Assembly (NCBI RefSeq): GCF_003569045.1
Contig: NZ_BFCB01000002.1
Coordinates: 496,001 to 560,000 of the forward strand
DNA: 64,000 nt
Reading direction: 5' to 3'
Source of the DNA: Aggregatilinea lenta
GTDB taxonomy: Bacteria; Chloroflexota; Anaerolineae; Aggregatilineales; Aggregatilineaceae
Part shown: one piece after another, positions 1 to 64,000 of the stretch
Numbering within the stretch: the stretch's first letter is position 1
Layout of the letters: every line of letters begins with the position of its first letter
The notes under the pieces: generated by a model
Databases searched by the model: none
Told to the model about the DNA's origin: nothing
The model's input: the letters and a program-made list of their open reading frames with translations, nothing else
Translations under genes and position numbers: made by a program

Positions 1-45
1 GGGGTACCGCATCGCACGAGATTAGGCCCTCACTACAAAACACCG

Positions 46-98
46 GGGGCGATTCGTGAATCGCCCCACCAAACAAACGGGCGATGCAAGCATCGCCC
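46..98. repeat. Family A palindromic repeat (two hairpins)
   Basis: There are two adjacent inverted repeats. The first has arms GGGGCGATTC (46-55) and GAATCGCCCC (58-67). The second has arms GGGCGATGC (79-87) and GCATCGCCC (90-98) and is followed by CTACGAAAA. The same design (GGGC-N-GCCC arms next to CTAC or GTAG) recurs in many intergenic gaps of this window. It lies downstream of ribF. No gene is visible in 1-135. Confidence 0.75.
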
Positions 99-135
99 CT
101 ACGAAAATCCACCGGCGTACTTCTGCGTCGCTATA

Positions 136-1086
136 CTAGCCCCTGCCTTCCGGCGGCCCGGCCTGCGAGAGAATCTCGCGGCCCTGCGCGGCGTCGCGTT
201 TGATCTGCTCGACCAGCGCCTCGACACCGCTGAAGCGCATTTCGGGCCGCAGGTGCGCCACGAAGTCGAACGTGATGATCTCGCCGTAAATGTCGCGGTC
301 GAAGTCCAGCAGATGCGCCTCGACCGTCACCGTCTGTCCGCCGAAGGTCGGGCGGCGGCCCACGTTGGCGACGCTCATGAATACCTCGTCACCCAGGCGC
401 ACCCACCCGGCATACACGCCGTTCTGCGGCAGGAATTTCTCGTCCCACACGTCCATGTTCGCCGTGGGGAAACCGATCGTGCGCCCGCGCTGGTCGCCCT
501 GGACGACCTCGCCGCTCACCCGGTATGGGCGGCCCAGCCAGCGCGCGGCCTGCTCGACCTCGCCCGAGTTCAGCACCGCCCTGATGGCGTTGCTGCTGAT
601 CACCTGCCCACCCTCATCGCTTGCGACTAACTCCACCGTTTTGACCTCGAAGCCTTTCTCCAAACCCTGTTCGCGCAGGAACGCCACATTCCCCTCGCGT
701 TGGTAGCCCATCGCAAAATCCGCACCGACCCACAGCTCTTCGAGGTGCAGGTGGCGCACCAGCTCGTCGACGAATTCCGCCGCGCGGATCTGTCGCACCT
801 GCGAATCGAACGGATGCGTGATAATCCACTCGATGCCCAGGTCGCCCAGCAGAATGGCCCGTTCTTCCGGCGTCGCCAGGTAATAGCGCCCGGTGACGCG
901 CCCCATCACCACATCGGGATGCGGGAAGAAGGTCAGCACGGTCGGGACGCTGTTTTTCGCCCGCGCCGTGTGCACCAACTGCGAAAGCAGGTGCTGATGC
1001 CCCAGGTGCACCCCGTCGAACATGCCGATGGCAACCATTCCCGGCCCGTTCAGCCGGGCCGCAGATAGTGTATAGACGTGCTGCAT
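136..1086 (-). CDS. ribF: Bifunctional riboflavin kinase / FAD synthetase
   Basis: Cytoplasmic enzyme of 316 aa that makes FMN from riboflavin and then FAD from FMN. The N-terminal nucleotidyltransferase domain carries GMFDGVHLGH (about residues 21-30) and the ISSNAIR motif of the adenylyl-transfer site. The C-terminal riboflavin kinase domain shows GRTIGFPTAN, NVGRRPTFG and the acidic stretch VEAHLLDFDRDIYG. The length is normal for the family. The start at 1086 is preceded by AAGGGGGATT. It is the last gene of the nusA-truB gene run, its usual place in many bacteria, but here a cation transporter sits between truB and ribF, 35 bp upstream. No promoter of its own was recognised, so it may be co-transcribed with the transporter. 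Confidence 0.95.
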   Translation of the reverse strand: MQHVYTLSAARLNGPGMVAIGMFDGVHLGHQHLLSQLVHTARAKNSVPTVLTFFPHPDVVMGRVTGRYYLATPEERAILLGDLGIEWIITHPFDSQVRQIRAAEFVDELVRHLHLEELWVGADFAMGYQREGNVAFLREQGLEKGFEVKTVELVASDEGGQVISSNAIRAVLNSGEVEQAARWLGRPYRVSGEVVQGDQRGRTIGFPTANMDVWDEKFLPQNGVYAGWVRLGDEVFMSVANVGRRPTFGGQTVTVEAHLLDFDRDIYGEIITFDFVAHLRPEMRFSGVEALVEQIKRDAAQGREILSQAGPPEGRG

Positions 1087-1121
1087 ACAGGAATCCCCCT
1101 TGTACGTCGGGAAACTGGAGA

Positions 1122-2015
1122 CTACAACGCCGGTTCTTCACGTTCCAGGCTCGACGGCTCGATCTGGATCGTGGTGTGCGCGATGCCAAACTGCTCCTGG
1201 GTTAAAACGCGGATCGTGTCCAGCACGCGCTGCGCGCGGTCGATGGTCGCGCCCTGCGCCAGCACCACGTGCGCGCTCAGGCTGTCCGCGCCTGTCGTGA
1301 TCGTCCACACGTGTAGGTCGTGCACGCCCGCCACGCCCTCGATCCCGGCCAGCGCCGCGCGCACCTCGGACACGTCCACATCTGCCGGTGCACCTTCGAG
1401 CAAAACGTGCACCGCCTCGCCCATCAGCTTCCACGCGCGCGGGAAAATGAATACACTGATCACCACGCTGATGACCGGGTCAGCCAGCATCCAGCCGAAG
1501 GCCCACATCACCGCTGCTGCGATGATCACACCCAGCGATCCGAGTGTGTCGCTGACCACTTCCAGAAACGCGCCCTGCAGGTTCAGGCTCTCCTGCGAGG
1601 CACCGTGCAGCACGCGAATGCCGATCAGGTTGACCACCAGCCCGATCACCGCCACGATCAGCATCGGCACGCTGACCACCTCCGGCGGATCGCGGAAACG
1701 CTGGTACGCCTCGTACAGAATGTACAGCCCGGTCCCAAACAGCACCACGGCGTTGAGCAGCGCGGCCATGATCTCGACGCGGTAGTACCCGTACGTCTTC
1801 TCCGCCGTGCGCGGCTTAGTGGAGATCCACGCGGCGAACAACGCCAACGCCAGCCCGCCCACGTCGGTAAGCATGTGCGCGGCGTCCGCGACCAGCGCAA
1901 GGCTGTTGGTCAGCAGCCCAGTCACGAACTCGACGGCCAGGAACACGCCGGTCAGGCTCAACACGATCCACAGCGCCCGCCGGTGGGACGCCGTGCCCGA
2001 ATGAATTACTTCCAT
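1122..2015 (-). CDS. Cation diffusion facilitator (CDF) family metal transporter
   Basis: Inner-membrane metal/proton antiporter of 297 aa, of the CzcD/ZnT-like family that exports divalent cations. About six membrane helices span residues 14-190, followed by a cytoplasmic ferredoxin-like domain of about 85 aa containing VHDLHVWTI. Transport site A is half canonical: TM2 has H47 and D51 (HMLTD), but the TM5 position that is normally His (as in HVLGD) is Glu152 in EVVSD, with D156 kept. This could change metal preference. The gene lies between truB and ribF, 35 bp before ribF, inside what is usually a conserved translation operon. A 296-bp gap full of repeats separates it from truB, so it may be a later insertion with its own promoter. 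The substrate cannot be told from sequence. Confidence 0.88.
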   Translation of the reverse strand: MEVIHSGTASHRRALWIVLSLTGVFLAVEFVTGLLTNSLALVADAAHMLTDVGGLALALFAAWISTKPRTAEKTYGYYRVEIMAALLNAVVLFGTGLYILYEAYQRFRDPPEVVSVPMLIVAVIGLVVNLIGIRVLHGASQESLNLQGAFLEVVSDTLGSLGVIIAAAVMWAFGWMLADPVISVVISVFIFPRAWKLMGEAVHVLLEGAPADVDVSEVRAALAGIEGVAGVHDLHVWTITTGADSLSAHVVLAQGATIDRAQRVLDTIRVLTQEQFGIAHTTIQIEPSSLEREEPAL

Positions 2016-2100
2016 ACGTCTTGGCCTTGCGTCTGTACAGGAAAGTTACTACCCAGACCTTAGCCAATCCGTCGCGCAGTGACCAGCCAGAAAACGGCTT

Positions 2101-2121
2101 CTAGCGGTTAGCGATCAGCCA
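2101..2121. repeat. Family C repeat (GCTAACCGCT type, reverse orientation)
   Basis: The word CTAGCGGTTAGCGATCAGCC is, in reverse complement, close to the copies at 2291-2324 and 55108-55140. It sits at one edge of the truB-CDF gap, with family B and family A repeats between it and the next copy. Confidence 0.5.
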
Positions 2122-2135
2122 CAAGCAAAAGCGCC

Positions 2136-2175
2136 TCACCCCCGGCCCTCTCCAGTCTGGGCTGGAGAGGGGAGA
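2136..2175. repeat. Family B palindromic repeat (CTCACCCCCGGCC...GGAGAGGGG)
   Basis: It starts CTCACCCCCGGCCCTCTCC and contains the arms CTCTCCAG and CTGGAGAG. It is close to copies at 26368, 39736 and 55045. It lies in the 2016-2311 gap between truB and the CDF gene, which holds only repeats and no recognisable gene. Confidence 0.65.
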
Positions 2176-2198
2176 CAAGCAATGTCGAGTAGAGTTTT

Positions 2199-2265
2199 GT
2201 AGGGACGGGGGGACATCGCTTAGATTACCGGATTCAATAGTGAAAGTGCACAGCCCCGCCCCTAC
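2199..2265. repeat. Family A repeat, long form with GTAGGG / CCCTAC ends
   Basis: The outer ends are GTAGGGACGGGG and CCCCGCCCCTAC, a near-perfect inverted repeat of 12 bp. They enclose about 43 bp that are richer in A+T. This looks like a small element with terminal inverted repeats. Confidence 0.6.
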
Positions 2266-2290
2266 AAAAACAAAAAGCGCCGTTGTACCG

Positions 2291-2324
2291 CTCTTGGCTA
2301 ATCGCTAACGGCTAAACGCTGAAC
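2291..2324. repeat. Family C repeat overlapping the truB stop
   Basis: The sequence begins CTCTTGGCTAATCGCTAACG and continues with GCTAAACGCTGAAC. It overlaps the stop codon of truB (2312-2314) and closely matches the copy at 55108-55140, also intergenic. Confidence 0.55.
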
Positions 2325-3199
2325 ACTTTATGCGGCTTCCAGGCACGGCCCTTGCCTTCCAGCACGGCAACCAGACGCCCATCCGCGTCCACGCCGCGCG
2401 CCAGTCCGCGTGCGTCCGCCGCCTCGACGCGCACGCCGTTGCGGACGCGCGCCGCCGTCTCGTCGTCCAGCTCCACGGCGGGCAGATGCGCCACCGCGCG
2501 CTCCGGCGGCAGAAGCCACTCGCGCCATGTGCCTGCCGCCATCGCCGCCTCAAGGTCCGGCCAACTTACGGCGTCGGCCACGGTAAACGATCCGCTCGCA
2601 GCGCGTTCCAGCGCGGCCAGATGCGCGCCCACGCCGACCGCGCGCCCCAGGTCGTACGCGAGGCTACGGATATACGTACCCGGCGAGCAGACAACTTCCA
2701 GCTCGGCGCACGGCGGCTCCCAGGCCAGCAGCTCCAGCCGCTCGATGGTCACCGGACGCGGCGGGCGCTCGACCTCCTGCCCGGCGCGGGCGAGATCGTA
2801 CAATCGCCGCCCGTCCTGCTGGATGGCGCTGTACATGGGGGGAACCTGCGCGAGATCGCCGCGAAAGGCGGGCAGCGCCGCCTCGACCGCCTCCCGCGTA
2901 ACGAGCGCGTCGTCCCGCGCCGTGATCTCACCCTCGGCGTCGTAGGTGGTCGTCTCGACGCCGAAGTGCACGCGCGCATGGTAGGTCTTGGTCGATCCCA
3001 TCACATATTCGGCCAGCCGTGTGGCAGAACCCAAACACAGCACCAACACGCCCGTCGCCAACGGATCGAGCGTCCCGGCGTGGCCGACCTTCTTCACGCG
3101 CGTGCCACGCCGCACCCGCGCCACGATGTCGTGGCTGGTCGGGCCGGACGGTTTGTTCACGTTCAGCAGGCCGAAAACCGGAGGCTCTGGGACGGACAT
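2312..3199 (-). CDS. truB: tRNA pseudouridine(55) synthase
   Basis: Converts U55 in the T-loop of tRNAs to pseudouridine. The 295-aa protein has the family signature GHAGTLDPLATGVL with the catalytic aspartate at residue 45. It also has the N-terminal NVNKPSGPTSHD motif, the YDAEGEI and YDLARAG segments, and the SPGTYIRSLAYDLG motif. The last ~60 residues form a PUA-like C-terminal domain. It follows nrnA with only 3 bp between stop and start, so it is part of the nusA operon. The stop codon falls inside a family C repeat. Confidence 0.96.
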   Translation of the reverse strand: MSVPEPPVFGLLNVNKPSGPTSHDIVARVRRGTRVKKVGHAGTLDPLATGVLVLCLGSATRLAEYVMGSTKTYHARVHFGVETTTYDAEGEITARDDALVTREAVEAALPAFRGDLAQVPPMYSAIQQDGRRLYDLARAGQEVERPPRPVTIERLELLAWEPPCAELEVVCSPGTYIRSLAYDLGRAVGVGAHLAALERAASGSFTVADAVSWPDLEAAMAAGTWREWLLPPERAVAHLPAVELDDETAARVRNGVRVEAADARGLARGVDADGRLVAVLEGKGRAWKPHKVFSV

Positions 3200-3202
3200 G
3201 AT

Positions 3203-4183
3203 TCAGGCAATCACCGGCTGCTTGGAGAGCGCTTCGGCTTTCAGTAGCGCGATCACGCGCGGCACGAGCGTTTCGAGCGGCTCCGCGACCGTTGCACCGG
3301 ATGCGAGCTTGTGCCCGCCGCCGCCCAGCGACAGTGCGATCTGCGACGTATCGAAGCCCGGTACGGCCCGGAAGCCCGTCTCAACCGCACCGTCTTCCTT
3401 CTCCTTGAACACGGCGGAAATATACGCCTCATCCACCTGGATCAGCGTGCCGACCAGCCCCGCGTCGTCGTGACCGGGATAGTTGGCCTGAGCGTACAGC
3501 TCGCGCGTGATCACCAGCCAGATGACGTGATCTTCCAGCTTCATGCCGGGCATGGCTGCCTGCCACAGGCGCATCCCGGCGGCAGTGCGGCGGCTGACCG
3601 TGCGCTGCACGATCTCGGAGAGCGGCGCGCCCTGCTCCATCAACCGCTGCGCCTTGCCGAGTGTCTCCGCCTTGACGTTGTCGGTGCGGAAGCACAGCGT
3701 ATCGGTTACGAGACCGGTTAGCAGGCAGAACGCCGACTCGTCGGGAATGGCGATGCCGACGGCATCCATCCAGTCGAGCACGCCCTCGGACGCGGCCACA
3801 GTCGTGGCATCCACGAGGTTGATCTGCCCATACTGCAAATTTGTGACGTGGTGATCCAGGTTGATCACCGGCACGCCCAGCCCCAGCGCGACCTCCCCCA
3901 CGCGCCCAATGCGCGGTGTGTCGCTGCAATCGGTGACGATAACCAGATCCACGTCCGGCTCATCGAGCGCGGGCAGCACGTCCGCCGTGCCCGGCAAAAA
4001 GCGCAGATCCTCTGGCACGCCGCCGTCTACGGCGGGGATCACGGTTTTACCCACGCCGCGCAGCGCGTAGGTCAGGCCCAGCAGCGAGCCGATGGCGTCC
4101 CCGTCGGGGTCCAGGTGCGTCACAATCAAAATACGATCCGAGTCGCCCACCAATTGGGCGGCTGCATCCCACTCAAGCTTCAT
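3203..4183 (-). CDS. nrnA: DHH/DHHA1 phosphoesterase, NrnA-like (oligoribonuclease / pAp phosphatase)
   Basis: Cytoplasmic Mn-dependent phosphoesterase of 326 aa. NrnA relatives degrade nanoRNAs (short oligoribonucleotides) and dephosphorylate pAp. The DHH domain shows THLDPDGDAIGS, VIVTDCSDT and the name-giving NLDHHVTN. The DHHA1 domain ends with the glycine-rich GGGGHKLASG loop. It overlaps the end of rbfA by 11 bp (start at 4183, rbfA stop at 4173-4175), a sign of translational coupling. The order infB-rbfA-nrnA-truB is conserved in many Gram-positive and Chloroflexi genomes. Confidence 0.92.
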   Translation of the reverse strand: MKLEWDAAAQLVGDSDRILIVTHLDPDGDAIGSLLGLTYALRGVGKTVIPAVDGGVPEDLRFLPGTADVLPALDEPDVDLVIVTDCSDTPRIGRVGEVALGLGVPVINLDHHVTNLQYGQINLVDATTVAASEGVLDWMDAVGIAIPDESAFCLLTGLVTDTLCFRTDNVKAETLGKAQRLMEQGAPLSEIVQRTVSRRTAAGMRLWQAAMPGMKLEDHVIWLVITRELYAQANYPGHDDAGLVGTLIQVDEAYISAVFKEKEDGAVETGFRAVPGFDTSQIALSLGGGGHKLASGATVAEPLETLVPRVIALLKAEALSKQPVIA

Positions 4184-4556
4184 CCGAATCCTGCTCCTCG
4201 GTTGGCGTGGGAGTCTCCGGCTGGATGTTCAATTGGTCCAGCAGGCTGTCGATGCGCTCGCCGCGCTCCAACGCCACATCCCAATGAAAGTGCAGCACGG
4301 GCGTATTGCGATAACGTATACGCTGGGCCAGCTCATGCCGCAAGAAACCGCTGGCCCGCTGAAGCCCGGCCATTACTTCGTCGCGCCGTTCTTCGTCCAG
4401 AACATGCACATAAACGTCGGCATATTCGATTTCCCGATCCACTTTAACGCCGGTCACGGTGATGCCGTCCAGCGCGGGATCGGTCACTTCTATCATAAGC
4501 AGCGTACTGAGAATATCCTGAATCAGGCGCGCAGCGCGTTCCTGTTTGATCGTCAT
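4173..4556 (-). CDS. rbfA: Ribosome-binding factor A
   Basis: A 127-aa protein that binds the immature 30S subunit and helps 16S rRNA 5'-end maturation. The KH-like fold is indicated by the N-terminal ERAARLIQDILSTLLMIE helix, the VTDPALDGITVTGVKV strand region and the ADVYVHVLDEE segment. It ends with a short acidic tail. The ATG at 4556 is chosen over the longer reading frame because GGAAAGGA lies just upstream and the protein then begins MTIKQERAARL as in relatives. It is about 180 bp downstream of infB. Confidence 0.93.
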   Translation of the reverse strand: MTIKQERAARLIQDILSTLLMIEVTDPALDGITVTGVKVDREIEYADVYVHVLDEERRDEVMAGLQRASGFLRHELAQRIRYRNTPVLHFHWDVALERGERIDSLLDQLNIQPETPTPTEEQDSDEA

Positions 4557-4661
4557 CGTCGTTCCTTTCCAAGCACTAACACGTTCGACTGCATCCGGCG
4601 CCGGTATGCGCGTCGCGGTCCGCGATACGACATACGACAAGCCGCGATACCCGACACATAA

Positions 4662-4700
4662 CGCCGGGCCAGAAGAATACCATATTCCTCTGGCCCGGCG
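4662..4700 (-). promoter_or_regulatory. Strong hairpin in the infB-rbfA spacer
   Basis: The arms CGCCGGGCCAGA and TCTGGCCCGGCG form a 12-bp stem, extended by GAAT/ATTC near the loop. No T-run follows on either strand, so a simple terminator is unlikely. It may be an mRNA processing or stabilising element between infB and rbfA. Confidence 0.5.
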
Positions 4701-4737
4701 AAAGATTCAAGTTGTCCGGCGCAGGCGACGCGGACGC

Positions 4738-6525
4738 TTAGTTCACACGCTCGCGGACGTAGAACTCGATGCGGTCGCCCTCTTCAAAGTCGTGGAAGCC
4801 ATCCAGCCCGATGCCGCACTCGAAGTCCTTGCGCACTTCGCGCACGTCTTCTTCGAAGCGCTTCAGGCTGCTGACCCCGACCCCTTCGGCAAGGGTCTGG
4901 CCGATGCGCACGACGCGCGTCTTGGCGTTGCGGCGCACGACGCCTTCCAGCACGTAGCACCCGGCGATCGCGCCCACGCGCGGCACGCGGATCACGCGGC
5001 GCACTTCGGCCACGCCCACCGTCCGGTCCGCATACACCGGATCGAGCATACCGGTCAGCGCCAGCTCGACGTCTTCGATCAGCTTGTAAATCACGCTGTA
5101 CGTGCGGATGTCCACACCGGTCGATTCCGCGACACGCAGGGCAGCAGAGTCTGCCTCGACGTTGAAACCGAGGATGATCGCGTTCGACGCGCTGGCGAGG
5201 TTCACGTCGTTCTCGGTGATCTCGCCCACGTCGGCGTGCAGCACGCGGACGGTCAGATCCTTCGTCGCCGCACTCTCGACCGAGTTGACGACCGGCTCCA
5301 GCGAGCCGTTCACGTCCACCTTGATGATCAGGCGCAGCTCTTTGGCGTCGCCTGCCTGGAAGCGGCTGAAGATCTCCTCCAGCGTGTATGTCTGTACAGG
5401 ACGCGAAACTGCCGCTGCGGCAGCGTCGCGCCGGTTGGCGGTAATCGCGCGCGCTTCTTTGACGCTCTTGACCACTTCGAACAGGTCCCCGGCGTGCGGC
5501 GGCTCGTCCAGGCCCATCACGATCACCGGGCGCGACGGCTCGGCTTCCGTGACCTGCTTGCCGAACTCGTCGAACATGCCCTTGATGCGGCCCTGTGCCT
5601 GCCCTGCAACCACCACGTCGCCGGTGTGCAGCGTGCCGTTTTGCACGAGCAGCGTCGCAATCGAGCCGCGATTGGCGTGCACGCGCCCTTCGAGCACTGT
5701 GCCAGCCGCCGAGTGATCGGGGTTGGCGCGGATATCAATTTCCTCCGCGACCAGCAGGATCGCTTCCAGCAGGTCGTCGATGCCCGTCTGCGTCTTGGCG
5801 CTGACCGGCACGACCAGCGTGTCGCCGCCCCACTCGTCCGAGCTGAGGCCGACATCCGCCAACTGCTGCTTGACGAACTCCGGGTTGGCGTTGGACTTGT
5901 CGATCTTGTTCAGCGCCACGACCACCGGCACGTGCGCGGCGCGAATATGCGCCAGCGCCTCGCGCGTGGTCGGCATGACGCCGTCGTCTGCAGCGACGAC
6001 CAGCACGGCGATGTCCGCGCCCTGCGCCCCGCGCGAGCGCATCGCGGTAAACGCTTCGTGGCCCGGCGTGTCGAGGAACGTAATCAGGTTATCGCCCAGC
6101 TTGACCTGATACGCGCCGATGTGCTGCGTGATACCACCGGCTTCGCCTTCCTGCACGTGCGCCTGCCGGATTGCGTCCAGCAGCGAGGTCTTGCCGTGGT
6201 CGACGTGGCCCAGCACGGTCACGACCGGCGGGCGGCGGATCAACTTGGACGGATCTTCGCCCGCGTACAGGCGGCGCCACGGGGGCAGATCGTCGGCATC
6301 TTCGGCCACCTCCGATTCGGGGGCGGTCAGCGGGCGGGCGTCGTAGCCCAGCCCATCCAGCACGATCGCGGCGGTATCGTAGTCGATCTGCTGGTTGATG
6401 GACGCCATGATCCCGTTGCTGATCAGTTCCTTCATGACCTCAATCGGGCTGGCTTCCATCAGATCCGCAAGTTCGCGGACCGTCAAAAAGTCAGGTACTT
6501 CGATGATTTGTTTTTCCTGAGCCAT
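4738..6525 (-). CDS. infB: Translation initiation factor IF-2
   Basis: GTPase that brings initiator tRNA to the 30S subunit. The N-terminal IF2_N helix module (about residues 10-55) is followed directly by the G domain with [20 protein letters not shown] and NKIDKS, then domains II-IV ending in the second beta-barrel. The long charged N-terminal region of enterobacterial IF2 is absent, so the protein is short (595 aa). The ATG at 6525 is preferred; an in-frame GTG at 6543 is possible, but neither has a good Shine-Dalgarno sequence. The strong AAAGGAGG upstream (around 6573-6580) instead fits a 12-codon mini-ORF that ends 4 nt before this ATG. The gene is downstream of ylxR in the nusA operon. 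Confidence 0.95.
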
Positions 6526-6529
6526 AGCG

Positions 6530-6568
6530 TTAGCGACAGACACTGCACGATGGCGGGCAGTGTTGCAC
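6530..6568 (-). CDS. Possible 12-residue upstream mini-ORF in the infB leader
   Basis: AAAGGAGG is followed after 6 nt by GTG (6568), which opens a 12-codon frame (VQHCPPSCSVCR) ending in TAA at 6530-6532, four nt before the infB ATG. It has three Cys and two Pro codons. It could couple translation into infB, or the Shine-Dalgarno match may be chance. Nothing similar is known to me. Confidence 0.3.
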   Translation of the reverse strand: MQHCPPSCSVCR

Positions 6569-6610
6569 CGCTAGCCTCCTTTCATAGTCTCAACTGAGAA
6601 CATACTCAAG

Positions 6611-6639
6611 CCCCAGGCCGCTTTTGGGCGGGCCTGGGG
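6611..6639 (-). promoter_or_regulatory. Hairpin in the ylxR-infB spacer
   Basis: The arms CCCCAGGCC (6611-6619) and GGCCTGGGG (6631-6639) form a perfect 9-bp stem that can extend by two pairs. It has no T-run, so termination is unlikely. It lies about 85 nt upstream of infB and may shape its leader. Confidence 0.45.
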
Positions 6640-6701
6640 ACAGTCTGCGTTGTCTGGGTGCGCTGCACCGGGTGCAGCCACTTACTGGATGTTCGAGCGG
6701 G

Positions 6702-7009
6702 TCAATCGAGGGCTGATCGTGGCTGCGCCGCCCGTATCCGTTCCCGATCCGCTTCGGTCAACGTGGTGCGCAGAGCCTTTGCCAACACGTCCGTCTCTAG
6801 GGCGCGCTCCCAGCAGGCGCGCTGATCGCACAAATAAGCACCTCGTCCGTTCTGCTTGCCGGTCGGGTCGATATGCACCCCGTCATCCGGCGTACGCACC
6901 AACCGTGTTAATGTGCGCTTGTCGGCGGTGCTGCGGCAGACGATGCACGTTCGCTGGGGAACATGCCGCCGCCGACCGCCCTTCGAAGCCGCCTTATTCA
7001 CGGCGTCCA

Positions 7010-7010
<1 letters not shown>
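6702..7010 (-). CDS. ylxR: YlxR-family (DUF448) RNA-binding protein
   Basis: A small basic protein of 102 aa. The family signature PQRTCIVCR (about 18-26) and the NGRGAYLC motif are both present. YlxR proteins bind nucleic acid and have been linked to RNase P and to transcription control; the role here is inferred only from family and position. Its GTG start (7008-7010) shares one base with the nusA TAG stop, so the two are translationally coupled. It lies between nusA and infB as in most Gram-positive genomes. Confidence 0.92.
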
Positions 7011-8986
<1,976 letters not shown>

Positions 8987-9060
8987 GGTTCAGTTCGTTC
9001 CGTCCTGGGAACACTCCTTCATTCCGCGTGGCTGCCCAGTGACACATGCGTATATACAAC

Positions 9061-9083
9061 GAAAAGTGGGGGGACCCACTTTC
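9061..9083 (-). promoter_or_regulatory. Terminator-like hairpin in the nusA leader
   Basis: On the minus strand the arms AAAGTGGG and CCCACTTT form an 8-9 bp stem with a 4-5 nt C-rich loop, followed by TCGTTGTAT. It lies between the nusA promoter and nusA, about 75 nt before the start codon. It could be a weak attenuator through which NusA controls its own operon, or the end of transcripts from the aminotransferase upstream. Confidence 0.45.
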
Positions 9084-9111
9084 CGCATCGTGTCTTAAAC
9101 TAGGCAACTAC

Positions 9112-9140
9112 AGTATACCACGCCCCCGTACGAGAGGCAA
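9112..9140 (-). promoter_or_regulatory. Promoter of the nusA operon
   Basis: A sigma70-type match: TTGCCT (9135-9140), 17-nt spacer, TATACT (9112-9117). It is placed just past the stop codon of the aminotransferase and gives a leader of roughly 120 nt before nusA. Confidence 0.6.
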
Positions 9141-9151
9141 GGCCCAGCGTT

Positions 9152-10273
9152 CTAAAGAAGCATACGAGACTGTAAGTACGCGTCAAACTGCGCGAGGGCT
9201 TCCGGCAGGTTGGCGCGCCCGTAGCCCAGGCGGAAATGCCGGTCGCCATAGAAGAAGCACGTGCTCGGCAGCAGCATGACACCCTGCCGCTCAACGAGGT
9301 CGATGCAGAACGCTTCGGCGCTCGCCTCGCCCCACAAACGCGGAAAGGCCGTCGATCCGGCGCGCGGGCGCTGCCAGTCAAACACCTCCGCGTGCGCGGC
9401 AAAAAACGCGTCCAGCGCGTCGAGGTTGCGCCGGATGATGCCCAGGTTTCGCGCCACGATCGTCTCGCGGTGGCGCAGCGCCAGCGTGCTCAGGAATTCA
9501 CTCGGCGCGCTGTTGCAGATGGTCGTGTAGTCCTTGAACGCAACCAGCCGCTCGAACAGCCCGCGATCCCGCGTCGCCAGCCAGCCGATGCGCAGCCCCG
9601 CCAGCCCGTAGGTCTTGGACATCACGCCCAGCGATACCGCGCCTTCGAACAGATCGCACGCGGCGGGCAGTTGGTCGGCGGGATCGTGCTCCAGGCCGCG
9701 ATACACCTCGTCGCTGAACAGCAGCACGCCGCGCTCCGCCAGCAGATCGGCCAGGGCGCGCTGCGTGGCAGCGTCCATCAGGGCGCCGGTCGGGTTATGC
9801 GGAAAGTTGACCACCACGGCGCGCGTATTGGGCCGCAGGTTGTCGCGCAGCCAGTCCAGGTCCAGTGACCAGCCGTCGTCCTCGCGCGCCATCCACAGCG
9901 ACACGTCGCAGCCGTTGGCCCGCGCCACTTCGTACAGCGATTGGTAGCCCGGCGCGTGCACGATGCCGTGATCGCCCGCCCGCAGCGCGGCGTTCATGAA
10001 GGTGAAAATCGCCTCCCCCGCGCCCGCAAAAACGAGTACCTGCTCCGGCGCGATCGTCTCGTACAGTCCGGCGATCTCGGCGCGCAGGTCCGGCGCGCCC
10101 TGCGATTCCGTATACCCCAGCCGCAGATCGAGGAACTGTTCGGCGGCATCCGGCTCGTAGGCCAGCAGATCGCGGATCGCCAGCGTCTCGCAGTCGGAGC
10201 TGCCGAGCAGGTAGCGCGCGCTGAACTCGTACGGCACGAAAAAGCGTTCCAGCTTGAACGGTGCGATGTCCAC
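9152..10273 (-). CDS. Pyridoxal-phosphate aminotransferase, class I/II
   Basis: A 373-aa fold-type I PLP enzyme. The PLP lysine lies in MSKTYGLAGLRIGW, the substrate/PLP Asn-Pro motif in NFPHNPTGAL, and the PLP-binding aspartate in FSDEVYRGLE. AGAGEAIF is the phosphate-binding loop. The amino donor is not clear from sequence; relatives are annotated loosely as aspartate or capreomycidine synthase-like aminotransferases. It is 55 bp downstream of a DinB-family gene and upstream of the nusA promoter, all on the same strand. There is no pathway neighbour that fixes its substrate. Confidence 0.85.
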   Translation of the reverse strand: MDIAPFKLERFFVPYEFSARYLLGSSDCETLAIRDLLAYEPDAAEQFLDLRLGYTESQGAPDLRAEIAGLYETIAPEQVLVFAGAGEAIFTFMNAALRAGDHGIVHAPGYQSLYEVARANGCDVSLWMAREDDGWSLDLDWLRDNLRPNTRAVVVNFPHNPTGALMDAATQRALADLLAERGVLLFSDEVYRGLEHDPADQLPAACDLFEGAVSLGVMSKTYGLAGLRIGWLATRDRGLFERLVAFKDYTTICNSAPSEFLSTLALRHRETIVARNLGIIRRNLDALDAFFAAHAEVFDWQRPRAGSTAFPRLWGEASAEAFCIDLVERQGVMLLPSTCFFYGDRHFRLGYGRANLPEALAQFDAYLQSRMLL

Positions 10274-10328
10274 TCTAGCGATTCCCTTTCAGACAAACAG
10301 TGGTTACAAACGCTGAAATTTCCCCTCG

Positions 10329-10829
10329 TCAGGGCTTCAACGCGCGTACGGCCTCGATGGTGCGCTCGATCTGGCCGACGTGCGGGCGCTCGTGGCGGGC
10401 CATGCGATCCGCATAGTTGTGCACCGTGCGTTCGACCGGCCTACCGGCCCCGGTCACCGTGGCCGCCCGCGCGCACTGCTCGGGCGTCAGGGGACGCAGC
10501 ATCGCCAGCAGATCCTCGCGCTGCGCGGCAAAGGCGCGGAACGAGACATGAAACGCCTGGTCGGGATAGTCCGTCTTCTTGATCCAGGTCCGCGGATTGA
10601 CCGCCTGAAAGATCGGATGATCCTGCGTCAGAATCCACGCCATGTAGTCCCCCCACTTATCCGCGCACGCGCGCAGATGCGCCAGTATATCGTTGGCAGA
10701 CCACTCGCCGGGCGCGGGCGGCGTGTGCAGCGGAGCGAGCGGCAGGCCATCCGTCAGCGCGGTCAGGCGCACGGGCGTTTCAGCCAGGATGGTCAGGATC
10801 TTCTCGACGGCGAACAGGTCTTCCGGCAT
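10329..10829 (-). CDS. DinB-family (DinB_2) protein
   Basis: A 166-aa four-helix-bundle protein of the DinB/YfiT superfamily, whose members often use a three-His metal site, act as thiol-dependent transferases, or have unknown roles. GEWSANDILAHLRACADKW (about 44-62) is the typical first metal-site helix and HNYADRMARHERPHVGQI contains the later histidines. The start at 10829 is chosen because GAAGGAGAT lies just upstream. It sits between proS and the aminotransferase. A second unrelated-looking DinB gene occurs at 61914. Confidence 0.82.
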   Translation of the reverse strand: MPEDLFAVEKILTILAETPVRLTALTDGLPLAPLHTPPAPGEWSANDILAHLRACADKWGDYMAWILTQDHPIFQAVNPRTWIKKTDYPDQAFHVSFRAFAAQREDLLAMLRPLTPEQCARAATVTGAGRPVERTVHNYADRMARHERPHVGQIERTIEAVRALKP

Positions 10830-10914
10830 GCCACATCTCCTTCGGGCGGCTGCGCGTGCACTCATGACCCGATTATGCGGGGATCACAGTGCACGCGCCC
10901 ATTACCCCGGCGGC

Positions 10915-12627
10915 TTATCCTTCGTTTTGCGCCCAGGCCACCACGTCCGCCAGCGGGATCACGCGGCGATCCGCTTCGGCGCGGCGCTTGACCTCCACAC
11001 CGCCCTGCTCCGCCGCCTTCTTGCTGACCGTCACGCGCAGCGGCACGCCGATCAGGTCCGCGTCCGCGAACTTCACGCCCGGCGAGTCGGCACGGTCATC
11101 GAGCAGCACGGATAGGCCCGCCGCTTCCAGGTCGTGCACGACCTGCGCCGCGAGATCGGCGTACTGCGGTTCTTTGCCCAGCACGACCACGTGCACGGCG
11201 AACGGCGCGACGCTGGCGGGCCACACGATGCCGTGCTCGTCGTGGTGCGATTCGATGATCGCGGCCATCAGCCGTTCCAGCCCGATCCCGTAGCTGCCCA
11301 TAATCACCGGCAGCGAGACGCCGCGCTCGTCCAGGTAGGTCACGTTCAGCGCGTCGCTGTAGCGCGTCCCGATCTTGAAGCAGTGGCCCAATTCTATCGC
11401 GCGATCCAGGTGCAGCGATCCGCCGTCGCAGCGCGGGCACGGCGCGCCCTCGTACACCAGCGCGATGTCCTCCACGCGCGCCGGATCGAAGTCGCGCGGG
11501 ACGTTGATCCCGGTGAAGTGGTAACCCGCTTCGTTGGCCCCGGCGGCGAAGTTCGCGCCCGCCCGCACCGACAGATCCGCGATGACGGTCACCTCGCGCG
11601 TCAGGCCGATCGGGCTGGCGTAACCCGGCTCCGCGCCCACGGCCCGGATCTCGTCGTCGGTCGCCGCGCGCAGCGTGCCACCGCCCAGCGCGCGCAGCAG
11701 CTTGGCCTCGTTCACATCCAGGTCGCCGCGAATGACGACGAACACAAATTCGTCTTCCGTATCGCCGGGGCGCTCGTCCACGAAAAACACCGCCTTGAGC
11801 GTCTGCGATGCCGGGATGCCCAGAAAATCCGCAAGCTGCTGGATCGTCTTGCACTCCGGCGTAGCGACCTTCCGTACCGGGTCGAGCGCGACCGGTTCCG
11901 GCGGCAGGTGCGCGAACACCGCCGCTTCGTCGCTGGCCGCGTAGTCGCAGCGGTCGCAGCGCACGAGTGCCGACTCACCCTGCGCATGGGCCAGCATATA
12001 CTCGGTGCTGGCGCGCCCGCCCATCGCGCCGCTGTCGGCCTCGACCGGCACGACGTCCAGCCCGACGCGGGCGAAAATCCGGTCGTACGCGGCCAGGATG
12101 CGCTCGTAGACGCGATCCAGCCCCTCGACCGTGGCGTCCAGCGAGTAGGCGTCCTTCATGCTGAACTCGCGCAGCCGGATGAGCCCACCGCGCGGGCGCG
12201 GCTCGTTGCGGTACTTGGTGTGGATCTGGTACACGAGCTGCGGCAGGTGCTTGTAGCTCTCGACTTCGCGCGCGGCCAGCAGCGCGACGAGTTCCTCGCC
12301 GGTCGGCGCGAGCACGAAGTCGCGGCCCGCCTCGCTCGTAAAGCCCTGGAGCACGCCATCGAACGCGTACAACCGCCCGCTCGCCGCCCACACCTCCGCA
12401 GGCTGCACCACCGGCAGCACGATCTCCTGTGCGCCGAGCGCTTCCATCTCCTCGCGCATAATCGCTTCGATGCGGCGCATCACGCGGCGGCCCAGGGGCA
12501 GCACGGCGTAGCTCCCGGCAGCGACAGGGCGCACCAGCCCGGCCCGGATCGCCAACTGGTGGCTGGGCAGATCCGCGTCGGACGGCGCATCGCGCAGGGT
12601 GCGGGTGAACAGGTCGGACAGTCGCAT
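10915..12627 (-). CDS. proS: Prolyl-tRNA synthetase, bacterial type
   Basis: Class II synthetase that charges tRNA-Pro. The protein is 570 aa, the bacterial (ProS type 1) architecture with an INS editing domain between motifs 2 and 3 (VATPECKTIQQLADFLGIP onward, about residues 240-370), which removes mis-charged Ala-tRNA-Pro. Motif 2 contains YRNEPRPRGGLIRLREFSMKD as two abutting pieces, motif 3 contains GSYGIGLERLMAA, and the C-terminal anticodon-binding domain ends in the VVAWAQNEG tail. The ATG at 12627 is preceded by GAGGAGG at good spacing. The leader holds a promoter, a mini-ORF with three proline codons and an intrinsic terminator, which suggests attenuation. Confidence 0.97.
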   Translation of the reverse strand: MRLSDLFTRTLRDAPSDADLPSHQLAIRAGLVRPVAAGSYAVLPLGRRVMRRIEAIMREEMEALGAQEIVLPVVQPAEVWAASGRLYAFDGVLQGFTSEAGRDFVLAPTGEELVALLAAREVESYKHLPQLVYQIHTKYRNEPRPRGGLIRLREFSMKDAYSLDATVEGLDRVYERILAAYDRIFARVGLDVVPVEADSGAMGGRASTEYMLAHAQGESALVRCDRCDYAASDEAAVFAHLPPEPVALDPVRKVATPECKTIQQLADFLGIPASQTLKAVFFVDERPGDTEDEFVFVVIRGDLDVNEAKLLRALGGGTLRAATDDEIRAVGAEPGYASPIGLTREVTVIADLSVRAGANFAAGANEAGYHFTGINVPRDFDPARVEDIALVYEGAPCPRCDGGSLHLDRAIELGHCFKIGTRYSDALNVTYLDERGVSLPVIMGSYGIGLERLMAAIIESHHDEHGIVWPASVAPFAVHVVVLGKEPQYADLAAQVVHDLEAAGLSVLLDDRADSPGVKFADADLIGVPLRVTVSKKAAEQGGVEVKRRAEADRRVIPLADVVAWAQNEG

Positions 12628-12670
12628 AGGAGCCTCCTCGGCAAAACAAATGCACAGGCGCGGGACAAAC

Positions 12671-12706
12671 AAAAACCGGCCCCGGAACAGATCCGGGAGC
12701 CGGTGA
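12671..12706 (-). terminator. Intrinsic terminator in the proS leader (attenuator)
   Basis: On the minus strand ACCGGC-T-CCCGGA pairs with TCCGGG-GCCGGT (12 bp with one bulged T), loop TCTGT, followed by TTTTTG. It sits 44 nt upstream of the proS start and downstream of a sigma70 promoter, so it must be read through for proS expression. TCACCG at 12701-12706 can pair with CGGTGA at 12741-12746, an alternative that would break this stem. Confidence 0.8.
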
Positions 12707-12740
12707 ACAAGCGTCGATTTACGCAGCCGTCAGCCAGGCG

Positions 12741-12818
12741 TCACCGCACGGACCATCTCCGAAGAGCAGGTCTGTTATGGCAGCCAGTAGGGACGGGAAG
12801 CGAGTAGTTTGCGTTCAT
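12741..12818 (-). CDS. Candidate leader peptide upstream of proS (25 aa)
   Basis: An ATG at 12818, one or two nt from the predicted transcription start, opens a 25-codon frame ending in TGA at 12741-12743. Proline codons are 8 (CCC), 10 (CCT) and 17 (CCT). The stop codon is part of CGGTGA, which can pair with the 5' arm of the downstream terminator. That arrangement fits ribosome-mediated attenuation by prolyl-tRNA supply. Three Pro in 25 is not extreme, so a chance frame is possible. An RNA-only T-box-like element is the alternative. Confidence 0.4.
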   Translation of the reverse strand: MNANYSLPVPTGCHNRPALRRWSVR

Positions 12819-12825
12819 GTGCACC

Positions 12826-12854
12826 ATCGTATGCCAGATCGTGCGCCGTGTCAA
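12826..12854 (-). promoter_or_regulatory. Promoter of proS
   Basis: A near-consensus sigma70 site: TTGACA (12849-12854), exactly 17 nt, TACGAT (12826-12831). Transcription would start near 12819 and give a leader of about 190 nt. It overlaps the region upstream of the divergent gap gene. Confidence 0.8.
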
Positions 12855-12987
12855 CGGGCTTGTCTCTACCGTACGGCATCAGAAGCGCGCCGCCTCTGTG
12901 CACGGCGGCCCCCTCGGCGTTAAAATCACCGATGCGAACAACTGCACCCTATCCTCGTCCGGTTCTGAAACCATAAGGATGGACACC

Positions 12988-13986
12988 ATGGGCAAAATCG
13001 CAATTCACGGTTTTGGGCGCATTGGCCGCTCGGCCATGAAAGCCGCTCTCAAGCGAGGGCTGTTCGTTCCCGCCTCGATTTCGGATATCAAAGACCTGCC
13101 GACCCTCGCCGCGCTGTTCGAAGTGGACTCGAACTATGGCCGCTGGCCGCAGCCCGTCTCCGCCGAAGGCTCGACGATGATCGTCGGGGACGACAAGATC
13201 CCGTACTTCGAGACCAGCCAATCCCTGCCGGACTGGGGCGCGCTGGGCGTCGAGCTGGTGATCGACTGCACGGGCCGCGCCACCCGCCGCGCGGGCGCGC
13301 AGGCTCACCTGGATCGCGGAGCAAAGCGCGTTCTGGTCAGCGCCGCCAGCAAGTCGCGCGAGGACGCCGACGCGTTCCTGCTGCCGGGAATCAATCTCGA
13401 CCAGTACGATCCGGACAAACACTTCATCGTGAGCATGGCAAGCTGCACGACCAACGCGCTGGCTCCGGTGGTCAAGGTGCTGCTCGAAAATGTGGGCCTC
13501 AAATCGGGCTTGTTCACGACGGTGCACGCCTACACCAACACGCAGTCGCTGACCGACCAACCGATGGGCGACCGGCGCGACTCGTGGGCGGCGGCGGAGA
13601 ACATCATCCCGTCGTCGTCGGGCGCGGCCAAAGCGCTGAAGTTCATCTGGCCCGATCTCAACATGACGGGCAAGGCATATCGCGTCCCGGTGCGCACGGG
13701 CAGCATCGTCGAGGCGACCGTGGTGACGGATCGGGCCACCTCCGCGGAGGAACTCAACGACATGTTCCGCAAGGCCGCGACCAGCGCGCCGCTGCAAGGC
13801 GTCATGAGCGTACTCGAAGGCGAATGGGCCTCATCGCGCATCGTGGGCGATGAACATTCGTCCATCATCGACCTGCCGCTGACGCAGGTCATGGGCGGGA
13901 CGCTCGTCACGGTCGCGGCGTGGTACGACAACGAGATGGGCTATTCGACCCGCCTCGCGGACACCGCCGCGTTCCTGGTCAAATAG
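12988..13986 (+). CDS. gap: Glyceraldehyde-3-phosphate dehydrogenase
   Basis: Glycolytic enzyme of 332 aa converting glyceraldehyde-3-phosphate to 1,3-bisphosphoglycerate with NAD(P). The Rossmann motif HGFGRIGR is at residues 7-14, the catalytic Cys153 is in SMASCTTNALAP and His180 in TTVHAYTN. The NEMGYSTRL motif lies near the end. The ATG at 12988 is chosen because AAGGA stands 8 nt upstream and the protein then starts like all GAPDHs; a frame extended to 12817 has no support. It is divergent from proS and stands alone on the plus strand. No clear promoter was identified. Confidence 0.96.
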   Translation: MGKIAIHGFGRIGRSAMKAALKRGLFVPASISDIKDLPTLAALFEVDSNYGRWPQPVSAEGSTMIVGDDKIPYFETSQSLPDWGALGVELVIDCTGRATRRAGAQAHLDRGAKRVLVSAASKSREDADAFLLPGINLDQYDPDKHFIVSMASCTTNALAPVVKVLLENVGLKSGLFTTVHAYTNTQSLTDQPMGDRRDSWAAAENIIPSSSGAAKALKFIWPDLNMTGKAYRVPVRTGSIVEATVVTDRATSAEELNDMFRKAATSAPLQGVMSVLEGEWASSRIVGDEHSSIIDLPLTQVMGGTLVTVAAWYDNEMGYSTRLADTAAFLVK

Positions 13987-14009
13987 GACCTTTGCCGTTA
14001 GCCCTCATC

Positions 14010-14048
14010 GCTCTCCCCATTCCCCACACCGTAGAGAATGGGGAGAGC
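14010..14048. terminator. Hairpin between convergent gap and arsR genes
   Basis: The 13-nt arms GCTCTCCCCATTC and GAATGGGGAGAGC face each other across a 13-nt loop. It resembles the family B repeats. There is no long T-run on either side, so it is a possible bidirectional terminator rather than a classical one. Confidence 0.5.
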
Positions 14049-14077
14049 GCGTTTCTCATCCATCACGGGTGCGGCAG

Positions 14078-14401
14078 TCACGGCGTACCGTCTTCCTCGA
14101 CCAGCGCCTTCAGCCGCCGCAGCCGCGCGTCCCACAGCGCGTTGAGATCCTCGATCCACCGTTCCAGATCGCTCAGCGGCTCCGGCGTCAGCGTGTAGCG
14201 CTTTTCGCGCCCCTGCTGCGCGACCGCCACCAGCCCGGCCTCTTCCAGCACGTGCAGGTGCTTCAGGATGCCCTGCCGCGTGATCGGGTACACCTCGGCC
14301 AATTGCGTCGCGGTCCTGGGGCTGGCCTCGGCCAGCGTCACCAGCAGGTGGCGGCGCGTCGGGTCGGACAGGGCCGCAAACACTGGCGAGTTCGGTTCCA
14401 T
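14078..14401 (-). CDS. ArsR-family winged-helix transcriptional regulator
   Basis: A 107-aa repressor-type protein. FAALSDPTRRHLLVTLAEAS at the N-terminus is typical of ArsR regulators, and TATQLAEVYPITRQGILKHLHVLEEAG is the helix-turn-helix region (two parts, residues about 30-56), followed by a wing (REKRYTLTPEPL). No metal-binding ELCVCDL-type cysteines are present, so it belongs to the metal-independent group often paired with SRPBCC proteins. It is 23 bp downstream of such a gene. The inverted repeat upstream of that gene is its likely operator, making the pair autoregulated. Confidence 0.9.
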   Translation of the reverse strand: MEPNSPVFAALSDPTRRHLLVTLAEASPRTATQLAEVYPITRQGILKHLHVLEEAGLVAVAQQGREKRYTLTPEPLSDLERWIEDLNALWDARLRRLKALVEEDGTP

Positions 14402-14424
14402 GCGCCGCGCCTCCTCTCCCCTGG

Positions 14425-14871
14425 CTAGAAGCCCTGCGGATTGGGCAGCGGCGCGCCTTCCACCACCGCCTTGATGTTGCCCAGCATCAGCTCGAAGCCT
14501 GCGCTGTCCTGCTCGATGCGGGCCGCGCGCTCGTCGTCGGACAGCGCCCCGTAGCCCGAATAGACCAACGTCAGGCGCGTGCCGCCGTTTTCGTCGGCCA
14601 GCGTATAGTCGGTGACGGTGGGCGGCTCGTCCTCGGAATGCAGGATCAGGCGGTCCGGCGGTTCGTACGTCTCGATCACCTGCGTGTACAGTTCTCCGCC
14701 GGTGTCGGTATCGCGCACGAACAGGCGTCCGCCGACGCCCTGCGCAGACAGTTCCCACGGCGTGCCCGGCGAAAACCACTGCTCGACCTGCGCCGGATCG
14801 ACCAGCGCCTGCCAGACGCGCTCGCGCGGGGCGTCGATCCATACGTTGCGTTCGATGGCTTGCTTCTGCAT
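14425..14871 (-). CDS. SRPBCC (AHSA1-like) domain protein
   Basis: A 148-aa START/Bet v 1-like fold with a hydrophobic ligand cavity. Family hallmarks are the opening AIERNVWIDAPRERVWQAL, the EQWFSPG segment and the C-terminal helix GFELMLGNIKAVVEG. The ligand is unknown. The gene leads an operon with an ArsR regulator. The promoter has TATACT with a perfect 10-bp inverted repeat over the transcription start, and AGGAG lies upstream of the ATG. Similar SRPBCC-ArsR pairs are widespread in bacteria, but their substrates are mostly not known. Confidence 0.87.
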   Translation of the reverse strand: MQKQAIERNVWIDAPRERVWQALVDPAQVEQWFSPGTPWELSAQGVGGRLFVRDTDTGGELYTQVIETYEPPDRLILHSEDEPPTVTDYTLADENGGTRLTLVYSGYGALSDDERAARIEQDSAGFELMLGNIKAVVEGAPLPNPQGF

Positions 14872-14884
14872 CGGTGTCAGCTCC

Positions 14885-14910
14885 TATGTGCAACCAAACA
14901 GTTGCACATA
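14885..14910. promoter_or_regulatory. Operator: perfect inverted repeat at the SRPBCC-arsR promoter
   Basis: TATGTGCAAC (14885-14894), 6-nt spacer, GTTGCACATA (14901-14910). It abuts the -10 box and covers the expected transcription start. This is the classic position for an ArsR-type repressor site. Confidence 0.8.
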
Positions 14911-14938
14911 GTATAGCTGGTTGTGTGCCGAACGGCAA
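14910..14938 (-). promoter_or_regulatory. Promoter of the SRPBCC-arsR operon
   Basis: TTGCCG (14933-14938), 17-nt spacer, TATACT (14910-14915). The -35 box overlaps the T-run of the terminator that ends the upstream giant gene. Confidence 0.7.
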
Positions 14939-14972
14939 AAAACAGGGTGGATTCGATACGAATCAACCCTGT
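14937..14972 (-). terminator. Terminator after the Agl23-like/NHL gene
   Basis: On the minus strand ACAGGGT-T-GATTCG and CGAATC-C-ACCCTGT form a 13-bp stem with one mismatch and a 3-nt loop, followed by TTTTTTG. It lies about 100 bp after the stop codon at 15071. Confidence 0.85.
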
Positions 14973-14993
14973 GCTGCGGATGCCAAAAAACCA

Positions 14994-15014
14994 GGGCGGG
15001 TTTGCAACCCGCCC
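14994..15014. repeat. Family A palindrome
   Basis: GGGCGGGTT and AACCCGCCC flank a 3-nt centre. It is nearly identical to the copy at 49151-49171 and lies just downstream of the gene ending at 15071. Confidence 0.65.
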
Positions 15015-15070
15015 AACAAAATCTGCTGATGTTTCGCTTGACTCCCTGCGCCAGCGGTGACTGGTGTCGC

Positions 15071-18000
15071 CTACCCCACCGCCTCGTCCGTCGCCACCGG
15101 ATCGGTCAGCGTCTCGGTCGCGGCGGGCAGAGATTCATCCATCACCGGCGCGGTGCTCATGGGTGCGTCAGGCAGACTGTCGTCCGCCGCCATCGTCGTG
15201 TCGATGGTCAGCCCGGTGTCTTCGGTGGCCTCCGCATCCGGCTGCGCCGGCACCGGCAGCACACCGCCCAGGAAGTCCAACTGCGCGAAGACGTAGATCG
15301 TCGCCTGCTCGGCATCGATTACCACCAGGCGGCCCGCGTCGTCGAAGGCCAGGCCCGCAGGCGAGCGCAGCCCCAGAATGTTCTGATCGAGCTGGTCGGC
15401 CTGGTCGAACGACGCCACCACCTGCCCGTTGAGATCGTAGGCCACGATGCGCTCGTGGTCGTCCATGTCGGTGGCGAACACCAGCGAGCCGTCCGGGCTG
15501 ATAGCCAGATAGGGCCGGTTGGACGATTCACGGTTGGTGAACCACATATTCACGCTCCACGCGCGCAGCGAGGTGCCGTCCGGCGCGAAAACCTGGATGC
15601 GCTGGTTCCACGACTCGGCCACATAGAGGTCGCCGTCGACGGGGTTCAGCGCGAGGCCGACCGGCTCGTCCATCTGGCCCAGCTCGGTTCCACTGCCGCC
15701 GATGTCGCGCACGAACTCGCCCTCGGACGTGTAGACGCGCACGCGCTTGTTGCCCGTGTCGGCCACGTAAACCGTGCCGTCCGCGCCCACGACGATGTCG
15801 CGCGGACCCCAGAAGGCGTCAGGCGAGGTGTCGTCCGGCAGCACGCCCTGGTGGCCCCACTGCCGCAGCAGCTCGCCATCCGGCGTGAAGATCTGGACGC
15901 GGTGATTCCACGTATCGGCCACATAGACGTTGCCGTCCGGTCCAAGGGCCACGCCCCACGGCTGGAGCAGCAAACCCGCCTCGCTGCTGCCGGTGGTGTT
16001 CTCGCCGATGGTGCGCAGCAGGTTGCCGCTGCCGTCCAGCACGGCGATCCGGCTGTGATCCGTGTCTGCAACGTAGATCTCGCCGTCATCCGACACGGCC
16101 ACGCCGCGCGGGTTGAGCAGCACGGACGTCTCGGCGAGGATCGTTTCCGCCGGGATGTCGCGGTAGGCCACGTCTTCAGGATATTCCGGCGAGCGGATGT
16201 CCACCGACGCGCCGCCGATCCCGGCGTCCCAGATCTGCGCCGCGATCTCCTTGTCCACGAAGAAGTACATCCGGTCGGAAACAGGCCAGTTGTTGACCGA
16301 GAAGCGCGTATCGCCGCTGCACTCGGTCACCACGGAGCGCTTGCACAGGTCGCGCAGGCGATCCTGCTCCTCAGGCGTCGCGCCCGCCGCCGCTTCGGAC
16401 TCACAACGCGATTGTTTTTCCTGAATGCACTGCGCCTCGCCAAAGGTCTCGTAGTCGCGGTTGAACCAGATATCCCACAGGCCCTGCCGCAGGTACGGCG
16501 CGGCGATGTCGTCGGAATCGAGGCTGAGCACATCGGTTACGCGGTCGTAGGTCAGGCCGAAGTAGTCCTGCATCGGCCACCACAGCCGGATGAAACTGTA
16601 TTCGTAGTAGCGGTCGCCCAGGATGCGGCGCACGTCGCCGACCTTCTTACCGCCCACCACGACAACCCGCGCGCCGTCCAGGCTGGACGCACTGACCGAT
16701 CCTGCCTCCCCGGCGATGTAGCTGTAGTTGGTGTAGTGGCGGAAGTACCACGTAAACGGCCACGACGACTGGTCGTCGTAGACCACCCGCATGTTGTAGC
16801 CTTCATTGGTCTTGGTCGCGATGTCGTCCACCATGTCCATCACGGTTTTGACCGCCGGCCCGCTGTGCGCGTAGACGAGGTATTCCGTCGCGTAGTCGTA
16901 GTCAATGTACGCCGCGCGGACGGACGCCCGCACGGTCAGGATGCTCAGCAGCACCGCCCCGGCGATGACCACCAGACGGCTCATCTGCTCCGTCCCGATG
17001 CGCCGGATGGAACGCACCACCACGTACAGCGCGGCGAGGCCCAGCAGCAGCGCCGCGAACCACGTTCCACTGGCAGCCAGATCGGCCACGTCGCGTCCCT
17101 GGAACGGCGCCTGATCGCCCCACAGCGCGACCAGCGCGTGCGCCAGCGACACGAAGCCCACCGGCAGCACCACCAGCGTCACCAGCAGCCCGCCGCCGCG
17201 CAGCGACTCGCGCCGCACCCCCCCGATCACGCGGCCCAGCCACCAGCCCGCCGCGAAGGTCATCGGCACGACGATATGCGTCGTCAGCCAGGGCATTTTC
17301 TCGCCCGCCACCGTCAGGCCGAGCGTGATCAGCACCAGCCAGAATCCGACGAACGGCATGAAGGGCAGCTCGCCCAGCCAGTCGCGGGCCGTCGCGCGCT
17401 GTTCCAGTTCTTCGTCATAGTCGTATGGCCGGTAGTAGCGCGGAATATCCGGCATGTAGCGCACGACGCTCGGATCGTCGGGCAGCTCGCCCGTACCGCC
17501 ATCCGGCCCGGCAGGTACAGCGAGAACTTCCGGCTCGGCGAGCGGCGTCTCGTCCACATCCAGCGCCGCGCTGTCGTCGAGCGCCTCGGCCTCGTTCCAG
17601 TCCTCGTCAACCGTGACGCGCCCCTCCTGAACCTGCACGCGCCGCCAGCGCCACAGCGCGCTCAGCCCGGCGACCCCGGCAAACATCGAGCCGATCAGCG
17701 GCAGGAACTCGTAGACGGGCACCTGCGTCAGCAGGTAGTAATACTGCGGCTGGCTGCCGCGCCGGACGCCCTGCTGCGCCAGCCAGTAACCCAGCGAGCC
17801 GACCATACCGGTCGCCGTGCCGTTGATGTTGCTGAACACAGTCGTGTAGAAGAACGCAAACAGGCCCAGGAACACCGCCGTCACGGGGAGCCAGCGCCGC
17901 CAGTTCCACGCCAGCCCGATGGTCAGCGCCACCACCGCGAACGGGACGAAGGCCGTGATCGCCGCGTTGAGCGTAGCCTGACCCGTCGCGTTGGTGGGAC

Positions 18001-19618
18001 TGTATTCTTCCAGGTCGTAGCCACCCAGGTAAAGCGGGACCGCCGTCGCCCAGGGTAACACCAGCGTCACGATGACCACGACGAGGTCGAACGTCGGCTG
18101 GCGATCGAGCACGGCCCACCAGTCGGTCAGGAAACGCGTGCCCAGGATGAACAGGACCGCCACTGCCGCGATGCCCCACGTTGCCCAGATGTAAATGTCG
18201 TCATACTGCCCGTCGACGCTGCTGCCATTACCCGTCACGTCCGCCGCGAACGGCTCCGATCCGGTGTCTTCCGCGACGTGGCTGTGCCGCTCGGCAAAAA
18301 GCAGCACGCCGCATATCAGAAACGCCACCAGCAAGATCAGCAGGATCTCCCGCCACGGCAGCGGAACCGTGCCAGGAAAGGCAAACACCGCCGTCAGCAC
18401 CACCGCGAAGATCAGCGCCAGCGCGGGCAGCCCGATCCAGGTGCTCAGCCGCATTAACATGGTGGTATCAACGGTGGTTTCGACGGCGTATTCTTTCGTC
18501 GTGTTGACCCCGTTGATCTGGTCTTGCGCGCTGCTGACACTGCTCGTCTTCCACACGTCACCCGGCTTGATCACGTCCAGCACGGAAATGATCGTCAGCG
18601 CCATGATCGCGCCGACCACCGTCCCGGTGATGACCACCAGGAACGACGAGCGCGTGTTCGACAGGCCGCGCACCAGCGCCAGCGCCGCGCCTTCGTCGGA
18701 GCGGCCCCGGCTGAACAAGCCGTGCAGCCAGCCGGACGCGGCCAGCGGCAGGTACAGCACCAGGAACACCGGCAGCACGGTATAGGCGTCCGAGGGGATC
18801 CAGATCGTCGGCAAAAGATACTGGCGCAGCAGCAGGCCGATCAGCACCGCCGCCAGCGCGGTCAGCGCCAGCAGAACCACGTGCCCGGTCGCAGCCTGAA
18901 GCCACGGCGCGCGCCAGTGACTTCCCCCGGCGGGACGCGGGTGCACGCCGATGTCCTGCACGGTGCGCAGCAGCATGAAGAACAGCAGGTACGCGGCGAA
19001 GATCAGAACGTACATGAACACCAGCTCTTTGGACGCCAGCGCCAGCAGCATGCCCGCCGCCGCCACGATCAGCCACCGAAACTGCCGCTGCGGTCGCCCG
19101 TCCACGTACTGGAAGATACCGTAGATGAACACGAGCGTGAAGAACAGGGTCGGGATGTCTTCGCGGATGTAGCGGCTGTAGTACAGGATCTGCGGCGAGA
19201 TCAGCAGCATGGCCGAGGTCAACACCGCGCCCAGCCGTCCCAGCCAGCGCCGGAACAGCAGCGGGAACATGACTACCAGCACGCCCAACAGCGCGGCGTA
19301 GATGCGCGCCGTGAAGTCCGTGTCGCCAAACAGGTAATAAAACAACGCGTTGGCGTGGAAGATCACCGGGCCGTGCATCAACGGCGTATGGCTGAACTCA
19401 CCGAACTCGTACAGCCGCCACGAATAGTAGGTGTGCAGGCTTTCGTCGTGGCTCATCACGCGCGCGCCCAGATCCACGAAACGCGTAACGATCGCCAGCA
19501 CCAGGATGGCCGTGTAGGCGATGACCTCCCAGTTCAGCGAATAGACTCGCGCCAGCGCCCGGTTGACGTCCTGCTCGCGCGTATCCAGGGGGGAGTAGAC
19601 TTGTTCACGAGTAGCCAT
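15071..19618 (-). CDS. Agl23-like (TIGR03663) GT-C membrane protein with C-terminal NHL beta-propeller
   Basis: A 1515-aa membrane protein. The first extracytoplasmic loop holds the acidic motif MSHDES (D58, E59), as in GT-C glycosyltransferases that use polyprenyl-linked sugars. Multiple transmembrane helices run to about residue 930 and are interrupted by charged loops. Residues about 1163-1450 form six NHL-type repeats with the pattern PxGVAVxxDGxIYVADTxxxR, expected to fold as a six-bladed propeller outside the cell. The family is named after a haloarchaeal protein linked to surface-glycan assembly. The start at 19618 is chosen because the protein then begins MATREQ before the first helix. 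A terminator follows. It is probably the last gene of the glycan region. Function as transferase or flippase partner is inference. Confidence 0.8.
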   Translation of the reverse strand: MATREQVYSPLDTREQDVNRALARVYSLNWEVIAYTAILVLAIVTRFVDLGARVMSHDESLHTYYSWRLYEFGEFSHTPLMHGPVIFHANALFYYLFGDTDFTARIYAALLGVLVVMFPLLFRRWLGRLGAVLTSAMLLISPQILYYSRYIREDIPTLFFTLVFIYGIFQYVDGRPQRQFRWLIVAAAGMLLALASKELVFMYVLIFAAYLLFFMLLRTVQDIGVHPRPAGGSHWRAPWLQAATGHVVLLALTALAAVLIGLLLRQYLLPTIWIPSDAYTVLPVFLVLYLPLAASGWLHGLFSRGRSDEGAALALVRGLSNTRSSFLVVITGTVVGAIMALTIISVLDVIKPGDVWKTSSVSSAQDQINGVNTTKEYAVETTVDTTMLMRLSTWIGLPALALIFAVVLTAVFAFPGTVPLPWREILLILLVAFLICGVLLFAERHSHVAEDTGSEPFAADVTGNGSSVDGQYDDIYIWATWGIAAVAVLFILGTRFLTDWWAVLDRQPTFDLVVVIVTLVLPWATAVPLYLGGYDLEEYSPTNATGQATLNAAITAFVPFAVVALTIGLAWNWRRWLPVTAVFLGLFAFFYTTVFSNINGTATGMVGSLGYWLAQQGVRRGSQPQYYYLLTQVPVYEFLPLIGSMFAGVAGLSALWRWRRVQVQEGRVTVDEDWNEAEALDDSAALDVDETPLAEPEVLAVPAGPDGGTGELPDDPSVVRYMPDIPRYYRPYDYDEELEQRATARDWLGELPFMPFVGFWLVLITLGLTVAGEKMPWLTTHIVVPMTFAAGWWLGRVIGGVRRESLRGGGLLVTLVVLPVGFVSLAHALVALWGDQAPFQGRDVADLAASGTWFAALLLGLAALYVVVRSIRRIGTEQMSRLVVIAGAVLLSILTVRASVRAAYIDYDYATEYLVYAHSGPAVKTVMDMVDDIATKTNEGYNMRVVYDDQSSWPFTWYFRHYTNYSYIAGEAGSVSASSLDGARVVVVGGKKVGDVRRILGDRYYEYSFIRLWWPMQDYFGLTYDRVTDVLSLDSDDIAAPYLRQGLWDIWFNRDYETFGEAQCIQEKQSRCESEAAAGATPEEQDRLRDLCKRSVVTECSGDTRFSVNNWPVSDRMYFFVDKEIAAQIWDAGIGGASVDIRSPEYPEDVAYRDIPAETILAETSVLLNPRGVAVSDDGEIYVADTDHSRIAVLDGSGNLLRTIGENTTGSSEAGLLLQPWGVALGPDGNVYVADTWNHRVQIFTPDGELLRQWGHQGVLPDDTSPDAFWGPRDIVVGADGTVYVADTGNKRVRVYTSEGEFVRDIGGSGTELGQMDEPVGLALNPVDGDLYVAESWNQRIQVFAPDGTSLRAWSVNMWFTNRESSNRPYLAISPDGSLVFATDMDDHERIVAYDLNGQVVASFDQADQLDQNILGLRSPAGLAFDDAGRLVVIDAEQATIYVFAQLDFLGGVLPVPAQPDAEATEDTGLTIDTTMAADDSLPDAPMSTAPVMDESLPAATETLTDPVATDEAVG

Positions 19619-19771
19619 AACGATCCGTTTCCCGTTATCCAACAAACGCCGGTCAAGACGGCGGCAGACCGCTTGCCCGGAGATCAGCGTACACAGAGCC
19701 TGCACCTAGCGTGATGGTGTCTGTTCATGGTGGGGCGTATCGCTCTATGCCCCATTCCTGCCAGGTTTTTC

Positions 19772-19835
19772 CATAGGGGCAGGGCTTGCCCTACCCGGTT
19801 TTGCCCACAACGGGCGAGGCAAGCCCCGCCCCTAC
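19772..19835. repeat. Family A repeat, tandem form
   Basis: The ends are ATAGGGGCAGGGCTTGCCCT and GGCAAGCCCCGCCCCTAC, with CGGGCGAGG between them. It is an imperfect large palindrome between the GNAT gene and the Agl23-like gene. The rest of 19619-19859 shows nothing else. Confidence 0.6.
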
Positions 19836-19859
19836 GCTTACGCCTTACCGTATCCGCTG

Positions 19860-20321
19860 CTATCCCTCGTCGAAAAGCTTGACGAAGCGGTAGCCGGTGG
19901 TCGCGTAACCAAGCGCCTCGTAAAAGCGGTGCGCCTCGTCCTTGCGCCCAAAGCCACTCACCAGCCACGTCCCGACGCAGCCATGTTCGCGCGCCAAATC
20001 TTCCGCATAGGCAACCAACGCCCGACCGACCCCGTGACGGCGCGCACTCGCATCGGTCACGAGCATCGAAATTTCACCGTGACACCCTACGCGGACCAGC
20101 ATCTCGCGCAGCCGGAAGCCCATCACGCCGCACACGACGCCGTCCACTTCGGCCACGTACCACCAGTCCACCGGGCTTTGTTCGACCCAGGCCAACCGGC
20201 CCACAATCTCGTCGTCGGTCATCTCGACACCCGACAACTGGCACAGCATCGGGCGCACGGCGGGCGCGTCCTCGACCCGCATATGGCGGATCACGGGTGA
20301 TGATGTCGGCTCGTCACTCAT
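19860..20321 (-). CDS. GNAT-family N-acetyltransferase
   Basis: A 153-aa acetyl-CoA-dependent acetyltransferase. The acetyl-CoA loop is RRHGVGRALVAYAEDLA, preceded by strand GEISMLVTDASA. The C-terminal HRFYEALGYATTGYRFVK is the standard final motif. The start at 20321 is an ATGA overlap with the stop of the anti-sigma gene, so it is translated from the same mRNA as the sigma/anti-sigma pair. The substrate is unknown; position suggests a link to the envelope regulon but nothing proves it. Confidence 0.87.
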   Translation of the reverse strand: MSDEPTSSPVIRHMRVEDAPAVRPMLCQLSGVEMTDDEIVGRLAWVEQSPVDWWYVAEVDGVVCGVMGFRLREMLVRVGCHGEISMLVTDASARRHGVGRALVAYAEDLAREHGCVGTWLVSGFGRKDEAHRFYEALGYATTGYRFVKLFDEG

Positions 20322-20893
20322 TGAACCATCCACGCGTCCGGTGACTGCGTCATACGCGGGACCGGGACCGGGCTGACCCCAGCCTCGTTAGACACGTACG
20401 CTACGGTCGCGGCGGGCGTCGCGGGCGTCTGTTCCAGCTCGGCTGCCACGTTTTGCGTCGCGGCTTCCCCGGTCAAGCTGGCCGTCGGCGATCCGATGGC
20501 GTCCAGCTCGGCGGGGCGCGGCTGGACCGGCGCGGCTTCGGCGCGCACGCCGCTCTGCGAAATCAGCGGCAGCACCACCATCACCACCAGCAGCGCCGCG
20601 ACCATAAAACTCAGGCCCGGCAGCCACGTCGAGCCGGACAGCCCGCCCCGGCGGCCCGAAGTGGCGACCTCGCCCCACACGCCGGCCCAGACGTGGGCCA
20701 ACTGCCCCTGCGTCGCCTGCCCGAAGGCGGGCATCTCGCGGCGCATCCCGGCGGCGAGGCGTTCCTCGCGGACCAGCGCGGCCCGGCACGACGCGCACGT
20801 GCGTACGTGGTTGATCACCTGCGCGACCTGCGCGGGTGCCAGTTGGTCGTGAACGTAGCGGGTCAGCAAATGGGTTACATGACGGCGTCGCAT
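20318..20893 (-). CDS. Anti-sigma factor with zinc-finger (zf-HC2) and one membrane helix
   Basis: A 191-aa single-pass membrane protein. The N-terminal cytosolic domain has the ZAS motif HVRTCASC (His-x3-Cys-x2-Cys), which binds the partner sigma factor. One membrane helix follows (LSFMVAALLVVMVVLPLI, about 95-112). The extracytoplasmic tail is about 75 aa, rich in Pro, Ala and Thr and without a recognisable domain. A GTG at 20920 is an alternative start. It follows the ECF sigma gene by about 145 bp, a gap that contains a family A repeat, which is unusual because such pairs are normally tightly coupled. It overlaps the GNAT gene by 4 bp. Confidence 0.85.
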   Translation of the reverse strand: MRRRHVTHLLTRYVHDQLAPAQVAQVINHVRTCASCRAALVREERLAAGMRREMPAFGQATQGQLAHVWAGVWGEVATSGRRGGLSGSTWLPGLSFMVAALLVVMVVLPLISQSGVRAEAAPVQPRPAELDAIGSPTASLTGEAATQNVAAELEQTPATPAATVAYVSNEAGVSPVPVPRMTQSPDAWMVQ

Positions 20894-20973
20894 TGCATCA
20901 CCCAATTTCAACTCAATCACAGCGGTCAGTCTTCAGTGCTTAGCCACTTCCAGCGGCGCAAACTCTGTTTTCC

Positions 20974-21023
20974 CGTAGGGGGCTTGCTCCGCCCGGTGTT
21001 TCATCCGGCATCTCGTAGGGACA
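20974..21023. repeat. Family A repeat between sigma and anti-sigma genes
   Basis: CCGTAGGGGGCTTGCTCCGC is followed by a second CTCGTAGGGAC. It matches the GTAGGGGC-GCTTGC-GCCC pattern of the copies at 19772 and 39800. Confidence 0.5.
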
Positions 21024-21037
21024 ATTGGCCTCAACGG

Positions 21038-21655
21038 TTACAGACTCCACAGTTCTTCGAGTGCGGCCCGATCCGCCCCGGACATCGCCCGGCGTAACTG
21101 CTCATGCGCCAGCCGGACCCGGCTTTCGGCGGTCTTCTGCGGGCAGTCCATGATCTCGGCCATCTCGCGGTAGGTCAGGCCTTGCCCATAGCGCAGGGCG
21201 ACGGCTTCGCGCAGCAGCGGCGAGAGCGTCCCCATCGCGCGGCCCAGCGAATCGCGCAGCTCGCCCCACGCGGCGCGCGCTTCCGGCGACTGCTCGGCAG
21301 GCGTCGGCGGCTCTACCCCGATGTTCAGCAGGCTGCTTAGGGCGACGGTCGGCAGCCACTTGCGGCGACGGGCGTTGCGACAGCGGCTGACCGTGATGGT
21401 ATACAGCCACGTGCGGAACGCGCCGCGCTCCGGGTCATAGCGCTGCAGGCTGCGGAAGGCGTACACCATCGACTCTTGCAGCACGTCCTCCGCGTCCTGC
21501 TCGACCAGCAGCACGCTGTAGGCCAGCCGGTACAGGCTGGGCGCGTAGCGCTCGTACAGCGTGGCGAATGCCGATTGATCGCCGCTCTGGCAGCGTGCGA
21601 TCAACTCCGGCAAATCCGGGTCATTCGTCTGAGTGAGAATGCGTTCGTCGCTCAT
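21038..21655 (-). CDS. ECF (sigma70 family, group 4) RNA polymerase sigma factor
   Basis: A 205-aa alternative sigma factor. Region 2 spans FATLYERYAPSLYRLAYSVL through the polymerase-binding DAEDVLQESMVYAF and the -10-recognition RGAFRTWLYTITVSRCRN. Region 4 contains LREAVALRYGQGLTYREMAEIMD and the helix-turn-helix KTAESRVRLAHEQLRRAM. The MSDERI start at 21655 is chosen over a slightly longer frame. It lies 27 bp after a GT-C gene and upstream of its anti-sigma factor, so it is embedded in the surface-glycan run and may control it. The regulon promoter was not identified. Confidence 0.92.
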   Translation of the reverse strand: MSDERILTQTNDPDLPELIARCQSGDQSAFATLYERYAPSLYRLAYSVLLVEQDAEDVLQESMVYAFRSLQRYDPERGAFRTWLYTITVSRCRNARRRKWLPTVALSSLLNIGVEPPTPAEQSPEARAAWGELRDSLGRAMGTLSPLLREAVALRYGQGLTYREMAEIMDCPQKTAESRVRLAHEQLRRAMSGADRAALEELWSL

Positions 21656-21682
21656 AGCGTCTATTGTACACACTGCGCCGGT

Positions 21683-23641
21683 TTATTCCTCAGCCGTGCC
21701 CGTCGCGACGCCGTACACGTCGCTGCGGATCCACAACATCACCGTCTGGCCCGGCACCGGCTGAAGCTCCGTGTCGCCCCGGTAGACCCACGCCAGCGCG
21801 TCGCGCCAGGTGAGCGCGCGTACCGTCCAGGCGCGCACCAGCACGAGGTCCTTGCCGACATAGGCCGCGCCGAGGTCGTTCGGCATCTGTTCGGCGGGCG
21901 TGATCACCGCCGCCGTGCTGACCTCCGGCCCGACGCCGTTCACGAACGTCGTGTTCGGATAATCGTGCAGCGCCCAGGCCAGCGCGCCGCCGTCCGCCTG
22001 CGCCGTGATCGGGATCAGGTTCGGCGTGCCATTGGTACGCAGGCTCATTTCGCGCAGGGTATCTTGCAGCTCGCGGATGTCGTCCGTCGCCGGGCTGGGA
22101 TACCACAGCTCACGCGGGTCGCCGTAATGCAGAGATGCGGCCCGCCCCGCCGATCCTACGCCGAAGATGAGCAGGAACGCCAACGTGCCGAGCGCCGTGC
22201 CACGCCATGCCGTGCGCGCCCCCCAGACTGTGCCCACCAGGAAGAACAGCATCGCAACAGCTAGCGGCACCAGGATCACCCACACCAGCCGCTGCTGCAT
22301 CAGGCCGAGCACGTAGGCGTATACGCTCGCGCCCTGGACCATCACCGTTTCGCCGCTGGTCGAGTCGTGCGTGTAGATGCCGCCGAACAGCTCGCGCGCC
22401 AGCGGGCCGAAGTCGGTGATCGTGCCGGGCAACTCCATGAACAGCTTTCCAAGCTGGATCACGCTGATGGCGATGGCGGTCCACAGCCCAAACGTAATCG
22501 CGGCGTGCAGGCCCACGCCCCACCCCGGCACCTTAAACAGCGTCCCGGCGGTTTCGGTCAACCAGCGGCAAACCGACAGCCCGACCAGGATCGTCAGCGG
22601 CAGCGTGATCCACAGCGCGTGCGCCGCCGTCGCGCCCTGATAGGCCAGCGACAGCACCAGCCCGGCCACGAACCAGCCCGCCAGCGTGCGCTCGAAAAAA
22701 CCGCCGTTGCGGATGACGTGGTAGCATGCCAGCAGTCCGAAGACGACCATCGCCGGGTCGTAGCGCAGCGCGATCCACAGCGGAAACGCGGCCAGTTGGT
22801 CGTCCGGGCGTTCCACGAAACCGCGCAGCCCGGTCCACACGCCGTTGCCGATCACGGACGGGCCGCCGGGCAGCAGCATCAGTCCTGTCCCGACGACGAT
22901 TACCGTCACGCCCGCCGCCAACGCCCCGCTGCCCCACGGCCACCCGCGCAGCACCTCACGCAGGATGGAGCCGGGCTGCTCGTCGGGGTCCGCACCGGAC
23001 AGCCACGCGAAGCCCATGCCGAAAAGCAGCAGGAACAGGGTGATGAACCCGGCAGGCTCGGCCAGCAGCGCTAGCGCGGCGACCGCCGCCGTCGCAGCAG
23101 CGCCCCATTCGGCGCGGCGCGTCTCGTAGAAGCGCAGCGCCAGCCACGGCGCGACCACGGCCAGCAGTGCCGACCAGATCGCCGGGCTGCTCGTGCGTGA
23201 GGCCAGCAGCGCGACCGGCGACACGGCCAGCAGCGCGCTGATGATCAGCGCGGGCAGCGGTCCCAGGTAGCGCCGCCACAGCAGCGGCGCGAGCGCCAGC
23301 AGCCAGCCGCCCAACGCGACGGGCAGGCGCGCGGCGAAATCGCCCGGCGTGAAGACGGTGAAGCTGATCGCCTGGAGGAAATAACTCAACGGGCTTTGCG
23401 CCAATGCCTCCGTGCCGGGCGCGTCCGGCTCGACGGCGCGCAACGCGGCCAGCGCCCCGTGCGCCTCGGCGTCGTTCAGCGGCGCGTGGCCCAACTGCGC
23501 CAGCCGCAGCGCGCCCGCCAACACCACAATCGCCACGATGATCGCGGCCTCCAGCGTGATGCGCACCGTCAGGCCCGCCTCGCGCGCCTGGGGATCGTCT
23601 GCGGCAGGGTGTGCCGCCGCGTCGTGTGCCAATACGGTCAT
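21683..23641 (-). CDS. GT-C-type polytopic membrane glycosyltransferase-like protein (652 aa)
   Basis: The protein has an N-terminal helix from about residue 28 and the first-loop acidic pair in PLNDAEAHG (D57, E59), followed by about ten more helices. The C-terminal soluble part (about 520-652) would lie outside the membrane. This layout is that of the PMT/ArnT/Agl23 superfamily, which moves sugars from lipid carriers. The acceptor is unknown. The ATG at 23641 is preceded by GGGAAGAGACG. The gene is 15 bp downstream of the 881-aa DUF2298 protein and 27 bp upstream of the ECF sigma gene, so the three are almost certainly co-transcribed. Confidence 0.78.
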   Translation of the reverse strand: MTVLAHDAAAHPAADDPQAREAGLTVRITLEAAIIVAIVVLAGALRLAQLGHAPLNDAEAHGALAALRAVEPDAPGTEALAQSPLSYFLQAISFTVFTPGDFAARLPVALGGWLLALAPLLWRRYLGPLPALIISALLAVSPVALLASRTSSPAIWSALLAVVAPWLALRFYETRRAEWGAAATAAVAALALLAEPAGFITLFLLLFGMGFAWLSGADPDEQPGSILREVLRGWPWGSGALAAGVTVIVVGTGLMLLPGGPSVIGNGVWTGLRGFVERPDDQLAAFPLWIALRYDPAMVVFGLLACYHVIRNGGFFERTLAGWFVAGLVLSLAYQGATAAHALWITLPLTILVGLSVCRWLTETAGTLFKVPGWGVGLHAAITFGLWTAIAISVIQLGKLFMELPGTITDFGPLARELFGGIYTHDSTSGETVMVQGASVYAYVLGLMQQRLVWVILVPLAVAMLFFLVGTVWGARTAWRGTALGTLAFLLIFGVGSAGRAASLHYGDPRELWYPSPATDDIRELQDTLREMSLRTNGTPNLIPITAQADGGALAWALHDYPNTTFVNGVGPEVSTAAVITPAEQMPNDLGAAYVGKDLVLVRAWTVRALTWRDALAWVYRGDTELQPVPGQTVMLWIRSDVYGVATGTAEE

Positions 23642-23655
23642 CGTCTCTTCCCGTC

Positions 23656-26301
23656 TCAGTTCGGCGCGACCCGGTAGATCGCCATCGTGTCGTTCTGGCA
23701 GACCGGCGTCATCACCTGCGCGAACTTCGCCAGCCCCTGCTGGTAGTCTCGCAGCAGCGACTCGTTGGAGCCGCCCATCGTCGCGATCAACTGGCGCTCC
23801 GCGTTGCCGACCACCACGTAATCGATCCCGTAGCGGTCGATAATCGACCACGCCTCGTCCCAGTCGCGCGTGGTGTACAGGTCGCCGATATCGGTCATGC
23901 GGTCGCGGAACTCGCCGTTTTCGGTGCGCGCGTCCGTGACTTCTTCATACGTGTCGCCGCGCCACTGCCCCTCATGGTTGGCCCAGCCGAGCAGCGTCGG
24001 GACCCCGGTCAGGCCGCTGACCCGCCCGATCTGCGGCTGGTACCCGCAGTTGCAGCTCGATTCGACCAGCACGATCGAGTCCGACTTGGGCACCAGATCC
24101 GCGAGGCACATCGTCGCCTCGTATTCGCCGCGCGTGATCATCGACGAACGCCCGTCGAGGGTCAGCGTGTCGGTATTGTTTGCCTCGTACACGCCGCGCG
24201 ACCGTACCGCGAAGTAGGTGTAGATCAACCCGGCCCCGACCAGCACGATCACCACCGCGCCGAAGGCCACCCGGCCCACCAGCGCCAGCGGCGCGGTATC
24301 GTTCGCCGCCTTGCGTTGGGGCAGCCGCGCCCCGGCCAGCAGCGACCATACCGCATACCCGCCCGCGAGGCTGAACAGGATCCAGCCCTGGTAATAGAGC
24401 TTGAACACGGTGTTCATGCGCACGCTGAAATTATCGCGCAAATAGACGAAATCGGGCACGAGCACCAGCACCGCGCCCGCGCCGACCAGCAGCAGCGCGA
24501 AGGCCGTCGCCGGGTGGTACGCGGGGGGCGCCATCTCATCGCCTTCCGCCGCCGCAGCAGACCGGGCGAACAGCCGCCCGACTACCAGCGCGATCAGCGC
24601 CAGCAGCCACAACTCGGTCGGCAGGCCCACGAGCCGCCGCCGGAATACGTCCGGCAAGATGTCGCCTAACCCGGCCACGCCGCCGTACACCGCGTACACT
24701 GCGCCGCGCACGTCCTCGCGGTTCCAGGCGATCACGCCCAGCACCGCCGCCAGCACGACGACCGTGCCCGCGACCAGCGCCGCCGTCAGCAGCGCGGCGG
24801 TCCAGTTATAGCGCTTCCCGGCGCGGACCGCTTCCACCGCCGCGAACACGGTCAGGATCACCAGGAAGGTCCCGAACTGCAGGAACATCTGCTGCCACTG
24901 CGTCGGGTAGATGGCGTTGGGCAGCAGCCCGCCCGCCTGCGACGCGAAGCTGATGATCCACGGCAGGTAAAAGATTACGGTCAGCGCGCCCAGCCGCGCG
25001 CCGAACCACAGGATGCCCGCCCAATCGTCGCCGGTCAGCCAGCGCGATCCGCGCCGGATCAGCCGTCGCAGCGCGTCCGCGCCGACCAGCAGCACGAGGT
25101 AGGCCGCGTCCCACGAGTTGAGGAAGACCATGCCGCCGACCCACACCGCGTACAACGCCACCTCCCCGCCGGACGGATCGGTGCCGCGCAGCACGAGGTT
25201 GAGCGCCAGCGCCACGGCCAGCACCGCGAACGGCAGCGCCAGCACGTGCGGATGCATGTCGGCCAGCACGAAGCTGAACGCGGGGAATTCGGCAATGGGC
25301 TGCGCGCCGACCGGGGAACCGTCCAGATTGCGATCCTGGATCACGCGGCTGTAGCGGAACCACCACCAGTACCAGGGGTTCGTCGCCGTGTCCCATGAGA
25401 CGAACTCGTCGTCCCAGTTGGCGACTGTGTCGTGGTCCCAGTCGGGGATCTGCCCGTCCTGGACGCCTTCGCGCTCGGCCACGTCCCAGAAGTCAAAGTA
25501 CCCCTGGTCCACCACGCTGGATGCCGTGCCGCGATAGGGCAGCTCGACCAGCGCCGTGCCCAGGTTGCCCATCAGGATCAGGAAGACCAGCGCCAGCGCG
25601 CCAGCGCCCAATGCCGCCGCGCGACTCCCGCCCCGCAGCAAGCCGAGCGGTCCACCCGCGCGCACCATGTTGTAGACCACGCCCAACGCGCCAACGCCCG
25701 CCTGCGCGAACAGGAACGCCAGCATCAGGTCGAAGCCGACGCCGCTGTTCACGCTCGCCAGGTCGGAGAGCATCGCGGCCATGACGTAGCCGAAGTAGTA
25801 GTAGCTGATCGCGTAGCCGCTCAGCCAGCCGTCATGCGGCGGGAAAGTCGCACTGGCGCGGATGCTGTTGAGGAACATGATTTCCATCGGCTTTTCGGTG
25901 CTGGCCATTTCCGGGTTGTGCGCCCGGAAGTAGCTCCAGCCGACGAACAGCAGCGCGAACAGCAGCTCGCTGACGCCGATCAGCGCGGCGTGCTCGCGCA
26001 GCCACGCGCCGATCGGGGGGCGGTCGTCCCCACGGAAGAAGACGGTCAGGCTCAGCGCGAGCACGGCCAGCCACGCGAAGATCATGCTGCCCGGCGTGTT
26101 GTCCAGCAGCCCGACGCTCGCCAGGAACCAGAACACGAACGCGGTCAGCATGACGCCCGCTGCGCGCGCCACGGTATAGCCCCGGTCCGGCAGCCCGCCG
26201 AGCACGCGGGCCAGCAGCGGCCACACCGCCGCTCCGGCCAGCGTGACCAACAGCCACCACGCCACGATATCGCCGCCTTCGCGGCCCAGCCAATCCAGCA
26301 T
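23656..26301 (-). CDS. DUF2298 (Chlor_Arch_YYY) membrane protein
   Basis: An 881-aa polytopic protein. The conserved features of the family are present in order: LPDRGY after the second helix, TEKPMEIMFLNSI in a loop, SYYYFGYVM, FVLADMHPHVLALP, NSWDAAYL, NTVFKLYYQGWILF, and the GVPTLLGWANHE segment before the C-terminal YVVVGNAERQL. The same blocks recur in the last thousand residues of the 2348-aa neighbour, so the two are paralogues. The family is thought to be GT-C-like, but the reaction is unproven. The start at 26301 is chosen because the first helix then follows within 15 residues. It heads the tight cluster with the 652-aa protein and the ECF sigma gene. Confidence 0.85.
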   Translation of the reverse strand: MLDWLGREGGDIVAWWLLVTLAGAAVWPLLARVLGGLPDRGYTVARAAGVMLTAFVFWFLASVGLLDNTPGSMIFAWLAVLALSLTVFFRGDDRPPIGAWLREHAALIGVSELLFALLFVGWSYFRAHNPEMASTEKPMEIMFLNSIRASATFPPHDGWLSGYAISYYYFGYVMAAMLSDLASVNSGVGFDLMLAFLFAQAGVGALGVVYNMVRAGGPLGLLRGGSRAAALGAGALALVFLILMGNLGTALVELPYRGTASSVVDQGYFDFWDVAEREGVQDGQIPDWDHDTVANWDDEFVSWDTATNPWYWWWFRYSRVIQDRNLDGSPVGAQPIAEFPAFSFVLADMHPHVLALPFAVLAVALALNLVLRGTDPSGGEVALYAVWVGGMVFLNSWDAAYLVLLVGADALRRLIRRGSRWLTGDDWAGILWFGARLGALTVIFYLPWIISFASQAGGLLPNAIYPTQWQQMFLQFGTFLVILTVFAAVEAVRAGKRYNWTAALLTAALVAGTVVVLAAVLGVIAWNREDVRGAVYAVYGGVAGLGDILPDVFRRRLVGLPTELWLLALIALVVGRLFARSAAAAEGDEMAPPAYHPATAFALLLVGAGAVLVLVPDFVYLRDNFSVRMNTVFKLYYQGWILFSLAGGYAVWSLLAGARLPQRKAANDTAPLALVGRVAFGAVVIVLVGAGLIYTYFAVRSRGVYEANNTDTLTLDGRSSMITRGEYEATMCLADLVPKSDSIVLVESSCNCGYQPQIGRVSGLTGVPTLLGWANHEGQWRGDTYEEVTDARTENGEFRDRMTDIGDLYTTRDWDEAWSIIDRYGIDYVVVGNAERQLIATMGGSNESLLRDYQQGLAKFAQVMTPVCQNDTMAIYRVAPN

Positions 26302-26367
26302 CGCGTCCAATCCTAAACAGCAGCTTTCAGCGGTTAAGTAGACAATCGAAAGAAATGAGCGAAAAAA

Positions 26368-26434
26368 CCTCACCCCTGGTTCCTCTCCAATCTGATTGGA
26401 GAGGGGAAATGGGGCCGGGGGTTAAGGGGTGAGG
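26368..26434. repeat. Family B palindromic repeat, most complete copy
   Basis: The outer arms are CCTCACCCCT and AGGGGTGAGG. The inner arms CCTCTCCAATC and GATTGGAGAGG form a perfect hairpin with one central base. It lies between the giant fusion gene and the 881-aa gene. Nothing else is seen in 26302-26495. Confidence 0.75.
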
Positions 26435-26495
26435 TAAATCACGCTACCCCAAGCATGTGCCAGATCTTTTCGACAAGTCACTTAACCGTTCGCCC

Positions 26496-29400
26496 CTACC
26501 CCACCGGCACAGCGATCTCGTTGCCGGACGGCGCATCGAGCGTCAGCGACTCCGGCAGGGCCGCGCCCGGCACGACGTGGTAAACCTTATTCAAGTACAC
26601 GGCCTCTGCCGGACATTCCTCAACATTCAGCAGCAAACAGCCGGGATCTTCGTATGCAATCTCCAGCAGACCCAGGTCCACCATCTGGTCGAACTTCGCC
26701 AGACTGTCCGCGTGGCCCGCCGTTTGCAGGCCCGTCGTCGTGTCGGTCAGGATGTCGCCGTATGTCGCGCGCTCCAGCAGCCCCACGACGATGTACTCCA
26801 CGTCGTAGAAGTCGATCAGCCGCCACGCCGTCTCGATGCCCATCGCGCCGGTCGAGGTGTAAAACGCGTTGATGTTGTTCTCGCGCGTCTGGATCAGCAC
26901 GTCCATCTGCGGCAGGCTGTGCTGCTGGATCTGGTGGAAGCGCCAGCCGAGGATCGTCGGCAGGCCGGTGTAAATGCTGATGCGCCCGTTCCAGTGATAT
27001 TCGGATGGGTACTGGTGCGCCTCCATGGCCACCGGGGAGCCTTCGACGTTGGCCTGGAACCAGCGGATCATCTGGTAATCGTCTTCCAGGCTGAACCACA
27101 CGCCGTTTTCGCCGTGCGTCGTGTATTTCATATACTCCATGCCGTCCAGCGTCAGCGGCGTCTCGGCAGCGTTGAAGCGGTCCATGAAGCGGCCCTGCGT
27201 CGCCAGGATTGGGTACAGCAGGCCGATCGTCAGCAGCACTGCCATCACAAGCTGCCAGCCGACGCGCACCACAGGCCGCCAGCGAATCGAGGCGTGCAGC
27301 ATCCACGCGACAGCCACGCCGCTGATCACGCTGAAGAAGAACCACGCCTGCAGGTAGAACTTGAACACCGTGTTCTGCCGCCCGATGTCGCCGGACAGCA
27401 CCACCAGCTCCACGCCGAGCGTCAGTGCCAGTCCCAGCACGATCAGCGGGTACATCAGGCGCAGGCGCGGGTGCTGGTTGGGCACGAAGAACAGCGCCGC
27501 CGCCCAGATCAGCAGCGGGCCGGACACCTGCATCGCCGGGACGTCGTGCGCGCCCGCAATCACGGCCACCAGCGCGCCGCCGATCACGACCACGGCGGCG
27601 AGCGTCACCGGCACGGCCTGCCCATCCAGGTCGCGCACGTGGACGCGGCGCAGGATGCGCACGGTCTGCCACAGCAAGAAGCACGCGATCACGAACAGGA
27701 ACGCGCCGTGAATGTACAGGTAGGCCCACAGCGGCGTGCGCACCTGCGTCCACGGCTGGACGCTGGTGTACGCGGTGGCAAAGTAGCGCGTGAAGGGCAG
27801 CGCCGCCAAGAACGAGACACCGGCGAACAGCGCAATGCCGCCCAGCCAGCCGAGCAACCTCGGCCTGTCGATGTAGGCACGCAGCGCGACCACCAGCGCG
27901 ACGTAGGCAACCGCCACCAGCGCAAACCCGCCCACGATCCACAGCAGGATGCTCGGCAGGGTCAGCGTGGCGTTGATGATTTTTTCGCCCACTTGCAGCG
28001 CGCGCCCGGCCTGATCCTCCGCCTGCGCCTTGCGCAACTGGTAATAGCCAATCCGCGCCGACGCGCCCACCAGCACGACCAGGATCGGCACCGGCCACAG
28101 GGTCCATACGCGGTCGGGCCGCAGCCAGTTCCACACGCGCGCCGCAATGCGCGACGGCGGCAGGTCGCGGCTGGCGCGTATTGCACCGACCCATGCGGCG
28201 TACGTCAGCGCCAGCGGTCCCAGGATCAGGAACGTGATCCAGTCCCACGAGTTGGTGGGCCGCAGCACGCCGACCGCCAGTCCGCCCAGAATCAGGGCCA
28301 GCGCCGTTTCCCAGCCGCGCCGCCCGGATCGTCCCGCGCCCATCACCTCGGACAGCAGCCACAGCAGCGCGAACAGGTAGATCGGCATCGAGAGCATGTG
28401 CGCGTGCAGGTCGCCGTAGACGAACGTGAAGTACGGCATCTCCGCAATCGCGTTGCCGCCCGTGCCGTTCGGCAGCTCGGTGATGATGCTGCGCGGGCCC
28501 CAATACCAGCGGTTAGGCGCCACCTGGAGCGGCTGGCCGTCCATCATCTTGCCCAGCCCGCCGACAAATGCGCCGATCTGGTCGGCCAGATTACCCGCGC
28601 CGTACGACCAGATCCGGGTCAGCGGCGGATGCATGGCCGCGTCGTTGATCTCGGCGTCGGTTTCGGTCTGCGCCTGCTGCTGCACGGACAGCATATCGCC
28701 CGGCGCGGTCGGCTCGTAGCCGTACTCGTCGCGGAAGTCCTCGACGGCGTCCTGGTAGTTGGCGTTGTACATGTCCTGGCGCTTGAGTTCCTGCTCGGCG
28801 CGGATCACCTCGCTCAACGGCGTGCGCTGCGTGTAACCGTCCAACACGGACACCTGCCGCACGAATTCGAGCGGGATGCCCAGGTTGCCCATCATCACGG
28901 CCATCACCATCGCGGTGATCCCGGCCAGCCACGCGTTACCGCGCGGCAGGGGCAACCACCAGCGTGCGCGGCGCGGCTCGTCGCCGTCGCGTCGGCCCTT
29001 GACCCAGTTGTAGGCGATGCTGAACACCGCCACCCCGGTCATGGCGTAGAGCGTGGGCAGGATCAGGTTGTAGGCCACGGCGGGCCGCACGCCGATCAGC
29101 TTGACCGGTGCGCCCACGAGCACATAGCCGAAGTAGTAGTAATTCATGTACCCGCCCGCGTGCCACGGGTCGATGGGTGGAAAAACGGTGCTGCGCAGCA
29201 CGGCATTGAAGTAGGCGAAGTCCATCGGTTTTTCGCCGCCAAACGAGCTGTGCCACAGGTCCGGGTTGCCCAGCCGCACGCCCAGAAACGCCAGGAACAG
29301 CAGGCCCGTCAGCAGCTCCATCGCCAGCAGGTGCCGCCAGTGCGCGCGCACGTACTGCCCGAACTCCGCGCGCCGCCGCCAGAGAACCAGCGCGCTCAGC

Positions 29401-32400
29401 GCGGCCAGCGCCAACAACAGTACGGCGAGGCCGGGCCGCGTCCAGGTCAGGATGTTGAGCGTGCCGCCCGCCCAGGCCGCCCACGCGACCAGCAGCCACG
29501 CGACGAGCTTGGCGACCGGGTAACCCCGGTCCGGCAGCGCGGGCAGCGCCACGAACAGCAGCGGCCACGCCAGCCAGCCCGCGAGGATCATCACCAACCA
29601 CCAGATCAGCACCGCCGCGACCTGGCTGCGGTTGACGAGACTGTCCATGTCGAACAGATCCGACCACGTGCCGCCGTCGCGCTGGATGGCCTGCTTTTCG
29701 TGGTCGAGCTGGAGCATCGTCGGACTTTGATCCACCTGGATCGACGGCCACGGCACCACGTCGACCGGTTCCGGGTCAGCCGTAAAACTGGCCGTCGCGG
29801 ACGACACAGCGCGCAGGCCGCCACTGCCTTCCAGAATGGCGCGCGTCTCGTCGGACGAGTACGTCGTCGTCTTGCGGTACACGTACACGACCGGGTGGTC
29901 GTAGACGTGATAGGCTTCTTCCGCCTCCCACTGCTCGTTGAGCCAGTCCGGCAGGTCGTCGATCGGCAGGATCTCGTCGGGCACGGTCACCGGCCCGAGA
30001 CTCGGATACGACTCGAAGGTCTTGACCAGCGCGTAGCCCAGGTCGTCGTCGAACAGTGCGTCGTAGAAACGGCCCGACATCGGCCAGCGCATCGGCTCGC
30101 GCGTGAGCGTGTCATAGAAGCGGTTGCTGGTGATGACCAGATAGTCCGCCTGATCGAGCGCCAGCATCATCGCGTCCAGCTTGGATTGATTGTCTTCCGC
30201 TGCCATCCACAACTGGATGCCCTGGTAATGCGAGCCGTACATGCCCAGCGACAGGCACGTCAGGCTCGACAGGCCAGACGGCGCGTCGTCGGTGTATACC
30301 ATGTCGTTTGGCAGCGGGCACACCGGCCAGGGCACCGGGTCGTCCCAGGAGCCTTCCCACGCGACGACCGGCCCGGAGGTGTAGATCGGGTCGTGCGCCT
30401 CGACCACCAGCGTCGCCATCGCCGGGTTGCCCGCCGTGTCGTGCGCCGTTACACGCAGCGGCTCGTCCAACGTCACCGTGCGCGCCGGACCGAGCGGGTT
30501 CGCGCCCCGGCTGAAGTCGTCGGTGATCGTCGCGCTGGAACTCTGCCCGTCCGCCGTCTCGACCGTCAGCGTGACCGATTCGGCGTCGGCGTCGGTCAGC
30601 ACGTCGCCCAGGTGCGGGATCTCGATCGTGTCGATCGTGCCGTCGATGGGCACGGCGAAACTGATCGTGTCGCGCCCGTTCACCGTCCACTGCGTCGGAT
30701 CGATCGGGATGTCGTCGCCGTAGCCGGTCAGCAGCGGCTGGTCCGGGAAGTTGAAGTCGTAGGATTTGACCGCGCCGTCCGGCTCACGCACGGTGACGGT
30801 CACGTCCGACAGCGCCGGACCGAGCATGTCAGTCAGGCCGTGGCTGAACATCACCGGGCCACCGTCGAGCGCGGTAATTTGCAGCACGTAACCCGCGAGT
30901 GTGCCGTCCGTGGGCGGCGTGCGGTCGAAGACCACGTCCTCGTCCGGCGACAGCGCGACCGTGCGCCCGTACGGCGAATCCCCGCCGTCCAGGTCGGCCT
31001 CGATCTGGTCGGCATAGACTACCTGACGCCCCAGGGCGGGATCGTCGTACAGGATGCGCACGCGGACCGTCTCCGCCTCGTCGTCGCGGTCGGGATCGCC
31101 CAGGCGCTGGAAGGTGATACCCTCCAGCGTGGCCCCTTCGGTGAAGGTCAGCGGCGTGGTTGCCGCCGTCTGGCCGGGGGTCGCCGCAAGCGGCTGGCGC
31201 GGATCGGCGTCGAACTCGTAAGCGTCGCCCTCGGCCATCTGATAGACGCGCGCAGTCGGCGCGACGTAGGTCACGCCCAGGTTCGCCAGTTGGCGCGTGC
31301 CGTCGTCGCCCTCGACCCACACGCCGAAGTCGCCCGGCACAAATTCCTGGAACCAGCGCGAGGCGGCCACGCGTGTGAGCTGCGTCGCGTGGATCTTGTG
31401 CATGCCATAGCCGAACAGCGCCGTGTAGACGTAGACGCCCACCAGCAGCAGCGTCGCGCCCACGAACGCCAGCCGCCGCGTCAGCGCAGGCCGCGCCCGC
31501 ATCGCGCGGTATGCGCCCGCCGCCAGCGACCACAAGCCCCACGCGCCGAACAGCGCCAACGCCGGGTAGATCGGCAGGAAGTAGCGCATGCTGGTCACCC
31601 ACCGCCCGCCGAGCCAGCCGAAGTAGCCCAGAATCCACAGGAACGGGATGACGTGCTGCGCCCAGCGCGCTTTGCCGCGCACGATACGCCCGCCCGCTCC
31701 TACCCAGGCCGCCCACGCCGCGAGGCCAAGCGGCACGCCGAAGCCCCACTCCACGATGTTGCGCCACGGGAACAGGTAGTCGGCGCGGTTCACCCACTGG
31801 TAATTGGGCGGCACGTCCCACTGGCCGGACTGCTCGTATGAGGCTTCTTGCAGGTCCGCCCACCAGCCGTCTACGTTGATCTTCAGCCCGAACAGGCCCG
31901 GTCCCATGAACGCGTGTGGCTGCAGCAGCCGGAATACGACCAGCGACACGACGCCCGCCGCGACCAGCCCGCCCATCGCGCGCGAGATCAGGCGCGCCCG
32001 CTGCTCCGGGGCCAGCCTGGCGTCCAGCAGGGGCAGCGAACGCAGCACCGCCGCCACGACGATCATTGCCGCCAGCGGAGCCACGTTGACGCGCGCCGCG
32101 ACCGCCCCGCCGAGCGCCACGCCAAACAGCACGTAGTCGGTGATCTCGGTGACGTCCGCGATCAGCAGCACAGAGGCCGCCAGCGCGACGGCCAGCGTGG
32201 ACCACGGCCCGATCACGTTCGCCAGCAGTGCGATCACCAGCACCAGCCAACTCACGCCGACCGCGCCCACGGCCAGCGCCGCCGGGCTGTTTGCGGGGCG
32301 GACCAGCGCGTGATGCCGCACCGCGACGCTCGCGGCGTAGGTGGCCAGGGTCACCAGCGCGAACAGCAGGCTCGACAGGCCGAGCGAGAAAATGCCGTTC

Positions 32401-33542
32401 GCCAGCGAGAACTCGCCCTCGGCGGTGGCGTCCATGATCGCCCAGCCGACCAGATAGGCCAGCGCCGCAACCACGCCCGACGACGCAACCAGCGCGTCGC
32501 CCCAGCGCCGCCCGCTGGCGCGGGCAAACGCACTGACGGCCAGCGTGATCAGCAGCACCAGTGCGAACACGCCGCCGAGCGTCACCAGCCCCAACACCGG
32601 GCGGTGCCAGTAGGCCGTCTCCCAGCCCGTACCAATCGCCCAGATCGCCAGATAGGGCAGGGGCAGCGGCCCGCGCCGCACGCCCGCATCCATCAAGGCG
32701 CGCGCCGCGAAATAGATGCCGAGCGTCACCCACATGGTGGTGAACGCGTCCACGGTCCAGAACTGCGACTGCTGGATGGGGAACGCCGCCACGCCATACA
32801 ACGCCGCCGCCAGCAGCCCGACCCAGTCGCCGTACAACTGGCGACCAAGCAGGAACAGGATCAGCACCGTCAGCAGGTCGCACACGGCGGCCACCGTGCG
32901 CCCGACTAATTGCGCGCCGTTGTAGCCAGTCCAGTGCGTGGTTGGGGAATAATCGGCGGCGGCATCGGGATCGAACGCCTCCAGATAACTGCCGTAGTCG
33001 TACGAGAGCTGCGTGCGCGCCTCACCCGCCAGCCGCACGGTGAACAGCGGGAACTCGCCGTAAACGTAAAAACCGTTGCCGACGTTGTTGGGGTTCAGCG
33101 GCGAGCAATCCGCGTCGAAGTAGCCGCCGCGCCCGGCTTCGGGCAGTCCGGCGGTGTTGACCGAGTCAGGATAGCGCGCGGCGCAGCGCTGCGCGTGGAT
33201 GGCCGGATCTTCCGCCGCCGCCTCGAACTGGAGCGGCCCATTCAGGTTGCCAATCACCTGCGTCAGGAAACGCTCGTCGGGGTGCAGATGGGTATAATCG
33301 TCCCAGTTCTGGTCAGTCAGCCGCAGCCACGCCGCAAGGACCAGCACGGCGACCAGCAGCACGATGCGCAGTACGGCCCACCCGTCCACGCGCAGCGGCG
33401 GACGCGGCGCCCGGACCGGCGCAGCAGGCGCAACCGGCTCCGGGGCCTCATCCTCCGGCGCGATCAGCATGACGTCCGGCGTGATTTCGTCTTCAGGCAA
33501 GGGATCGACAGGCAGCATCTCGTCAGACAAACCAAACCCCAT
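26496..33542 (-). CDS. Giant fusion: GT-C glycosyltransferase-like domain + beta-rich ectodomain + DUF2298 domain (2348 aa)
   Basis: The protein has three parts. Residues 1-50 are an acidic, Pro-rich cytosolic tail. About 55-720 is a PMT/ArnT-like polytopic domain with HLHPDERF (D89, E90) in the first loop. About 730-1290 is a soluble region with beta-sandwich-like repeats and a segment ending before VNRSQVAAVLIWW. About 1300-2340 is a complete DUF2298 domain with LPDRGY, GEKPMDFAYFNAV, NYYYFGYVL, VYGDLHAHMLSMP, NSWDWITF, NTVFKFYLQAWFFF and LPTILGWRFHQ. No frameshift or stop interrupts the frame. The 33542 ATG is preferred; a TTG at 33566 is also possible. It would act at the outer face of the membrane; the reaction is inferred. 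Confidence 0.83.
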   Translation of the reverse strand: MGFGLSDEMLPVDPLPEDEITPDVMLIAPEDEAPEPVAPAAPVRAPRPPLRVDGWAVLRIVLLVAVLVLAAWLRLTDQNWDDYTHLHPDERFLTQVIGNLNGPLQFEAAAEDPAIHAQRCAARYPDSVNTAGLPEAGRGGYFDADCSPLNPNNVGNGFYVYGEFPLFTVRLAGEARTQLSYDYGSYLEAFDPDAAADYSPTTHWTGYNGAQLVGRTVAAVCDLLTVLILFLLGRQLYGDWVGLLAAALYGVAAFPIQQSQFWTVDAFTTMWVTLGIYFAARALMDAGVRRGPLPLPYLAIWAIGTGWETAYWHRPVLGLVTLGGVFALVLLITLAVSAFARASGRRWGDALVASSGVVAALAYLVGWAIMDATAEGEFSLANGIFSLGLSSLLFALVTLATYAASVAVRHHALVRPANSPAALAVGAVGVSWLVLVIALLANVIGPWSTLAVALAASVLLIADVTEITDYVLFGVALGGAVAARVNVAPLAAMIVVAAVLRSLPLLDARLAPEQRARLISRAMGGLVAAGVVSLVVFRLLQPHAFMGPGLFGLKINVDGWWADLQEASYEQSGQWDVPPNYQWVNRADYLFPWRNIVEWGFGVPLGLAAWAAWVGAGGRIVRGKARWAQHVIPFLWILGYFGWLGGRWVTSMRYFLPIYPALALFGAWGLWSLAAGAYRAMRARPALTRRLAFVGATLLLVGVYVYTALFGYGMHKIHATQLTRVAASRWFQEFVPGDFGVWVEGDDGTRQLANLGVTYVAPTARVYQMAEGDAYEFDADPRQPLAATPGQTAATTPLTFTEGATLEGITFQRLGDPDRDDEAETVRVRILYDDPALGRQVVYADQIEADLDGGDSPYGRTVALSPDEDVVFDRTPPTDGTLAGYVLQITALDGGPVMFSHGLTDMLGPALSDVTVTVREPDGAVKSYDFNFPDQPLLTGYGDDIPIDPTQWTVNGRDTISFAVPIDGTIDTIEIPHLGDVLTDADAESVTLTVETADGQSSSATITDDFSRGANPLGPARTVTLDEPLRVTAHDTAGNPAMATLVVEAHDPIYTSGPVVAWEGSWDDPVPWPVCPLPNDMVYTDDAPSGLSSLTCLSLGMYGSHYQGIQLWMAAEDNQSKLDAMMLALDQADYLVITSNRFYDTLTREPMRWPMSGRFYDALFDDDLGYALVKTFESYPSLGPVTVPDEILPIDDLPDWLNEQWEAEEAYHVYDHPVVYVYRKTTTYSSDETRAILEGSGGLRAVSSATASFTADPEPVDVVPWPSIQVDQSPTMLQLDHEKQAIQRDGGTWSDLFDMDSLVNRSQVAAVLIWWLVMILAGWLAWPLLFVALPALPDRGYPVAKLVAWLLVAWAAWAGGTLNILTWTRPGLAVLLLALAALSALVLWRRRAEFGQYVRAHWRHLLAMELLTGLLFLAFLGVRLGNPDLWHSSFGGEKPMDFAYFNAVLRSTVFPPIDPWHAGGYMNYYYFGYVLVGAPVKLIGVRPAVAYNLILPTLYAMTGVAVFSIAYNWVKGRRDGDEPRRARWWLPLPRGNAWLAGITAMVMAVMMGNLGIPLEFVRQVSVLDGYTQRTPLSEVIRAEQELKRQDMYNANYQDAVEDFRDEYGYEPTAPGDMLSVQQQAQTETDAEINDAAMHPPLTRIWSYGAGNLADQIGAFVGGLGKMMDGQPLQVAPNRWYWGPRSIITELPNGTGGNAIAEMPYFTFVYGDLHAHMLSMPIYLFALLWLLSEVMGAGRSGRRGWETALALILGGLAVGVLRPTNSWDWITFLILGPLALTYAAWVGAIRASRDLPPSRIAARVWNWLRPDRVWTLWPVPILVVLVGASARIGYYQLRKAQAEDQAGRALQVGEKIINATLTLPSILLWIVGGFALVAVAYVALVVALRAYIDRPRLLGWLGGIALFAGVSFLAALPFTRYFATAYTSVQPWTQVRTPLWAYLYIHGAFLFVIACFLLWQTVRILRRVHVRDLDGQAVPVTLAAVVVIGGALVAVIAGAHDVPAMQVSGPLLIWAAALFFVPNQHPRLRLMYPLIVLGLALTLGVELVVLSGDIGRQNTVFKFYLQAWFFFSVISGVAVAWMLHASIRWRPVVRVGWQLVMAVLLTIGLLYPILATQGRFMDRFNAAETPLTLDGMEYMKYTTHGENGVWFSLEDDYQMIRWFQANVEGSPVAMEAHQYPSEYHWNGRISIYTGLPTILGWRFHQIQQHSLPQMDVLIQTRENNINAFYTSTGAMGIETAWRLIDFYDVEYIVVGLLERATYGDILTDTTTGLQTAGHADSLAKFDQMVDLGLLEIAYEDPGCLLLNVEECPAEAVYLNKVYHVVPGAALPESLTLDAPSGNEIAVPVG

Positions 33543-33605
33543 CCGTAACTCGCAGCAACATCCCAACCGTTTTTATAACACGCTGATTTCTGGCCGGTTC
33601 ATATT

Positions 33606-33637
33606 CCGTAGGGGCAATTCATGAATTGCCCCTACGG
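33606..33637. repeat. Perfect 32-bp palindrome (family A)
   Basis: CCGTAGGGGCAATTCA is followed directly by its exact reverse complement. There is no spacer, so it could fold as a cruciform or as an RNA hairpin of about 14-15 bp. It lies in the 192-bp gap upstream of the giant fusion gene. Confidence 0.85.
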
Positions 33638-33678
33638 GGACGTTCTGGCAATACATCATTTAGCGATTGTTAGCGCAC

Positions 33679-33703
33679 GGGCGGAGCAAGCTCCGCCCCT
33701 ACG
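33679..33703. repeat. Family A palindrome
   Basis: The arms GGGCGGAGC and GCTCCGCCC flank AA and are followed by CCTACGGG. It lies 41 bp from the perfect 32-bp palindrome. Confidence 0.65.
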
Positions 33704-33734
33704 GGATCTGTACCTTTTTGCTGGGCGCTAACCG

Positions 33735-35606
33735 CTACTCCCCTACCTCGACCGTGCCCAACGTGACAAACTCGCACGCGGCATCGTCGCAGGGGTCAGG
33801 CGGAAGTATATCCACAAACGTAAAGGTCGCGTCGAACGTGTACACCTTCAGCCCGACCGTGTACGTGCCCGGCGGCAGTTCGCTCGTATCGAGCGTGTGG
33901 CTGTCGAAGGCGAGCGCGTCCGGCGTCCACGTACTCGTCGGAGAGCGGCCTTCCAACGGATAGCTGTCATGCTGCACCACCAGTGCCCCGTCCGCGCCGA
34001 GCAAAAACGCCGACACCGTGATCTCGCGTTCCGGCACGGACGCCGCCGTCCACAGCAAATTGACCGTGACCGATCCGTCCCGTGCGGCGATGTCCGCCCG
34101 GTTCAGCGCCAGCACGTCGCCAAAGACGGCGCGCGGTGACGCCTGCGGCGGACGGTCGTAGCGCCACAACTCGACCGGGTAGCCTATGAACGGCTCGAAT
34201 GTGATCGCAGGCGCAGTCGCCACGAAGCCCAACGCTTCCAGGTCAGGCCGCACATCATAATAAATCCAGCCGAGTTTGACCACCCACAGGCCGGTTTCGT
34301 CCGCGACCTGCGCCGCCAGCGCCTCGCGGAACCCGACCGGATCGGCCAGCCGCGCGCCCTCCGACGAAAACCTGCGGATCGCGGGATCGGCGGCCTTCAA
34401 ATAGTAATCCATCGTGACCTCTTCCATGCGGTTGAGGTCGTGGTTGTTCATTTCCAGCAGCACGAGGTCGCCCGCCGCGTGCTGCGCGACGAACGCGCTC
34501 ACCTCCGGCCAGGGCGGATGTACCGGCGGGAACACGGCGGTTGTCGTCATGCCCTGGATCACCACCACGGCGGCCAGCAGCGCGCGCTCCGGCGTGTGGA
34601 ACTGGGCCAGCGCGTGCCCGATCAGCAGCGCCAGCGCGGGAATCACCACCGCGACCGCGCGCGGCGACAGCGTCGGGTACGCCAGATTCAGCCCGAGCGA
34701 AACGCCCACGCCGATCACCAGCACCCCCAGCGGCACGGCGCTCGCCATCGAGGGCCGGGGGCGGAGCCGCCGCAGCGCGGCCAGCGATCCGGCAGCGCCC
34801 GCCGCCACCAGCACGCTCCACAGCGCTTCCGGCGTGCCGACAAGCTGAATGGCCAGCGTCTTGTAGCCGGTCCAGGTGTTCGGCAGCGCCTGCGGGATGC
34901 CCGCGCCCTGCGCGTCGATCTGCTTGAGCAGCACGGGCAGCCAAGGCGCGAACAGCAGCGCCATTCCGCCGAAGGCCCACACGAACGGCAGCAGCGCCCG
35001 CCGCCGCGTGATGAGCGCGTGCAGCCCCAGCGCCAGCAGCACGAAGCCACCCCAGTAATGCGTCAGCAGCAGCGCCGCGCCGCCGACCGCCAGCGCGATC
35101 CCACGTCCGCGTGTTGGCCGCCGCCAGAAGCGCCAGTACACCCAGATCGCCAATACCGTCAGCGTCAACTGCTGCGGGTAGTGCCGCACCTCCTGCCCAA
35201 AGATCAGCACGAGGTCGTGCAACCCGAACCACAGCGCCGCCAGCACGCCCGCCGGAGGCGAAAACAGGTCGCGCCCCAGGCGGTAGACCAGCGCCAGCCC
35301 GACCAGCAGGATCAACACCGACAAATAGCGCAGCGCGAAGATGCTCTCGCTCGCCACCTGCCGCCATGCCATCAGTTCGGCAAAAAACAGCGGCGGGTGA
35401 AAGTCCGTGGCCAGCCAATCGTTCACCAGCGCGCCGGGCGATCCGGCGGTCGCGGTGATGGTCCACGCTTCGTCGCTCCACAGCGAGAGCTTGTCGAGAT
35501 CGTGCACGAGCAGCACGAAGCCAAACAGCAGGACGGCGGTCATCACCGCCACCCATACGCCCCTGTTCCCTGATCGCGGCTCTACGGCCACCCCAGGACT
35601 GCTCAT
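33735..35606 (-). CDS. ArnT/PMT-like (GT39-type) membrane glycosyltransferase (623 aa)
   Basis: The first membrane helix (about 17-36) is followed by the acidic motif SLWSDEAWT (D45, E46) and TDFHPPLFF, the commonest signature of bacterial GT39/ArnT-like enzymes that use polyprenyl-phosphate sugars. About nine more helices reach residue ~390. The C-terminal ~230 residues are soluble with a beta-rich end and would lie outside the cell. The ATG at 35606 is preceded by GGTGAGG. It is 58 bp downstream of the 1028-aa GT-C protein. No acceptor can be named. Confidence 0.82.
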   Translation of the reverse strand: MSSPGVAVEPRSGNRGVWVAVMTAVLLFGFVLLVHDLDKLSLWSDEAWTITATAGSPGALVNDWLATDFHPPLFFAELMAWRQVASESIFALRYLSVLILLVGLALVYRLGRDLFSPPAGVLAALWFGLHDLVLIFGQEVRHYPQQLTLTVLAIWVYWRFWRRPTRGRGIALAVGGAALLLTHYWGGFVLLALGLHALITRRRALLPFVWAFGGMALLFAPWLPVLLKQIDAQGAGIPQALPNTWTGYKTLAIQLVGTPEALWSVLVAAGAAGSLAALRRLRPRPSMASAVPLGVLVIGVGVSLGLNLAYPTLSPRAVAVVIPALALLIGHALAQFHTPERALLAAVVVIQGMTTTAVFPPVHPPWPEVSAFVAQHAAGDLVLLEMNNHDLNRMEEVTMDYYLKAADPAIRRFSSEGARLADPVGFREALAAQVADETGLWVVKLGWIYYDVRPDLEALGFVATAPAITFEPFIGYPVELWRYDRPPQASPRAVFGDVLALNRADIAARDGSVTVNLLWTAASVPEREITVSAFLLGADGALVVQHDSYPLEGRSPTSTWTPDALAFDSHTLDTSELPPGTYTVGLKVYTFDATFTFVDILPPDPCDDAACEFVTLGTVEVGE

Positions 35607-35664
35607 GACCTCACCTTCTTCGCGGCGTAGTTCCTGTGGAATACACGCCCAGGCCGCGTAATCC

Positions 35665-38600
35665 TCACCCGTCCAGATCCAGGTTGGCACCCGGCGCGTG
35701 GAAGATTTGGAAGTCGGCGGTAACAAGGCCGTCCGACGTTTCGTAGCTGTAGGTGTACGTCTCGATCGTCCCGCCGGGGATCAACTGCTGGAGGTAATCC
35801 GCCGTTTCGGGATCGTTCGAGTTGAACATGACGAAGATCGGCCTGCCCGGATCGAACTGGTAGGCTGTGCCCTGGTTGAGCCGGATGCGCACCAGCAGAT
35901 CTTCACGCTCGACGAGGCCGTTCGGCCAGCGGATGTCGCCCGCCACCGTGCCCAGGATGCGGTGATCGAGCCAGTAGGGGTAGGCCACCATGAACGCGTT
36001 GCCGTAGCTGCCCTCGCCCCGCGCAAATTCGCGCATCGGTGCGGCGATGGCGTGGTAAGGTCGCCAACTGTAGGCGTAGCTCAGGCGGTAGTCGTCGAAG
36101 AAATTGGTCCAGTTGGGTGGCAGAGCCGCGCCCGCCACGCCCGCGACCACGGCCAGCCCCAGCACGACCCGCGTCACGGCCATCCGCCGGTCGCCGCTCA
36201 GCGCCCGGACGACGCTGGCGCACAGCAGGCCCACCGGCAGCGCCGCGAACAGGTACACGACCGGGATCGTGCCGCTGGCGCGCGTGAAGCTCGGATTCTC
36301 GTTAGTATAGGCCAGGGTCATGGCGGAGGGCAGCAGCATCACCAGCCCGGCGGCGGGCAGCAGCCAGTCCACCGGATCGCGCCGCCGCAGCATGCGCCCG
36401 ATCCACAACAGTCCGCCAAGCGCCAGCAGCCCGCCCGTCAGCGCATCCATCGCGGGCGTGAGGTCCGCATTGGTGATCCACATCTCGTCGCCCTGCCAGT
36501 GATACATGCGCAGCGCGTCGCGGAAGTTGTCCGCGAACACGTCGCGCTGATCCATGAAGCGCTCGACCTGCTCCATCAGGCTCGGATCGTACGGCACCAT
36601 CCCGCCTGCCTCAGGCTCGTAGTGCATGAAGGCGTTCTCGCCGAACATGCGGCCCCAGGTGCGATTCCAGAAATAATCGGGAAACAGCTCGCTGTAGCGG
36701 TACATCGGCACGAACACCGCCAGCGCAATCACGACCATCGCCAGCGCCCCGCCGCCGTAGCTGAACACGGCGCTGCGCGCCCACCAGCGCGAGCGCAGCG
36801 CCAGCGCGATCACGCCGCACCACAGCATCGCAAACAGCGGCAGGAACGTGCCCAGGCGCTCGCCCGCGTCCTGCGCCGCCTCGCCGGACGCGCCGCTCAG
36901 CGCCGCCGTTACGCCCGCATAAGCCAGCAGCGGCACGCCAACCGCCCCCGCAAGGCCCAGCCCGTGCAGCAGCGTCCGCCCCAGGCCGTCCCACGAGCGC
37001 GCCTGCGCCAGCACCGCCAGCGCGACGCCGATCCCGACCGCGACCGGCAGCATGCGGTTCGCCTGGTAGAAGTAAATGCCCGCACCAAGCGTGAAGCCGA
37101 GCTTGAGCCAATCGCTCAGACGGTTGTGGCGCATCGCGCGCGCCAGGAAACCAATCACCAGCGCGGCAGTGAGCGGCGTCAGCACGATGCGCAGTCCCAG
37201 CCGCGACAGCATGATATGCCACGAGCTGACCGCGACCAGCGCCGCCATCGCCAGCCCGACCCAGTTGCCCAGGTCGCGGCGCGCCTCGGTGTCGTCCCCG
37301 AACACCTGCCGCGCCATCCACCACAGCAGCGGCAGCGTGACGGTGCCTTCCAGCACGGTCGCCAGCTTCAGCGCCGTAAAGCTGTAGCCCGCGCCCAGCT
37401 CCGCGATGAACGCCACGAGGTACATCTGGAAGCCTTCGCGCCCGCCGTTGTTGGGGAAGAACACGCCGTAATGGCCTTCGCCCACGCGCAGCGAATCGAG
37501 CAGCTTCTCGATGTGGTCGCTGGTCATTTCCGGCGGGGTGGAATCCAGTGAATGCAGCCGGATGGCCGCGCCCGCCAGCGTGATCAGCAGAATCGCCAGC
37601 ACCGGCCAGTACGGACGCCGCATACGCGGCAGATCCGGCAGGTGCAGCGGTGGGCGGTGGGCGATCCACGCGCGCAGATCCACCGACAACGCCACGATCC
37701 ACAGCGCGATACTGATCACCCACGCCGTAAACCCGATTGGGGTCAGCACCACGTCCAGAATTTTGCCGCCGGGGTCGCGCTGGACGTTGAACACAAACGT
37801 GAACGCAGAAAACAGCAGCGCGACTGGCATCAGCAGCAGTTGGTATATATGTGCATAAAACCACGGCCAGAAGCCGCGATCCTCGCTGGTCACCACAGAC
37901 GCGGCGGCGTCCGCTTCGACCGGCGGCGCGGCCTCGTCCGGCGGCGCTTCGATGGCGATAGGATCGGCGAAGGCTACCTCGGCGGGGGACAGGCGCAGCA
38001 GCGCGATCACCCACAGCCCGAAGAACAGCACCGGCACGATGACGCTGTGCAGCAGCAGCGACGCCACGAACAGCAGCCCGGTCCCGCCCAGCAGGACCGT
38101 GTTGAGCGCCAGCGCTTCGGTCGGCGGGAGCGGATGCCGCAGCAGCGCGACCGCACGCGGGAAGCGCCGCGCCCATCCACCGCGCCGCGCGAAGATCTCG
38201 AAGCCGGTGACCATCGCCCCGGCCAGTACAAAGCGTGCCAGCGCCGCGCCGATCATGTCCGCGCGCGTCGGGTCGCTTTCCAGCCGCGCGGCGTTGAGCA
38301 GCGCGCCGCCCCACACGGCCAGCAGGATCGCCGCCACCAGCACCACCACGCGCGCCGCCCAGGGCGACATCTCGCTCGCCGGCGTGGGCGGGCGGGCGAT
38401 ATCGCCCGGTTCGGCCTCCGCTGCGCGTTCGATCGCGACTTCATCCTCGTCGCTCAGGTACCGCACGCGCGAGGGCACAGCGTCTGGCGCGCCCAGGGCC
38501 AGTTCCGGCGCGGTGGACGTCTGCCCCGGCACGCGCGTCAGGACGCGCCACAGCAACCGCCCGGTAATCGCAGGCCGCCACCACAAATAGCGCAGCGCCT

Positions 38601-38751
38601 CGACCAGCGTCAGGTCTTCGATGCGCACCTGACGCGTGGGGGATGGCTCCGGCGCGGGAACGTCGTCCGTGGGCGGAACAACAGACGCCGCCTCGGCGGG
38701 CGGCTCAGGACCGATCGGCAGATCGGGCGGAAGATCGGGATATTCAGCCAT
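35665..38751 (-). CDS. Large GT-C-type membrane protein with long cytosolic N-terminus (1028 aa)
   Basis: Residues 1-130 are hydrophilic and Pro/Glu-rich. Helices then run from ~130 to ~370, including a charged loop. A second polytopic block begins at ~385 (YWPVLAILLITLAGAAIRLH), and its first loop holds PPEMTSDHIEKLLD, the position of the GT-C acidic residues. Another loop has YGVFFPNNGGREGFQMYL, also seen in related Chloroflexi glycosyltransferases. The C-terminal 200 residues are largely soluble. The double-length N-terminus is unusual for the superfamily. The ATG at 38751 is used. It lies 17 bp after the methyltransferase and 58 bp before the 623-aa protein, so these three form one unit. 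Confidence 0.78.
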   Translation of the reverse strand: MAEYPDLPPDLPIGPEPPAEAASVVPPTDDVPAPEPSPTRQVRIEDLTLVEALRYLWWRPAITGRLLWRVLTRVPGQTSTAPELALGAPDAVPSRVRYLSDEDEVAIERAAEAEPGDIARPPTPASEMSPWAARVVVLVAAILLAVWGGALLNAARLESDPTRADMIGAALARFVLAGAMVTGFEIFARRGGWARRFPRAVALLRHPLPPTEALALNTVLLGGTGLLFVASLLLHSVIVPVLFFGLWVIALLRLSPAEVAFADPIAIEAPPDEAAPPVEADAAASVVTSEDRGFWPWFYAHIYQLLLMPVALLFSAFTFVFNVQRDPGGKILDVVLTPIGFTAWVISIALWIVALSVDLRAWIAHRPPLHLPDLPRMRRPYWPVLAILLITLAGAAIRLHSLDSTPPEMTSDHIEKLLDSLRVGEGHYGVFFPNNGGREGFQMYLVAFIAELGAGYSFTALKLATVLEGTVTLPLLWWMARQVFGDDTEARRDLGNWVGLAMAALVAVSSWHIMLSRLGLRIVLTPLTAALVIGFLARAMRHNRLSDWLKLGFTLGAGIYFYQANRMLPVAVGIGVALAVLAQARSWDGLGRTLLHGLGLAGAVGVPLLAYAGVTAALSGASGEAAQDAGERLGTFLPLFAMLWCGVIALALRSRWWARSAVFSYGGGALAMVVIALAVFVPMYRYSELFPDYFWNRTWGRMFGENAFMHYEPEAGGMVPYDPSLMEQVERFMDQRDVFADNFRDALRMYHWQGDEMWITNADLTPAMDALTGGLLALGGLLWIGRMLRRRDPVDWLLPAAGLVMLLPSAMTLAYTNENPSFTRASGTIPVVYLFAALPVGLLCASVVRALSGDRRMAVTRVVLGLAVVAGVAGAALPPNWTNFFDDYRLSYAYSWRPYHAIAAPMREFARGEGSYGNAFMVAYPYWLDHRILGTVAGDIRWPNGLVEREDLLVRIRLNQGTAYQFDPGRPIFVMFNSNDPETADYLQQLIPGGTIETYTYSYETSDGLVTADFQIFHAPGANLDLDG

Positions 38752-38768
38752 CAATAGGGTCCGGCGGA

Positions 38769-39635
38769 TTAGACGTACGGATCAGGTCCAGGCTTGCGTC
38801 CCTTGAGCGCGAGGTTCACCGTGCTGCGGCCCGGCGGCTCGTCGAGCTTGTTGGGCCGGTCGAACAGGTTCAGCACGGCCACGCCCAGATTGATCGGATT
38901 TAACAGGCTGCCGCGATTCTTGTCAAATGTCGTGCGGTCGGCGGCGTTCGCCATGCCCTCCGGCATCAGGCCCGATTCGAGCAGCGGCTTGCCCAGGCCG
39001 TACACGAGATTGTGGATGAACGGGAAGCTGGTGTGCGTGAACGCCCGCTCCACCTCAACGGTGAAACCTGCTGCCTGCGCCGCCGCGCGCAGGTCGTCGC
39101 GCTCGTACAGGCGCACGTGGTTGGCCCAGATGCCCGCCAGCGGTCCGCGCCGGATCTTGGTATGGAACAGCGTTTCGAGCGTCTTGTTGATCGGGTCCCA
39201 CCAGAACGGATAGTTCGCGTTGGGCACAGTGATCGCCACCACACCGCCCGGCTTCAGCACGCGAAACACCTCGCGCAGCCCGGCCACGTCGTCGTCGATG
39301 TGCTCCAGAATTTCCGACAGCAGCACGCCGTCGAAATAACCATCGGGGAACGGCAGACGGTAGATGTTGCCGCGCGTCAGCGTCACGTCCGGCAGGCTGC
39401 CCACGTTGCGCTGCGCCTTGCGGATGATCTCGTCGTCCAGTTCCAGCCCGACGAGCCGCGCGCGGCTGACGGTGCGGTACATGTTGAGGTAAAAACCGCG
39501 TCCGCACGCACAGTCGAGAATGCGTGCGTCGTCGCGCGCGGGGACCCATTCGAAGATGGACTGGACCCGCTTCTTGAAGGCCATGTCCGCCTCGTTGCGG
39601 GTCAGGCGCTGAATCGTCTGTTGATCGACCGTCAT
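38769..39635 (-). CDS. Class I SAM-dependent methyltransferase
   Basis: A 288-aa cytosolic protein. The SAM-binding motif I is ILDCACGRGFYLNMY, the acidic end of strand 2 is VGLELDDEII, and the post-I motif is GYFDGVLLSEILEHIDDD with the Methyltransf_11 layout. KPGGVVAITVPNANYPFWWD follows. Such enzymes in glycan loci often methylate sugars or lipid-linked intermediates, but that is inferred from context. The ATG at 39635 is preceded by CAGGGACTT. It is the first gene of the unit with the 1028-aa and 623-aa GT-C proteins. Confidence 0.88.
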   Translation of the reverse strand: MTVDQQTIQRLTRNEADMAFKKRVQSIFEWVPARDDARILDCACGRGFYLNMYRTVSRARLVGLELDDEIIRKAQRNVGSLPDVTLTRGNIYRLPFPDGYFDGVLLSEILEHIDDDVAGLREVFRVLKPGGVVAITVPNANYPFWWDPINKTLETLFHTKIRRGPLAGIWANHVRLYERDDLRAAAQAAGFTVEVERAFTHTSFPFIHNLVYGLGKPLLESGLMPEGMANAADRTTFDKNRGSLLNPINLGVAVLNLFDRPNKLDEPPGRSTVNLALKGRKPGPDPYV

Positions 39636-39735
39636 AAGTCCCTGTTCAGCGGGCGGCGATCCGGTTGGATCGTCACCCCGCGCGTGCGCAAAAAGTATTC
39701 TGGTGCGCAATCGGTGCTGCGCGCCTTCCCTGGAA

Positions 39736-39773
39736 CTCACCCCCGGCTTCTCTCCAACTTGATTGGAGAGGGG
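39736..39773. repeat. Family B palindromic repeat
   Basis: It begins ACTCACCCCCGGCTTCTC and contains the near-palindrome TCTCCAACTTGATTGGAGAG. It is close to the copy at 26368 and immediately precedes a family A copy. Confidence 0.65.
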
Positions 39774-39799
39774 CGACAAGCACCGCCCAGGTGCTTTTC

Positions 39800-39860
39800 G
39801 TAGGGGCGGTGCTTGCTCCGCCCGGTTTTTGTAAAGACAGGGCAGGTTTGTAACCCGCCC
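39800..39860. repeat. Family A repeat, tandem form
   Basis: GTAGGGGCGGTGCTTGCTCC is followed by GCCCGGTTTTTG and then by GGGCAGGTTTGTAACCCGCC. It lies between the haem-binding gene and the methyltransferase gene. Confidence 0.6.
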
Positions 39861-39877
39861 GATTTTGGTCCCTACTC

Positions 39878-40345
39878 TTACCCGGCGTTCGCCTGCCCGT
39901 CTGTCTGGGAGAAAGTCGTGCGCAGCCCGTCGATGAGCTGCTGCTTTTCCGCGTCCGACAGGTTGGCGTTAGAGTGCATCCATGTGTAGTAGATGGGCGG
40001 CATCTCACCTTCGTCGATGACCTCGACGAGTTCATCGACACTTTGCGGATTATTGGCCCAATCAGAGAAGTTCATCACGCCCCGACCTTCGTCCACGTCG
40101 CGCCACACCAGCAACTTGGTCGGCGCCACTTTCGAATACCAGGGCCAGACCGTCTCGTTGCTGTGGCAGTCGAAGCAGGCTGCCACGGCCAGATCGCGCG
40201 TCTCAGGCGAATCCCAATTCGGCTCGCTGACCACAGGCGGATTGTCCCGGCTCATAGGAATGATCTGGATGACAACCAGGGCGAGAATCGCCACCAGCGC
40301 AATCGCTCCGACGATCTTTTTCCAGTTTTGCCTGATGCTGTCCAT
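39878..40345 (-). CDS. Membrane-anchored haem-binding domain protein (c-type, CxxCH)
   Basis: A 155-aa protein with one N-terminal membrane helix (about 11-30) and an exported domain. The haem attachment motif CFDCH is at residues 57-61 inside ACFDCHSNETVWPWYSKVAP, the hallmark of the Haem_bd (PF14376) family, and MPP at 115-117 could give the axial Met. Such proteins are taken to be small redox carriers; the partner is unknown. The start at 40345 is chosen because TTGGAGAACGCG precedes it. It is 78 bp downstream of the GT4 gene. A cytochrome in a glycan region is unexpected and may be a passenger. Confidence 0.87.
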   Translation of the reverse strand: MDSIRQNWKKIVGAIALVAILALVVIQIIPMSRDNPPVVSEPNWDSPETRDLAVAACFDCHSNETVWPWYSKVAPTKLLVWRDVDEGRGVMNFSDWANNPQSVDELVEVIDEGEMPPIYYTWMHSNANLSDAEKQQLIDGLRTTFSQTDGQANAG

Positions 40346-40423
40346 CGCGTTCTCCAAGGAGCAAAGCCACACACGGCTGCCCATGCAGTCGTTTGAATGA
40401 TACTCCTTAGATGCGGCAGCGGG

Positions 40424-41620
40424 CTAATCGTCGTAACCGCGTCCCTGTGCGGCGGCACGGCGGAACTGCTTTTCGTAGCGATCGACCGTCTGCGTCAGGT
40501 TGAACGTGCGGTCGATCTCGTCGCGCGGCTTAACGTACTGGTCGCGGTGCTCCAGCACGTCGATCACCGCCTCGCCAATGGCGCGCCAGTCGCCGCGCGG
40601 CACGATCTTGCCCATGCCCGTCTCGGTCACCGGGACGCGCCCGCCGGGCGTGTCGGTCATGACGACCGGCGTACCGCACAGCATCGCCTCGACCTGCACC
40701 AGCGCGAAACATTCCGAGTCGCTGGGCAGCACCAGCACATCGCACGCGGCGAAGAAGTTCGCCATCGCCTGCATGCTGTTGAGCTGGCCCAGGAAAATAA
40801 GCTGTTCCTCGTAGCGCTGGACGAGCGCCTGGTTGCGCTCCCAGGTGTCTTCGTAGCGGATATCGTACTCCCCGGCGAAAACCACGCGCGCCGTGGGGAA
40901 ACGCTGGTTGATCACTTCCAGCGCGCGGATCAGCAGGTCGGGCCGTTTTTCCTCCACGAACCGCCCCGCGTAGCCGATCACCGGGCCGCCGTCGCTCTGC
41001 CAGCGCTCGCGCAGTTCCGCGACGCGCTCCGGGTCGGGATCGGGGACCTGGATCGGCGGATAAATCACAGATACCTTGTCGCGGAACGGCTTCAGATAGT
41101 AGCTGTGATCGGCGTAGTCGTGACTATACGCAATCAGCCGCGCGGCGCGTTTGGCGAGCACGCGGTAATTCTCGAACGTAAACCAGCGCACGAAGCGGTT
41201 GAAAAAACCGCTCGGCAGGATCAGGTCGCCGTGATGCGTGGAAATCACTCGCTTCCCCTGCATCCCGGCCAGCGTCGCCACCAGCGCCGTCTCGAGCATG
41301 GGCGTATGCATCCATACCACGTCGTGCGTGCGGATCAGGCCCCACGCCGCCCACGGATAGGCGGGCATCACCATCCCCCGGCTGACGCGGATCGGGGCCC
41401 ACAGGCGCACCAACCGCACGCCGTTGATCGTCTCATCACGCGGCAGGTCGATGTGGTGGCGCGCGGTGAGGATCGTCACCTCGTGGCCGCGCTGTACCAG
41501 CGCCTCCGCCACGCGCTGCACGTGGATCGGCACGCCCGTGCGGTGCGGCAGGTAATACTGAAGCGTCACGAGGATCTTCAGCGCGCTGTCGGCTGGGAGT
41601 TGCGTATCGTGTTCGGTCAT
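40424..41620 (-). CDS. GT4-family glycosyltransferase
   Basis: A 398-aa GT-B fold enzyme that uses nucleotide sugars on the cytoplasmic side. The N-terminal domain begins ILVTLQYYLPHRTGVPIHVQ. The C-terminal domain has IGYAGRFVEEKRPDLLIRAL and the EX7E nucleotide-sugar motif in DSECFALVQVEAMLCGTPVV. The donor and acceptor cannot be named. It is 33 bp downstream of the YbhN-type membrane protein, a very common pairing in lipid- or polysaccharide-glycosylation operons. Confidence 0.9.
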   Translation of the reverse strand: MTEHDTQLPADSALKILVTLQYYLPHRTGVPIHVQRVAEALVQRGHEVTILTARHHIDLPRDETINGVRLVRLWAPIRVSRGMVMPAYPWAAWGLIRTHDVVWMHTPMLETALVATLAGMQGKRVISTHHGDLILPSGFFNRFVRWFTFENYRVLAKRAARLIAYSHDYADHSYYLKPFRDKVSVIYPPIQVPDPDPERVAELRERWQSDGGPVIGYAGRFVEEKRPDLLIRALEVINQRFPTARVVFAGEYDIRYEDTWERNQALVQRYEEQLIFLGQLNSMQAMANFFAACDVLVLPSDSECFALVQVEAMLCGTPVVMTDTPGGRVPVTETGMGKIVPRGDWRAIGEAVIDVLEHRDQYVKPRDEIDRTFNLTQTVDRYEKQFRRAAAQGRGYDD

Positions 41621-41653
41621 GGTCCGCTACATCAGTACCCGTAATGGTTCCGG

Positions 41654-42706
41654 TTAAACGTCGGTCAGGGTCGTTTGTGCGTCGATTTCCGCTGGTGCTT
41701 GTGACTGCCGCGTCCGCAGGCCCTGCGCGGCGCGGGTCACTTCGCCCAGGCTGACGTCGAGCGCCCACAGCCCGGCCAGCCCGGCCAGAATATACGTGCC
41801 CAGGTTGACCGCGTGCAGAATCAGCGCCAGCGCCACCGCGCGCGGATCGGTGGTCTGCGCGACCAGATCCGCCGCCGCCAGCCCGAACACGATGGCCGCT
41901 TCGAATGGGCCGAGATTGCCCGGCACGGCAGGCACGGCCACCACAAACGACGCCAGCGCAATCATCGCCATCGACGCGACCCAGGTCGGGTCGTCGAAGA
42001 TCGCGTACAGCATCACGTAGCCCGCCGCCACGGACGTAAACCACGCTGCCGCCGTCCACCATACCGAAAGCAGCAGCAGGCGCGGCGACGCCAGTGGGAG
42101 GATGCCTTCCAGCAGGTCGTCCACCCAGGCGTGCAAACGCGGCGTATCCAGGAACTTGAACACGCGTCCCACCCCGCGCAGCACGGCGTGCGCCCAGGCG
42201 GGCCGTGCGGCGAACACCGCCAACACGATCACGCCGATGATCGCACCCACGCCGAGCGCGATGCCCACCAGCCCGATTTCCAGCCCGGTTGGCAGCACGG
42301 CCAGCGTAATCCCCACCAGTCCGAACACGGCTAACGTATCCAGCAGCCGCTCGACCACCACCGTACTGATCGAGGTCAGCACCGGTACGGGCGGATCGGC
42401 GCGCAACGCCAGCACCGCGCGCGCCAGTTCCCCGACGCGCAGCGGCAGTACGCCGTTGACGAAGTAGCTGATGTTGAGGATGTGGAAGCTGTCCGAGGGC
42501 GACAGGCGGCCCTTAAGCAGCACCCGCCAGCGGATGCTGCGCAGCCACAGGCCCAGCAGCGAGATCGCCATCACGGGTAGCACTGTCCAGTAGCGGGCGT
42601 TCGCCAGCTCGTCACGTACCCCACCCAGGTCGCGCCGGAAGAGGTACACCAGCGCGATGATGCTCACTGCCAAACCGAGCAGCAGGCTCGGCCATCGTTT
42701 TTTCAT
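41654..42706 (-). CDS. YbhN/LPG synthase-type (UPF0104) integral membrane protein
   Basis: A 350-aa protein with about eight membrane helices. Family features are SIRWRVLLKG after the third helix, NISYFVNGVLPLRVGELARA with the conserved Arg, TVVVERLLDTLAVF, and the VPAVPGNLGPFEAAIVFGL block. The family includes the membrane part of MprF and the putative flippases of glycan systems. The ATG at 42706 removes a hydrophilic upstream extension. It leads the minus-strand glycan run; the adjoining 42707-42946 gap lies between it and the divergent copZ-like gene. Confidence 0.87.
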   Translation of the reverse strand: MKKRWPSLLLGLAVSIIALVYLFRRDLGGVRDELANARYWTVLPVMAISLLGLWLRSIRWRVLLKGRLSPSDSFHILNISYFVNGVLPLRVGELARAVLALRADPPVPVLTSISTVVVERLLDTLAVFGLVGITLAVLPTGLEIGLVGIALGVGAIIGVIVLAVFAARPAWAHAVLRGVGRVFKFLDTPRLHAWVDDLLEGILPLASPRLLLLSVWWTAAAWFTSVAAGYVMLYAIFDDPTWVASMAMIALASFVVAVPAVPGNLGPFEAAIVFGLAAADLVAQTTDPRAVALALILHAVNLGTYILAGLAGLWALDVSLGEVTRAAQGLRTRQSQAPAEIDAQTTLTDV

Positions 42707-42897
42707 TCGGGACGTCCACCCTGTGAACCAACACGGCGGTCGATTATGCCAGAGCCGCCGGTTCGACGCTAGGTAGAGGTACACGCATGGGCGGCGAATT
42801 CCTCAGAACCACGGTGGATTGGGTGGACCGGTTAGCTGGCGGTCGAGCGAAGCGACCTGCGGGGAAAACCGCGAGACGGAGCGCCAGGAAGAGCTCG

Positions 42898-42919
42898 TCA
42901 TATAAGACATATAATATGA
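42898..42919 (+). promoter_or_regulatory. -10 box with overlapping inverted repeat upstream of the copZ-like gene
   Basis: TATAAT is at 42910-42915. The dyad TCATAT (42898-42903) ... ATATGA (42914-42919) covers it. No good -35 box was found, so the site may need an activator, or the dyad may bind a metal-responsive repressor. Confidence 0.35.
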
Positions 42920-42946
42920 TGAAAGCATTGCAAAGGCGGATGCCAG

Positions 42947-43399
42947 ATGGAAGCTAACACACGCGGAGATGGCCTCGAGGGAATCTGTCCGGCTTCCGGG
43001 ACCAGAGGCAAGCCGGTGAATACCGCAACGGTGAAATGCTTACTTTCAACCAGCTTGCGGATGGTACACGATACCCAGTACTACTTCTGCCGGGACAAGG
43101 ACTGTCCGGTCGTCTATTTCACAGGGGACGGTGCGCAGACGTTCAGGCTGAGTGACATTCGGGAGCGCGTGTATCAGAAAGAACACGACAGCGATACGGT
43201 GCCAGTTTGCTATTGCTTTGGGTATACACTCGGCGACGTTCGACGTTCAGCCGCCTTGGCCTTGGACGCCAACCCAATCGTCAACGCAATCAACGAAGGC
43301 ATTCGAGCAAATCAATGTGCCTGCGATTGGAGGAATCCCCAGGGTGACTGTTGTCTGGGAAATATTATGCGACTGTTGAAACAGGGCGACAAACACTAA
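42947..43399 (+). CDS. CopZ-like iron-sulfur/zinc metallochaperone domain protein
   Basis: A 150-aa protein with ten Cys: 14, 31, 48, 53, 88, 90, 124, 126, 135 and 136. The patterns YYFCRDKDCPVVYF, PVCYCFGYT and QCACDWRNPQGDCCLG match the N-terminal domain of the archaeal CopZ type, which holds a [2Fe-2S] cluster and a zinc. The C-terminal copper-binding HMA domain of full CopZ is missing. Base composition is visibly lower in GC than its neighbours and the codons are more mixed, which suggests transfer. It is the only gene here on the plus strand and lies upstream of tRNA-Gly. Its metal partner is unknown. Confidence 0.8.
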   Translation: MEANTRGDGLEGICPASGTRGKPVNTATVKCLLSTSLRMVHDTQYYFCRDKDCPVVYFTGDGAQTFRLSDIRERVYQKEHDSDTVPVCYCFGYTLGDVRRSAALALDANPIVNAINEGIRANQCACDWRNPQGDCCLGNIMRLLKQGDKH

Positions 43400-43501
43400 C
43401 GATCGAGAAAACAACCGGCGCCATCAACAGCATTGCCTTTCACCAATTCCAACGCATTCCGAAACGAGTCACGGACCGCTGATTGCTGCCCGCTTTTGCG
43501 G

Positions 43502-43530
43502 TTGACGCTCCGCCGCGCCGCGCGTATAAT
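43502..43530 (+). promoter_or_regulatory. Promoter of tRNA-Gly
   Basis: TTGACG (43502-43507), 17-nt spacer, TATAAT (43525-43530). Transcription would start a few nt before the tRNA. The rest of 43400-43542 shows nothing else. Confidence 0.85.
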
Positions 43531-43542
43531 ACGGGGCAGGTC

Positions 43543-43617
43543 GCGGGTATAGTTCAGTGGTAGAACGTCAGCTTCCCAAGCTGAATGTCAGGGGTTCGAA
43601 TCCCCTTACCCGCTCCA
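43543..43617 (+). tRNA. tRNA-Gly (anticodon CCC)
   Basis: A 75-nt cloverleaf with CCA encoded. Acceptor GCGGGTA pairs with TACCCGC. The anticodon stem TCAGC/GCTGA carries the loop TTCCCAA, giving anticodon CCC (reads GGG). The T arm is AGGGG-TTCGAAT-CCCCT. It has its own promoter and terminator, so it is a single-gene unit. Confidence 0.96.
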
Positions 43618-43620
43618 TTG

Positions 43621-43649
43621 AGGCATGCCGTTCCCGGCGTGCCTTTTTT
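43621..43649 (+). terminator. Terminator of tRNA-Gly
   Basis: AGGCATGCCG and CGGCGTGCCT form a 10-bp stem with one G-T pair and a TTCC loop, followed by TTTTT. Confidence 0.9.
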
Positions 43650-43767
43650 GTTCCCGCCGGATCTGCCGCTTTACGGCGCTCTCGCGCAAAAGCGCCCACC
43701 TCGACTACAATGCAGGCGTGAACCCTGACGAAATCCGATCCCGTTACGCCAGTAGGAGTAATGCCCC

Positions 43768-44823
43768 GTGACCGCCGATTCAGCCCGCCGCTATCCCGCG
43801 CTCGACATCGTATGCCAGGCGCCCGCCGACCGCCTGAACGAAGACGCCTGGGTGGCGACCACCGCCGGAACGCTGGGCGAAACGCTGATCGTCGCGGCCA
43901 TCGACGGCGCGACCACCCGCCTCACCCCGCCGCCCTTACAGCGCCACCTGGACGCCAGCGGCCACAAGCTGACGCCCGCCGCCTACGCCGCGCGCACCAT
44001 CCGCGACGGGCTGCTGCGGCACACCGCCGACGCCGCGCCGGGCGATCTGCGCACGCTGCTGCTGGCCGCCAACGACGATTTGGGCCGCGAGATGACCGCG
44101 CTGTTCGGCGCGCTGGCGCTGGATCGCATGGGTTTCCCTGACGAGGTTTACAACGCGCTCAAGAGCGATTCGCGCTACGTGCGGCTGGGCCTGCCCGCGT
44201 GTGTGGCGACCGTGGTCGAGTACGATCCCGACGCGGACACGTTGCGCTTCGTCAGTGCGGGCGATACGGCGCTGCTGGTCGTCCGGCGCGACGGCAGCGT
44301 GGAGATCCCGACTGAAAATCAGGTCGAGCAGCACGACAATCATGTGCTCAAAGCAGCGCTGGCGCTGCGCAGCGCCAAGCCCGATCTGACGTTCCGCGAG
44401 CTGGTGCAGCAGCCGCAGATCCGCAAACAGAACCTGAACACCGGCTTGAAGCACAATTACGTGGACGAGCACGGCCTGCCCCAGCCGCACCAGGGTATCG
44501 GCGCGGTCAACGGCCAGCCGGAACTGCGCTACTTTTTGCAGCACGGCGAAATCGAGCTGAACGACGTGGCGTACGTGTGCGTGATGACCGACGGCCTGGA
44601 ATGGCCTGCCAGCGCCGACGAGATCTTCAGCGAGCACCCCGGCGACGCCCGCGCCCAACGCGAGGAGCGGCGCGCGTTCATGGCGGCGGAAATCGGCAGG
44701 CGCGGGCTGGCGGGTTACCTCACGCTGCTGCGCGAGGTCGAGGACCGCGACGGGGATCACGAGAACTACCCACGCATGAAGACGCACGACGACGCGACCG
44801 GCGTCCTGCTGCGCTTCCCCTAG
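43768..44823 (+). CDS. PP2C-like protein phosphatase domain protein
   Basis: A 351-aa cytosolic protein. PP2C hallmarks appear in order: RLNEDAW (22-28), AAIDGAT (D46, G47), VSAGDTALLV, VMTDGLEWP and the metal-binding HDDATGVLL near the end. Standard PP2C enzymes are Mn/Mg-dependent Ser/Thr phosphatases. The spacing is looser than usual and a long segment is inserted between the GDTALLV and TDG motifs (about 175-270), so the substrate or even activity is uncertain. The GTG start at 43768 is supported by AGGAG 10 nt upstream. It stands alone between tRNA-Gly and a convergent secreted-protein gene. No partner kinase is seen in the window. Confidence 0.75.
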   Translation: MTADSARRYPALDIVCQAPADRLNEDAWVATTAGTLGETLIVAAIDGATTRLTPPPLQRHLDASGHKLTPAAYAARTIRDGLLRHTADAAPGDLRTLLLAANDDLGREMTALFGALALDRMGFPDEVYNALKSDSRYVRLGLPACVATVVEYDPDADTLRFVSAGDTALLVVRRDGSVEIPTENQVEQHDNHVLKAALALRSAKPDLTFRELVQQPQIRKQNLNTGLKHNYVDEHGLPQPHQGIGAVNGQPELRYFLQHGEIELNDVAYVCVMTDGLEWPASADEIFSEHPGDARAQREERRAFMAAEIGRRGLAGYLTLLREVEDRDGDHENYPRMKTHDDATGVLLRFP

Positions 44824-44851
44824 CGACAACAACGCCCCTGGCCCATATGCG

Positions 44852-44882
44852 AAAAACCCGGCTCTGTGCGGAACCGGGTTTC
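44852..44882. terminator. Bidirectional terminator between convergent genes
   Basis: AACCCGG and CCGGGTT pair across an 11-12 nt loop, with AAAAA on the left and TTTCTGT on the right. It is better as a terminator for the minus-strand gene. Confidence 0.75.
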
Positions 44883-44914
44883 TGTCACATCTTGCGGCAG
44901 GCTCCCCGCTGCGC

Positions 44915-45886
44915 TTATTCCGTAACGACGTCTGGCGCGGTGATCGGCCCGATCTCGGCATTGACATCGCTGAATGCCTGCGTCTGCTGCTGGTCGAAGC
45001 GCAGGTCGAGCGTCACGCCTTCCGGCAGTTGATCCGGCGAGAGGGTGTGACCGTCGACGCCCTCCGCCGCGATCAGCATGGTCGCGTTCACTTCAAGCGC
45101 GTTGTTATCCGCATCCAGCGAGACGCTTAACGCCATACCCGCTTCGCTCGCTACGCTCAGGATCGCTTCCACGGTCGGATTCACACCCTCCGGCGAGCCT
45201 GCCATCACCGCCAGCACGCTTTCCGGCCCGTCGAAGCCCACGGTGATCACGTCCACCGCCGTGCCGTCTTCAGTCGTGCCCGGCTCGATCGTTACGCTGG
45301 TCGCAGCGGAGCGTACCAGATCCTCATCGTCGAACAGGGCGCTGTCTTCAACCAGATCACCCAATTCCAGCAGCGACAGGATCTCGTCCGCGTCGGGATC
45401 GTCCACCACGATCCAACCTTCCGCCAGCACGGGCAGATCAGGGTTCGGCTCGGCATACGCAGCACTCACGTACAGTGTGCCATCCACGTAGATCGCGTCC
45501 GCGTCGATCGTCACGCTGTCCACGTCTTCCTGCCCGTCCTGCACGCGGGTGGCCGTCTCGATTGCGGTCACCGTCGCGGAAAAGTCGCGCGTGTCGCCCG
45601 TTTGCACGTAGACCGCCGTCCGGGTGAGATCGGAAACCTGCTGCTGCGTCTGGGTCTCGCCCTGGTACACGATCACCGTGTCGCGCACGTAAAGCACCGT
45701 CGCGTCCTCGTGATAATTGGCGTACCCGTTCTGGACGTCACGCGCGACAAACACGCGGTCCAGCAGGGCCTGCTCGTCAGCGCTCAGCGGGCTGTCGCCC
45801 TGGGCGCGCGCCGGGATCGACGCCGCTGCCAGCACGGACACGAGCACCAGCGCGGCCAGTGTCAAGCGAGTGATGAATCGCATCAT
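44915..45886 (-). CDS. Secreted protein of unknown function
   Basis: A 323-aa protein with a signal peptide (RFITRLTLAALVLVSVLAAA, probable cleavage after ARA near residue 28). The mature protein is acidic and beta-rich, without Cys and without a domain I can name. A QGETQTQQQVSDL segment and a DPDADEILSLLELGDLVED segment stand out. LppX/LprG-like lipid-binding folds can look like this, but the lipobox is lacking, so that is only a guess. The ATG at 45886 is preceded by GAGGATG. It is between the PP2C-like gene and the phosphomutase gene and has its own terminator. Confidence 0.7.
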   Translation of the reverse strand: MMRFITRLTLAALVLVSVLAAASIPARAQGDSPLSADEQALLDRVFVARDVQNGYANYHEDATVLYVRDTVIVYQGETQTQQQVSDLTRTAVYVQTGDTRDFSATVTAIETATRVQDGQEDVDSVTIDADAIYVDGTLYVSAAYAEPNPDLPVLAEGWIVVDDPDADEILSLLELGDLVEDSALFDDEDLVRSAATSVTIEPGTTEDGTAVDVITVGFDGPESVLAVMAGSPEGVNPTVEAILSVASEAGMALSVSLDADNNALEVNATMLIAAEGVDGHTLSPDQLPEGVTLDLRFDQQQTQAFSDVNAEIGPITAPDVVTE

Positions 45887-46033
45887 ATTGGCATCCTCTA
45901 TGAGTTCAAACAAGCACACGTTCTCTCATTGTAGGCGAATTTTCGTTCGCGTGCCCGCTAAAAAGTGATAAGGGTCGATAAAATCTTGAAAATACGGCGG
46001 GCAACGCCAGTGATCGGTGTTCAGCTAAAACGA

Positions 46034-46069
46034 AAAACGTCCCTGCCGTATCAGTACAGCAGGGACGTC
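46034..46069 (-). terminator. Terminator after the phosphomutase gene
   Basis: On the minus strand ACGTCCCTGC and GCAGGGACGT form a 10-bp stem, followed by TTTTTCGTTTT. Confidence 0.9.
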
Positions 46070-46116
46070 AACATGCGTTTCGTTCTGGCGAACCGCCAGC
46101 AGTTCATCGCTAGCGG

Positions 46117-47487
46117 CTAAAACGGCTCCACCTCAGGATACGCCTGCACGAGCGCCTCGCGCACGATGTCCTTGTAACTCAGCGCGTCGCCGAGCGTCTC
46201 GCCCTCGAAGCGCAGACTGAGCACCGGCTCCGTATTGGACGCGCGCAGCAGCCCCCAGCCGCGCTCGAACGTGATGCGGATGCCGTCCACGTCGTTCATG
46301 GCGTACTGCCCGTCGAGCGCCTGCTGCACCGCGCCGATGACGCGCGCCTTCTGGTCGTCCGGGCAGTGCGGACGATACTCCGGCGTGGCGTACAGCGTCG
46401 GCACGGTCGCCATCAGCGCGGAAAGCGGCTGATCCTGCTCCGTCACAAGCTGCACGATGCGCGCCCCGACGAAGATCCCATCGTCGAAGCCGTAGTAGCC
46501 ATCGCCCAAAAAGATGTGGCCGCTCATTTCCCCGCCCAACAGCGCGCCCTCTTCGGCCATTTTCGCCTTGATCATCGAATGGCCGGATTTCCAGATCAAC
46601 GGACTGCCGCCCGCCTTGGCGATCTCGTCGAACAGCACTTGCGTGCTGAGCACGTCGCCCACGACCATCGCGCCGGGGTTGCGCTTGAGGATGTCACGCG
46701 CCAACAGCACCAGGATGCGGTCCGCGCCGACGACATTACCGCGCTCGTCCACCACACCCACGCGGTCGGCGTCGCCGTCATACGCGAGGCCCAGGTCCGC
46801 GCCCTGCTCCTGCACGATGCGCACCAGGTCGCGCAGGTTATCCGCGTTCTGCGGATCGGGCTGGTGGTGCGGGTACGTGCCGTCCGGCTTGCAATACAGA
46901 CAGATCACGGTATGGCCAAGCGCCTCCAGCAGCGCCGGGCCATAGATCCCGCCGATGCCGTTGCCCGCGTCCACCACGATCTTCAACGGGCGCGCGTGGT
47001 GCAGCCGACCTTCGGCCATTGCCAGATAGCGCTCGTTGGCGGTTTCATCCACGCTGGACTGGCCTTCGCCCTCGACGAAGTCGCTGGCGTCGATCATCTC
47101 GCGCAGGACCTGGATCTGGTCACCGTAGAGGTTGTCTTTGCCGATGGACAGCTTGAAGCCGTTCATCGCCGGCTTAAGGTGGCTGCCGGTGATCATCATG
47201 CCGCCCGCGTCCCCCGCTTCCACTGCACACCAGTACACGACCGGCGTCGCGGCCATGCCGATGTCGGTCACGTTGCAACCGGTCTCGACCAACCCCTTGA
47301 TCGCGGCCTCGGCCAGCGCAGGGGAACTGGTGCGGTTGTCGCGCCCGACCACCACGTCGCGCACGCCCCGGCGCTGCAAGTAGGTTCCAAACGCCTTGCC
47401 AATGCGCCACGCGGCATCATCCGTCAATGTGTCGCCGTACTTGCCGCGAATGTCGTACTGCTTAAACAGCCCCGGATCGGTCATCAT
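46117..47487 (-). CDS. Phosphomannomutase / phosphoglucomutase
   Basis: A 456-aa alpha-D-phosphohexomutase interconverting hexose 6- and 1-phosphates. All four family sites are visible: the phosphoserine loop ITGSHLKPAMNGFKL (Ser102), the metal loop YDGDADRVGVVDE, the sugar loop GGEMSGHIFLGDGY, and the phosphate loop RASNTEPVLSL. The usual sequence after the Ser is SHNP, here SHLKP, a variant of the active loop. The start is at 47487 (adjacent ATG at 47484). It lies 13 bp downstream of a sugar-1-phosphate nucleotidyltransferase gene. The pair should make a nucleotide sugar for the glycan locus, probably GDP-mannose or a relative. The exact sugar is not fixed by sequence. Confidence 0.9.
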   Translation of the reverse strand: MMTDPGLFKQYDIRGKYGDTLTDDAAWRIGKAFGTYLQRRGVRDVVVGRDNRTSSPALAEAAIKGLVETGCNVTDIGMAATPVVYWCAVEAGDAGGMMITGSHLKPAMNGFKLSIGKDNLYGDQIQVLREMIDASDFVEGEGQSSVDETANERYLAMAEGRLHHARPLKIVVDAGNGIGGIYGPALLEALGHTVICLYCKPDGTYPHHQPDPQNADNLRDLVRIVQEQGADLGLAYDGDADRVGVVDERGNVVGADRILVLLARDILKRNPGAMVVGDVLSTQVLFDEIAKAGGSPLIWKSGHSMIKAKMAEEGALLGGEMSGHIFLGDGYYGFDDGIFVGARIVQLVTEQDQPLSALMATVPTLYATPEYRPHCPDDQKARVIGAVQQALDGQYAMNDVDGIRITFERGWGLLRASNTEPVLSLRFEGETLGDALSYKDIVREALVQAYPEVEPF

Positions 47488-47500
47488 CCCACCCCCGTTC

Positions 47501-48799
47501 TCAGCCTTTCGGCTGTTCCCTGACTTGAATCGTCTGTTCGACCCACACCCGCGCGCCGTCCGGCACATCGCTTTGCACGACGGTCGTCGGGCCGATCTCG
47601 CTCTTGCGCCCGATCTTCACGCCCGGCATGGTCATCACGTTCACGCCGATGAACGCGCCCTTGCCCGCGATCAGGCCGAGCTTGTCGCGCCCGGTGCTGA
47701 CGCGCTGGCCTTTGATCGTACTGCCGACGGGGCCGTGATCGATGCGCAAATTGGCCGTGGTGCAGCTCGCGGACAGATTCACGTCATCATCCAGGATCGA
47801 GTCGAGCGCCTGACACACGTGCGTGTGCACGCCATCCGCCAGATAGCTACGCGCGACCTCGGTGCAGTAGCCAACCACCGAGCGCTCGCCGACCATCGAC
47901 TCGCGGACAAGGGCGTTGTTGCCCACGATTGCGCCCTGCCCGATGTACGCCGGGCCAACCACGGTCGCACCGTGGAACAGGCGCGCGCCCGCTTCGATCA
48001 CCACGTTGCCCTTGATCAGCACGCCTTCCTCGATGATCGCGTCTTCGGAGACGCGCGGCTCGGCGATCTGGCTCAACAGCGCGAACATCACGTCCAGCAC
48101 GTGCCACGGGAACTTGACCGCCTGCCACGGGCCACTGTAGGGCACCACCTGGAACACGTGCTCGGCCATCAGCGCGGCCATTGCGCGCTCGTAGTGGTCG
48201 TCGCTGGCGTCCGGCTTGGCATATTCGGCCTGGATTGCGTCCAGCAGACGCGCCGCGTCGGTGTGCACATGCGCGACGATGGCGACCAGATCGCTCGGCT
48301 CATTGCCCGCGCCCGGCTTCTCGATAATGTTGGTGATGCGCCCGCCCTCGCCCACTTCCAGGTAGCCACCGGGGAAATAGTCCACGACACGATATCCGGC
48401 CAGATAGCTCGATGCGCTGCCGGTCTGGTAGGCCGTCAGCATATCCTGGTGCAGCGCGATATCGGTCAGATCGTGCACCTGAGTGATGTAGATCGGTTGG
48501 TTGCCGTGCGCGTCAAGATAGGGCCGGATCTTCAGCAGCGCATCGCCCATGCCCTTTGGCTCTGGCTGGACGACCACTTCCGTCTCGATCTCCGGCAGCG
48601 TCGCGACCAGATCCGCGATCACGTCACGGTTTTCGGGATTCGCCACAATCACCGCCTGCTCGATGCCGAGCTGCGCGTAGCGTTCGAGCTGCAAGCTCAA
48701 CAGTGGGCGGCCCATGAACTTGATCAACGACTTTTCTTCCAGCGGCCACAGGCGCGAACTCGCGCCCCCGGCCAGCACAACGAGCAGCGGTGTCCTCAC
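47501..48799 (-). CDS. Sugar-1-phosphate nucleotidyltransferase with left-handed beta-helix domain
   Basis: A 432-aa two-domain protein. The N-terminal Rossmann-like domain begins LLVVLAGGASSRLWPLEEKS, the NTP-transferase motif, with the metal region ITQVHDLTD. The C-terminal domain (about 230-420) has hexapeptide repeats of a left-handed beta-helix (IIEEGVLIKGNVVIEAGARL and similar), giving a GlmU-like or GlgC-like layout. The usual PK of the signature is replaced by KSLIKF, and VHD stands where many enzymes have GDxL, so substrate prediction is uncertain. The GTG at 48799 is preceded by GGGAGG at good spacing. It is the first gene of a two-gene unit with the phosphomutase. Confidence 0.83.
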   Translation of the reverse strand: MRTPLLVVLAGGASSRLWPLEEKSLIKFMGRPLLSLQLERYAQLGIEQAVIVANPENRDVIADLVATLPEIETEVVVQPEPKGMGDALLKIRPYLDAHGNQPIYITQVHDLTDIALHQDMLTAYQTGSASSYLAGYRVVDYFPGGYLEVGEGGRITNIIEKPGAGNEPSDLVAIVAHVHTDAARLLDAIQAEYAKPDASDDHYERAMAALMAEHVFQVVPYSGPWQAVKFPWHVLDVMFALLSQIAEPRVSEDAIIEEGVLIKGNVVIEAGARLFHGATVVGPAYIGQGAIVGNNALVRESMVGERSVVGYCTEVARSYLADGVHTHVCQALDSILDDDVNLSASCTTANLRIDHGPVGSTIKGQRVSTGRDKLGLIAGKGAFIGVNVMTMPGVKIGRKSEIGPTTVVQSDVPDGARVWVEQTIQVREQPKG

Positions 48800-48858
48800 G
48801 GTTGGTCCTCCCTGGTCCTGCAGCGGGTCCCGCAGGTCCCTCTCAGAAATGAAGTCTC

Positions 48859-48876
48859 CCCGTAGCAAGCTACGGG
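48859..48876. repeat. Perfect hairpin CCCGTAGC-AA-GCTACGGG
   Basis: An 8-bp stem with a two-base centre lies in the nucleotidyltransferase leader. A related hairpin, CGCAGC-AA-GCTGCG, is at 48904-48917. The two share the AGCAAGCT core. Confidence 0.6.
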
Positions 48877-48963
48877 TATTACTCTCAAAACCTTCTACAG
48901 GCTCGCAGCAAGCTGCGCGGTATGAGACCGTTTCATAAATCACACTCGCAATAAGGCATCGTT

Positions 48964-48993
48964 ATTGTAGTGTGACGCGCGGCTGGCGTCCAA
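48964..48993 (-). promoter_or_regulatory. Promoter of the nucleotidyltransferase-phosphomutase unit
   Basis: TTGGAC (48988-48993), 18-nt spacer, TACAAT (48964-48969). It gives a leader of about 160 nt with two hairpins. Confidence 0.55.
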
Positions 48994-49082
48994 TCAGGCA
49001 GGGATTGAAGATCGGGGACTAGGAATTGGGGACTAGGGATCAGGGGTTAGAGAAAGTCCTGGCCATTTCCCGCCGTTTTTCG

Positions 49083-49171
49083 TAGGAGTAGAGCTTGCCC
49101 TACCCGGTTTTGCGCACGGCGGAGGAGCAACGACCCCAGTTGTTTTGTAGGGGCGGGTTGCAAACCCGCCC
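49083..49171. repeat. Family A repeat, tandem form
   Basis: It starts GTAGGAGTAGAGCTTGCCCT, then CGGTTTTGCGCACGG, and ends with GTAGGGGCGGGTT / AACCCGCCC. The last part is a perfect palindrome (49151-49171) nearly identical to 14994-15014. Confidence 0.65.
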
Positions 49172-49201
49172 TGTCTTTACTCTCCCCTATTCCCTGTCCC
49201 G

Positions 49202-49906
49202 CTACTGCAAGCGGCGGCGATCCTGCCCGTGGCGCAGGTAAACCTGCCCGCCCTCCTGCGGCTGCCCGACCATCATGCGCAGCACCAGCGATCCTAGCGC
49301 CCCTGCGACGAAGCCGCCCACATGCGCCCAGACCGCCACGCCGGAGGTCTGCGCCGTCTGCACGCCGAGCGACGCAATGCCGTTAATGAACTGCTCCAGA
49401 AACCAGATCCCCAGGAACATGTAGGCGGGCAGCGCGAACAACCAGTACCCGATCAGCACGCGCACGCGGTTGGTCGGGTACATCAGGATGTACGCGCCCA
49501 GCACGCCGGAGATCGCGCCGCTCGCGCCGATACTGGGTATCGTCGAGTCGAAATTGAATATGATGTGTGTCGCGCTGGCCGCCAGCCCCGTGCCCAGGTA
49601 GAACAGCAGGTACATCAGCGAGCCAAAGCGCCGCTCCACATTGTCGCCAAAAATCCACAGGAACAGCATGTTGCCACCCACGTGCGCCAGACCGCCGTGC
49701 AAGAACATCGAGGTCAGCAGCGTAAACACATCCTTGCCATGCTCGATCTCGACGGGGATCACGCCGTAGGTAAATATGAAGTTTTCCAACGCACGCGTCC
49801 CCAGCGTGCTTTCGTACAGAAACACTAGCACGTTGATAATGACCAGGATCAAGGTGACGACAGGAAATTTCCCGTTTCGTTCGTTCTCGTCGCCGATGGG
49901 GAACAT
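49202..49906 (-). CDS. Rhomboid-family intramembrane serine protease
   Basis: A 234-aa protein with six or seven membrane helices. The catalytic dyad is Ser129 in GASGAISG and His195 in AHVGGFVAGAL. HGGLAHVGGNMLFLW provides the conserved His and Asn of the oxyanion region. It cleaves membrane proteins inside the bilayer; the substrates are unknown. The ATG at 49906 is preceded by AAGGAG. A short basic tail follows the last helix (RHGQDRRRLQ). It is downstream of a lone response regulator with a terminator between them, so it probably has its own promoter. Confidence 0.94.
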   Translation of the reverse strand: MFPIGDENERNGKFPVVTLILVIINVLVFLYESTLGTRALENFIFTYGVIPVEIEHGKDVFTLLTSMFLHGGLAHVGGNMLFLWIFGDNVERRFGSLMYLLFYLGTGLAASATHIIFNFDSTIPSIGASGAISGVLGAYILMYPTNRVRVLIGYWLFALPAYMFLGIWFLEQFINGIASLGVQTAQTSGVAVWAHVGGFVAGALGSLVLRMMVGQPQEGGQVYLRHGQDRRRLQ

Positions 49907-50005
49907 TGCGCGCTCCTTCGTCTTTGCAAGCGTCATTTGCCGCACACAGCTTGCACAGACTGTAGCACAAAGGCTTTCGGGCCGGGACGACCGGTGGACG
50001 CGCAA

Positions 50006-50036
50006 CAAAAAAGCCCGCACCGGAAACGGTGTGAGC
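50006..50036 (-). terminator. Terminator after the response-regulator gene
   Basis: On the minus strand GCTCACACCG and CGGTGCGGGC form a stem with one mismatch and a TTTC loop, followed by TTTTTTG. Confidence 0.8.
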
Positions 50037-50074
50037 CTGTGGTCAACTTGTGAAGCGCTGTGCGTGGGGGCGAC

Positions 50075-50458
50075 TCAGTCCTCAGTGACCGGATCGAGAT
50101 CCAGCATCCGGCGCACCTTCGCGACAAGGTCATGGTGCAGGATCGGCTTGGGCAGATAGTCGCTGGCCCCGGCGTCCATGCCGCTCATAACGCTCTTGGC
50201 ATCGCCGCGCGCAGAGAGGATCAAGATGGGGGTCTGGGTCGTTTCCTGGCGCTGCCGCAGCACGCGGCACAGCTCGATTCCGTCCATGCCGGGCATCATC
50301 ACGTCGAGAATGATGAGATCGGGCGTATCGTGATCGAGCACGACCAGCGCTTGCTCGGCGTCCTTGGCTTTCAGGACCTCGAACCCGCCCCGCTCTAGCA
50401 TGATACCAATGAGTGTCAACGCGCCGATTTCGTCGTCAACAACGAGGATACGCTTCAT
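50075..50458 (-). CDS. Single-domain (CheY-like) response regulator
   Basis: A 127-aa receiver domain only. The acidic pair is D8/D9 in VVDDE, the phosphoacceptor is D52 in LIILDVMMPG, and the switch residue is Ser82 in LILSARGD. The conserved Lys104 is in YLPKP. There is no output domain, so it must work by protein contact, possibly downstream of a hybrid kinase not in this window. The ATG at 50458 has GGGAG upstream. A terminator follows. Confidence 0.92.
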   Translation of the reverse strand: MKRILVVDDEIGALTLIGIMLERGGFEVLKAKDAEQALVVLDHDTPDLIILDVMMPGMDGIELCRVLRQRQETTQTPILILSARGDAKSVMSGMDAGASDYLPKPILHHDLVAKVRRMLDLDPVTED

Positions 50459-50772
50459 AACCCGGTGTCTCCCTCTGTGACTGCGAGCGATGAGTCTCGC
50501 GTCTGGGACTAGTGTAACATGTAAAGGATACCGCAACCAGCATTGAACTGTATCGCAGCCTGATTCATCGCTTGTGCAGTCTCTCGTGTCCTGTGCCTGT
50601 TATACAACGCTTTAGAACGGTGCGCTAGCCTTACTACACCAAAAAATTATGAATTTCCTGATTTTCGCTTAATGTTCAAACAATCTTTATATGATTCGTA
50701 AAGCGGCATCGCGCTTTCGGCATCCGGCCTCTATAATTCGCGTCCGGGCCTGAACCTGCGAGGAGGAACGTT
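50459..50772. other. Intergenic region of 314 bp between divergent genes
   Basis: It holds the leaders of the response regulator (minus) and trmI (plus). An A+T-rich stretch lies around 50640-50700. A -10-like TATAAT is at 50732-50737 for the plus strand. No other feature was seen. Confidence 0.5.
50732..50737 (+). promoter_or_regulatory. -10 box upstream of trmI
   Basis: TATAAT lies 35 bp before the GTG start. No matching -35 element was found at the usual distance. Confidence 0.35.
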
Positions 50773-51642
50773 GTGCCATTACCGGACGGAACGCACGTCG
50801 CCTATGGGGACATTATCCTGCTGATCGGCAAGGATCTGCGGCAGTTTATCCGCACGGTCAAGGAGGGGCAGCGCTTCGAGTGCCACCTGGGCTACATCGA
50901 GTACGACGCGCTGGTCGGCACGCCCTACGGCGGCCAGGTTCCGACGCACATGGGGCACAAGCTGTTCGTACTGGTTCCCCACACCGAAGACATCATCCTG
51001 CACCTGCAGCGCCTGGGCCAGATCATCTACCCCAAGGACCTGGGCTATATCGCGCTCAAGCTCGGCATCCACCCCGGATCGCGCGTGATCGAGGCCGGGA
51101 CCGGCAGCGGCGCATTGACCATGACGCTGGCGATGCTGGTCGGCGACCAGGGCCACGTCTACACCTACGAGCGGCGCAACAACATGCTGACGCGCGCCAT
51201 CGCCAACCTGCGGCGCATGGACCTGCTGGACCGGGTGACTTTCCACGAAAAAGACATCGAAGAGGGCTTCGAGGAGACGGACGTGCACGCGTTGTTCCTG
51301 GACGTGCGCGAACCGGCGGACTACCTGCCCCAGGCACGCGCGGCGCTGCGCGGCGGCGGGTTCTTCGGTGCGCTCGTGCCTACCATGAATCAAGTATTGG
51401 ATCTGGCCCAGCCGCTCTACGACGGGCCGTGGTACATGCTGCAAATCGAGGAGCTGCTGCTGCGCACGTACAAAACCCACCCGCAGCGCATACGCCCTGA
51501 CGAGCAGATGGTCGGGCACACGGGCTACCTGATCTTCGCGCGGGCTGTGGAGCGGGAGACACGCGGCGCGGCTCCCGAAGAGACGCCGGACGACGCGCCA
51601 GTCGAGACGAGTGAGGATGGCGATCCCGGTGAGGCGGACTAG
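50773..51642 (+). CDS. trmI: tRNA (adenine-N1)-methyltransferase, TrmI type
   Basis: Methylates A58 (and in some lineages A57) in the T-loop of tRNA. The 289-aa protein has a small N-terminal beta domain and a class I SAM domain with VIEAGTGSGALTMTLAMLVG (motif I) and YERRNNMLTRAIANL. The LDVREPADYLPQARAALRGG segment contains the active-site strand. An acidic C-terminal tail of about 30 aa is present. The GTG start is preceded by GAGGAGG. It is convergent with bL25, the two sharing one terminator region. It is found in bacteria and archaea, often as a homotetramer. Confidence 0.94.
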   Translation: MPLPDGTHVAYGDIILLIGKDLRQFIRTVKEGQRFECHLGYIEYDALVGTPYGGQVPTHMGHKLFVLVPHTEDIILHLQRLGQIIYPKDLGYIALKLGIHPGSRVIEAGTGSGALTMTLAMLVGDQGHVYTYERRNNMLTRAIANLRRMDLLDRVTFHEKDIEEGFEETDVHALFLDVREPADYLPQARAALRGGGFFGALVPTMNQVLDLAQPLYDGPWYMLQIEELLLRTYKTHPQRIRPDEQMVGHTGYLIFARAVERETRGAAPEETPDDAPVETSEDGDPGEAD

Positions 51643-51734
51643 AGTCTCCGCCCTGGTGCATGACCTCGTGCCAGCCCTGGACAACGCCAGCGAATGGTCG
51701 CCCAAACCTTCTGCGGCCAACTCCTTTACAACAC

Positions 51735-51760
51735 AAAACGGGACCCTGTGCGGGTCCCGT
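51735..51760 (-). terminator. Terminator between trmI and the bL25 gene
   Basis: ACGGGACCC and GGGTCCCGT form a 9-bp stem with a TGTGC loop. On the minus strand TTTTG follows, so it mainly ends the bL25 transcript. Confidence 0.85.
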
Positions 51761-51788
51761 TGGCATAGCAGATGGAAAGGCGGGAAGA

Positions 51789-52445
51789 CTAGTCTTCCTC
51801 TTCCTCTTCTTCCTCGCGGCGACGGATTAGCTCAGGCTCGGACTCACGGCCCGCACCTTCCTCCGCTTCCTCTTCCTCAGCCTCAGGCGCGGTGAGGTAG
51901 CTCGTCGTCACAATAATTTCTTCCGGATCGGCGTGGTAGGTGACGCCAGGCAGCGCGGGCAGATCCGCGACTGTGACCATGTCGCCGACTTCCTTCAGAT
52001 CGTCGATATTCACTTCAATCGACGCGGGCAGGTTACCCGGCAGGCACTCGACCGTAATCGAGGTCTTCTCATGCGTATAAGCGCCGCCAGCATCTTCCAG
52101 CGCCGCGCCCTCGCCCACCAGCGAAATTGGGATCTCAGTACGAATGACCACGTCCATACGGACGCGATAGAAGTCGAGGTGCAGGACGTCACCGCGCACC
52201 GGACGGCGCTGGACGTTGCGAACGAGCACGTTAAAGGTGTCGCCCTCGACATCCAGGTTAATCAACTGCGAGCCACCGGCCTGCCGCAGCTTCGGGCGCA
52301 GTTCGAGCCAGTCGACCGTCAGCGACAGCGGTTCGAAGCCGGGACCATAAAGCACCGCCGGGATCTTGCCCTCGCTGCGCAGGTGACGCACATGCTTGCC
52401 AGTGATTTCACGCTTGGTCGCTTGAAGGTTAATGGTTTCAGCCAT
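51789..52445 (-). CDS. rplY: 50S ribosomal protein bL25, long (Ctc/TL5) form
   Basis: Binds 5S rRNA in the large subunit. The N-terminal L25 domain begins INLQATKREITGKHVRHLRS with IPAVLYGPG and the RNA-contact VLHLDFYRV. The C-terminal TL5/Ctc beta domain has VECLPGNLPASIEVNI, followed by a long Glu-rich tail (about 185-218). Length is 218 aa, the Ctc form rather than the 95-aa E. coli form. The ATG at 52445 is preceded by GAGGAGAACG. A sigma70 promoter about 185 nt upstream gives a long leader. It stands alone, without the pth neighbour common in other phyla. Confidence 0.95.
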   Translation of the reverse strand: MAETINLQATKREITGKHVRHLRSEGKIPAVLYGPGFEPLSLTVDWLELRPKLRQAGGSQLINLDVEGDTFNVLVRNVQRRPVRGDVLHLDFYRVRMDVVIRTEIPISLVGEGAALEDAGGAYTHEKTSITVECLPGNLPASIEVNIDDLKEVGDMVTVADLPALPGVTYHADPEEIIVTTSYLTAPEAEEEEAEEGAGRESEPELIRRREEEEEEED

Positions 52446-52910
52446 CGATACGTTCTCCTCATTCTCGCAGGACCGGCTGGCTGCTCTCAGCGACCGCCAC
52501 CGCCTGTTGACTCTTTGTCGCGCACGTCTTCGGAAAGAAAATAAGCAGGCCCGCACGCCGGACTGCCCGCCTATCAAGGCTCCCAGCTCCCGGCACGCAG
52601 CGCCAGCAGTTGCATTATCAGCGGGGGCAATTGTAGCTAAGGGACCGCTCAGCGTCAATGGTTGATCGGCAGCGATGGGGAGGAACATATTGTTACCACC
52701 GGGCCTACAGACGGCGAACCGCGCCGGTACCGCCGGGGCATCCACCAAATCCACGCGTTTACCGCCCTATTTATACCTGGCACGACCGCCGGGCAGCCCC
52801 CCGCAATCGAAATCCAACCGGCTGCCTGACAACTCTCGACGGGCCGCGGCACGCCTCTTATAATACCGTCCTGATGGTTCCGCAACCGCCGCACTGCGAG
52901 GGTTCTGCCC
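52446..52910. other. Intergenic region of 465 bp with the bL25 promoter and leader
   Basis: It contains the bL25 promoter at 52630-52658 and a GC-rich leader. Around 52545-52585 the minus strand can form GCAG-CCG...CGG-CTGC followed by TTATTTTC, a weak attenuator candidate. The 52660-52910 part leads to the plus-strand GT-C gene; no clear promoter was seen there and no gene. Confidence 0.55.
52630..52658 (-). promoter_or_regulatory. Promoter of the bL25 gene
   Basis: TTGACG (52653-52658), 17-nt spacer, TACAAT (52630-52635). The start would be near 52623, leaving a leader of about 180 nt. Confidence 0.75.
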
Positions 52911-54872
52911 ATGACTTACCGCGACGCCCTCTCCCCCACACTGCGACGCGCGATGCTGGCCGCGATCCTGGCCGTGGGCGCGTGGCTGCGCTTCCAGCAC
53001 CTGGGCGCGATCGAGTACAACGTCGATCAGGCGTACCCGGTCTGGCAGGCGATCCGCACCCTGCGCGAGGGCGCGCTGCCGCTGGTCGGCCAGGGCACGT
53101 CGGTGCTGTTCGCCAATCCCCCACTGACGGGTTACCTCTATATTCCGGTGATCGCCCTGTTCCGCGCGCCGATTGCGGCCTACGTCTTCACACTGATCCT
53201 GAACACGTTTGCGATCTGGCTGGCCTACCGCGCGCTCGAGCGGCTGCTTGGCCCGCGCGCGGCGCTGGTTGGCGCGGCGCTGTTCGCGGTCAACCCGTGG
53301 ATCGTTGAGGACAGCCGCCGCACCTGGGTCCAGGCTCTCGCGCCGTTTTTCGTGTGCCTGATTTTCTGGGCGCTGGCTCCCGTCCTGACGCAGCAGACGC
53401 GCCGCCCATTTCGCCTGACGCTGATCGCGCTGCTGGCCTTCGCGATTTTCGCCCACAGCTATCTGCTGGCCTATGCGCTCGGCGCACCGATTGCCGTGCT
53501 GCTGCTGATCTTCCGGCGGCGCATACCGTGGCGCGCGGTGATGCTCGGCGGCACGGTCTTCGCGCTGCTGGTAGCGCTTTATGCGGTCGGGTTGGCGCGG
53601 CAGTGGGACGACACGCAGCGCCGCGCGGAAGACTTCGCAGGCGGCGGTGCATCCCTCAGCGCGGAGGCGCTCGACCACGCGCTGCGGTTGGTCAGCGGGT
53701 GGAATTACGCCGCCGTACGCGGCCAGGACGCCCCGGCGGGTGACGCGGGTCTGCGCGACGGTCTGGACGACATCCCGTTCGTGCTGTGGACCGCCGCCGT
53801 GATCGCGGGCGCGGTGATGGCGATCCGCGCGCTGGTCCGGCGCGACGCAACCGCTCCGCCCGGTCTGCCCGCCCCGCAGGACGCCGCGCTCCTGCTGCTG
53901 GTGTGGTTCGCGCTGCCCGTGCTGATGATGAGTAACGTATCGCAGCGCGTGCACCCGTTTTACCTGCTGCTGACCGTACCCGCCGGGCACGGATTGGCAG
54001 CGTGGGGCGTGCGCCCGCTGCTGAATCGTCGCGGTCCGGCGCTGCTGGTCGCGGCGGCAGTCATTGGAACAGGCGCTATCGGCGGGTTGAACGCGGTGCG
54101 CTTCGCGCAGGACTCGGCAGCGCATCCCGGTGAGGACGTGCCCACCCTGCCTCTGGCCGAAGCGAGCCACCTTGGCAACCGTCTGCGCGATGCCTGGGAA
54201 CCGGGCATAGCGGTGTACGGCGACGTCGATCCGTGGACGCCCGGCACACTCATCGGGGAGCCGGTGCGCGTGGAACGCATCGTACAGCACGACCGCGCCA
54301 TGCTGATTCCGCCCGCTGGCGGGTTGTACCTCGGCTTCCGCGCGGATGGCGATATGCTGCCGGTCGAGCCGCTTGTCGGAGAGCGGACAGGCGATCCGCT
54401 CGTGCTGCGCGACGGCGTGCAAATCGACCTGTGGCGCGCCACGCCGGAGGACGCCACGCCCGATCACGCGGCAGACGCGCCCTCGGACATCGGCGCGCGG
54501 CTGGTCGGTTGGTCGCTGGATGGCGATCTCGCACCGGGCGCTCACGTCACGCTGACCCTGGCGTGGCGGATCGACTCGGTCGAGCCGGATCGCGGCGTGT
54601 GGGCCTTTGGCCCCTACGCGCACGTCTCGGACGCGAACAGCGCGCAGGTCGTCAACACGGGCGGCGCGGTGATCCCCGGCGTCATGTGGAAGCTGGACGA
54701 TCTCATGCTGCACCGCTTTTCGTTCGACATCCCGGCAGATGCGCAGGGTCCACTGGTGCTGGACGTGGGTCTCTACGACAGCGTGCGCGGCGTCAACGCG
54801 ATCTTCGAGACGCGCGGTCCGGACGGCAGCGTGCGGTACGGCGCGGACGTCCGGCTGGAAGGCAGCAACTAG
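52911..54872 (+). CDS. GT-C-type membrane glycosyltransferase-like protein (653 aa)
   Basis: The first helix spans about 12-28 and is followed by the loop HLGAIEYNVDQAYPVW, where D39 is in the position of the GT-C acidic residue. About ten helices follow to residue ~410. The C-terminal ~240 aa are soluble and beta-rich (PGAHVTLTLAWRIDSVEPDR) and resemble the ectodomain at the end of the 623-aa protein at 33735. It acts probably on lipid-linked sugars; the acceptor is unknown. It is a lone gene on plus, well away from the minus-strand glycan run, which may mean separate regulation. The ATG at 52911 was used; no Shine-Dalgarno sequence is clear. Confidence 0.8.
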   Translation: MTYRDALSPTLRRAMLAAILAVGAWLRFQHLGAIEYNVDQAYPVWQAIRTLREGALPLVGQGTSVLFANPPLTGYLYIPVIALFRAPIAAYVFTLILNTFAIWLAYRALERLLGPRAALVGAALFAVNPWIVEDSRRTWVQALAPFFVCLIFWALAPVLTQQTRRPFRLTLIALLAFAIFAHSYLLAYALGAPIAVLLLIFRRRIPWRAVMLGGTVFALLVALYAVGLARQWDDTQRRAEDFAGGGASLSAEALDHALRLVSGWNYAAVRGQDAPAGDAGLRDGLDDIPFVLWTAAVIAGAVMAIRALVRRDATAPPGLPAPQDAALLLLVWFALPVLMMSNVSQRVHPFYLLLTVPAGHGLAAWGVRPLLNRRGPALLVAAAVIGTGAIGGLNAVRFAQDSAAHPGEDVPTLPLAEASHLGNRLRDAWEPGIAVYGDVDPWTPGTLIGEPVRVERIVQHDRAMLIPPAGGLYLGFRADGDMLPVEPLVGERTGDPLVLRDGVQIDLWRATPEDATPDHAADAPSDIGARLVGWSLDGDLAPGAHVTLTLAWRIDSVEPDRGVWAFGPYAHVSDANSAQVVNTGGAVIPGVMWKLDDLMLHRFSFDIPADAQGPLVLDVGLYDSVRGVNAIFETRGPDGSVRYGADVRLEGSN

Positions 54873-54929
54873 CGAAAAAGCAAAGCACGGCACCCTGTTG
54901 AGTTGCCCTTGTCAGAGCGAGGCTTAGCG

Positions 54930-55018
54930 CAAATACGCCCCTACAGTCCGGCTCTTTCGGGCGGAGCAATGCTCTTTAACGTTTAAATCCCAAAACCAGG
55001 GCGGGTTAATCCGCCCCC
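54930..55018. repeat. Family A repeats, degenerate
   Basis: The pieces ACGCCCCTAC, GGGCGGAGCAATGCTC and CCAGGGCGGGTTAATCCGCC follow one another. The last has a clean GGGCGG / CCGCCC hairpin. Confidence 0.5.
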
Positions 55019-55044
55019 ACAAAACCCAGTTGGGTGCTGCCTGT

Positions 55045-55086
55045 CTCCCCTCTCCAACCCAGATTGGAGAGGGGCCGGGGGTGAGG
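55045..55086. repeat. Family B palindromic repeat
   Basis: TCTCCCCTCTCCAACC and GATTGGAGAGGGGCCG form the hairpin, followed by GGGGTGAGGT. It matches 26368 and 39736. Confidence 0.65.
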
Positions 55087-55107
55087 TCGCGGTTGCTTTT
55101 GCCTTTC

Positions 55108-55140
55108 GCTCTTGGCTAACCGCCGATCGCTAACCGCTGA
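55108..55140. repeat. Family C repeat
   Basis: GCTCTTGGCTAACCGCCGAT is followed by CGCTAACCGCTGA. It matches the copy at the truB stop (2291-2324). Confidence 0.55.
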
Positions 55141-55187
55141 CTTTGGTCGTGTTGACAAGGATCGCCCGCTTCAGGATAATCGCGCAC

Positions 55188-57638
55188 ATGACGAAACGAC
55201 ACACGCTCCTCGCCCTGGTTCTGCTCGCGGTCGCATTCAGCGGCGCGGGCTGCAATTTTTCGCACAACGACAAGGTGATCGTGGTGACCGCCACGCCCAA
55301 TCACCTGCTCGTCCCGCCCACCGGGGAGCCGACCGTGCCCTACGTCACGCCTACGCCGCACACGGTCCCCACGCCGACCACCCCGCCCCGCGAAGCGGTC
55401 GAGGACGCGAAGGCCGCGCTGCGCAACGGTGATTACGAAACCGCCGTCACGATGTACGAGGGCGTCCTGGCCGACGACACCGCTGAGGATGCGCTGCGCA
55501 GTTCGGCGGCGTATGGCCTGGGCGAAGCCGCCCTGCGCGAGGGTCTGTACCAGCGCGCGACCCTGGCACTGACCAAGTTCATCCGCGAGTTTCCCGACGA
55601 TCCGCGTATTCCGCACGCCTACTTCCTGCGCGGCGACGCATACCAGGGCATCGGGGAATGGCAGTTTTCCATCGACGACTTCAACACCTACCTGGGGCTG
55701 CGCCCCGGCGTGATCGACAGCTACGCCTACGAGCGCATCGGGGACGCGTACCTCGCGCTCGAACAGCCGGAACAGGCGCTGACCACTTATGCCAAAGCCG
55801 CCGAAGCGACGCGCGCCCTCGCCCCACTCATGGCGCTGCGCGAGCGTGTGGCCGCCAGCTACCTCAACGCGGGCCAGCCGACGCTGGCGGTCCAGCAGTA
55901 CGACGCGATCCTCGCCGAAGCGAACAACGCCGCCTATCGCGCCAGCATCGAGCTTCAGGCAGCACAGGTCGAGCTGGCGAACGGCGACATCGGCGGCGCG
56001 CACCAGCGCTTGCAGCGCATCGTGCGCGACTACCCCGACACCTACTCGGCCTACGGCGCGCTGCAAGCCCTGCTCGACGCGGGGCTGGCAATCGATTCGC
56101 TCCAGCAGGGTAGAATTTATTTCGCCAACGAGGACTATCAGGCCGCGATCCAGGCGTTCAACGACTACACCAGCGAAACCGGCGTCGCGCCGGCGGACGT
56201 GCTGCTGATGCTCGGCCAGGCCTACCGCGCGGTGGGCAATCCGCAGGCCGCGCTGACGACGTTCCAGACCGTGATCGACTATTACCCCGACGACACTGCG
56301 TTTGGCGATGCGTGGCTCGAACAGGGCCGCACGTTGTTCCAGAGTGGCGATACCGCCGGGGCAATCCAGAAATACAGCGCCCTGGCGACGCAGCATCCCG
56401 ACGTGACGCAGGGTGCGGAGGCACTGTGGCGCGCGGGCTATCTCTACGGGCAGCAGGGCAACGTGGACAGCGCCCTGGCGACCTTCGACATCCTCGGCCA
56501 GATGTTCCCCGGCACGGAATGGGCACAGGACGGCCTGATCATGGGCGCGACGCTCGCCACCGGCCAGGGCGACACGGCCAGCGCCAGCCAGATGTACAGC
56601 CAGCTTGCCGCAACTGCCACCGGCGAAAATCAGGCGATGGGCTATTTGTGGGTCGGGCGGCTGTACCAGCAGGACGGCAAGGACGACCTCGCGCGGCAGG
56701 CGTATCAGGCCGCGGCAGCAGCCGATCCCGGCGGTTACTACAGCGTGCGGGCGGAAGACCTGCTCGCCGGGCGCGAGCCGTTTGCGCCGCCCGCCGACTT
56801 CACGCTGACCTTCGACGAAGGCACGGAGCTGGCCGCCGCCGAGGACTGGCTGCGTTCGACCTTTAGCATCACCCAGGAAGGCACGCTCTACACGCTCAGC
56901 GACACGCTCAAGGCCGATCCGCGCATGATCCGGGGCCAGGAGCTGCTGGCCGTCACCGCCTATTCGGACGCCGAAGAAGAACTCAGCGCCCTGCGCGAAG
57001 AGTACAACGACGATCCGCTGGCGCTGTACCAGCTTGCGATCTTCTTCCGCGACGAGAACCTGTACCGCCTCTCGATCGAAGCCGCCGCCCGGCTGATCAC
57101 ACTCGCGGAGGTGGACACGCTCAGCGTGCCGTCGGCCATCGCGCGGCTGCGCTATCCGGTCTACTACAGCGACCTCGTGCTGCCCGCCACCCAGGAATAC
57201 AACCTCGACCCGCTGCTGGTCTTCGCGCTGATCCGGCAGGAGAGTTTATTCGAGGGCTTCGCCACGTCCTACGCCGCCGCCCAGGGCCTCATGCAGATCA
57301 TTCCCGACACGGGCGAATGGATCGCGCTGCAGCTCGGCTGGCCGGACTACCAGAACAGCGACGTGTACCGTCCGTACATCAACGTGCACTTCGGCGCGTA
57401 CTACCTGTCCTTCGTACTCGATCTGGTCGACAACGAGCCTTACGCCGCGCTAGCCGGGTACAACGGTGGGCCGAGCAACGCCGTCAACTGGCTGGGCATC
57501 TCCGGCCCGGACCTGGACCTGTTCGTGCAGACGATTGAGTACGACGAGACGCAGGCCTACGTGCGCCGCATCTACGAAAATTACAGCATCTACCGCGCGC
57601 TCTACGGCGCCGGGGACGCCACGCAGCCCAGCGGCTGA
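55188..57638 (+). CDS. Lipoprotein lytic transglycosylase with TPR-like repeat region (Slt-type)
   Basis: An 816-aa envelope enzyme that cleaves peptidoglycan with formation of 1,6-anhydro ends. The N-terminus is a lipoprotein signal (TLLALVLLAVAFSGAGC, lipid-attachment Cys at about 22), followed by a Pro/Thr linker (about 45-68). Residues ~70-620 are tandem helical TPR-like repeats (e.g. IGDAYLALEQPEQALTTYAK). The catalytic SLT domain is at ~660-790: the glutamate is E685 in LIRQESLF, with GLMQIIPDTGEW and AGYNGGPSNAVNW. The gene starts at 55188 (ATG). It is not in an obvious operon. Confidence 0.93.
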   Translation: MTKRHTLLALVLLAVAFSGAGCNFSHNDKVIVVTATPNHLLVPPTGEPTVPYVTPTPHTVPTPTTPPREAVEDAKAALRNGDYETAVTMYEGVLADDTAEDALRSSAAYGLGEAALREGLYQRATLALTKFIREFPDDPRIPHAYFLRGDAYQGIGEWQFSIDDFNTYLGLRPGVIDSYAYERIGDAYLALEQPEQALTTYAKAAEATRALAPLMALRERVAASYLNAGQPTLAVQQYDAILAEANNAAYRASIELQAAQVELANGDIGGAHQRLQRIVRDYPDTYSAYGALQALLDAGLAIDSLQQGRIYFANEDYQAAIQAFNDYTSETGVAPADVLLMLGQAYRAVGNPQAALTTFQTVIDYYPDDTAFGDAWLEQGRTLFQSGDTAGAIQKYSALATQHPDVTQGAEALWRAGYLYGQQGNVDSALATFDILGQMFPGTEWAQDGLIMGATLATGQGDTASASQMYSQLAATATGENQAMGYLWVGRLYQQDGKDDLARQAYQAAAAADPGGYYSVRAEDLLAGREPFAPPADFTLTFDEGTELAAAEDWLRSTFSITQEGTLYTLSDTLKADPRMIRGQELLAVTAYSDAEEELSALREEYNDDPLALYQLAIFFRDENLYRLSIEAAARLITLAEVDTLSVPSAIARLRYPVYYSDLVLPATQEYNLDPLLVFALIRQESLFEGFATSYAAAQGLMQIIPDTGEWIALQLGWPDYQNSDVYRPYINVHFGAYYLSFVLDLVDNEPYAALAGYNGGPSNAVNWLGISGPDLDLFVQTIEYDETQAYVRRIYENYSIYRALYGAGDATQPSG

Positions 57639-57710
57639 TCGCGGCCCCCACCACCCCGGCCTTCGCGTGCCGCGCACTCGACTGGTCCCCGGTTTCCGCT
57701 TATACTCTTC

Positions 57711-57743
57711 ATAGGCTGCGTCCCGCAAGATGCAGCCTATTTA
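57711..57743 (+). terminator. Terminator after the lytic transglycosylase gene
   Basis: ATAGGCTGC and GCAGCCTAT form a perfect 9-bp stem with a 12-nt loop, followed by TTTAC. The T-run is short. Confidence 0.55.
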
Positions 57744-57890
57744 CGATCAATCCAACGCTCCCCGACAATTTAATTCGTCTCGTTCCAGAACGCGTCAGAC
57801 GTACAAACGCCGTCCTGTTAAGATCTCACAAGCGCACTTTACTTTGGCTCAGCGGCGGGACGGACCGCCCTATTTGCACAAGGAGTCAGA

Positions 57891-59450
57891 ATGATGCGAA
57901 CGAAAACATTTTGGGCTGTGCTCAGCGTGGGGATGCTGGCCGGGGTGCTGGCGCTGACGGCGCTGCCGGTGGGCATCGCGGACGCGCGGCAGCAGGCATC
58001 GCCAACCCCCGGCGGGCTGGGTGGACTCGCCATCGCCACCGCAACGCCAATGGCGGCGGAGCCAACCGCGCAGTCGCCCGCAGAACCGACCACCGAACCA
58101 TCTCAGGGCGGCACGCTGCTGCCGACCCTGGACGAGGCGAGTCTGGAAGCGCTGAACCTGGCCGCCGAAGACGTCCCGGCGCAGTTCGCGGCCAACCGCG
58201 AGGCCACCACCTACAGTCTGTCCGACCTGATCGAGCAGGTCCGGCCCGCGTCCGCCGAGCTGGCCGACACGATGCAGGCGCTGTCGGACGAATACGCGTG
58301 GTACACGTCGGTCGGGGTAGCCTACACAGCCTGCGAGCCGAGCATCCCCGTGTCGAAGATTTACAGCGAGATCGGGCAGCTCGGCAGCCCGGATCTGGCC
58401 CGCGCCTTCGTCGACGATCCGCGTCTGCCGATTGTGTACCAAACCGTGGGCTACACCACCGATCCGTCTGAACTGGCCGGGGTGCACGGCTGGCTGACCA
58501 GCATGTCCGTCCAGCCCACCTGCTTCGACGCCGAGACGGAATATAACCTGAACTTCGACTACCAGGGCCTGCTGATCAGCGCCTCGGTGGCAGTCAACAG
58601 CGCCACCGACATGGCCCTGGTGGAGGACCTGCTCAGCCAACTCGCGGCGATACTCGTCGCCAAGGTAGACGTGCTCGGCCAGGGCGGGTTCGCGCCGACT
58701 CCGGTTGGCCCGGTCGTCATGGAACCAACGGAGGCTCCACTGCCGACCGAAGCCGCACTGCCGACCACCGCGCCGGAACCAACCGAGGCCACCCAGCCGA
58801 CGCCCAAGCCCACTACGAGCGGACTGCTGTTCGGCGCGACGGCCACTCCAGCCGGATCGAGCGGCGATGACGATGACATGGTACTCCAGCAGATCGACGC
58901 GGTGATGCCCACCATCGACGAGCTGGCGCTGCCGCAGCCGCCTTTTGTCCTCAACACGGAACTGACCGGCATTTCCACGGCGGACGAGCTGGTCGCGGAT
59001 TTACAAAGCGTCGGGCTGACCGAGCTAGCGTCGGCGGTCCAGCAAGCCAACACAGCGAATAACCTGCTGGGCCAGGTCACTTATGTGTGGGGTACCGGGG
59101 ATGAGTGCCCGTCCACAGCAGGACTGTCGGTCGAAAGCGACGTGGCGATGTTCGAGTCGGCGAAAAACGCGCAAGCGTATCTGGCCGACCCCGCGATCCG
59201 GCAGGCGTGGTTGAACACAGGGATCTTCCAGACCTACGACATCACCGACGGCACGGTCACCGCGCAGGGCACCATCACGAACCAGTGCGGCGAGGTGACG
59301 CTCTACGCGCAGGTGATTAGCTCGGGCCGCTTCAGCCTCACGGCGCTGGTCGTCGCCTATTCCACGGCCAGCGAAGTGGATATGCAGGGCGTGGTGGACT
59401 CACTGAACCAGTTTGTGCTGCAAAAGATGGACGCCGCCGGGATCGAGTAG
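57891..59450 (+). CDS. Secreted protein with internal duplication, unknown function
   Basis: A 519-aa protein. The signal peptide covers about 1-33, followed by a Pro/Thr-rich linker. Two related modules follow: residues about 85-265 and about 330-515. Each contains an aromatic strand before a Cys (YTACEPS, and GTGDECPS), an A-AFVDDP or AYLADP segment, a second Cys (QPTCFD, NQCGEV) and a final hydrophobic helix (ALVEDLLSQLAAIL, DMQGVVDSLNQFVL). The pair of Cys could form one disulfide per module. A Thr/Pro/Ala linker (about 270-325) joins them. I know no named domain for it. AAGGAG precedes the ATG at 57891. It is downstream of the lytic transglycosylase. Confidence 0.72.
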   Translation: MMRTKTFWAVLSVGMLAGVLALTALPVGIADARQQASPTPGGLGGLAIATATPMAAEPTAQSPAEPTTEPSQGGTLLPTLDEASLEALNLAAEDVPAQFAANREATTYSLSDLIEQVRPASAELADTMQALSDEYAWYTSVGVAYTACEPSIPVSKIYSEIGQLGSPDLARAFVDDPRLPIVYQTVGYTTDPSELAGVHGWLTSMSVQPTCFDAETEYNLNFDYQGLLISASVAVNSATDMALVEDLLSQLAAILVAKVDVLGQGGFAPTPVGPVVMEPTEAPLPTEAALPTTAPEPTEATQPTPKPTTSGLLFGATATPAGSSGDDDDMVLQQIDAVMPTIDELALPQPPFVLNTELTGISTADELVADLQSVGLTELASAVQQANTANNLLGQVTYVWGTGDECPSTAGLSVESDVAMFESAKNAQAYLADPAIRQAWLNTGIFQTYDITDGTVTAQGTITNQCGEVTLYAQVISSGRFSLTALVVAYSTASEVDMQGVVDSLNQFVLQKMDAAGIE

Positions 59451-59481
59451 GCAGAGAAACCGGGCTTCCCAGTCAGGGACA

Positions 59482-59579
59482 TGCCCCCCATCCCGGCCCT
59501 TCCCCCGCAAGGAGGAAGGGAGAAAACCAGATTTTCAAGCCCTTCCCTCTTCACGGCGGAGGGGTTTGGGGTGGGGGCA
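59482..59579. repeat. Degenerate family B-like inverted repeat
   Basis: GCCCCCCATCCCGGCCCTTC and GGAGGGGTTTGGGGTGGGGG are imperfect inverted ends, with CCCTTCC / GGAAGGG inside. It fills the gap between convergent genes and may help termination. Confidence 0.45.
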
Positions 59580-59593
59580 GACTGCCTTTTGTG

Positions 59594-61687
59594 CTAACGC
59601 CCTTCGTCGCGCGGGACGGTGGGCGCGCCGTCGAGCTGCGCCGCCAGCGCCTCGGCACTCACCACCGGAGCCGCGCAGACGAAGTTCTCGCACACGTACG
59701 CGGCGGGCTGGCCGTCACGCAGAGTCCGCGTGCGCAGCAGCGCCGGGACCGCCGATGACCCCGCGTCACGCGGCGACAACGCGACCAGCGCCAGCGGGCG
59801 ATACTTGCCGCGTACGATCCGCAGCATGGCGCTCATCGCCATGTCCTGCGGATCGCCGATCAGCGCGATCTCGACCGGGCGGCGCAGCCACAGGTCCAGC
59901 CCGATCAGCATCTGCCCGAACGCGGACGGGTACTCGTCCAGCGCCCCGCCGAGCGCGCGGTACACGGCCAGCGCCGCGTCTTCGTAGCGTGTCTCGCCCG
60001 TATAACCAGTCAGTCGCAGCAAGTCGTACGCGATCAGCCCGCTGCCAGACGGGATCACGTTGTCCTGCACGTTGCGCGGGCGCACGATCAGATCCTCGTG
60101 GTCGTCGCTGGTGTCGTAGAACCCGCCGTCATCCGCGCGGAAGTGCTCCATGACCACCCCGGCCAGCCGCTGCGCCTCGCCGAACCAGCGCGTGTCGAAC
60201 GTGGTCTGGTACAGCTCCAGCAGCCCGTCGATCACCTGCGCGTAATCTTCCAGGTAGCCGTTCAGGTGGCTGATACCGCCCTTGTGCGTGCGGTAAAGCC
60301 GCCCGTCCGGGCTGACCATCTCGCCCAGCAAGAAGTTCGCGCTAGCATGCGCCACCTCGCGGTATTCGTCTCGGTCGAGCACGCGCGCGGCTTCCGCGAA
60401 GGCCGCCAGCGTCATGCCGTTCCACGCCGTCAGGATTTTATCGTCCCGGCCCGGATGCACGCGCGCCTTGCGCAGCGTATAGAGCACCGTCCTGGCGGCG
60501 GAGACGTCGTCGCGCATCCGCTCGACGGACAGGCCGTGCCGCACCGCGACGCGTTCCAACATGTCCGCCACGTGCAGAATGTTTTTGCCCTCAAAGTTAC
60601 CGTCCGCCGTCACGCCCCAATACGCGAACAGCGCGTCCACGTTGTCCACCACGCCGTCGAGCGCCTTGCGCAGCTCGTCCGCGCTCCACACGTAGAACTT
60701 ACCCTCCTCGCCCTCGGAGTCGGCATCCTGCGAGCTGTAAAAGCCGCCGCCGGGCGCGGTCATCTCGCGCAGGATCCAGTCCAGCGTGTCCTCGACCACC
60801 TCGCGCAGCGCCGGATCGCCGGAGACCTGCCACGCGTGCAGATACACGCGCGCCAGCAGCGCGTTGTCGTACAGCATCTTCTCAAAGTGCGGTACCAGCC
60901 ATACCTCGTCCACGCTATAGCGATGGAAGCCCCCACCAAGCTGGTCGTAGAGGCCGCCTTGCGCCATCTTGCGCAGCGTCAGCAGCACCGCTTGCAGTGC
61001 CTGGTCGTTCCCGGTCGCATGGTGATAGCGCAGAAGGTATTCGAGATTGACCGGGTTCGGGAACTTGGGCTTGCCGCGTGACAGGCCGCCGTGCACCGGG
61101 TCCGCGCGCTGGATTTGGTTCAGCGCAGCGGCATCCAGAAGCTGATCGGAGAGGAAATCCGGCTCGACCGCCCCCCCTTCCAGCATGCCCCGGCTGAGGT
61201 CGCCGGACAGCGAGCGCGCCGCCTCTTCGACCTGCCGCCGCTTGTTGCGGTAGGCATCCAGCACGGCGGCCATGATCTGCTTGAAGCTCGCCATACCATA
61301 GCGCGGCTCCGGCGGGTAATACGTCCCGGCGTGGAACGGGTGCCCATCCGGCGTCAGAAAGACGGTCATCGGCCAGCCGCCCTGCCCCCGGTTGAAGATC
61401 AGCGTCGCCTGCATATAAATGTCGTCGAGGTCGGGGCGCTCTTCGCGGTCCACTTTGATGCTGACGAAGTTCTGGTTGATGAAGGCCGCGGTCGCCGGGT
61501 CCTCGAAGCTCTCGTGCGCCATGACGTGGCACCAGTGGCACGCCGAATAGCCGATACTCAGCAGGATCGGCCTGTCCTGGTCGCGCGCGGCCTGGAGCGC
61601 TTCCGGCCCCCAGGCGTACCAATCCACCGGGTTGTCCGCGTGCTGCAAGAGGTAGGGGCTGGTTTCGTGCTGCAAGCGGTTCGCCAT
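59594..61687 (-). CDS. Thioredoxin-fold DUF255 protein (YyaL / spermatogenesis-associated 20 type)
   Basis: A 697-aa cytosolic protein. The N-terminal thioredoxin-like domain has the CxxC site SACHWCHVM (C50, C53) and the signature [29 protein letters not shown] and [16 protein letters not shown] complete it. Residues ~200-690 form an (alpha/alpha)6-barrel-like part of the glycoside-hydrolase-like type, with [20 protein letters not shown]. The family is widespread and its reaction is unproven. A promoter with TATAAT lies upstream. No operon partner; the neighbour at 61914 is divergent. Confidence 0.9.
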
Positions 61688-61734
61688 GTGCGGTGCCTTT
61701 CCAACGATCGATTCGAGAACAAGCGTCCACGTAC

Positions 61735-61764
61735 ATTATAGTTTCGCGAAAATTGCAGAGGCAA
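61735..61764 (-). promoter_or_regulatory. Promoter of the DUF255 gene
   Basis: TTGCCT (61759-61764), 18-nt spacer, TATAAT (61735-61740). Confidence 0.6.
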
Positions 61765-61832
61765 AGGCCCGCCCAAAGCTACCCGTGCGCCCTAGCCCGG
61801 AAAGCCTCACGTGCACGCGACCAACCGCGCGC

Positions 61833-61862
61833 TTGACCTTGACAGAACATCCGTGCTATCCT
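61833..61862 (+). promoter_or_regulatory. Promoter of the second DinB gene
   Basis: TTGACC (61833-61838), 18-nt spacer, TATCCT (61857-61862). It is the only good match in this divergent gap. Confidence 0.55.
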
Positions 61863-61913
61863 GTTTCCCAGGGCGTACCCCCAGGGCGTATCTGTAGAGG
61901 AGCAACGTGCAAC

Positions 61914-62402
61914 ATGAATGCCGATGCCTTTCGCCATTTCTACGAGTACCACTTTACTCTGAACCGCAAACTGTGGGACACCCATATCACGTCCCTTCCC
62001 CAGAAACAGTTCACGCAGCCCGTCAGCTACTCGCAGGGGTCCGTACGAAACCAGATTGTTCATCTCATGAGCGCCGATGATTACTGGTTCAGCGGACTGC
62101 GGGGCGTCAGCAGGCCGGAGCCGCTCAATCCCGCTGACTTTGACGATCGGAACACTCTGCGCGCGGAGTGGGACACCATCGAGCAAAGGATGCGCGATTA
62201 CCTCGCCACCGTGCGGGACGATATGTTGTTCGGAAGACCGTTCATGGATGGCGAAGACGGCGATCTTCCGTTGTGGATGGCGCTTCTCCACGTGGTGAAT
62301 CACGGTACGGATCATCGCGCGCAGATTCTCAGGTTACTGAACGACTTGGGACTCAACACCGGGCCTCAAGATTACATCTTCTACATCTATGACGACCTGT
62401 AG
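61914..62402 (+). CDS. DinB-family protein
   Basis: A 162-aa protein. The first helix (RHFYEYHFTLNRKLWDTHI), the SVRNQIVHLMSADDYWFSGL region with one metal-type His, and the last-helix HVVNHGTDHRAQILRLLND with two His fit the three-His metal site of the DinB superfamily. The GLNTGPQDYIFYIYD tail is typical of DinB proteins. The family may use bacillithiol- or mycothiol-like thiols, but its role is unknown here. The ATG at 61914 follows AGAGGAG at a slightly long spacing. It does not resemble the DinB_2 protein at 10329 apart from fold. Confidence 0.87.
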   Translation: MNADAFRHFYEYHFTLNRKLWDTHITSLPQKQFTQPVSYSQGSVRNQIVHLMSADDYWFSGLRGVSRPEPLNPADFDDRNTLRAEWDTIEQRMRDYLATVRDDMLFGRPFMDGEDGDLPLWMALLHVVNHGTDHRAQILRLLNDLGLNTGPQDYIFYIYDDL

Positions 62403-62422
62403 CAGTGGCCTTGATAACAAGC

Positions 62423-62451
62423 GCGCCAGGACGGTTCTCCCATCCCGGCGC
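62423..62451. terminator. Hairpin between convergent DinB and OsmC genes
   Basis: GCGCC and GGCGC arms with further GGA/TCC and GG/CC pairs (some G-T) form a 12-bp stem. There is no T-run on either side, so termination is only possible. Confidence 0.4.
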
Positions 62452-62480
62452 GGGGCCATCGAGCCAATTTTAATGCGCGT

Positions 62481-62909
62481 CTAGACCAGCTTGGCGTCCA
62501 GCGTGATCTCTTGCACAGCCGCCAGTGCCTGCGACACCGGGCACGCGGACTTCGTGGCATTCGCTGTGTCCTGGAACGTCAGGTTGTCGATGCCGGGCAC
62601 GCTCGCCTCGGTCACCAGCTCGATCTTGGTGATCTTAAAGCCGCTCTCGACCTTGGTGAGATGCACTTTGGCCGTGGTCGAGATGCGCTCCGGCGGGAAC
62701 CCCGCGCGGGCGAGTGCCCCAGCCAACGCCATCGAATAGCACCCCGCATGCGCCGCACCGATCAGTTCTTCCGGGTTGGTGCCGGGCGTTTCTTCAAAAC
62801 GCGTGCCAAAGCTGTAGCTGCCTTCAAACGCGCCGCTGCCGAGGGCCATCGAGCCTTTGCCGCCGGTCAGGTCGCCTTGCCAGACTGCACTTGCGTTACG
62901 TACGGGCAT
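62481..62909 (-). CDS. OsmC-family peroxiredoxin-like hydroperoxide reductase
   Basis: A 142-aa cytosolic protein of the OsmC subgroup, which reduces organic hydroperoxides with thiols. The two redox cysteines are Cys57 in GAAHAGCYSMAL and Cys123 in SACPVSQAL. The pattern NPEELIGAAHAGC fits OsmC rather than Ohr, which has a different spacing around the first Cys. The ATG is preceded by AAGGAGACAAC. It is convergent with the DinB gene. Confidence 0.92.
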   Translation of the reverse strand: MPVRNASAVWQGDLTGGKGSMALGSGAFEGSYSFGTRFEETPGTNPEELIGAAHAGCYSMALAGALARAGFPPERISTTAKVHLTKVESGFKITKIELVTEASVPGIDNLTFQDTANATKSACPVSQALAAVQEITLDAKLV

Positions 62910-63029
62910 ATTGTTGTCTCCTTGCTGCGTTTACGCCGGACACGCCCATCTCGCGTACGCCGCGACACGGGCGCTCATTACGGATTTTAGCAGCAAGCCC
63001 GCCCATCGGCCCGGCTGTGCCCAGGCAAA

Positions 63030-63062
63030 ACAAAACGCCGGGGGTGAAGGTTAACCCGGCGT
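63030..63062 (-). terminator. Hairpin with T-rich tail upstream of the OsmC gene
   Basis: ACGCCGGG and CCCGGCGT pair over a 12-nt loop, followed on minus by TTTGTTTTG. It could end leftover transcription from the L,D-transpeptidase or regulate OsmC. Confidence 0.7.
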
Positions 63063-63370
63063 CTTGTCGAAAAACACACAACCTGTCACGATTTGGAACA
63101 ATTACCGTTCCCCACTCCGATGCGGCGCTTGCACAGCGTCCGGCCAGAATGGATAAGTCCCACAACACCACTGTCTCCGCTAGAGACCATTCCCCCACAT
63201 ACCAAAACAGCGCAGTGTGTTTTTCATCCCCCCTACGGTCACGCTCTCTTCCCACAGGCCAAGCCTGTCCCCCGTCGCGTGACTTGCATTGCAAGATGCT
63301 GGTTAAGCATCTGACATCATTCTAGAGGACCACGATCTACAGCCCGATCAAAAACTTATAAACAAAGTAT

Positions 63371-63391
63371 AAAAAGCGGACTAACGCTTTT
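63371..63391 (-). terminator. Terminator after the L,D-transpeptidase gene
   Basis: AAAAGCG and CGCTTTT form a 7-bp stem with a 6-nt loop, followed on minus by TATAC. It lies about 37 bp past the stop. Confidence 0.65.
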
Positions 63392-63427
63392 CTGCATTGC
63401 CCCGTCGTTCCCTCGTGCCGCGCGATC

Positions 63428-64000
63428 TCAGCTTAATTTTTCATCATAAACGTAAACGACCGTGTTCATGTTGACCCAGTTGTCCCACAACCATTTCGCG
63501 TCGCTAACGGTCAGGTTCACGCACCCGTGCGACCAGTAGTAGCCGAAGTTGTCGTGCCAGTAGACGCCATGCAGCGCCTCACGCCAGTTGAAGTACATGT
63601 GATAGGGCACCTGATCCAGCGCATAAAAATTGTCGCTGCCCGCCGCGCCCTCCATCGGCCCGACCTCCCAGAACAGCTCGACCTTCCACGTACCCGTATC
63701 GGTGCGCCAGCGTTCTTCGTCCATATCGCCGGTGGACACCAGCGCCGCCATGTACGGGTAATCGCCGGAATAGGCCACGAGGTTTTGCTCGTAGGTGCTC
63801 ACGCCGACCCATTTCCCAGCGAACACGGTCGGCGGCGTGGGATGCACGATGCTCAAGTTCTTCTGGTTGGTCCACTGGTCGGGGCCGACGAGGTGCCAAT
63901 CCCACTCGCCCACCTTCACTGTCGCGTAAATGTTCATGAGATCGTAGCGGTATAGGGTGCCGGAACGGCTGCAATTGCGCGACCCGCCGGGCGTCAGGGA
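63428..64000 (-). CDS. L,D-transpeptidase (YkuD domain), partial: 5' end outside the window
   Basis: Peptidoglycan cross-linking enzyme acting outside the membrane. The YkuD catalytic motif is HGVYWHDNFGYYWSHGCVNL, with the conserved Cys in SHGCVN and the His of the HGVYWH segment. The reading frame is open to the window edge (190 codons), with SLTPGGSRNCSRSG and LYRYDLMNIYATVKVGEWDW before the domain. Thus the ATG at 63937 is unlikely to be the true start. The N-terminus with any signal peptide is missing. The last residues are VVYVYDEKLS. A terminator follows. Confidence 0.9.
   Translation of the reverse strand, partial: SLTPGGSRNCSRSGTLYRYDLMNIYATVKVGEWDWHLVGPDQWTNQKNLSIVHPTPPTVFAGKWVGVSTYEQNLVAYSGDYPYMAALVSTGDMDEERWRTDTGTWKVELFWEVGPMEGAAGSDNFYALDQVPYHMYFNWREALHGVYWHDNFGYYWSHGCVNLTVSDAKWLWDNWVNMNTVVYVYDEKLS

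Follow-up and report, generated by a model that had tools for sequence, protein, structure and literature searches.

A probable ribosome-mediated attenuator with proline codons upstream of the bacterial-type prolyl-tRNA synthetase gene in Aggregatilinea lenta and related Anaerolineae

Results

The proS gene in the window, i.e., the 64 kb stretch of DNA that was analysed, is very probably under the control of a ribosome-mediated transcription attenuator of the classical kind, with charged tRNA-Pro as the signal. This would be a textbook mechanism in a little-studied phylum and not a T-box, and more of the enzyme is probably made when charged proline tRNA runs short.

Layout of the proS leader

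All elements of the leader lie on the minus strand. The gene proS (10915-12627) encodes a bacterial-type (family II) prolyl-tRNA synthetase (ProRS) of 570 amino acids (TIGR00409, 553 bits, cut-off 306.7). It starts at 12627 with an ATG (12627-12625) and is preceded by the Shine-Dalgarno sequence AGGAGG (12633-12638). The original prediction of a promoter, a mini-ORF beginning close behind it and a strong terminator between 12671 and 12704 was reproduced throughout. The promoter TTGACA-17-TACGAT (12854-12826) is of the sigma-70 type and matches the consensus in 10 of 12 positions, with the -35 hexamer TTGACA at 12849-12854 and the -10 hexamer TACGAT at 12826-12831. The latter is separated by 7 nt from the ATG, starting at 12818, of the leader ORF MNANYSLPVPTGCHNRPALRRWSVR* (12741-12818). 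This ORF has 25 codons, of which codons 8, 10 and 17 encode proline, and ends with a TGA (12743-12741). The terminator consists of a hairpin of -23.8 kcal/mol (12704-12675), followed by a T-tract at 12675-12671 that was recognized in the sequence and in the hairpin scan. Because only 7 nt separate the -10 hexamer and the ATG, the transcript would probably start at or beside the leader ATG, and the ORF is probably leaderless.

Both strands of the window were scanned for the full combination of a promoter, an ATG 5-9 nt past the -10 hexamer, an ORF of 12-38 codons and a terminator within 70 nt. One match, the proS leader, was obtained, and 40 dinucleotide-preserving shuffles of the 64 kb gave 0 matches to the same combination. 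The overall fold of the window leader as free RNA is nothing unusual (z -1.42). A DNA search of its own genome gave no second copy of the leader, and matches besides the leader itself were at most 27 bases long. An ORF that by eye resembles glyceraldehyde-3-phosphate dehydrogenase (12988-13986, plus strand) is divergent from proS, and the promoter of the attenuator sits in the spacer common to both.

Within the leader the following regions were assigned. The codons CCC GTC CCT (codons 8-10, 12789-12797), recognized in the leader alignment, form a P-x-P motif and are the putative regulatory site. They open region 1, the protector (12778-12797, co-variation and fold), which would pair with region 2 in the absence of a ribosome. 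An inner hairpin of the ORF, GACC...GGUC (12751-12772, co-variation and fold), is the origin of the T-box-like stretch AUGGUCCG. Region 2 (12735-12755, co-variation) comprises the last four codons, the TGA stop and 6 nt, and represents the 5' strand of the predicted antiterminator. Region 3 (12688-12706, co-variation and fold) is the 5' arm of the terminator and the alternative partner of region 2, and region 4 (12675-12686, co-variation and RNAalifold) is the 3' arm of the terminator.

From this arrangement we infer the following course of events, from the start of transcription and the translation of the ORF to stalling and read-through. Transcription would start at or next to the ATG of the 25-codon ORF and the leading ribosome would translate at once. 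With ample prolyl-tRNA the ribosome would reach the stop codon and cover region 2, the 3:4 terminator would form and proS would be off. When prolyl-tRNA is scarce, the ribosome would stall at CCC-GTC-CCT, about 15 codons before the stop, and cover region 1. This would leave region 2 available for pairing with region 3, so that the terminator would fail and proS would be transcribed. Without translation, region 1 would pair with region 2 and the terminator would form.

Conservation in related genomes

Of the 15 genomes of the host's family (f1) that carry family-II proS, 13 have the same layout upstream of this gene and two, G013 and G007, lack it. Among the other families of the same order (f2, f3, f4, f6 and f7) this layout is also present in two f4 and two f6 genomes. 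It is absent in G020 and G027 of f4, and no such leader was seen, by a P.P screen and reading, at ten f2, three f7 and three f3 loci. Four loci of other Anaerolineae (L059, L062, L063 and L068) carry it as well. The 21 leaders come from 104 proS upstream regions, some loci appearing twice, that were screened for P.P mini-ORFs. L052 and L054 (the same as L015 and L020), L023, L025 and L136 were first recognized by eye, and L146, which was found later by a covariance model, stands outside this set.

The comparison with relatives bears out the predicted mini-ORF and its Pro codons. In the alignment of the 21 leaders the reading frame of the ORF is maintained and the gaps are in frame. P-x-P occupies codons 8-10, or the corresponding position, in 17/21; in L052, L054, L023 and L059 one of the two prolines is kept. 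The third predicted proline, codon 17 of the window, is generally not conserved. That only two Pro codons of the leader ORF are conserved is a point against an attenuator. The second Pro column reads CCT in 19/21 leaders and TCT in the other two; CCT is otherwise rare, as of 147 Pro codons counted in five window genes 10 are CCT. The stretch PxP-S-S is kept over a wide distance, as is the CCT codon.

The ORF frame is open in all 21 leaders, and the +1 and +2 frames are each stopped within the span in 20/21. Differences at codon positions 1, 2 and 3 are 0.32, 0.30 and 0.38 across the leaders. Such a weak signal at the peptide level is as expected if codons and RNA pairing outweigh the peptide. 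The distance from the -10 box to the ATG is 6-9 nt in all 17 leaders from f1, f4 and f6, a spacing as in a leaderless transcript. The four other leaders have an SD-like element (gaggtgat, gagga, aggatgga) within a 5' stretch. A hairpin with a T-rich tail follows the ORF stop at a distance of 27-54 nt in 21/21 leaders.

A covariance model of the leaders was used for a class-wide search and matched 70 of 396 genomes at E 0.01, many of the matches covering the terminator end only. Besides the matches in the window's own genome (G000) and in G005, eight places (L144-L151) were inspected.

Alternative RNA structures and co-variation

To follow the alternative pairings across species a swap test was applied, which compares how well a region pairs with its own partner and with the corresponding partner from other species (20,000 permutations). 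It was run on 20 leaders, as L053 is a near-copy of L051 and was dropped, and region 1 comprised the Pro codons plus the four to five codons that follow them. Cognate pairing exceeded swapped pairing for 1:2 (p=0.0019), 2:3 (p=0.0003), the terminator 3:4 (p=0.00005) and the inner hairpin (p=0.004), where the limits of the regions were picked after the folds had been viewed and the test on all 20 leaders ignores relatedness. The controls showed no co-variation (1:3, p=0.67; 1:4, p=0.22; inner 5' strand with region 3, p=0.42). When region 2 was shifted to the 3' side, p was 0.086. The 12 f1 leaders alone gave p=0.004 for 1:2, p=0.04 for 2:3 and p=0.00005 for 3:4. For the eight non-f1 leaders 2:3 (p=0.008) and 3:4 (p=0.0006) were significant, but 1:2 was not (p=0.15). 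In the window itself the evidence for 2:3 is weak, its own partner ranking eighth of 12 within f1.

By eye, the antiterminator of f1 is formed by GUCCG/CGGAC and GAUGCC/GGCGUU, with variants, and that of the window by GGUCC/GGAUC and CGGUGA/UCACCG. The original prediction had named the pairing of CGGTGA (12746-12741) with TCACCG (12706-12701); the positions hold, while the exact letters are specific to the window and the relatives keep the topology with other letters. The helix includes the UAG stop itself in the four outer leaders, where the codons before UAG, UAG and GCUG pair with CAGC, CU and the following letters of the arm. At the level of sequence, the comparison demonstrates that the parts of the predicted attenuator are present and conserved and that 1:2, 2:3 and 3:4 co-vary, and the attenuator model is thereby strengthened by a mini-ORF, Pro codons, stop position, terminator and alternative pairings that are conserved and co-vary.

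Folding of the window RNA agreed with the predicted switch in part. With a ribosome placed on the second proline, 0.77 of the terminator 5' arm is paired to upstream RNA, and with a ribosome on the stop codon 0.00. However, the equilibrium fold of the full-length RNA keeps the terminator (P 0.95-0.98) in all four ribosome states and does not switch. Among the leaders folded at equilibrium with ribosome masks only L057 and L063 switch and L068 does so partly; in this run the Pro codons of L059 and L054 were misplaced, and the later fold and swap tests used the right ones. As the equilibrium fold keeps the terminator in most leaders, the attenuator model needs co-transcriptional folding. Folding energies of the 21 leaders compared to shuffles are weak as well (mean z -0.86 for 1:2 and +0.38 for sequestration of the arm). 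RNAalifold on the 21 leaders recovered only the terminator, with 9 pairs, 5 of them with two-sided changes, because the alternative helices slide in register, and this sliding is the reason why the species-swap test was used.

Two prolyl-tRNA synthetases

The window's genome carries both ProRS families, the family-I gene (TIGR00408) being located at G000:C2:1260134-1261558. A search upstream of this gene gave no T-box at E 0.1, and a Pro-rich mini-ORF accompanied by a promoter and a terminator is likewise absent; the family-I enzyme is apparently unregulated. Across the order (154 genomes), 138 genomes have family I (TIGR00408) above the cut-off and 65 have family II (TIGR00409). The leader is present in 17 genomes of the order. 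Family I is above the cut-off in 15 of these, G003 has a fragment of 363 bits and G011 has none. Therefore, the regulated gene is usually a second, optional ProRS, and the attenuator would provide an inducible enzyme alongside that of family I.

On a ProRS tree of 50 rows, presence of the leader needs 5 changes compared to 15.4 for shuffled labels, and 0 of 500 shuffles was as low. Thus, the leader mostly follows the descent of the gene, with losses. The leader L146 (G412) resembles L062/L145 (G496), both from f59, yet the ProRS proteins belong to different clades, as if the ProRS gene had been exchanged behind a retained leader.

Sister attenuators in Anaerolineae

With the covariance model built from the proS leaders, similar arrangements were found at other genes of the class. 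In f16, the family-I proS is preceded by a Pro-rich leader ORF and a terminator in 3/3 genomes (L172, L173 and L174, with the peptides PLPCPIP, PLPCPIP and NPPCPVEP, respectively). In f55, an ORF with three to nine consecutive Gln codons and then a terminator precedes glnA at 10 of the 15 loci examined (L175, L177-L182, L184, L185 and L189), where the start of the L179 ORF is doubtful and L190-L192 lie outside the 15. The swap test on the glnA leaders gave p=0.003 for 2:3 and p=0.0005 for 3:4, with p=0.15 for the control 2:4. These leaders are candidate Gln-codon attenuators.

Upstream of lysW/lysX in f40 Lys-rich leader ORFs are present at 5/5 loci (L193-L197). Two tandem Lys ORFs, each with a terminator, were found at at least four of the five loci, the first ORF of L194 being cut by the slice, and these leaders are candidate tandem Lys attenuators. 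The ORFs downstream of the sister leaders match GlnA and LysX, as fragments, and the f40 downstream gene is, by its features, presumably lysW.

In a further case, at L149:1501-1634 and L151 (G404 and G251), Pro-rich ORFs (RLPIPPAP and RLPSPPCPCP) with a terminator precede an ORF that by eye resembles a metallophosphoesterase, and not proS.

At family-I proS, glnA and lysW the codons fit the product each time, which is the strongest outside support for a sensor of tRNA charging. It seems moderately likely that Anaerolineae possess a class-wide, modular family of attenuators beside their T-boxes, in which the sensing codons are swapped (Pro with either ProRS, Gln with glnA, tandem Lys with lysW) and the antiterminator spanning the stop codon and the terminator are kept, and which makes the second ProRS of the window inducible.

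Alternative explanations

The original prediction had also offered a T-box riboswitch, in which uncharged tRNA-Pro would bind the leader RNA directly and stabilize an antiterminator, the ORF being incidental. The T-box-like stretch AUGGUCCGUGCGG lies immediately upstream of the terminator, and the same genome does use this device: an RF00230 search gave eight matches (L001-L008) at E 0.001 or better, three of them above the cut-off. The ORFs downstream of six match pheS, leuS, thrS, serS, trpE and a TrpB-like enzyme, partly as fragments below the whole-protein cut-off. L001 and L002 have no clear amino-acid gene directly after them. However, none of the eight lies at the proS leader, and a cmscan of 11800-13200 that allowed E values up to 5 gave no T-box either. 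The RNA ahead of the T-box-like stretch is only about 65 nt long, which is too short for the canonical Stem I of a T-box. The conserved UGGN of T-boxes is not kept either, TGG being present in 7/13 f1 leaders, and a T-box would not require the conservation of ORF, Pro codons and stop position. The T-box reading of AUGGUCCG was dropped, as this stretch is the 3' strand of the co-varying inner hairpin together with the antiterminator strand. Taken together, a T-box at proS has next to no probability, and the host cell would control at least four synthetase genes by T-boxes and proS by another device. Two sensors of tRNA charging, the T-box and the translating ribosome, could thus be compared within one cell.

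Two other readings do without a sensor of tRNA charging. A translation-independent RNA switch or a protein-binding leader, with an ORF that is open by chance only, would fit the weak codon-position signal and strongly conserved RNA letters such as CCTAGCAGC. It is very improbable in view of a start codon that lies at a fixed distance from the promoter or has an SD-like stretch, and of a frame that is open in every leader, with in-frame gaps and with Pro codons ahead of a ProRS gene. In addition, the leaders that were searched match no Rfam family, the only match in the relatives being a tRNA gene beside L147. An arrest peptide or a sensor of slow proline incorporation, in which PxPSS itself would stall the ribosome and the signal would be EF-P activity or an unknown ligand instead of tRNA charging, is unlikely, though it would account for the wide conservation of PxP-S-S, and proline is slow to incorporate. 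It also has a published counterpart in the control of mgtA by EF-P (PMC6460261). An arrest peptide would not explain why the synonymous choice CCT is kept in nearly all leaders, and the SS codons double as pairing sequence. The peptide of the family-I proS leaders is wholly different (PLPCPIP) and retains proline, and the cognate runs of Gln and Lys in the sister leaders point to sensing of codons and tRNA. A ribosome-mediated attenuator responding to charged tRNA-Pro is thus preferred.

Discussion

Attenuators of synthetase genes are known from pheST in gamma-proteobacteria and from trpS and leuS in Streptomyces (PMC1262725). The proS leader shares with them cognate codons in a leader ORF, an antiterminator that competes with the terminator, and a synthetase gene downstream, and differs in the Pro codons, the target proS, the Anaerolineae host and the presence of only two prolines in a fixed P-x-P. 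A 2010 survey of attenuators of synthetase operons is cited in PMC4833913. The T-box (RF00230) likewise senses tRNA charging at synthetase genes, but has no match in the proS leader.

In Streptomyces lividans leader peptides have been described upstream of leuS, trpS, alaS and thrS, several of them leaderless (PMC8079986), and the trpL transcript of Sinorhizobium meliloti begins at the ATG of the leader peptide (PMC7298713). Like S. lividans leuS, trpS and thrS and S. meliloti trpL, the proS leader would have its transcript start at the ATG. Those starts were mapped by RNA-seq or 5' ends, whereas here the start is deduced from promoter spacing. The accessible parts of these two papers contain no proS example among the leaderless leader peptides.

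Proline codons are used in the Salmonella leaders mgtL and mgtP of mgtA and mgtCBR (PMC3641672). These also have a Pro-rich leader ORF, and ribosomes that stall there when prolyl-tRNA is low promote transcription of the coding region (PMC3641672). Their targets are Mg2+ transport and virulence genes and not a ProRS, and the likeness is one of description.

As far as the accessible parts of the literature indicate, amino-acid attenuators occur mainly in Proteobacteria and Actinobacteria (PMC3766115, PMC4833913, PMC1262725, PMC9413887), and His attenuators have been proposed in a few lineages of Firmicutes (PMC9413887). In the openly accessible literature we found no leader-peptide attenuator of proS, glnA or Chloroflexota, although an earlier mention is possible, and no Gln- or Lys-codon attenuators of Anaerolineae. 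The mechanism is therefore a known one, including leaderless and synthetase examples, and the proS target and the phylum appear to be new. Chloroflexota would be a further phylum with amino-acid attenuators, next to those in which such leaders have been described.

Follow-up and report, generated by a model that had tools for sequence, protein, structure and literature searches.

Lipid-linked sugar flipping has been reported for the archaeal Haloarcula hispanica Agl23 alone (PMC11182771). This protein and the Agl23-like protein considered here are both of GT-C type and both belong to glycan pathways; a C-terminal NHL propeller and a place in a bacterial locus with multiple GT-C genes distinguish the latter. 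In the assembly of mycobacterial lipoarabinomannan and arabinogalactan (PimE, MptA/B, AftA/B/D, EmbA/B/C), cytoplasmic GT-B enzymes act first and are followed by a series of GT-C enzymes at the outer face. Some of the mycobacterial GT-C enzymes carry carbohydrate-binding domains (PMC12041525, PMC11127046), and such domains are found on GT-C enzymes that act on polymers (PMC11127046). A similar division of labour is proposed for the locus described below, whereas its sequence families are others, its GT-C units are fused and its block contains no DprE1/DprE2 or AcpM partner. Finally, the three-component Gtr/GT136 periplasmic glycosylation systems share with the locus a GT-C enzyme and, if our reading of the donors is right, the use of a lipid-linked sugar outside the membrane. 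They consist of one synthase, one flippase and one GT-C enzyme, while the locus has at least five GT-C units and no synthase.

The window, namely the whole stretch of DNA that was analysed, comprises 64,000 nt of Aggregatilinea lenta DNA (NZ_BFCB01000002.1, positions 496,001-560,000, assembly GCF_003569045.1). A preliminary description had drawn from it a closely spaced one-strand block with five large GT-C-type proteins. All 13 minus-strand genes were indeed found (15071-42784), their longest open reading frames being spaced by -62 to +194 bp. The frames are supported by a third-position GC of 0.87-0.89 in the four minus-strand genes checked (Agl23-like, fusion, gtC1 and GT4), against 0.66-0.68 in the plus-strand frames that overlap them. 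On the minus strand the block starts with a YbhN/LPG_synthase_TM-type membrane protein with a flippase-like domain (41654-42706; PF03706 145 bits, TIGR00374 47 bits), followed by a cytoplasmic GT4 glycosyltransferase (40424-41620; PF00534 103 bits), a haem-binding-domain protein (39878-40384; PF14376 122 bits) and a SAM methyltransferase (38769-39779; PF08241). Further along the same strand lie an ECF sigma factor (21038-21673; TIGR02937 97 bits), a zinc-finger anti-sigma factor of zf-HC2 type with one transmembrane segment (20318-20920; PF13490 26.7 bits) and a GNAT acetyltransferase (19860-20333; PF00583 56 bits). For these seven proteins the HMM matches agree with the identities proposed beforehand.

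The large membrane proteins are encoded between and beyond these genes, also on the minus strand. They include gtC1, a 1029-aa GT-C protein with an N-terminal extension (35665-38754), the 623-aa gtC2 (33735-35606, or 33735-35726; PMT_2 41.4 bits), the fusion (26496-33566), in which two GT-C units are joined, an 881-aa DUF2298/TIGR03662 protein (23656-26301, or 23656-26373), gtC4, a 652-aa short Agl23-like protein (21683-23641, or 21683-23851; PMT_2 28.4 bits) and the Agl23-like protein with its C-terminal NHL beta-propeller (15071-19618, or 15071-19705; NHL 140 bits). HMM matches to PMT_2 above the Pfam cut-off were observed at 15071-19705, 21683-23851, 33735-35726 and 52911-54872; outside DUF2298 and the N-half of the fusion, the GT-C assignment denotes a PMT_2 match rather than a modelled fold.

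No fold or function is assigned to TIGR03662/PF10060 (Chlor_Arch_YYY, DUF2298) in the libraries and papers searched, and literature searches on DUF2298, TIGR03662 and TIGR03663 yielded two incidental mentions. DUF2298 occurs twice in the locus, as the separate gene (TIGR03662 417.4 bits) and as the C-half of the fusion (442.1 bits), both scores being above the curated cut-off of 300.25; the two also align with each other by hhalign (E 7e-123). The preliminary description was right that a giant fusion exists but missed that it joins a GT-C unit to DUF2298. Its layout comprises a GT-C unit (about residues 55-730), a beta-sandwich (about 740-1115), an alpha/beta part and a DUF2298-type GT-C unit (about 1310-2300), and fusion proteins carry one or two beta-sandwich domains. 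In three related loci (L117, L118, L130) the N-half is a separate gene of 602-619 aa beside DUF2298.

A search of PDB sequences with the DUF2298 profile gave no credible relative, and the fold was therefore obtained by structure prediction. The AF2 model (pLDDT 90.3, pTM 0.94) had AglB as its top Foldseek match (E 1.8e-3, probability 1.0), and its VIA Z scores were 16.4 with yeast STT3, 13.8 with ArnT, 13.1 with Pmt4 and 12.8 with AftA, clearly unrelated chains reaching no more than a Z near 6. Residues 719-878 matched the C-terminal domain of AglB-S2 (3vu0) with a Z of 12.8 and 2.5 A over 129 residues, so that the C-terminal globular domain is predicted to be STT3-like. In parallel, the model of the fusion N-half (pLDDT 90.0, pTM 0.88) gave Z scores of 28.6 with AglB, 27.3 with ArnT and 26.2 with Pmt2, while non-GT-C chains remained at or below 8.2. 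Both models show a seven-helix GT-C core closest to AglB/STT3, ArnT and Pmt, and the core that had been in doubt for these two proteins is thereby predicted. By hhalign, DUF2298 and the N-half of the fusion showed no relation in sequence, probably because of long insertions, and their link therefore rests on fold.

STT3/AglB/PglB oligosaccharyltransferases are the best structural matches of both models, but the conserved residues of DUF2298 differ from theirs. An STT3-type oligosaccharyltransferase was considered and rejected, since the fold match is outweighed by the lack of any PF02516 (STT3) match genome-wide at E 1e-3 and of the WWDYG acceptor-binding motif in all 73 DUF2298 sequences. The residues that DUF2298 does keep invariant are E135, D156, E337, D347, H349 and H351 (E135 and D156 in 73/73), and E135 is also present in 55/55 fused units. 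In the N unit of the fusion, an HPDE motif (residues 41-44) is invariant in 60/60 sequences. According to DSSP on the models, E135 lies just before helix 136-148 of DUF2298 and HPDE at helix 42-53 of the fusion; E135 and D43/E44 (model numbering) would thus stand where a short helix begins within the first large loop, a placement judged by sequence and DSSP rather than by superposition. The catalytic Asp of PimE, ALG6, ArnT and PglB occupies the same first-loop place (PMC12041525).

Comparable motifs are found in the other families. The Agl23-like protein scored 240.8 bits with TIGR03663, above the curated cut-off of 126.25, and its HDE (28/28) and GEKMPW motifs are invariant in a 28-sequence alignment (A7). 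With PMT_2, gtC1 reached 25.3 bits, just under the Pfam cut-off of 26.1, and an orthologue (L091) 41.7 bits; its D413, E416 and D420 are invariant, D413/E416 in 41/41 sequences (alignment A5). On the contrary, gtC4 remained below the TIGR03663 cut-off (72.6 bits) and is a diverged relative outside the family. Its motif is weaker, E59 being kept in 42/43 sequences and the D57 position being D or E in 31/43 (alignment A6), and it may be a non-catalytic partner. Each GT-C family in the alignments thus keeps acidic residues at the predicted place of the catalytic base, gtC4 less strictly.

Such proteins might act like bacterial or fungal PMTs in the O-glycosylation of exported proteins, the paralogous pairs serving as heterodimers. 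Pmt1-Pmt2 is a heterodimer, and two paralogous pairs lie side by side in the locus (fused and unfused DUF2298; long and short Agl23-like). The PMT_2 matches, the high structural scores with Pmt4 and Pmt2 and the STT3-like globular domain of DUF2298 also speak for this view. Nevertheless, at least five GT-C units are many for a single protein modification, and the beta-sandwiches of the fusion accompany polysaccharide acceptors in characterised GT-C enzymes. In addition, with no STT3 in the genome and no WWDYG, the locus proteins have no known peptide-recognition motif. Protein O-glycosylation is therefore regarded as unlikely.

Rather less probable still is a translocation module, in which the Agl23-like proteins, and perhaps DUF2298, would flip lipid-linked oligosaccharides or sugars via a GT-C scaffold. 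In proteoliposomes, lipid-linked Man5GlcNAc2 is translocated by the Haloarcula Agl23, which also substitutes for yeast Rft1 (PMC11182771), and PIGU has a GT-C-like fold without transferase activity (PMC12041525). However, the tie to the H. hispanica protein is one of family name only, and the acidic and His/Arg/Lys pocket residues strictly kept in all main families exceed the needs of a flippase scaffold. It has to be noted that the archaeal Agl23 provides the closest functional data and that these concern translocation of lipid-linked oligosaccharides, not glycosyl transfer, which counts against a glycan-assembly pathway (PMC11182771).

Gene order was compared in 80 related loci, the highest-ranking matches to the window protein, among which near relatives are over-represented; counts refer to eligible loci, that is, those long enough to show the gene. 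The preliminary description passed both of its own refutation tests, a GT-C core in the models and conserved linkage: related genomes keep the genes together. Most of the Anaerolineae examined share the order YbhN, GT4, methyltransferase, GT-C, fusion, DUF2298, short GT-C, (ECF sigma/anti-sigma), Agl23-like, even where protein identity falls to about 33%. The fusion adjoins DUF2298 in 57 of 65 eligible loci and gtC4 does so in 54 of 62, while gtC1 is present in 49/62 and GT4 in 37/62, its orthologues being 56-69% identical in the closer loci. YbhN orthologues were observed upstream of GT4 in four loci (L039, L046, L059, L060), and the ECF sigma factor holds the same position in 19/60. The methyltransferase has a single orthologue, 53-85% identical with homology beginning near residue 46, in each of the 20 other genomes of the same order, and shares a contig with DUF2298 in 16 of them; in one genome (G340) the locus genes are dispersed. 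Many Anaerolineales lack the sigma and Agl23-like genes at this site, where gtC4 is followed instead by cmk, plsC and a histidine kinase gene.

At a larger scale, TIGR03662 was found in 147 of 150 Anaerolineae genomes and in all 103 good ones, and the TIGR03663 family in 100/100. Among 201 Chloroflexota genomes, with kinship ignored, 130 have both DUF2298 and Agl23-like proteins, three DUF2298 only, none Agl23 only and 68 neither. Of 14 control genomes, two gave a match for each family, Haloferax volcanii and Methanosarcina acetivorans. A plasmid search for archaeal DUF2298 loci gave none and returned only a polysaccharide region of Pseudobutyrivibrio, where DUF2298 has GT2, O-antigen ligase and sugar-nucleotide genes as neighbours; with an Agl23 query, the plasmid matches were mainly NHL proteins. 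A chance clustering of common GT-C genes that form no functional unit is highly improbable, for although such genes are abundant and some in the block are lineage extras, the same genes keep the same order class-wide, a nearby nucleotidyltransferase gene (an internal control) is not kept, the two families co-occur phylum-wide and 80 independent contigs exclude a single-contaminant artefact.

The conserved core consists of YbhN, GT4, methyltransferase, gtC1, the GT-C/DUF2298 fusion, DUF2298, gtC4 and the Agl23-like/NHL protein. The extent first drawn for the locus was too wide: in the 80 loci, gtC2 had no match, the haem-binding protein no counterpart and GNAT one clear counterpart (L038). These three, of which gtC2 and probably GNAT are accessory and the haem protein a lineage-specific insertion, are lineage extras, as are the sixth GT-C gene and a mutase/nucleotidyltransferase pair. 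PMT_2 matches occur at 43 places in the genome, so that a neighbouring GT-C gene alone is no proof of membership; nothing indicates that gtC6, one of these places (52911-54872, plus strand; PMT_2 28.5 bits), belongs to the set, and it had no match in the 80 loci, which end short of its position. The phosphomannomutase/phosphoglucomutase and GlmU-like nucleotidyltransferase genes (46117-48943, minus strand) were confirmed by HMM as neighbours. They were rejected as locus members, the nucleotidyltransferase being linked in only two of the 20 genomes of the order (G342, G348), though the pair possibly supplies sugar donors.

Taken together, the conserved core probably encodes a single pathway of extracytoplasmic glycan assembly from polyprenyl-linked sugars, and the most likely product of the locus is a sugar polymer at the outer face of the cell membrane, made by a previously unstudied route. 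We infer polyprenyl-phosphate donors, the order of steps, the translocation roles, the acceptor and a surface-glycan product. On the cytoplasmic side, GT4 and the methyltransferase would synthesise or trim a precursor, which would cross the membrane together with polyprenyl-phosphate sugars, YbhN and/or the Agl23-like protein being candidates for this step. The GT-C units of the outer face would then add sugars successively to a glycan that is lipid-linked or at the surface. The beta-sandwich of the fusion may hold this glycan as it grows, and the NHL propeller may serve docking. In part of the class, the ECF sigma/anti-sigma pair inside the operon may regulate the pathway. The conserved set contains no polyprenyl-phosphate-sugar synthase, and the donors must therefore come from elsewhere. 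The pathway had also been expected not to be a standard Wzy system; no Wzy_C match was found in the locus proteins, in agreement with this, but eight Wzy_C proteins are encoded elsewhere in the genome, so that the cell may still have such a system although none is seen in the window.

Two GT-C units are present per chain here and three, one HPDE-type and two DUF2298, in other Chloroflexota; to our knowledge, GT-C catalytic units fused in this way have no characterised precedent. What is new is the pathway and the fusion of two or three units per chain, the enzyme fold being already known. A broader proposal, held tentatively and at a little less than even confidence, is that DUF2298 represents a new glycosyltransferase family central to an extracytoplasmic glycan pathway not described before, which uses multi-headed sugar-transfer proteins and is present in nearly all Anaerolineae and also in some archaea. 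Little is known of the envelope chemistry of Chloroflexota, although the phylum is large and abundant. DUF2298 gains a predicted fold and a likely activity from the models and is firmly linked to the Agl23 family, and a locus of giant membrane enzymes, with DUF2298 in every good Anaerolineae genome examined, offers a direct handle on the envelope chemistry of the phylum.

All thirteen minus-strand genes claimed at 15071-42706 are present in the 6.2-Mb genome of Aggregatilinea lenta, and the names given to them in the preliminary description agree with domain searches. Base composition favours these frames: the four that were examined have a third-position GC of 0.87-0.89, the overlapping plus-strand frames one of 0.66-0.68. 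Intergenic spacing, measured on the longest ORFs, ranges from -62 to +194 bp. The 2356-aa fusion (26496-33566) can be sharpened to an N-terminal GT-C unit joined to a complete DUF2298 unit; DUF2298 (TIGR03662) therefore occurs twice in the locus, and hhalign of the fused against the separate copy (23656-26301) gives E 7e-123. The short GT-C protein gtC4 (21683-23641) scores 72.6 bits against TIGR03663, under the cut-off, and is a diverged relative of the Agl23 family. The locus thus contains two pairs of paralogues: a fused and an unfused DUF2298, and a short and a long Agl23-like protein, the long one (15071-19618) bearing an NHL propeller. Immediately upstream of the locus lies a tRNA-Gly (ccc) at 43543-43617.

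One scan with the DUF2298 alignment yielded 80 loci with 10-kb flanks; as the top-scoring matches of that query, they over-represent near relatives. The order (YbhN)-GT4-methyltransferase-gtC1-fusion-DUF2298-gtC4-(sigma-anti-sigma)-Agl23-like recurs among them, and related genomes keep these genes together. The fusion adjoins DUF2298 in 57/65 eligible loci and gtC4 does so in 54/62; gtC1 (35665-38754) is present in 49/62, GT4 in 37/62, the methyltransferase in 36/62, the Agl23-like gene in 26/56 and sigma in 19/60. In an independent draw of 20 genomes from the order, methyltransferase and DUF2298 share a contig in 16; three of the remaining four are fragmented and one, G340, has the genes truly dispersed. 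A control gene from those 20 genomes, the nucleotidyltransferase only 4-5 kb past YbhN, is linked in just 2/20 and drops out of the set.

The conserved core of the previously drawn locus holds, but not its full extent. For gtC2 (33735-35606), GNAT and the haem-binding protein, the 80 loci contain one clear counterpart at most; with the sixth GT-C at 52911 (plus strand), these genes are best treated as local extras amid 43 places in the genome that match PMT_2.

The distal part is replaced in many Anaerolineales, where the genes after gtC4 encode cytidylate kinase (cmk), an acyltransferase and a histidine kinase with Cache, HAMP, GAF and PAS domains (loci L091, L106 and similar); in such loci a DUF952 gene lies between fusion and DUF2298. 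In loci L041 and L060, nusA comes directly after the Agl23-like gene. The stretch 136-8818 of the window resembles by eye the same nusA-infB-rbfA-ribF region (rbfA-like ORF 4173-4640, ribF-like ORF 136-1086), parted from the locus by genes that look proS-like and GAPDH-like.

The AlphaFold2 model of the fusion N-half (pLDDT 90.0, pTM 0.88) reaches Z 28.6 with AglB, 27.3 with ArnT and 26.2 with Pmt2, against at most 8.2 with any other chain, and this half is unambiguously predicted to have the expected GT-C core. Its beta-rich region (model residues 690-1060) weakly resembles beta-sandwich domains (Z 7-8), including the carbohydrate-binding domain of a xylanase; most fusions have a stretch of about 130-170 aa here and the rest one of 258-330 aa, which would suit one or two such domains per protein. 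Other classes show three arrangements: N-half and DUF2298 encoded by separate adjacent genes (L117, L118 and L130), two units per chain as in the window, and three units in chains of about 2500-2700 aa, with the N-half and two DUF2298 units (L114, L115, L121). L126 also has two YYY motifs. Together they form a natural gene-fusion series from separate genes to two and three units.

No sequence relative of DUF2298 was found among solved structures. For its AlphaFold2 model, built on an alignment of 73 loci (pLDDT 90.3, pTM 0.94), the best Foldseek match is AglB, an archaeal oligosaccharyltransferase. Since global TM-scores are low and no match passes E 0.001, the fold case rests on VIA-align, with Z 16.4 for yeast STT3, 13.8 for ArnT, 13.1 for Pmt4 and 12.8 for AftA. 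Clearly unrelated chains lie near 6, well below these matches, which argue for the GT-C core that had been anticipated. Residues 719-878 match the isolated AglB-S2 C-terminal domain (Z 12.8, 2.5 A over 129 residues).

In the alignment, E135, D156, R318, E337, D347, H349, H351, R627, N629 and K633 are kept in 73/73 DUF2298 sequences, and the fused copy retains nearly all equivalents. Conservation is likewise complete for HPDE of the fusion N-half (60/60), HDE of the Agl23-like family (28/28) and D413/E416 of gtC1 (41/41); in gtC4, E59 alone is well kept (42/43). In the models, a short helix within the first large loop begins at DUF2298 E135 and at fusion D43/E44, where the catalytic aspartate of PimE, ALG6, ArnT and PglB sits (PMC12041525), a predicted equivalence assigned from sequence and secondary structure.

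The most economical reading is one outer-face glycan-assembly pathway. GT4 and the methyltransferase would perform the first steps on the cytoplasmic side, YbhN and the Agl23-like protein are candidates for translocation, and the GT-C units would extend the glycan outside. Where characterised GT-C enzymes (EmbA/B/C, AftD, GT136) have carbohydrate-binding domains, these accompany polysaccharides (PMC11127046), and the putative beta-sandwich of the fusion thus points to a polymeric acceptor. The locus may instead serve translocation: archaeal Agl23 moves lipid-linked Man5GlcNAc2 in proteoliposomes (PMC11182771), an experiment on the archaeal protein. Direct protein O-glycosylation is another possible role. 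STT3 is absent from the whole genome. The glycan-assembly reading fits a DUF2298 protein far from Chloroflexota, on a rumen Pseudobutyrivibrio plasmid (L134 10001-12202, NZ_CP043029.1), whose gene lies in a polysaccharide gene region that also encodes GT2 and sugar-nucleotide enzymes and an O-antigen ligase. The earlier statement that this is not a standard Wzy system is valid for the locus but not for the cell, because eight Wzy_C proteins are encoded elsewhere in the genome. With its PMT_2 places, these make an unusually large outer-face glycosylation repertoire.

The GT-C fold, superfamily and family names are already known. In the open-access papers searched, there appears to be no description of the DUF2298 fold, of the conserved locus, of an obligate pairing with Agl23-like proteins or of chains that join two or three GT-C units; subscription literature may say more.

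TIGR03662 occurs in 147/150 genomes of the class Anaerolineae, and in 103/103 with at least 90% completeness and at most 5% contamination; TIGR03663 occurs in 100/100. Comparison of match listings puts the two families no more than about 10 kb apart on a single contig in at least 36 class genomes. Among 201 Chloroflexota genomes, strong scores give 130 with both families, 3 with DUF2298 only, none with Agl23-like only and 68 with neither, a co-occurrence assessed by a Fisher test on raw genome counts that ignores shared ancestry. Of 14 control genomes, two archaeal ones, those of Haloferax volcanii and Methanosarcina acetivorans, are matched by each family. At E 1e-25, the only sampled genomes with DUF2298 and no Agl23-like protein are G249, G272 and G286, all of one genus, and they are natural candidates for learning which function is separable.
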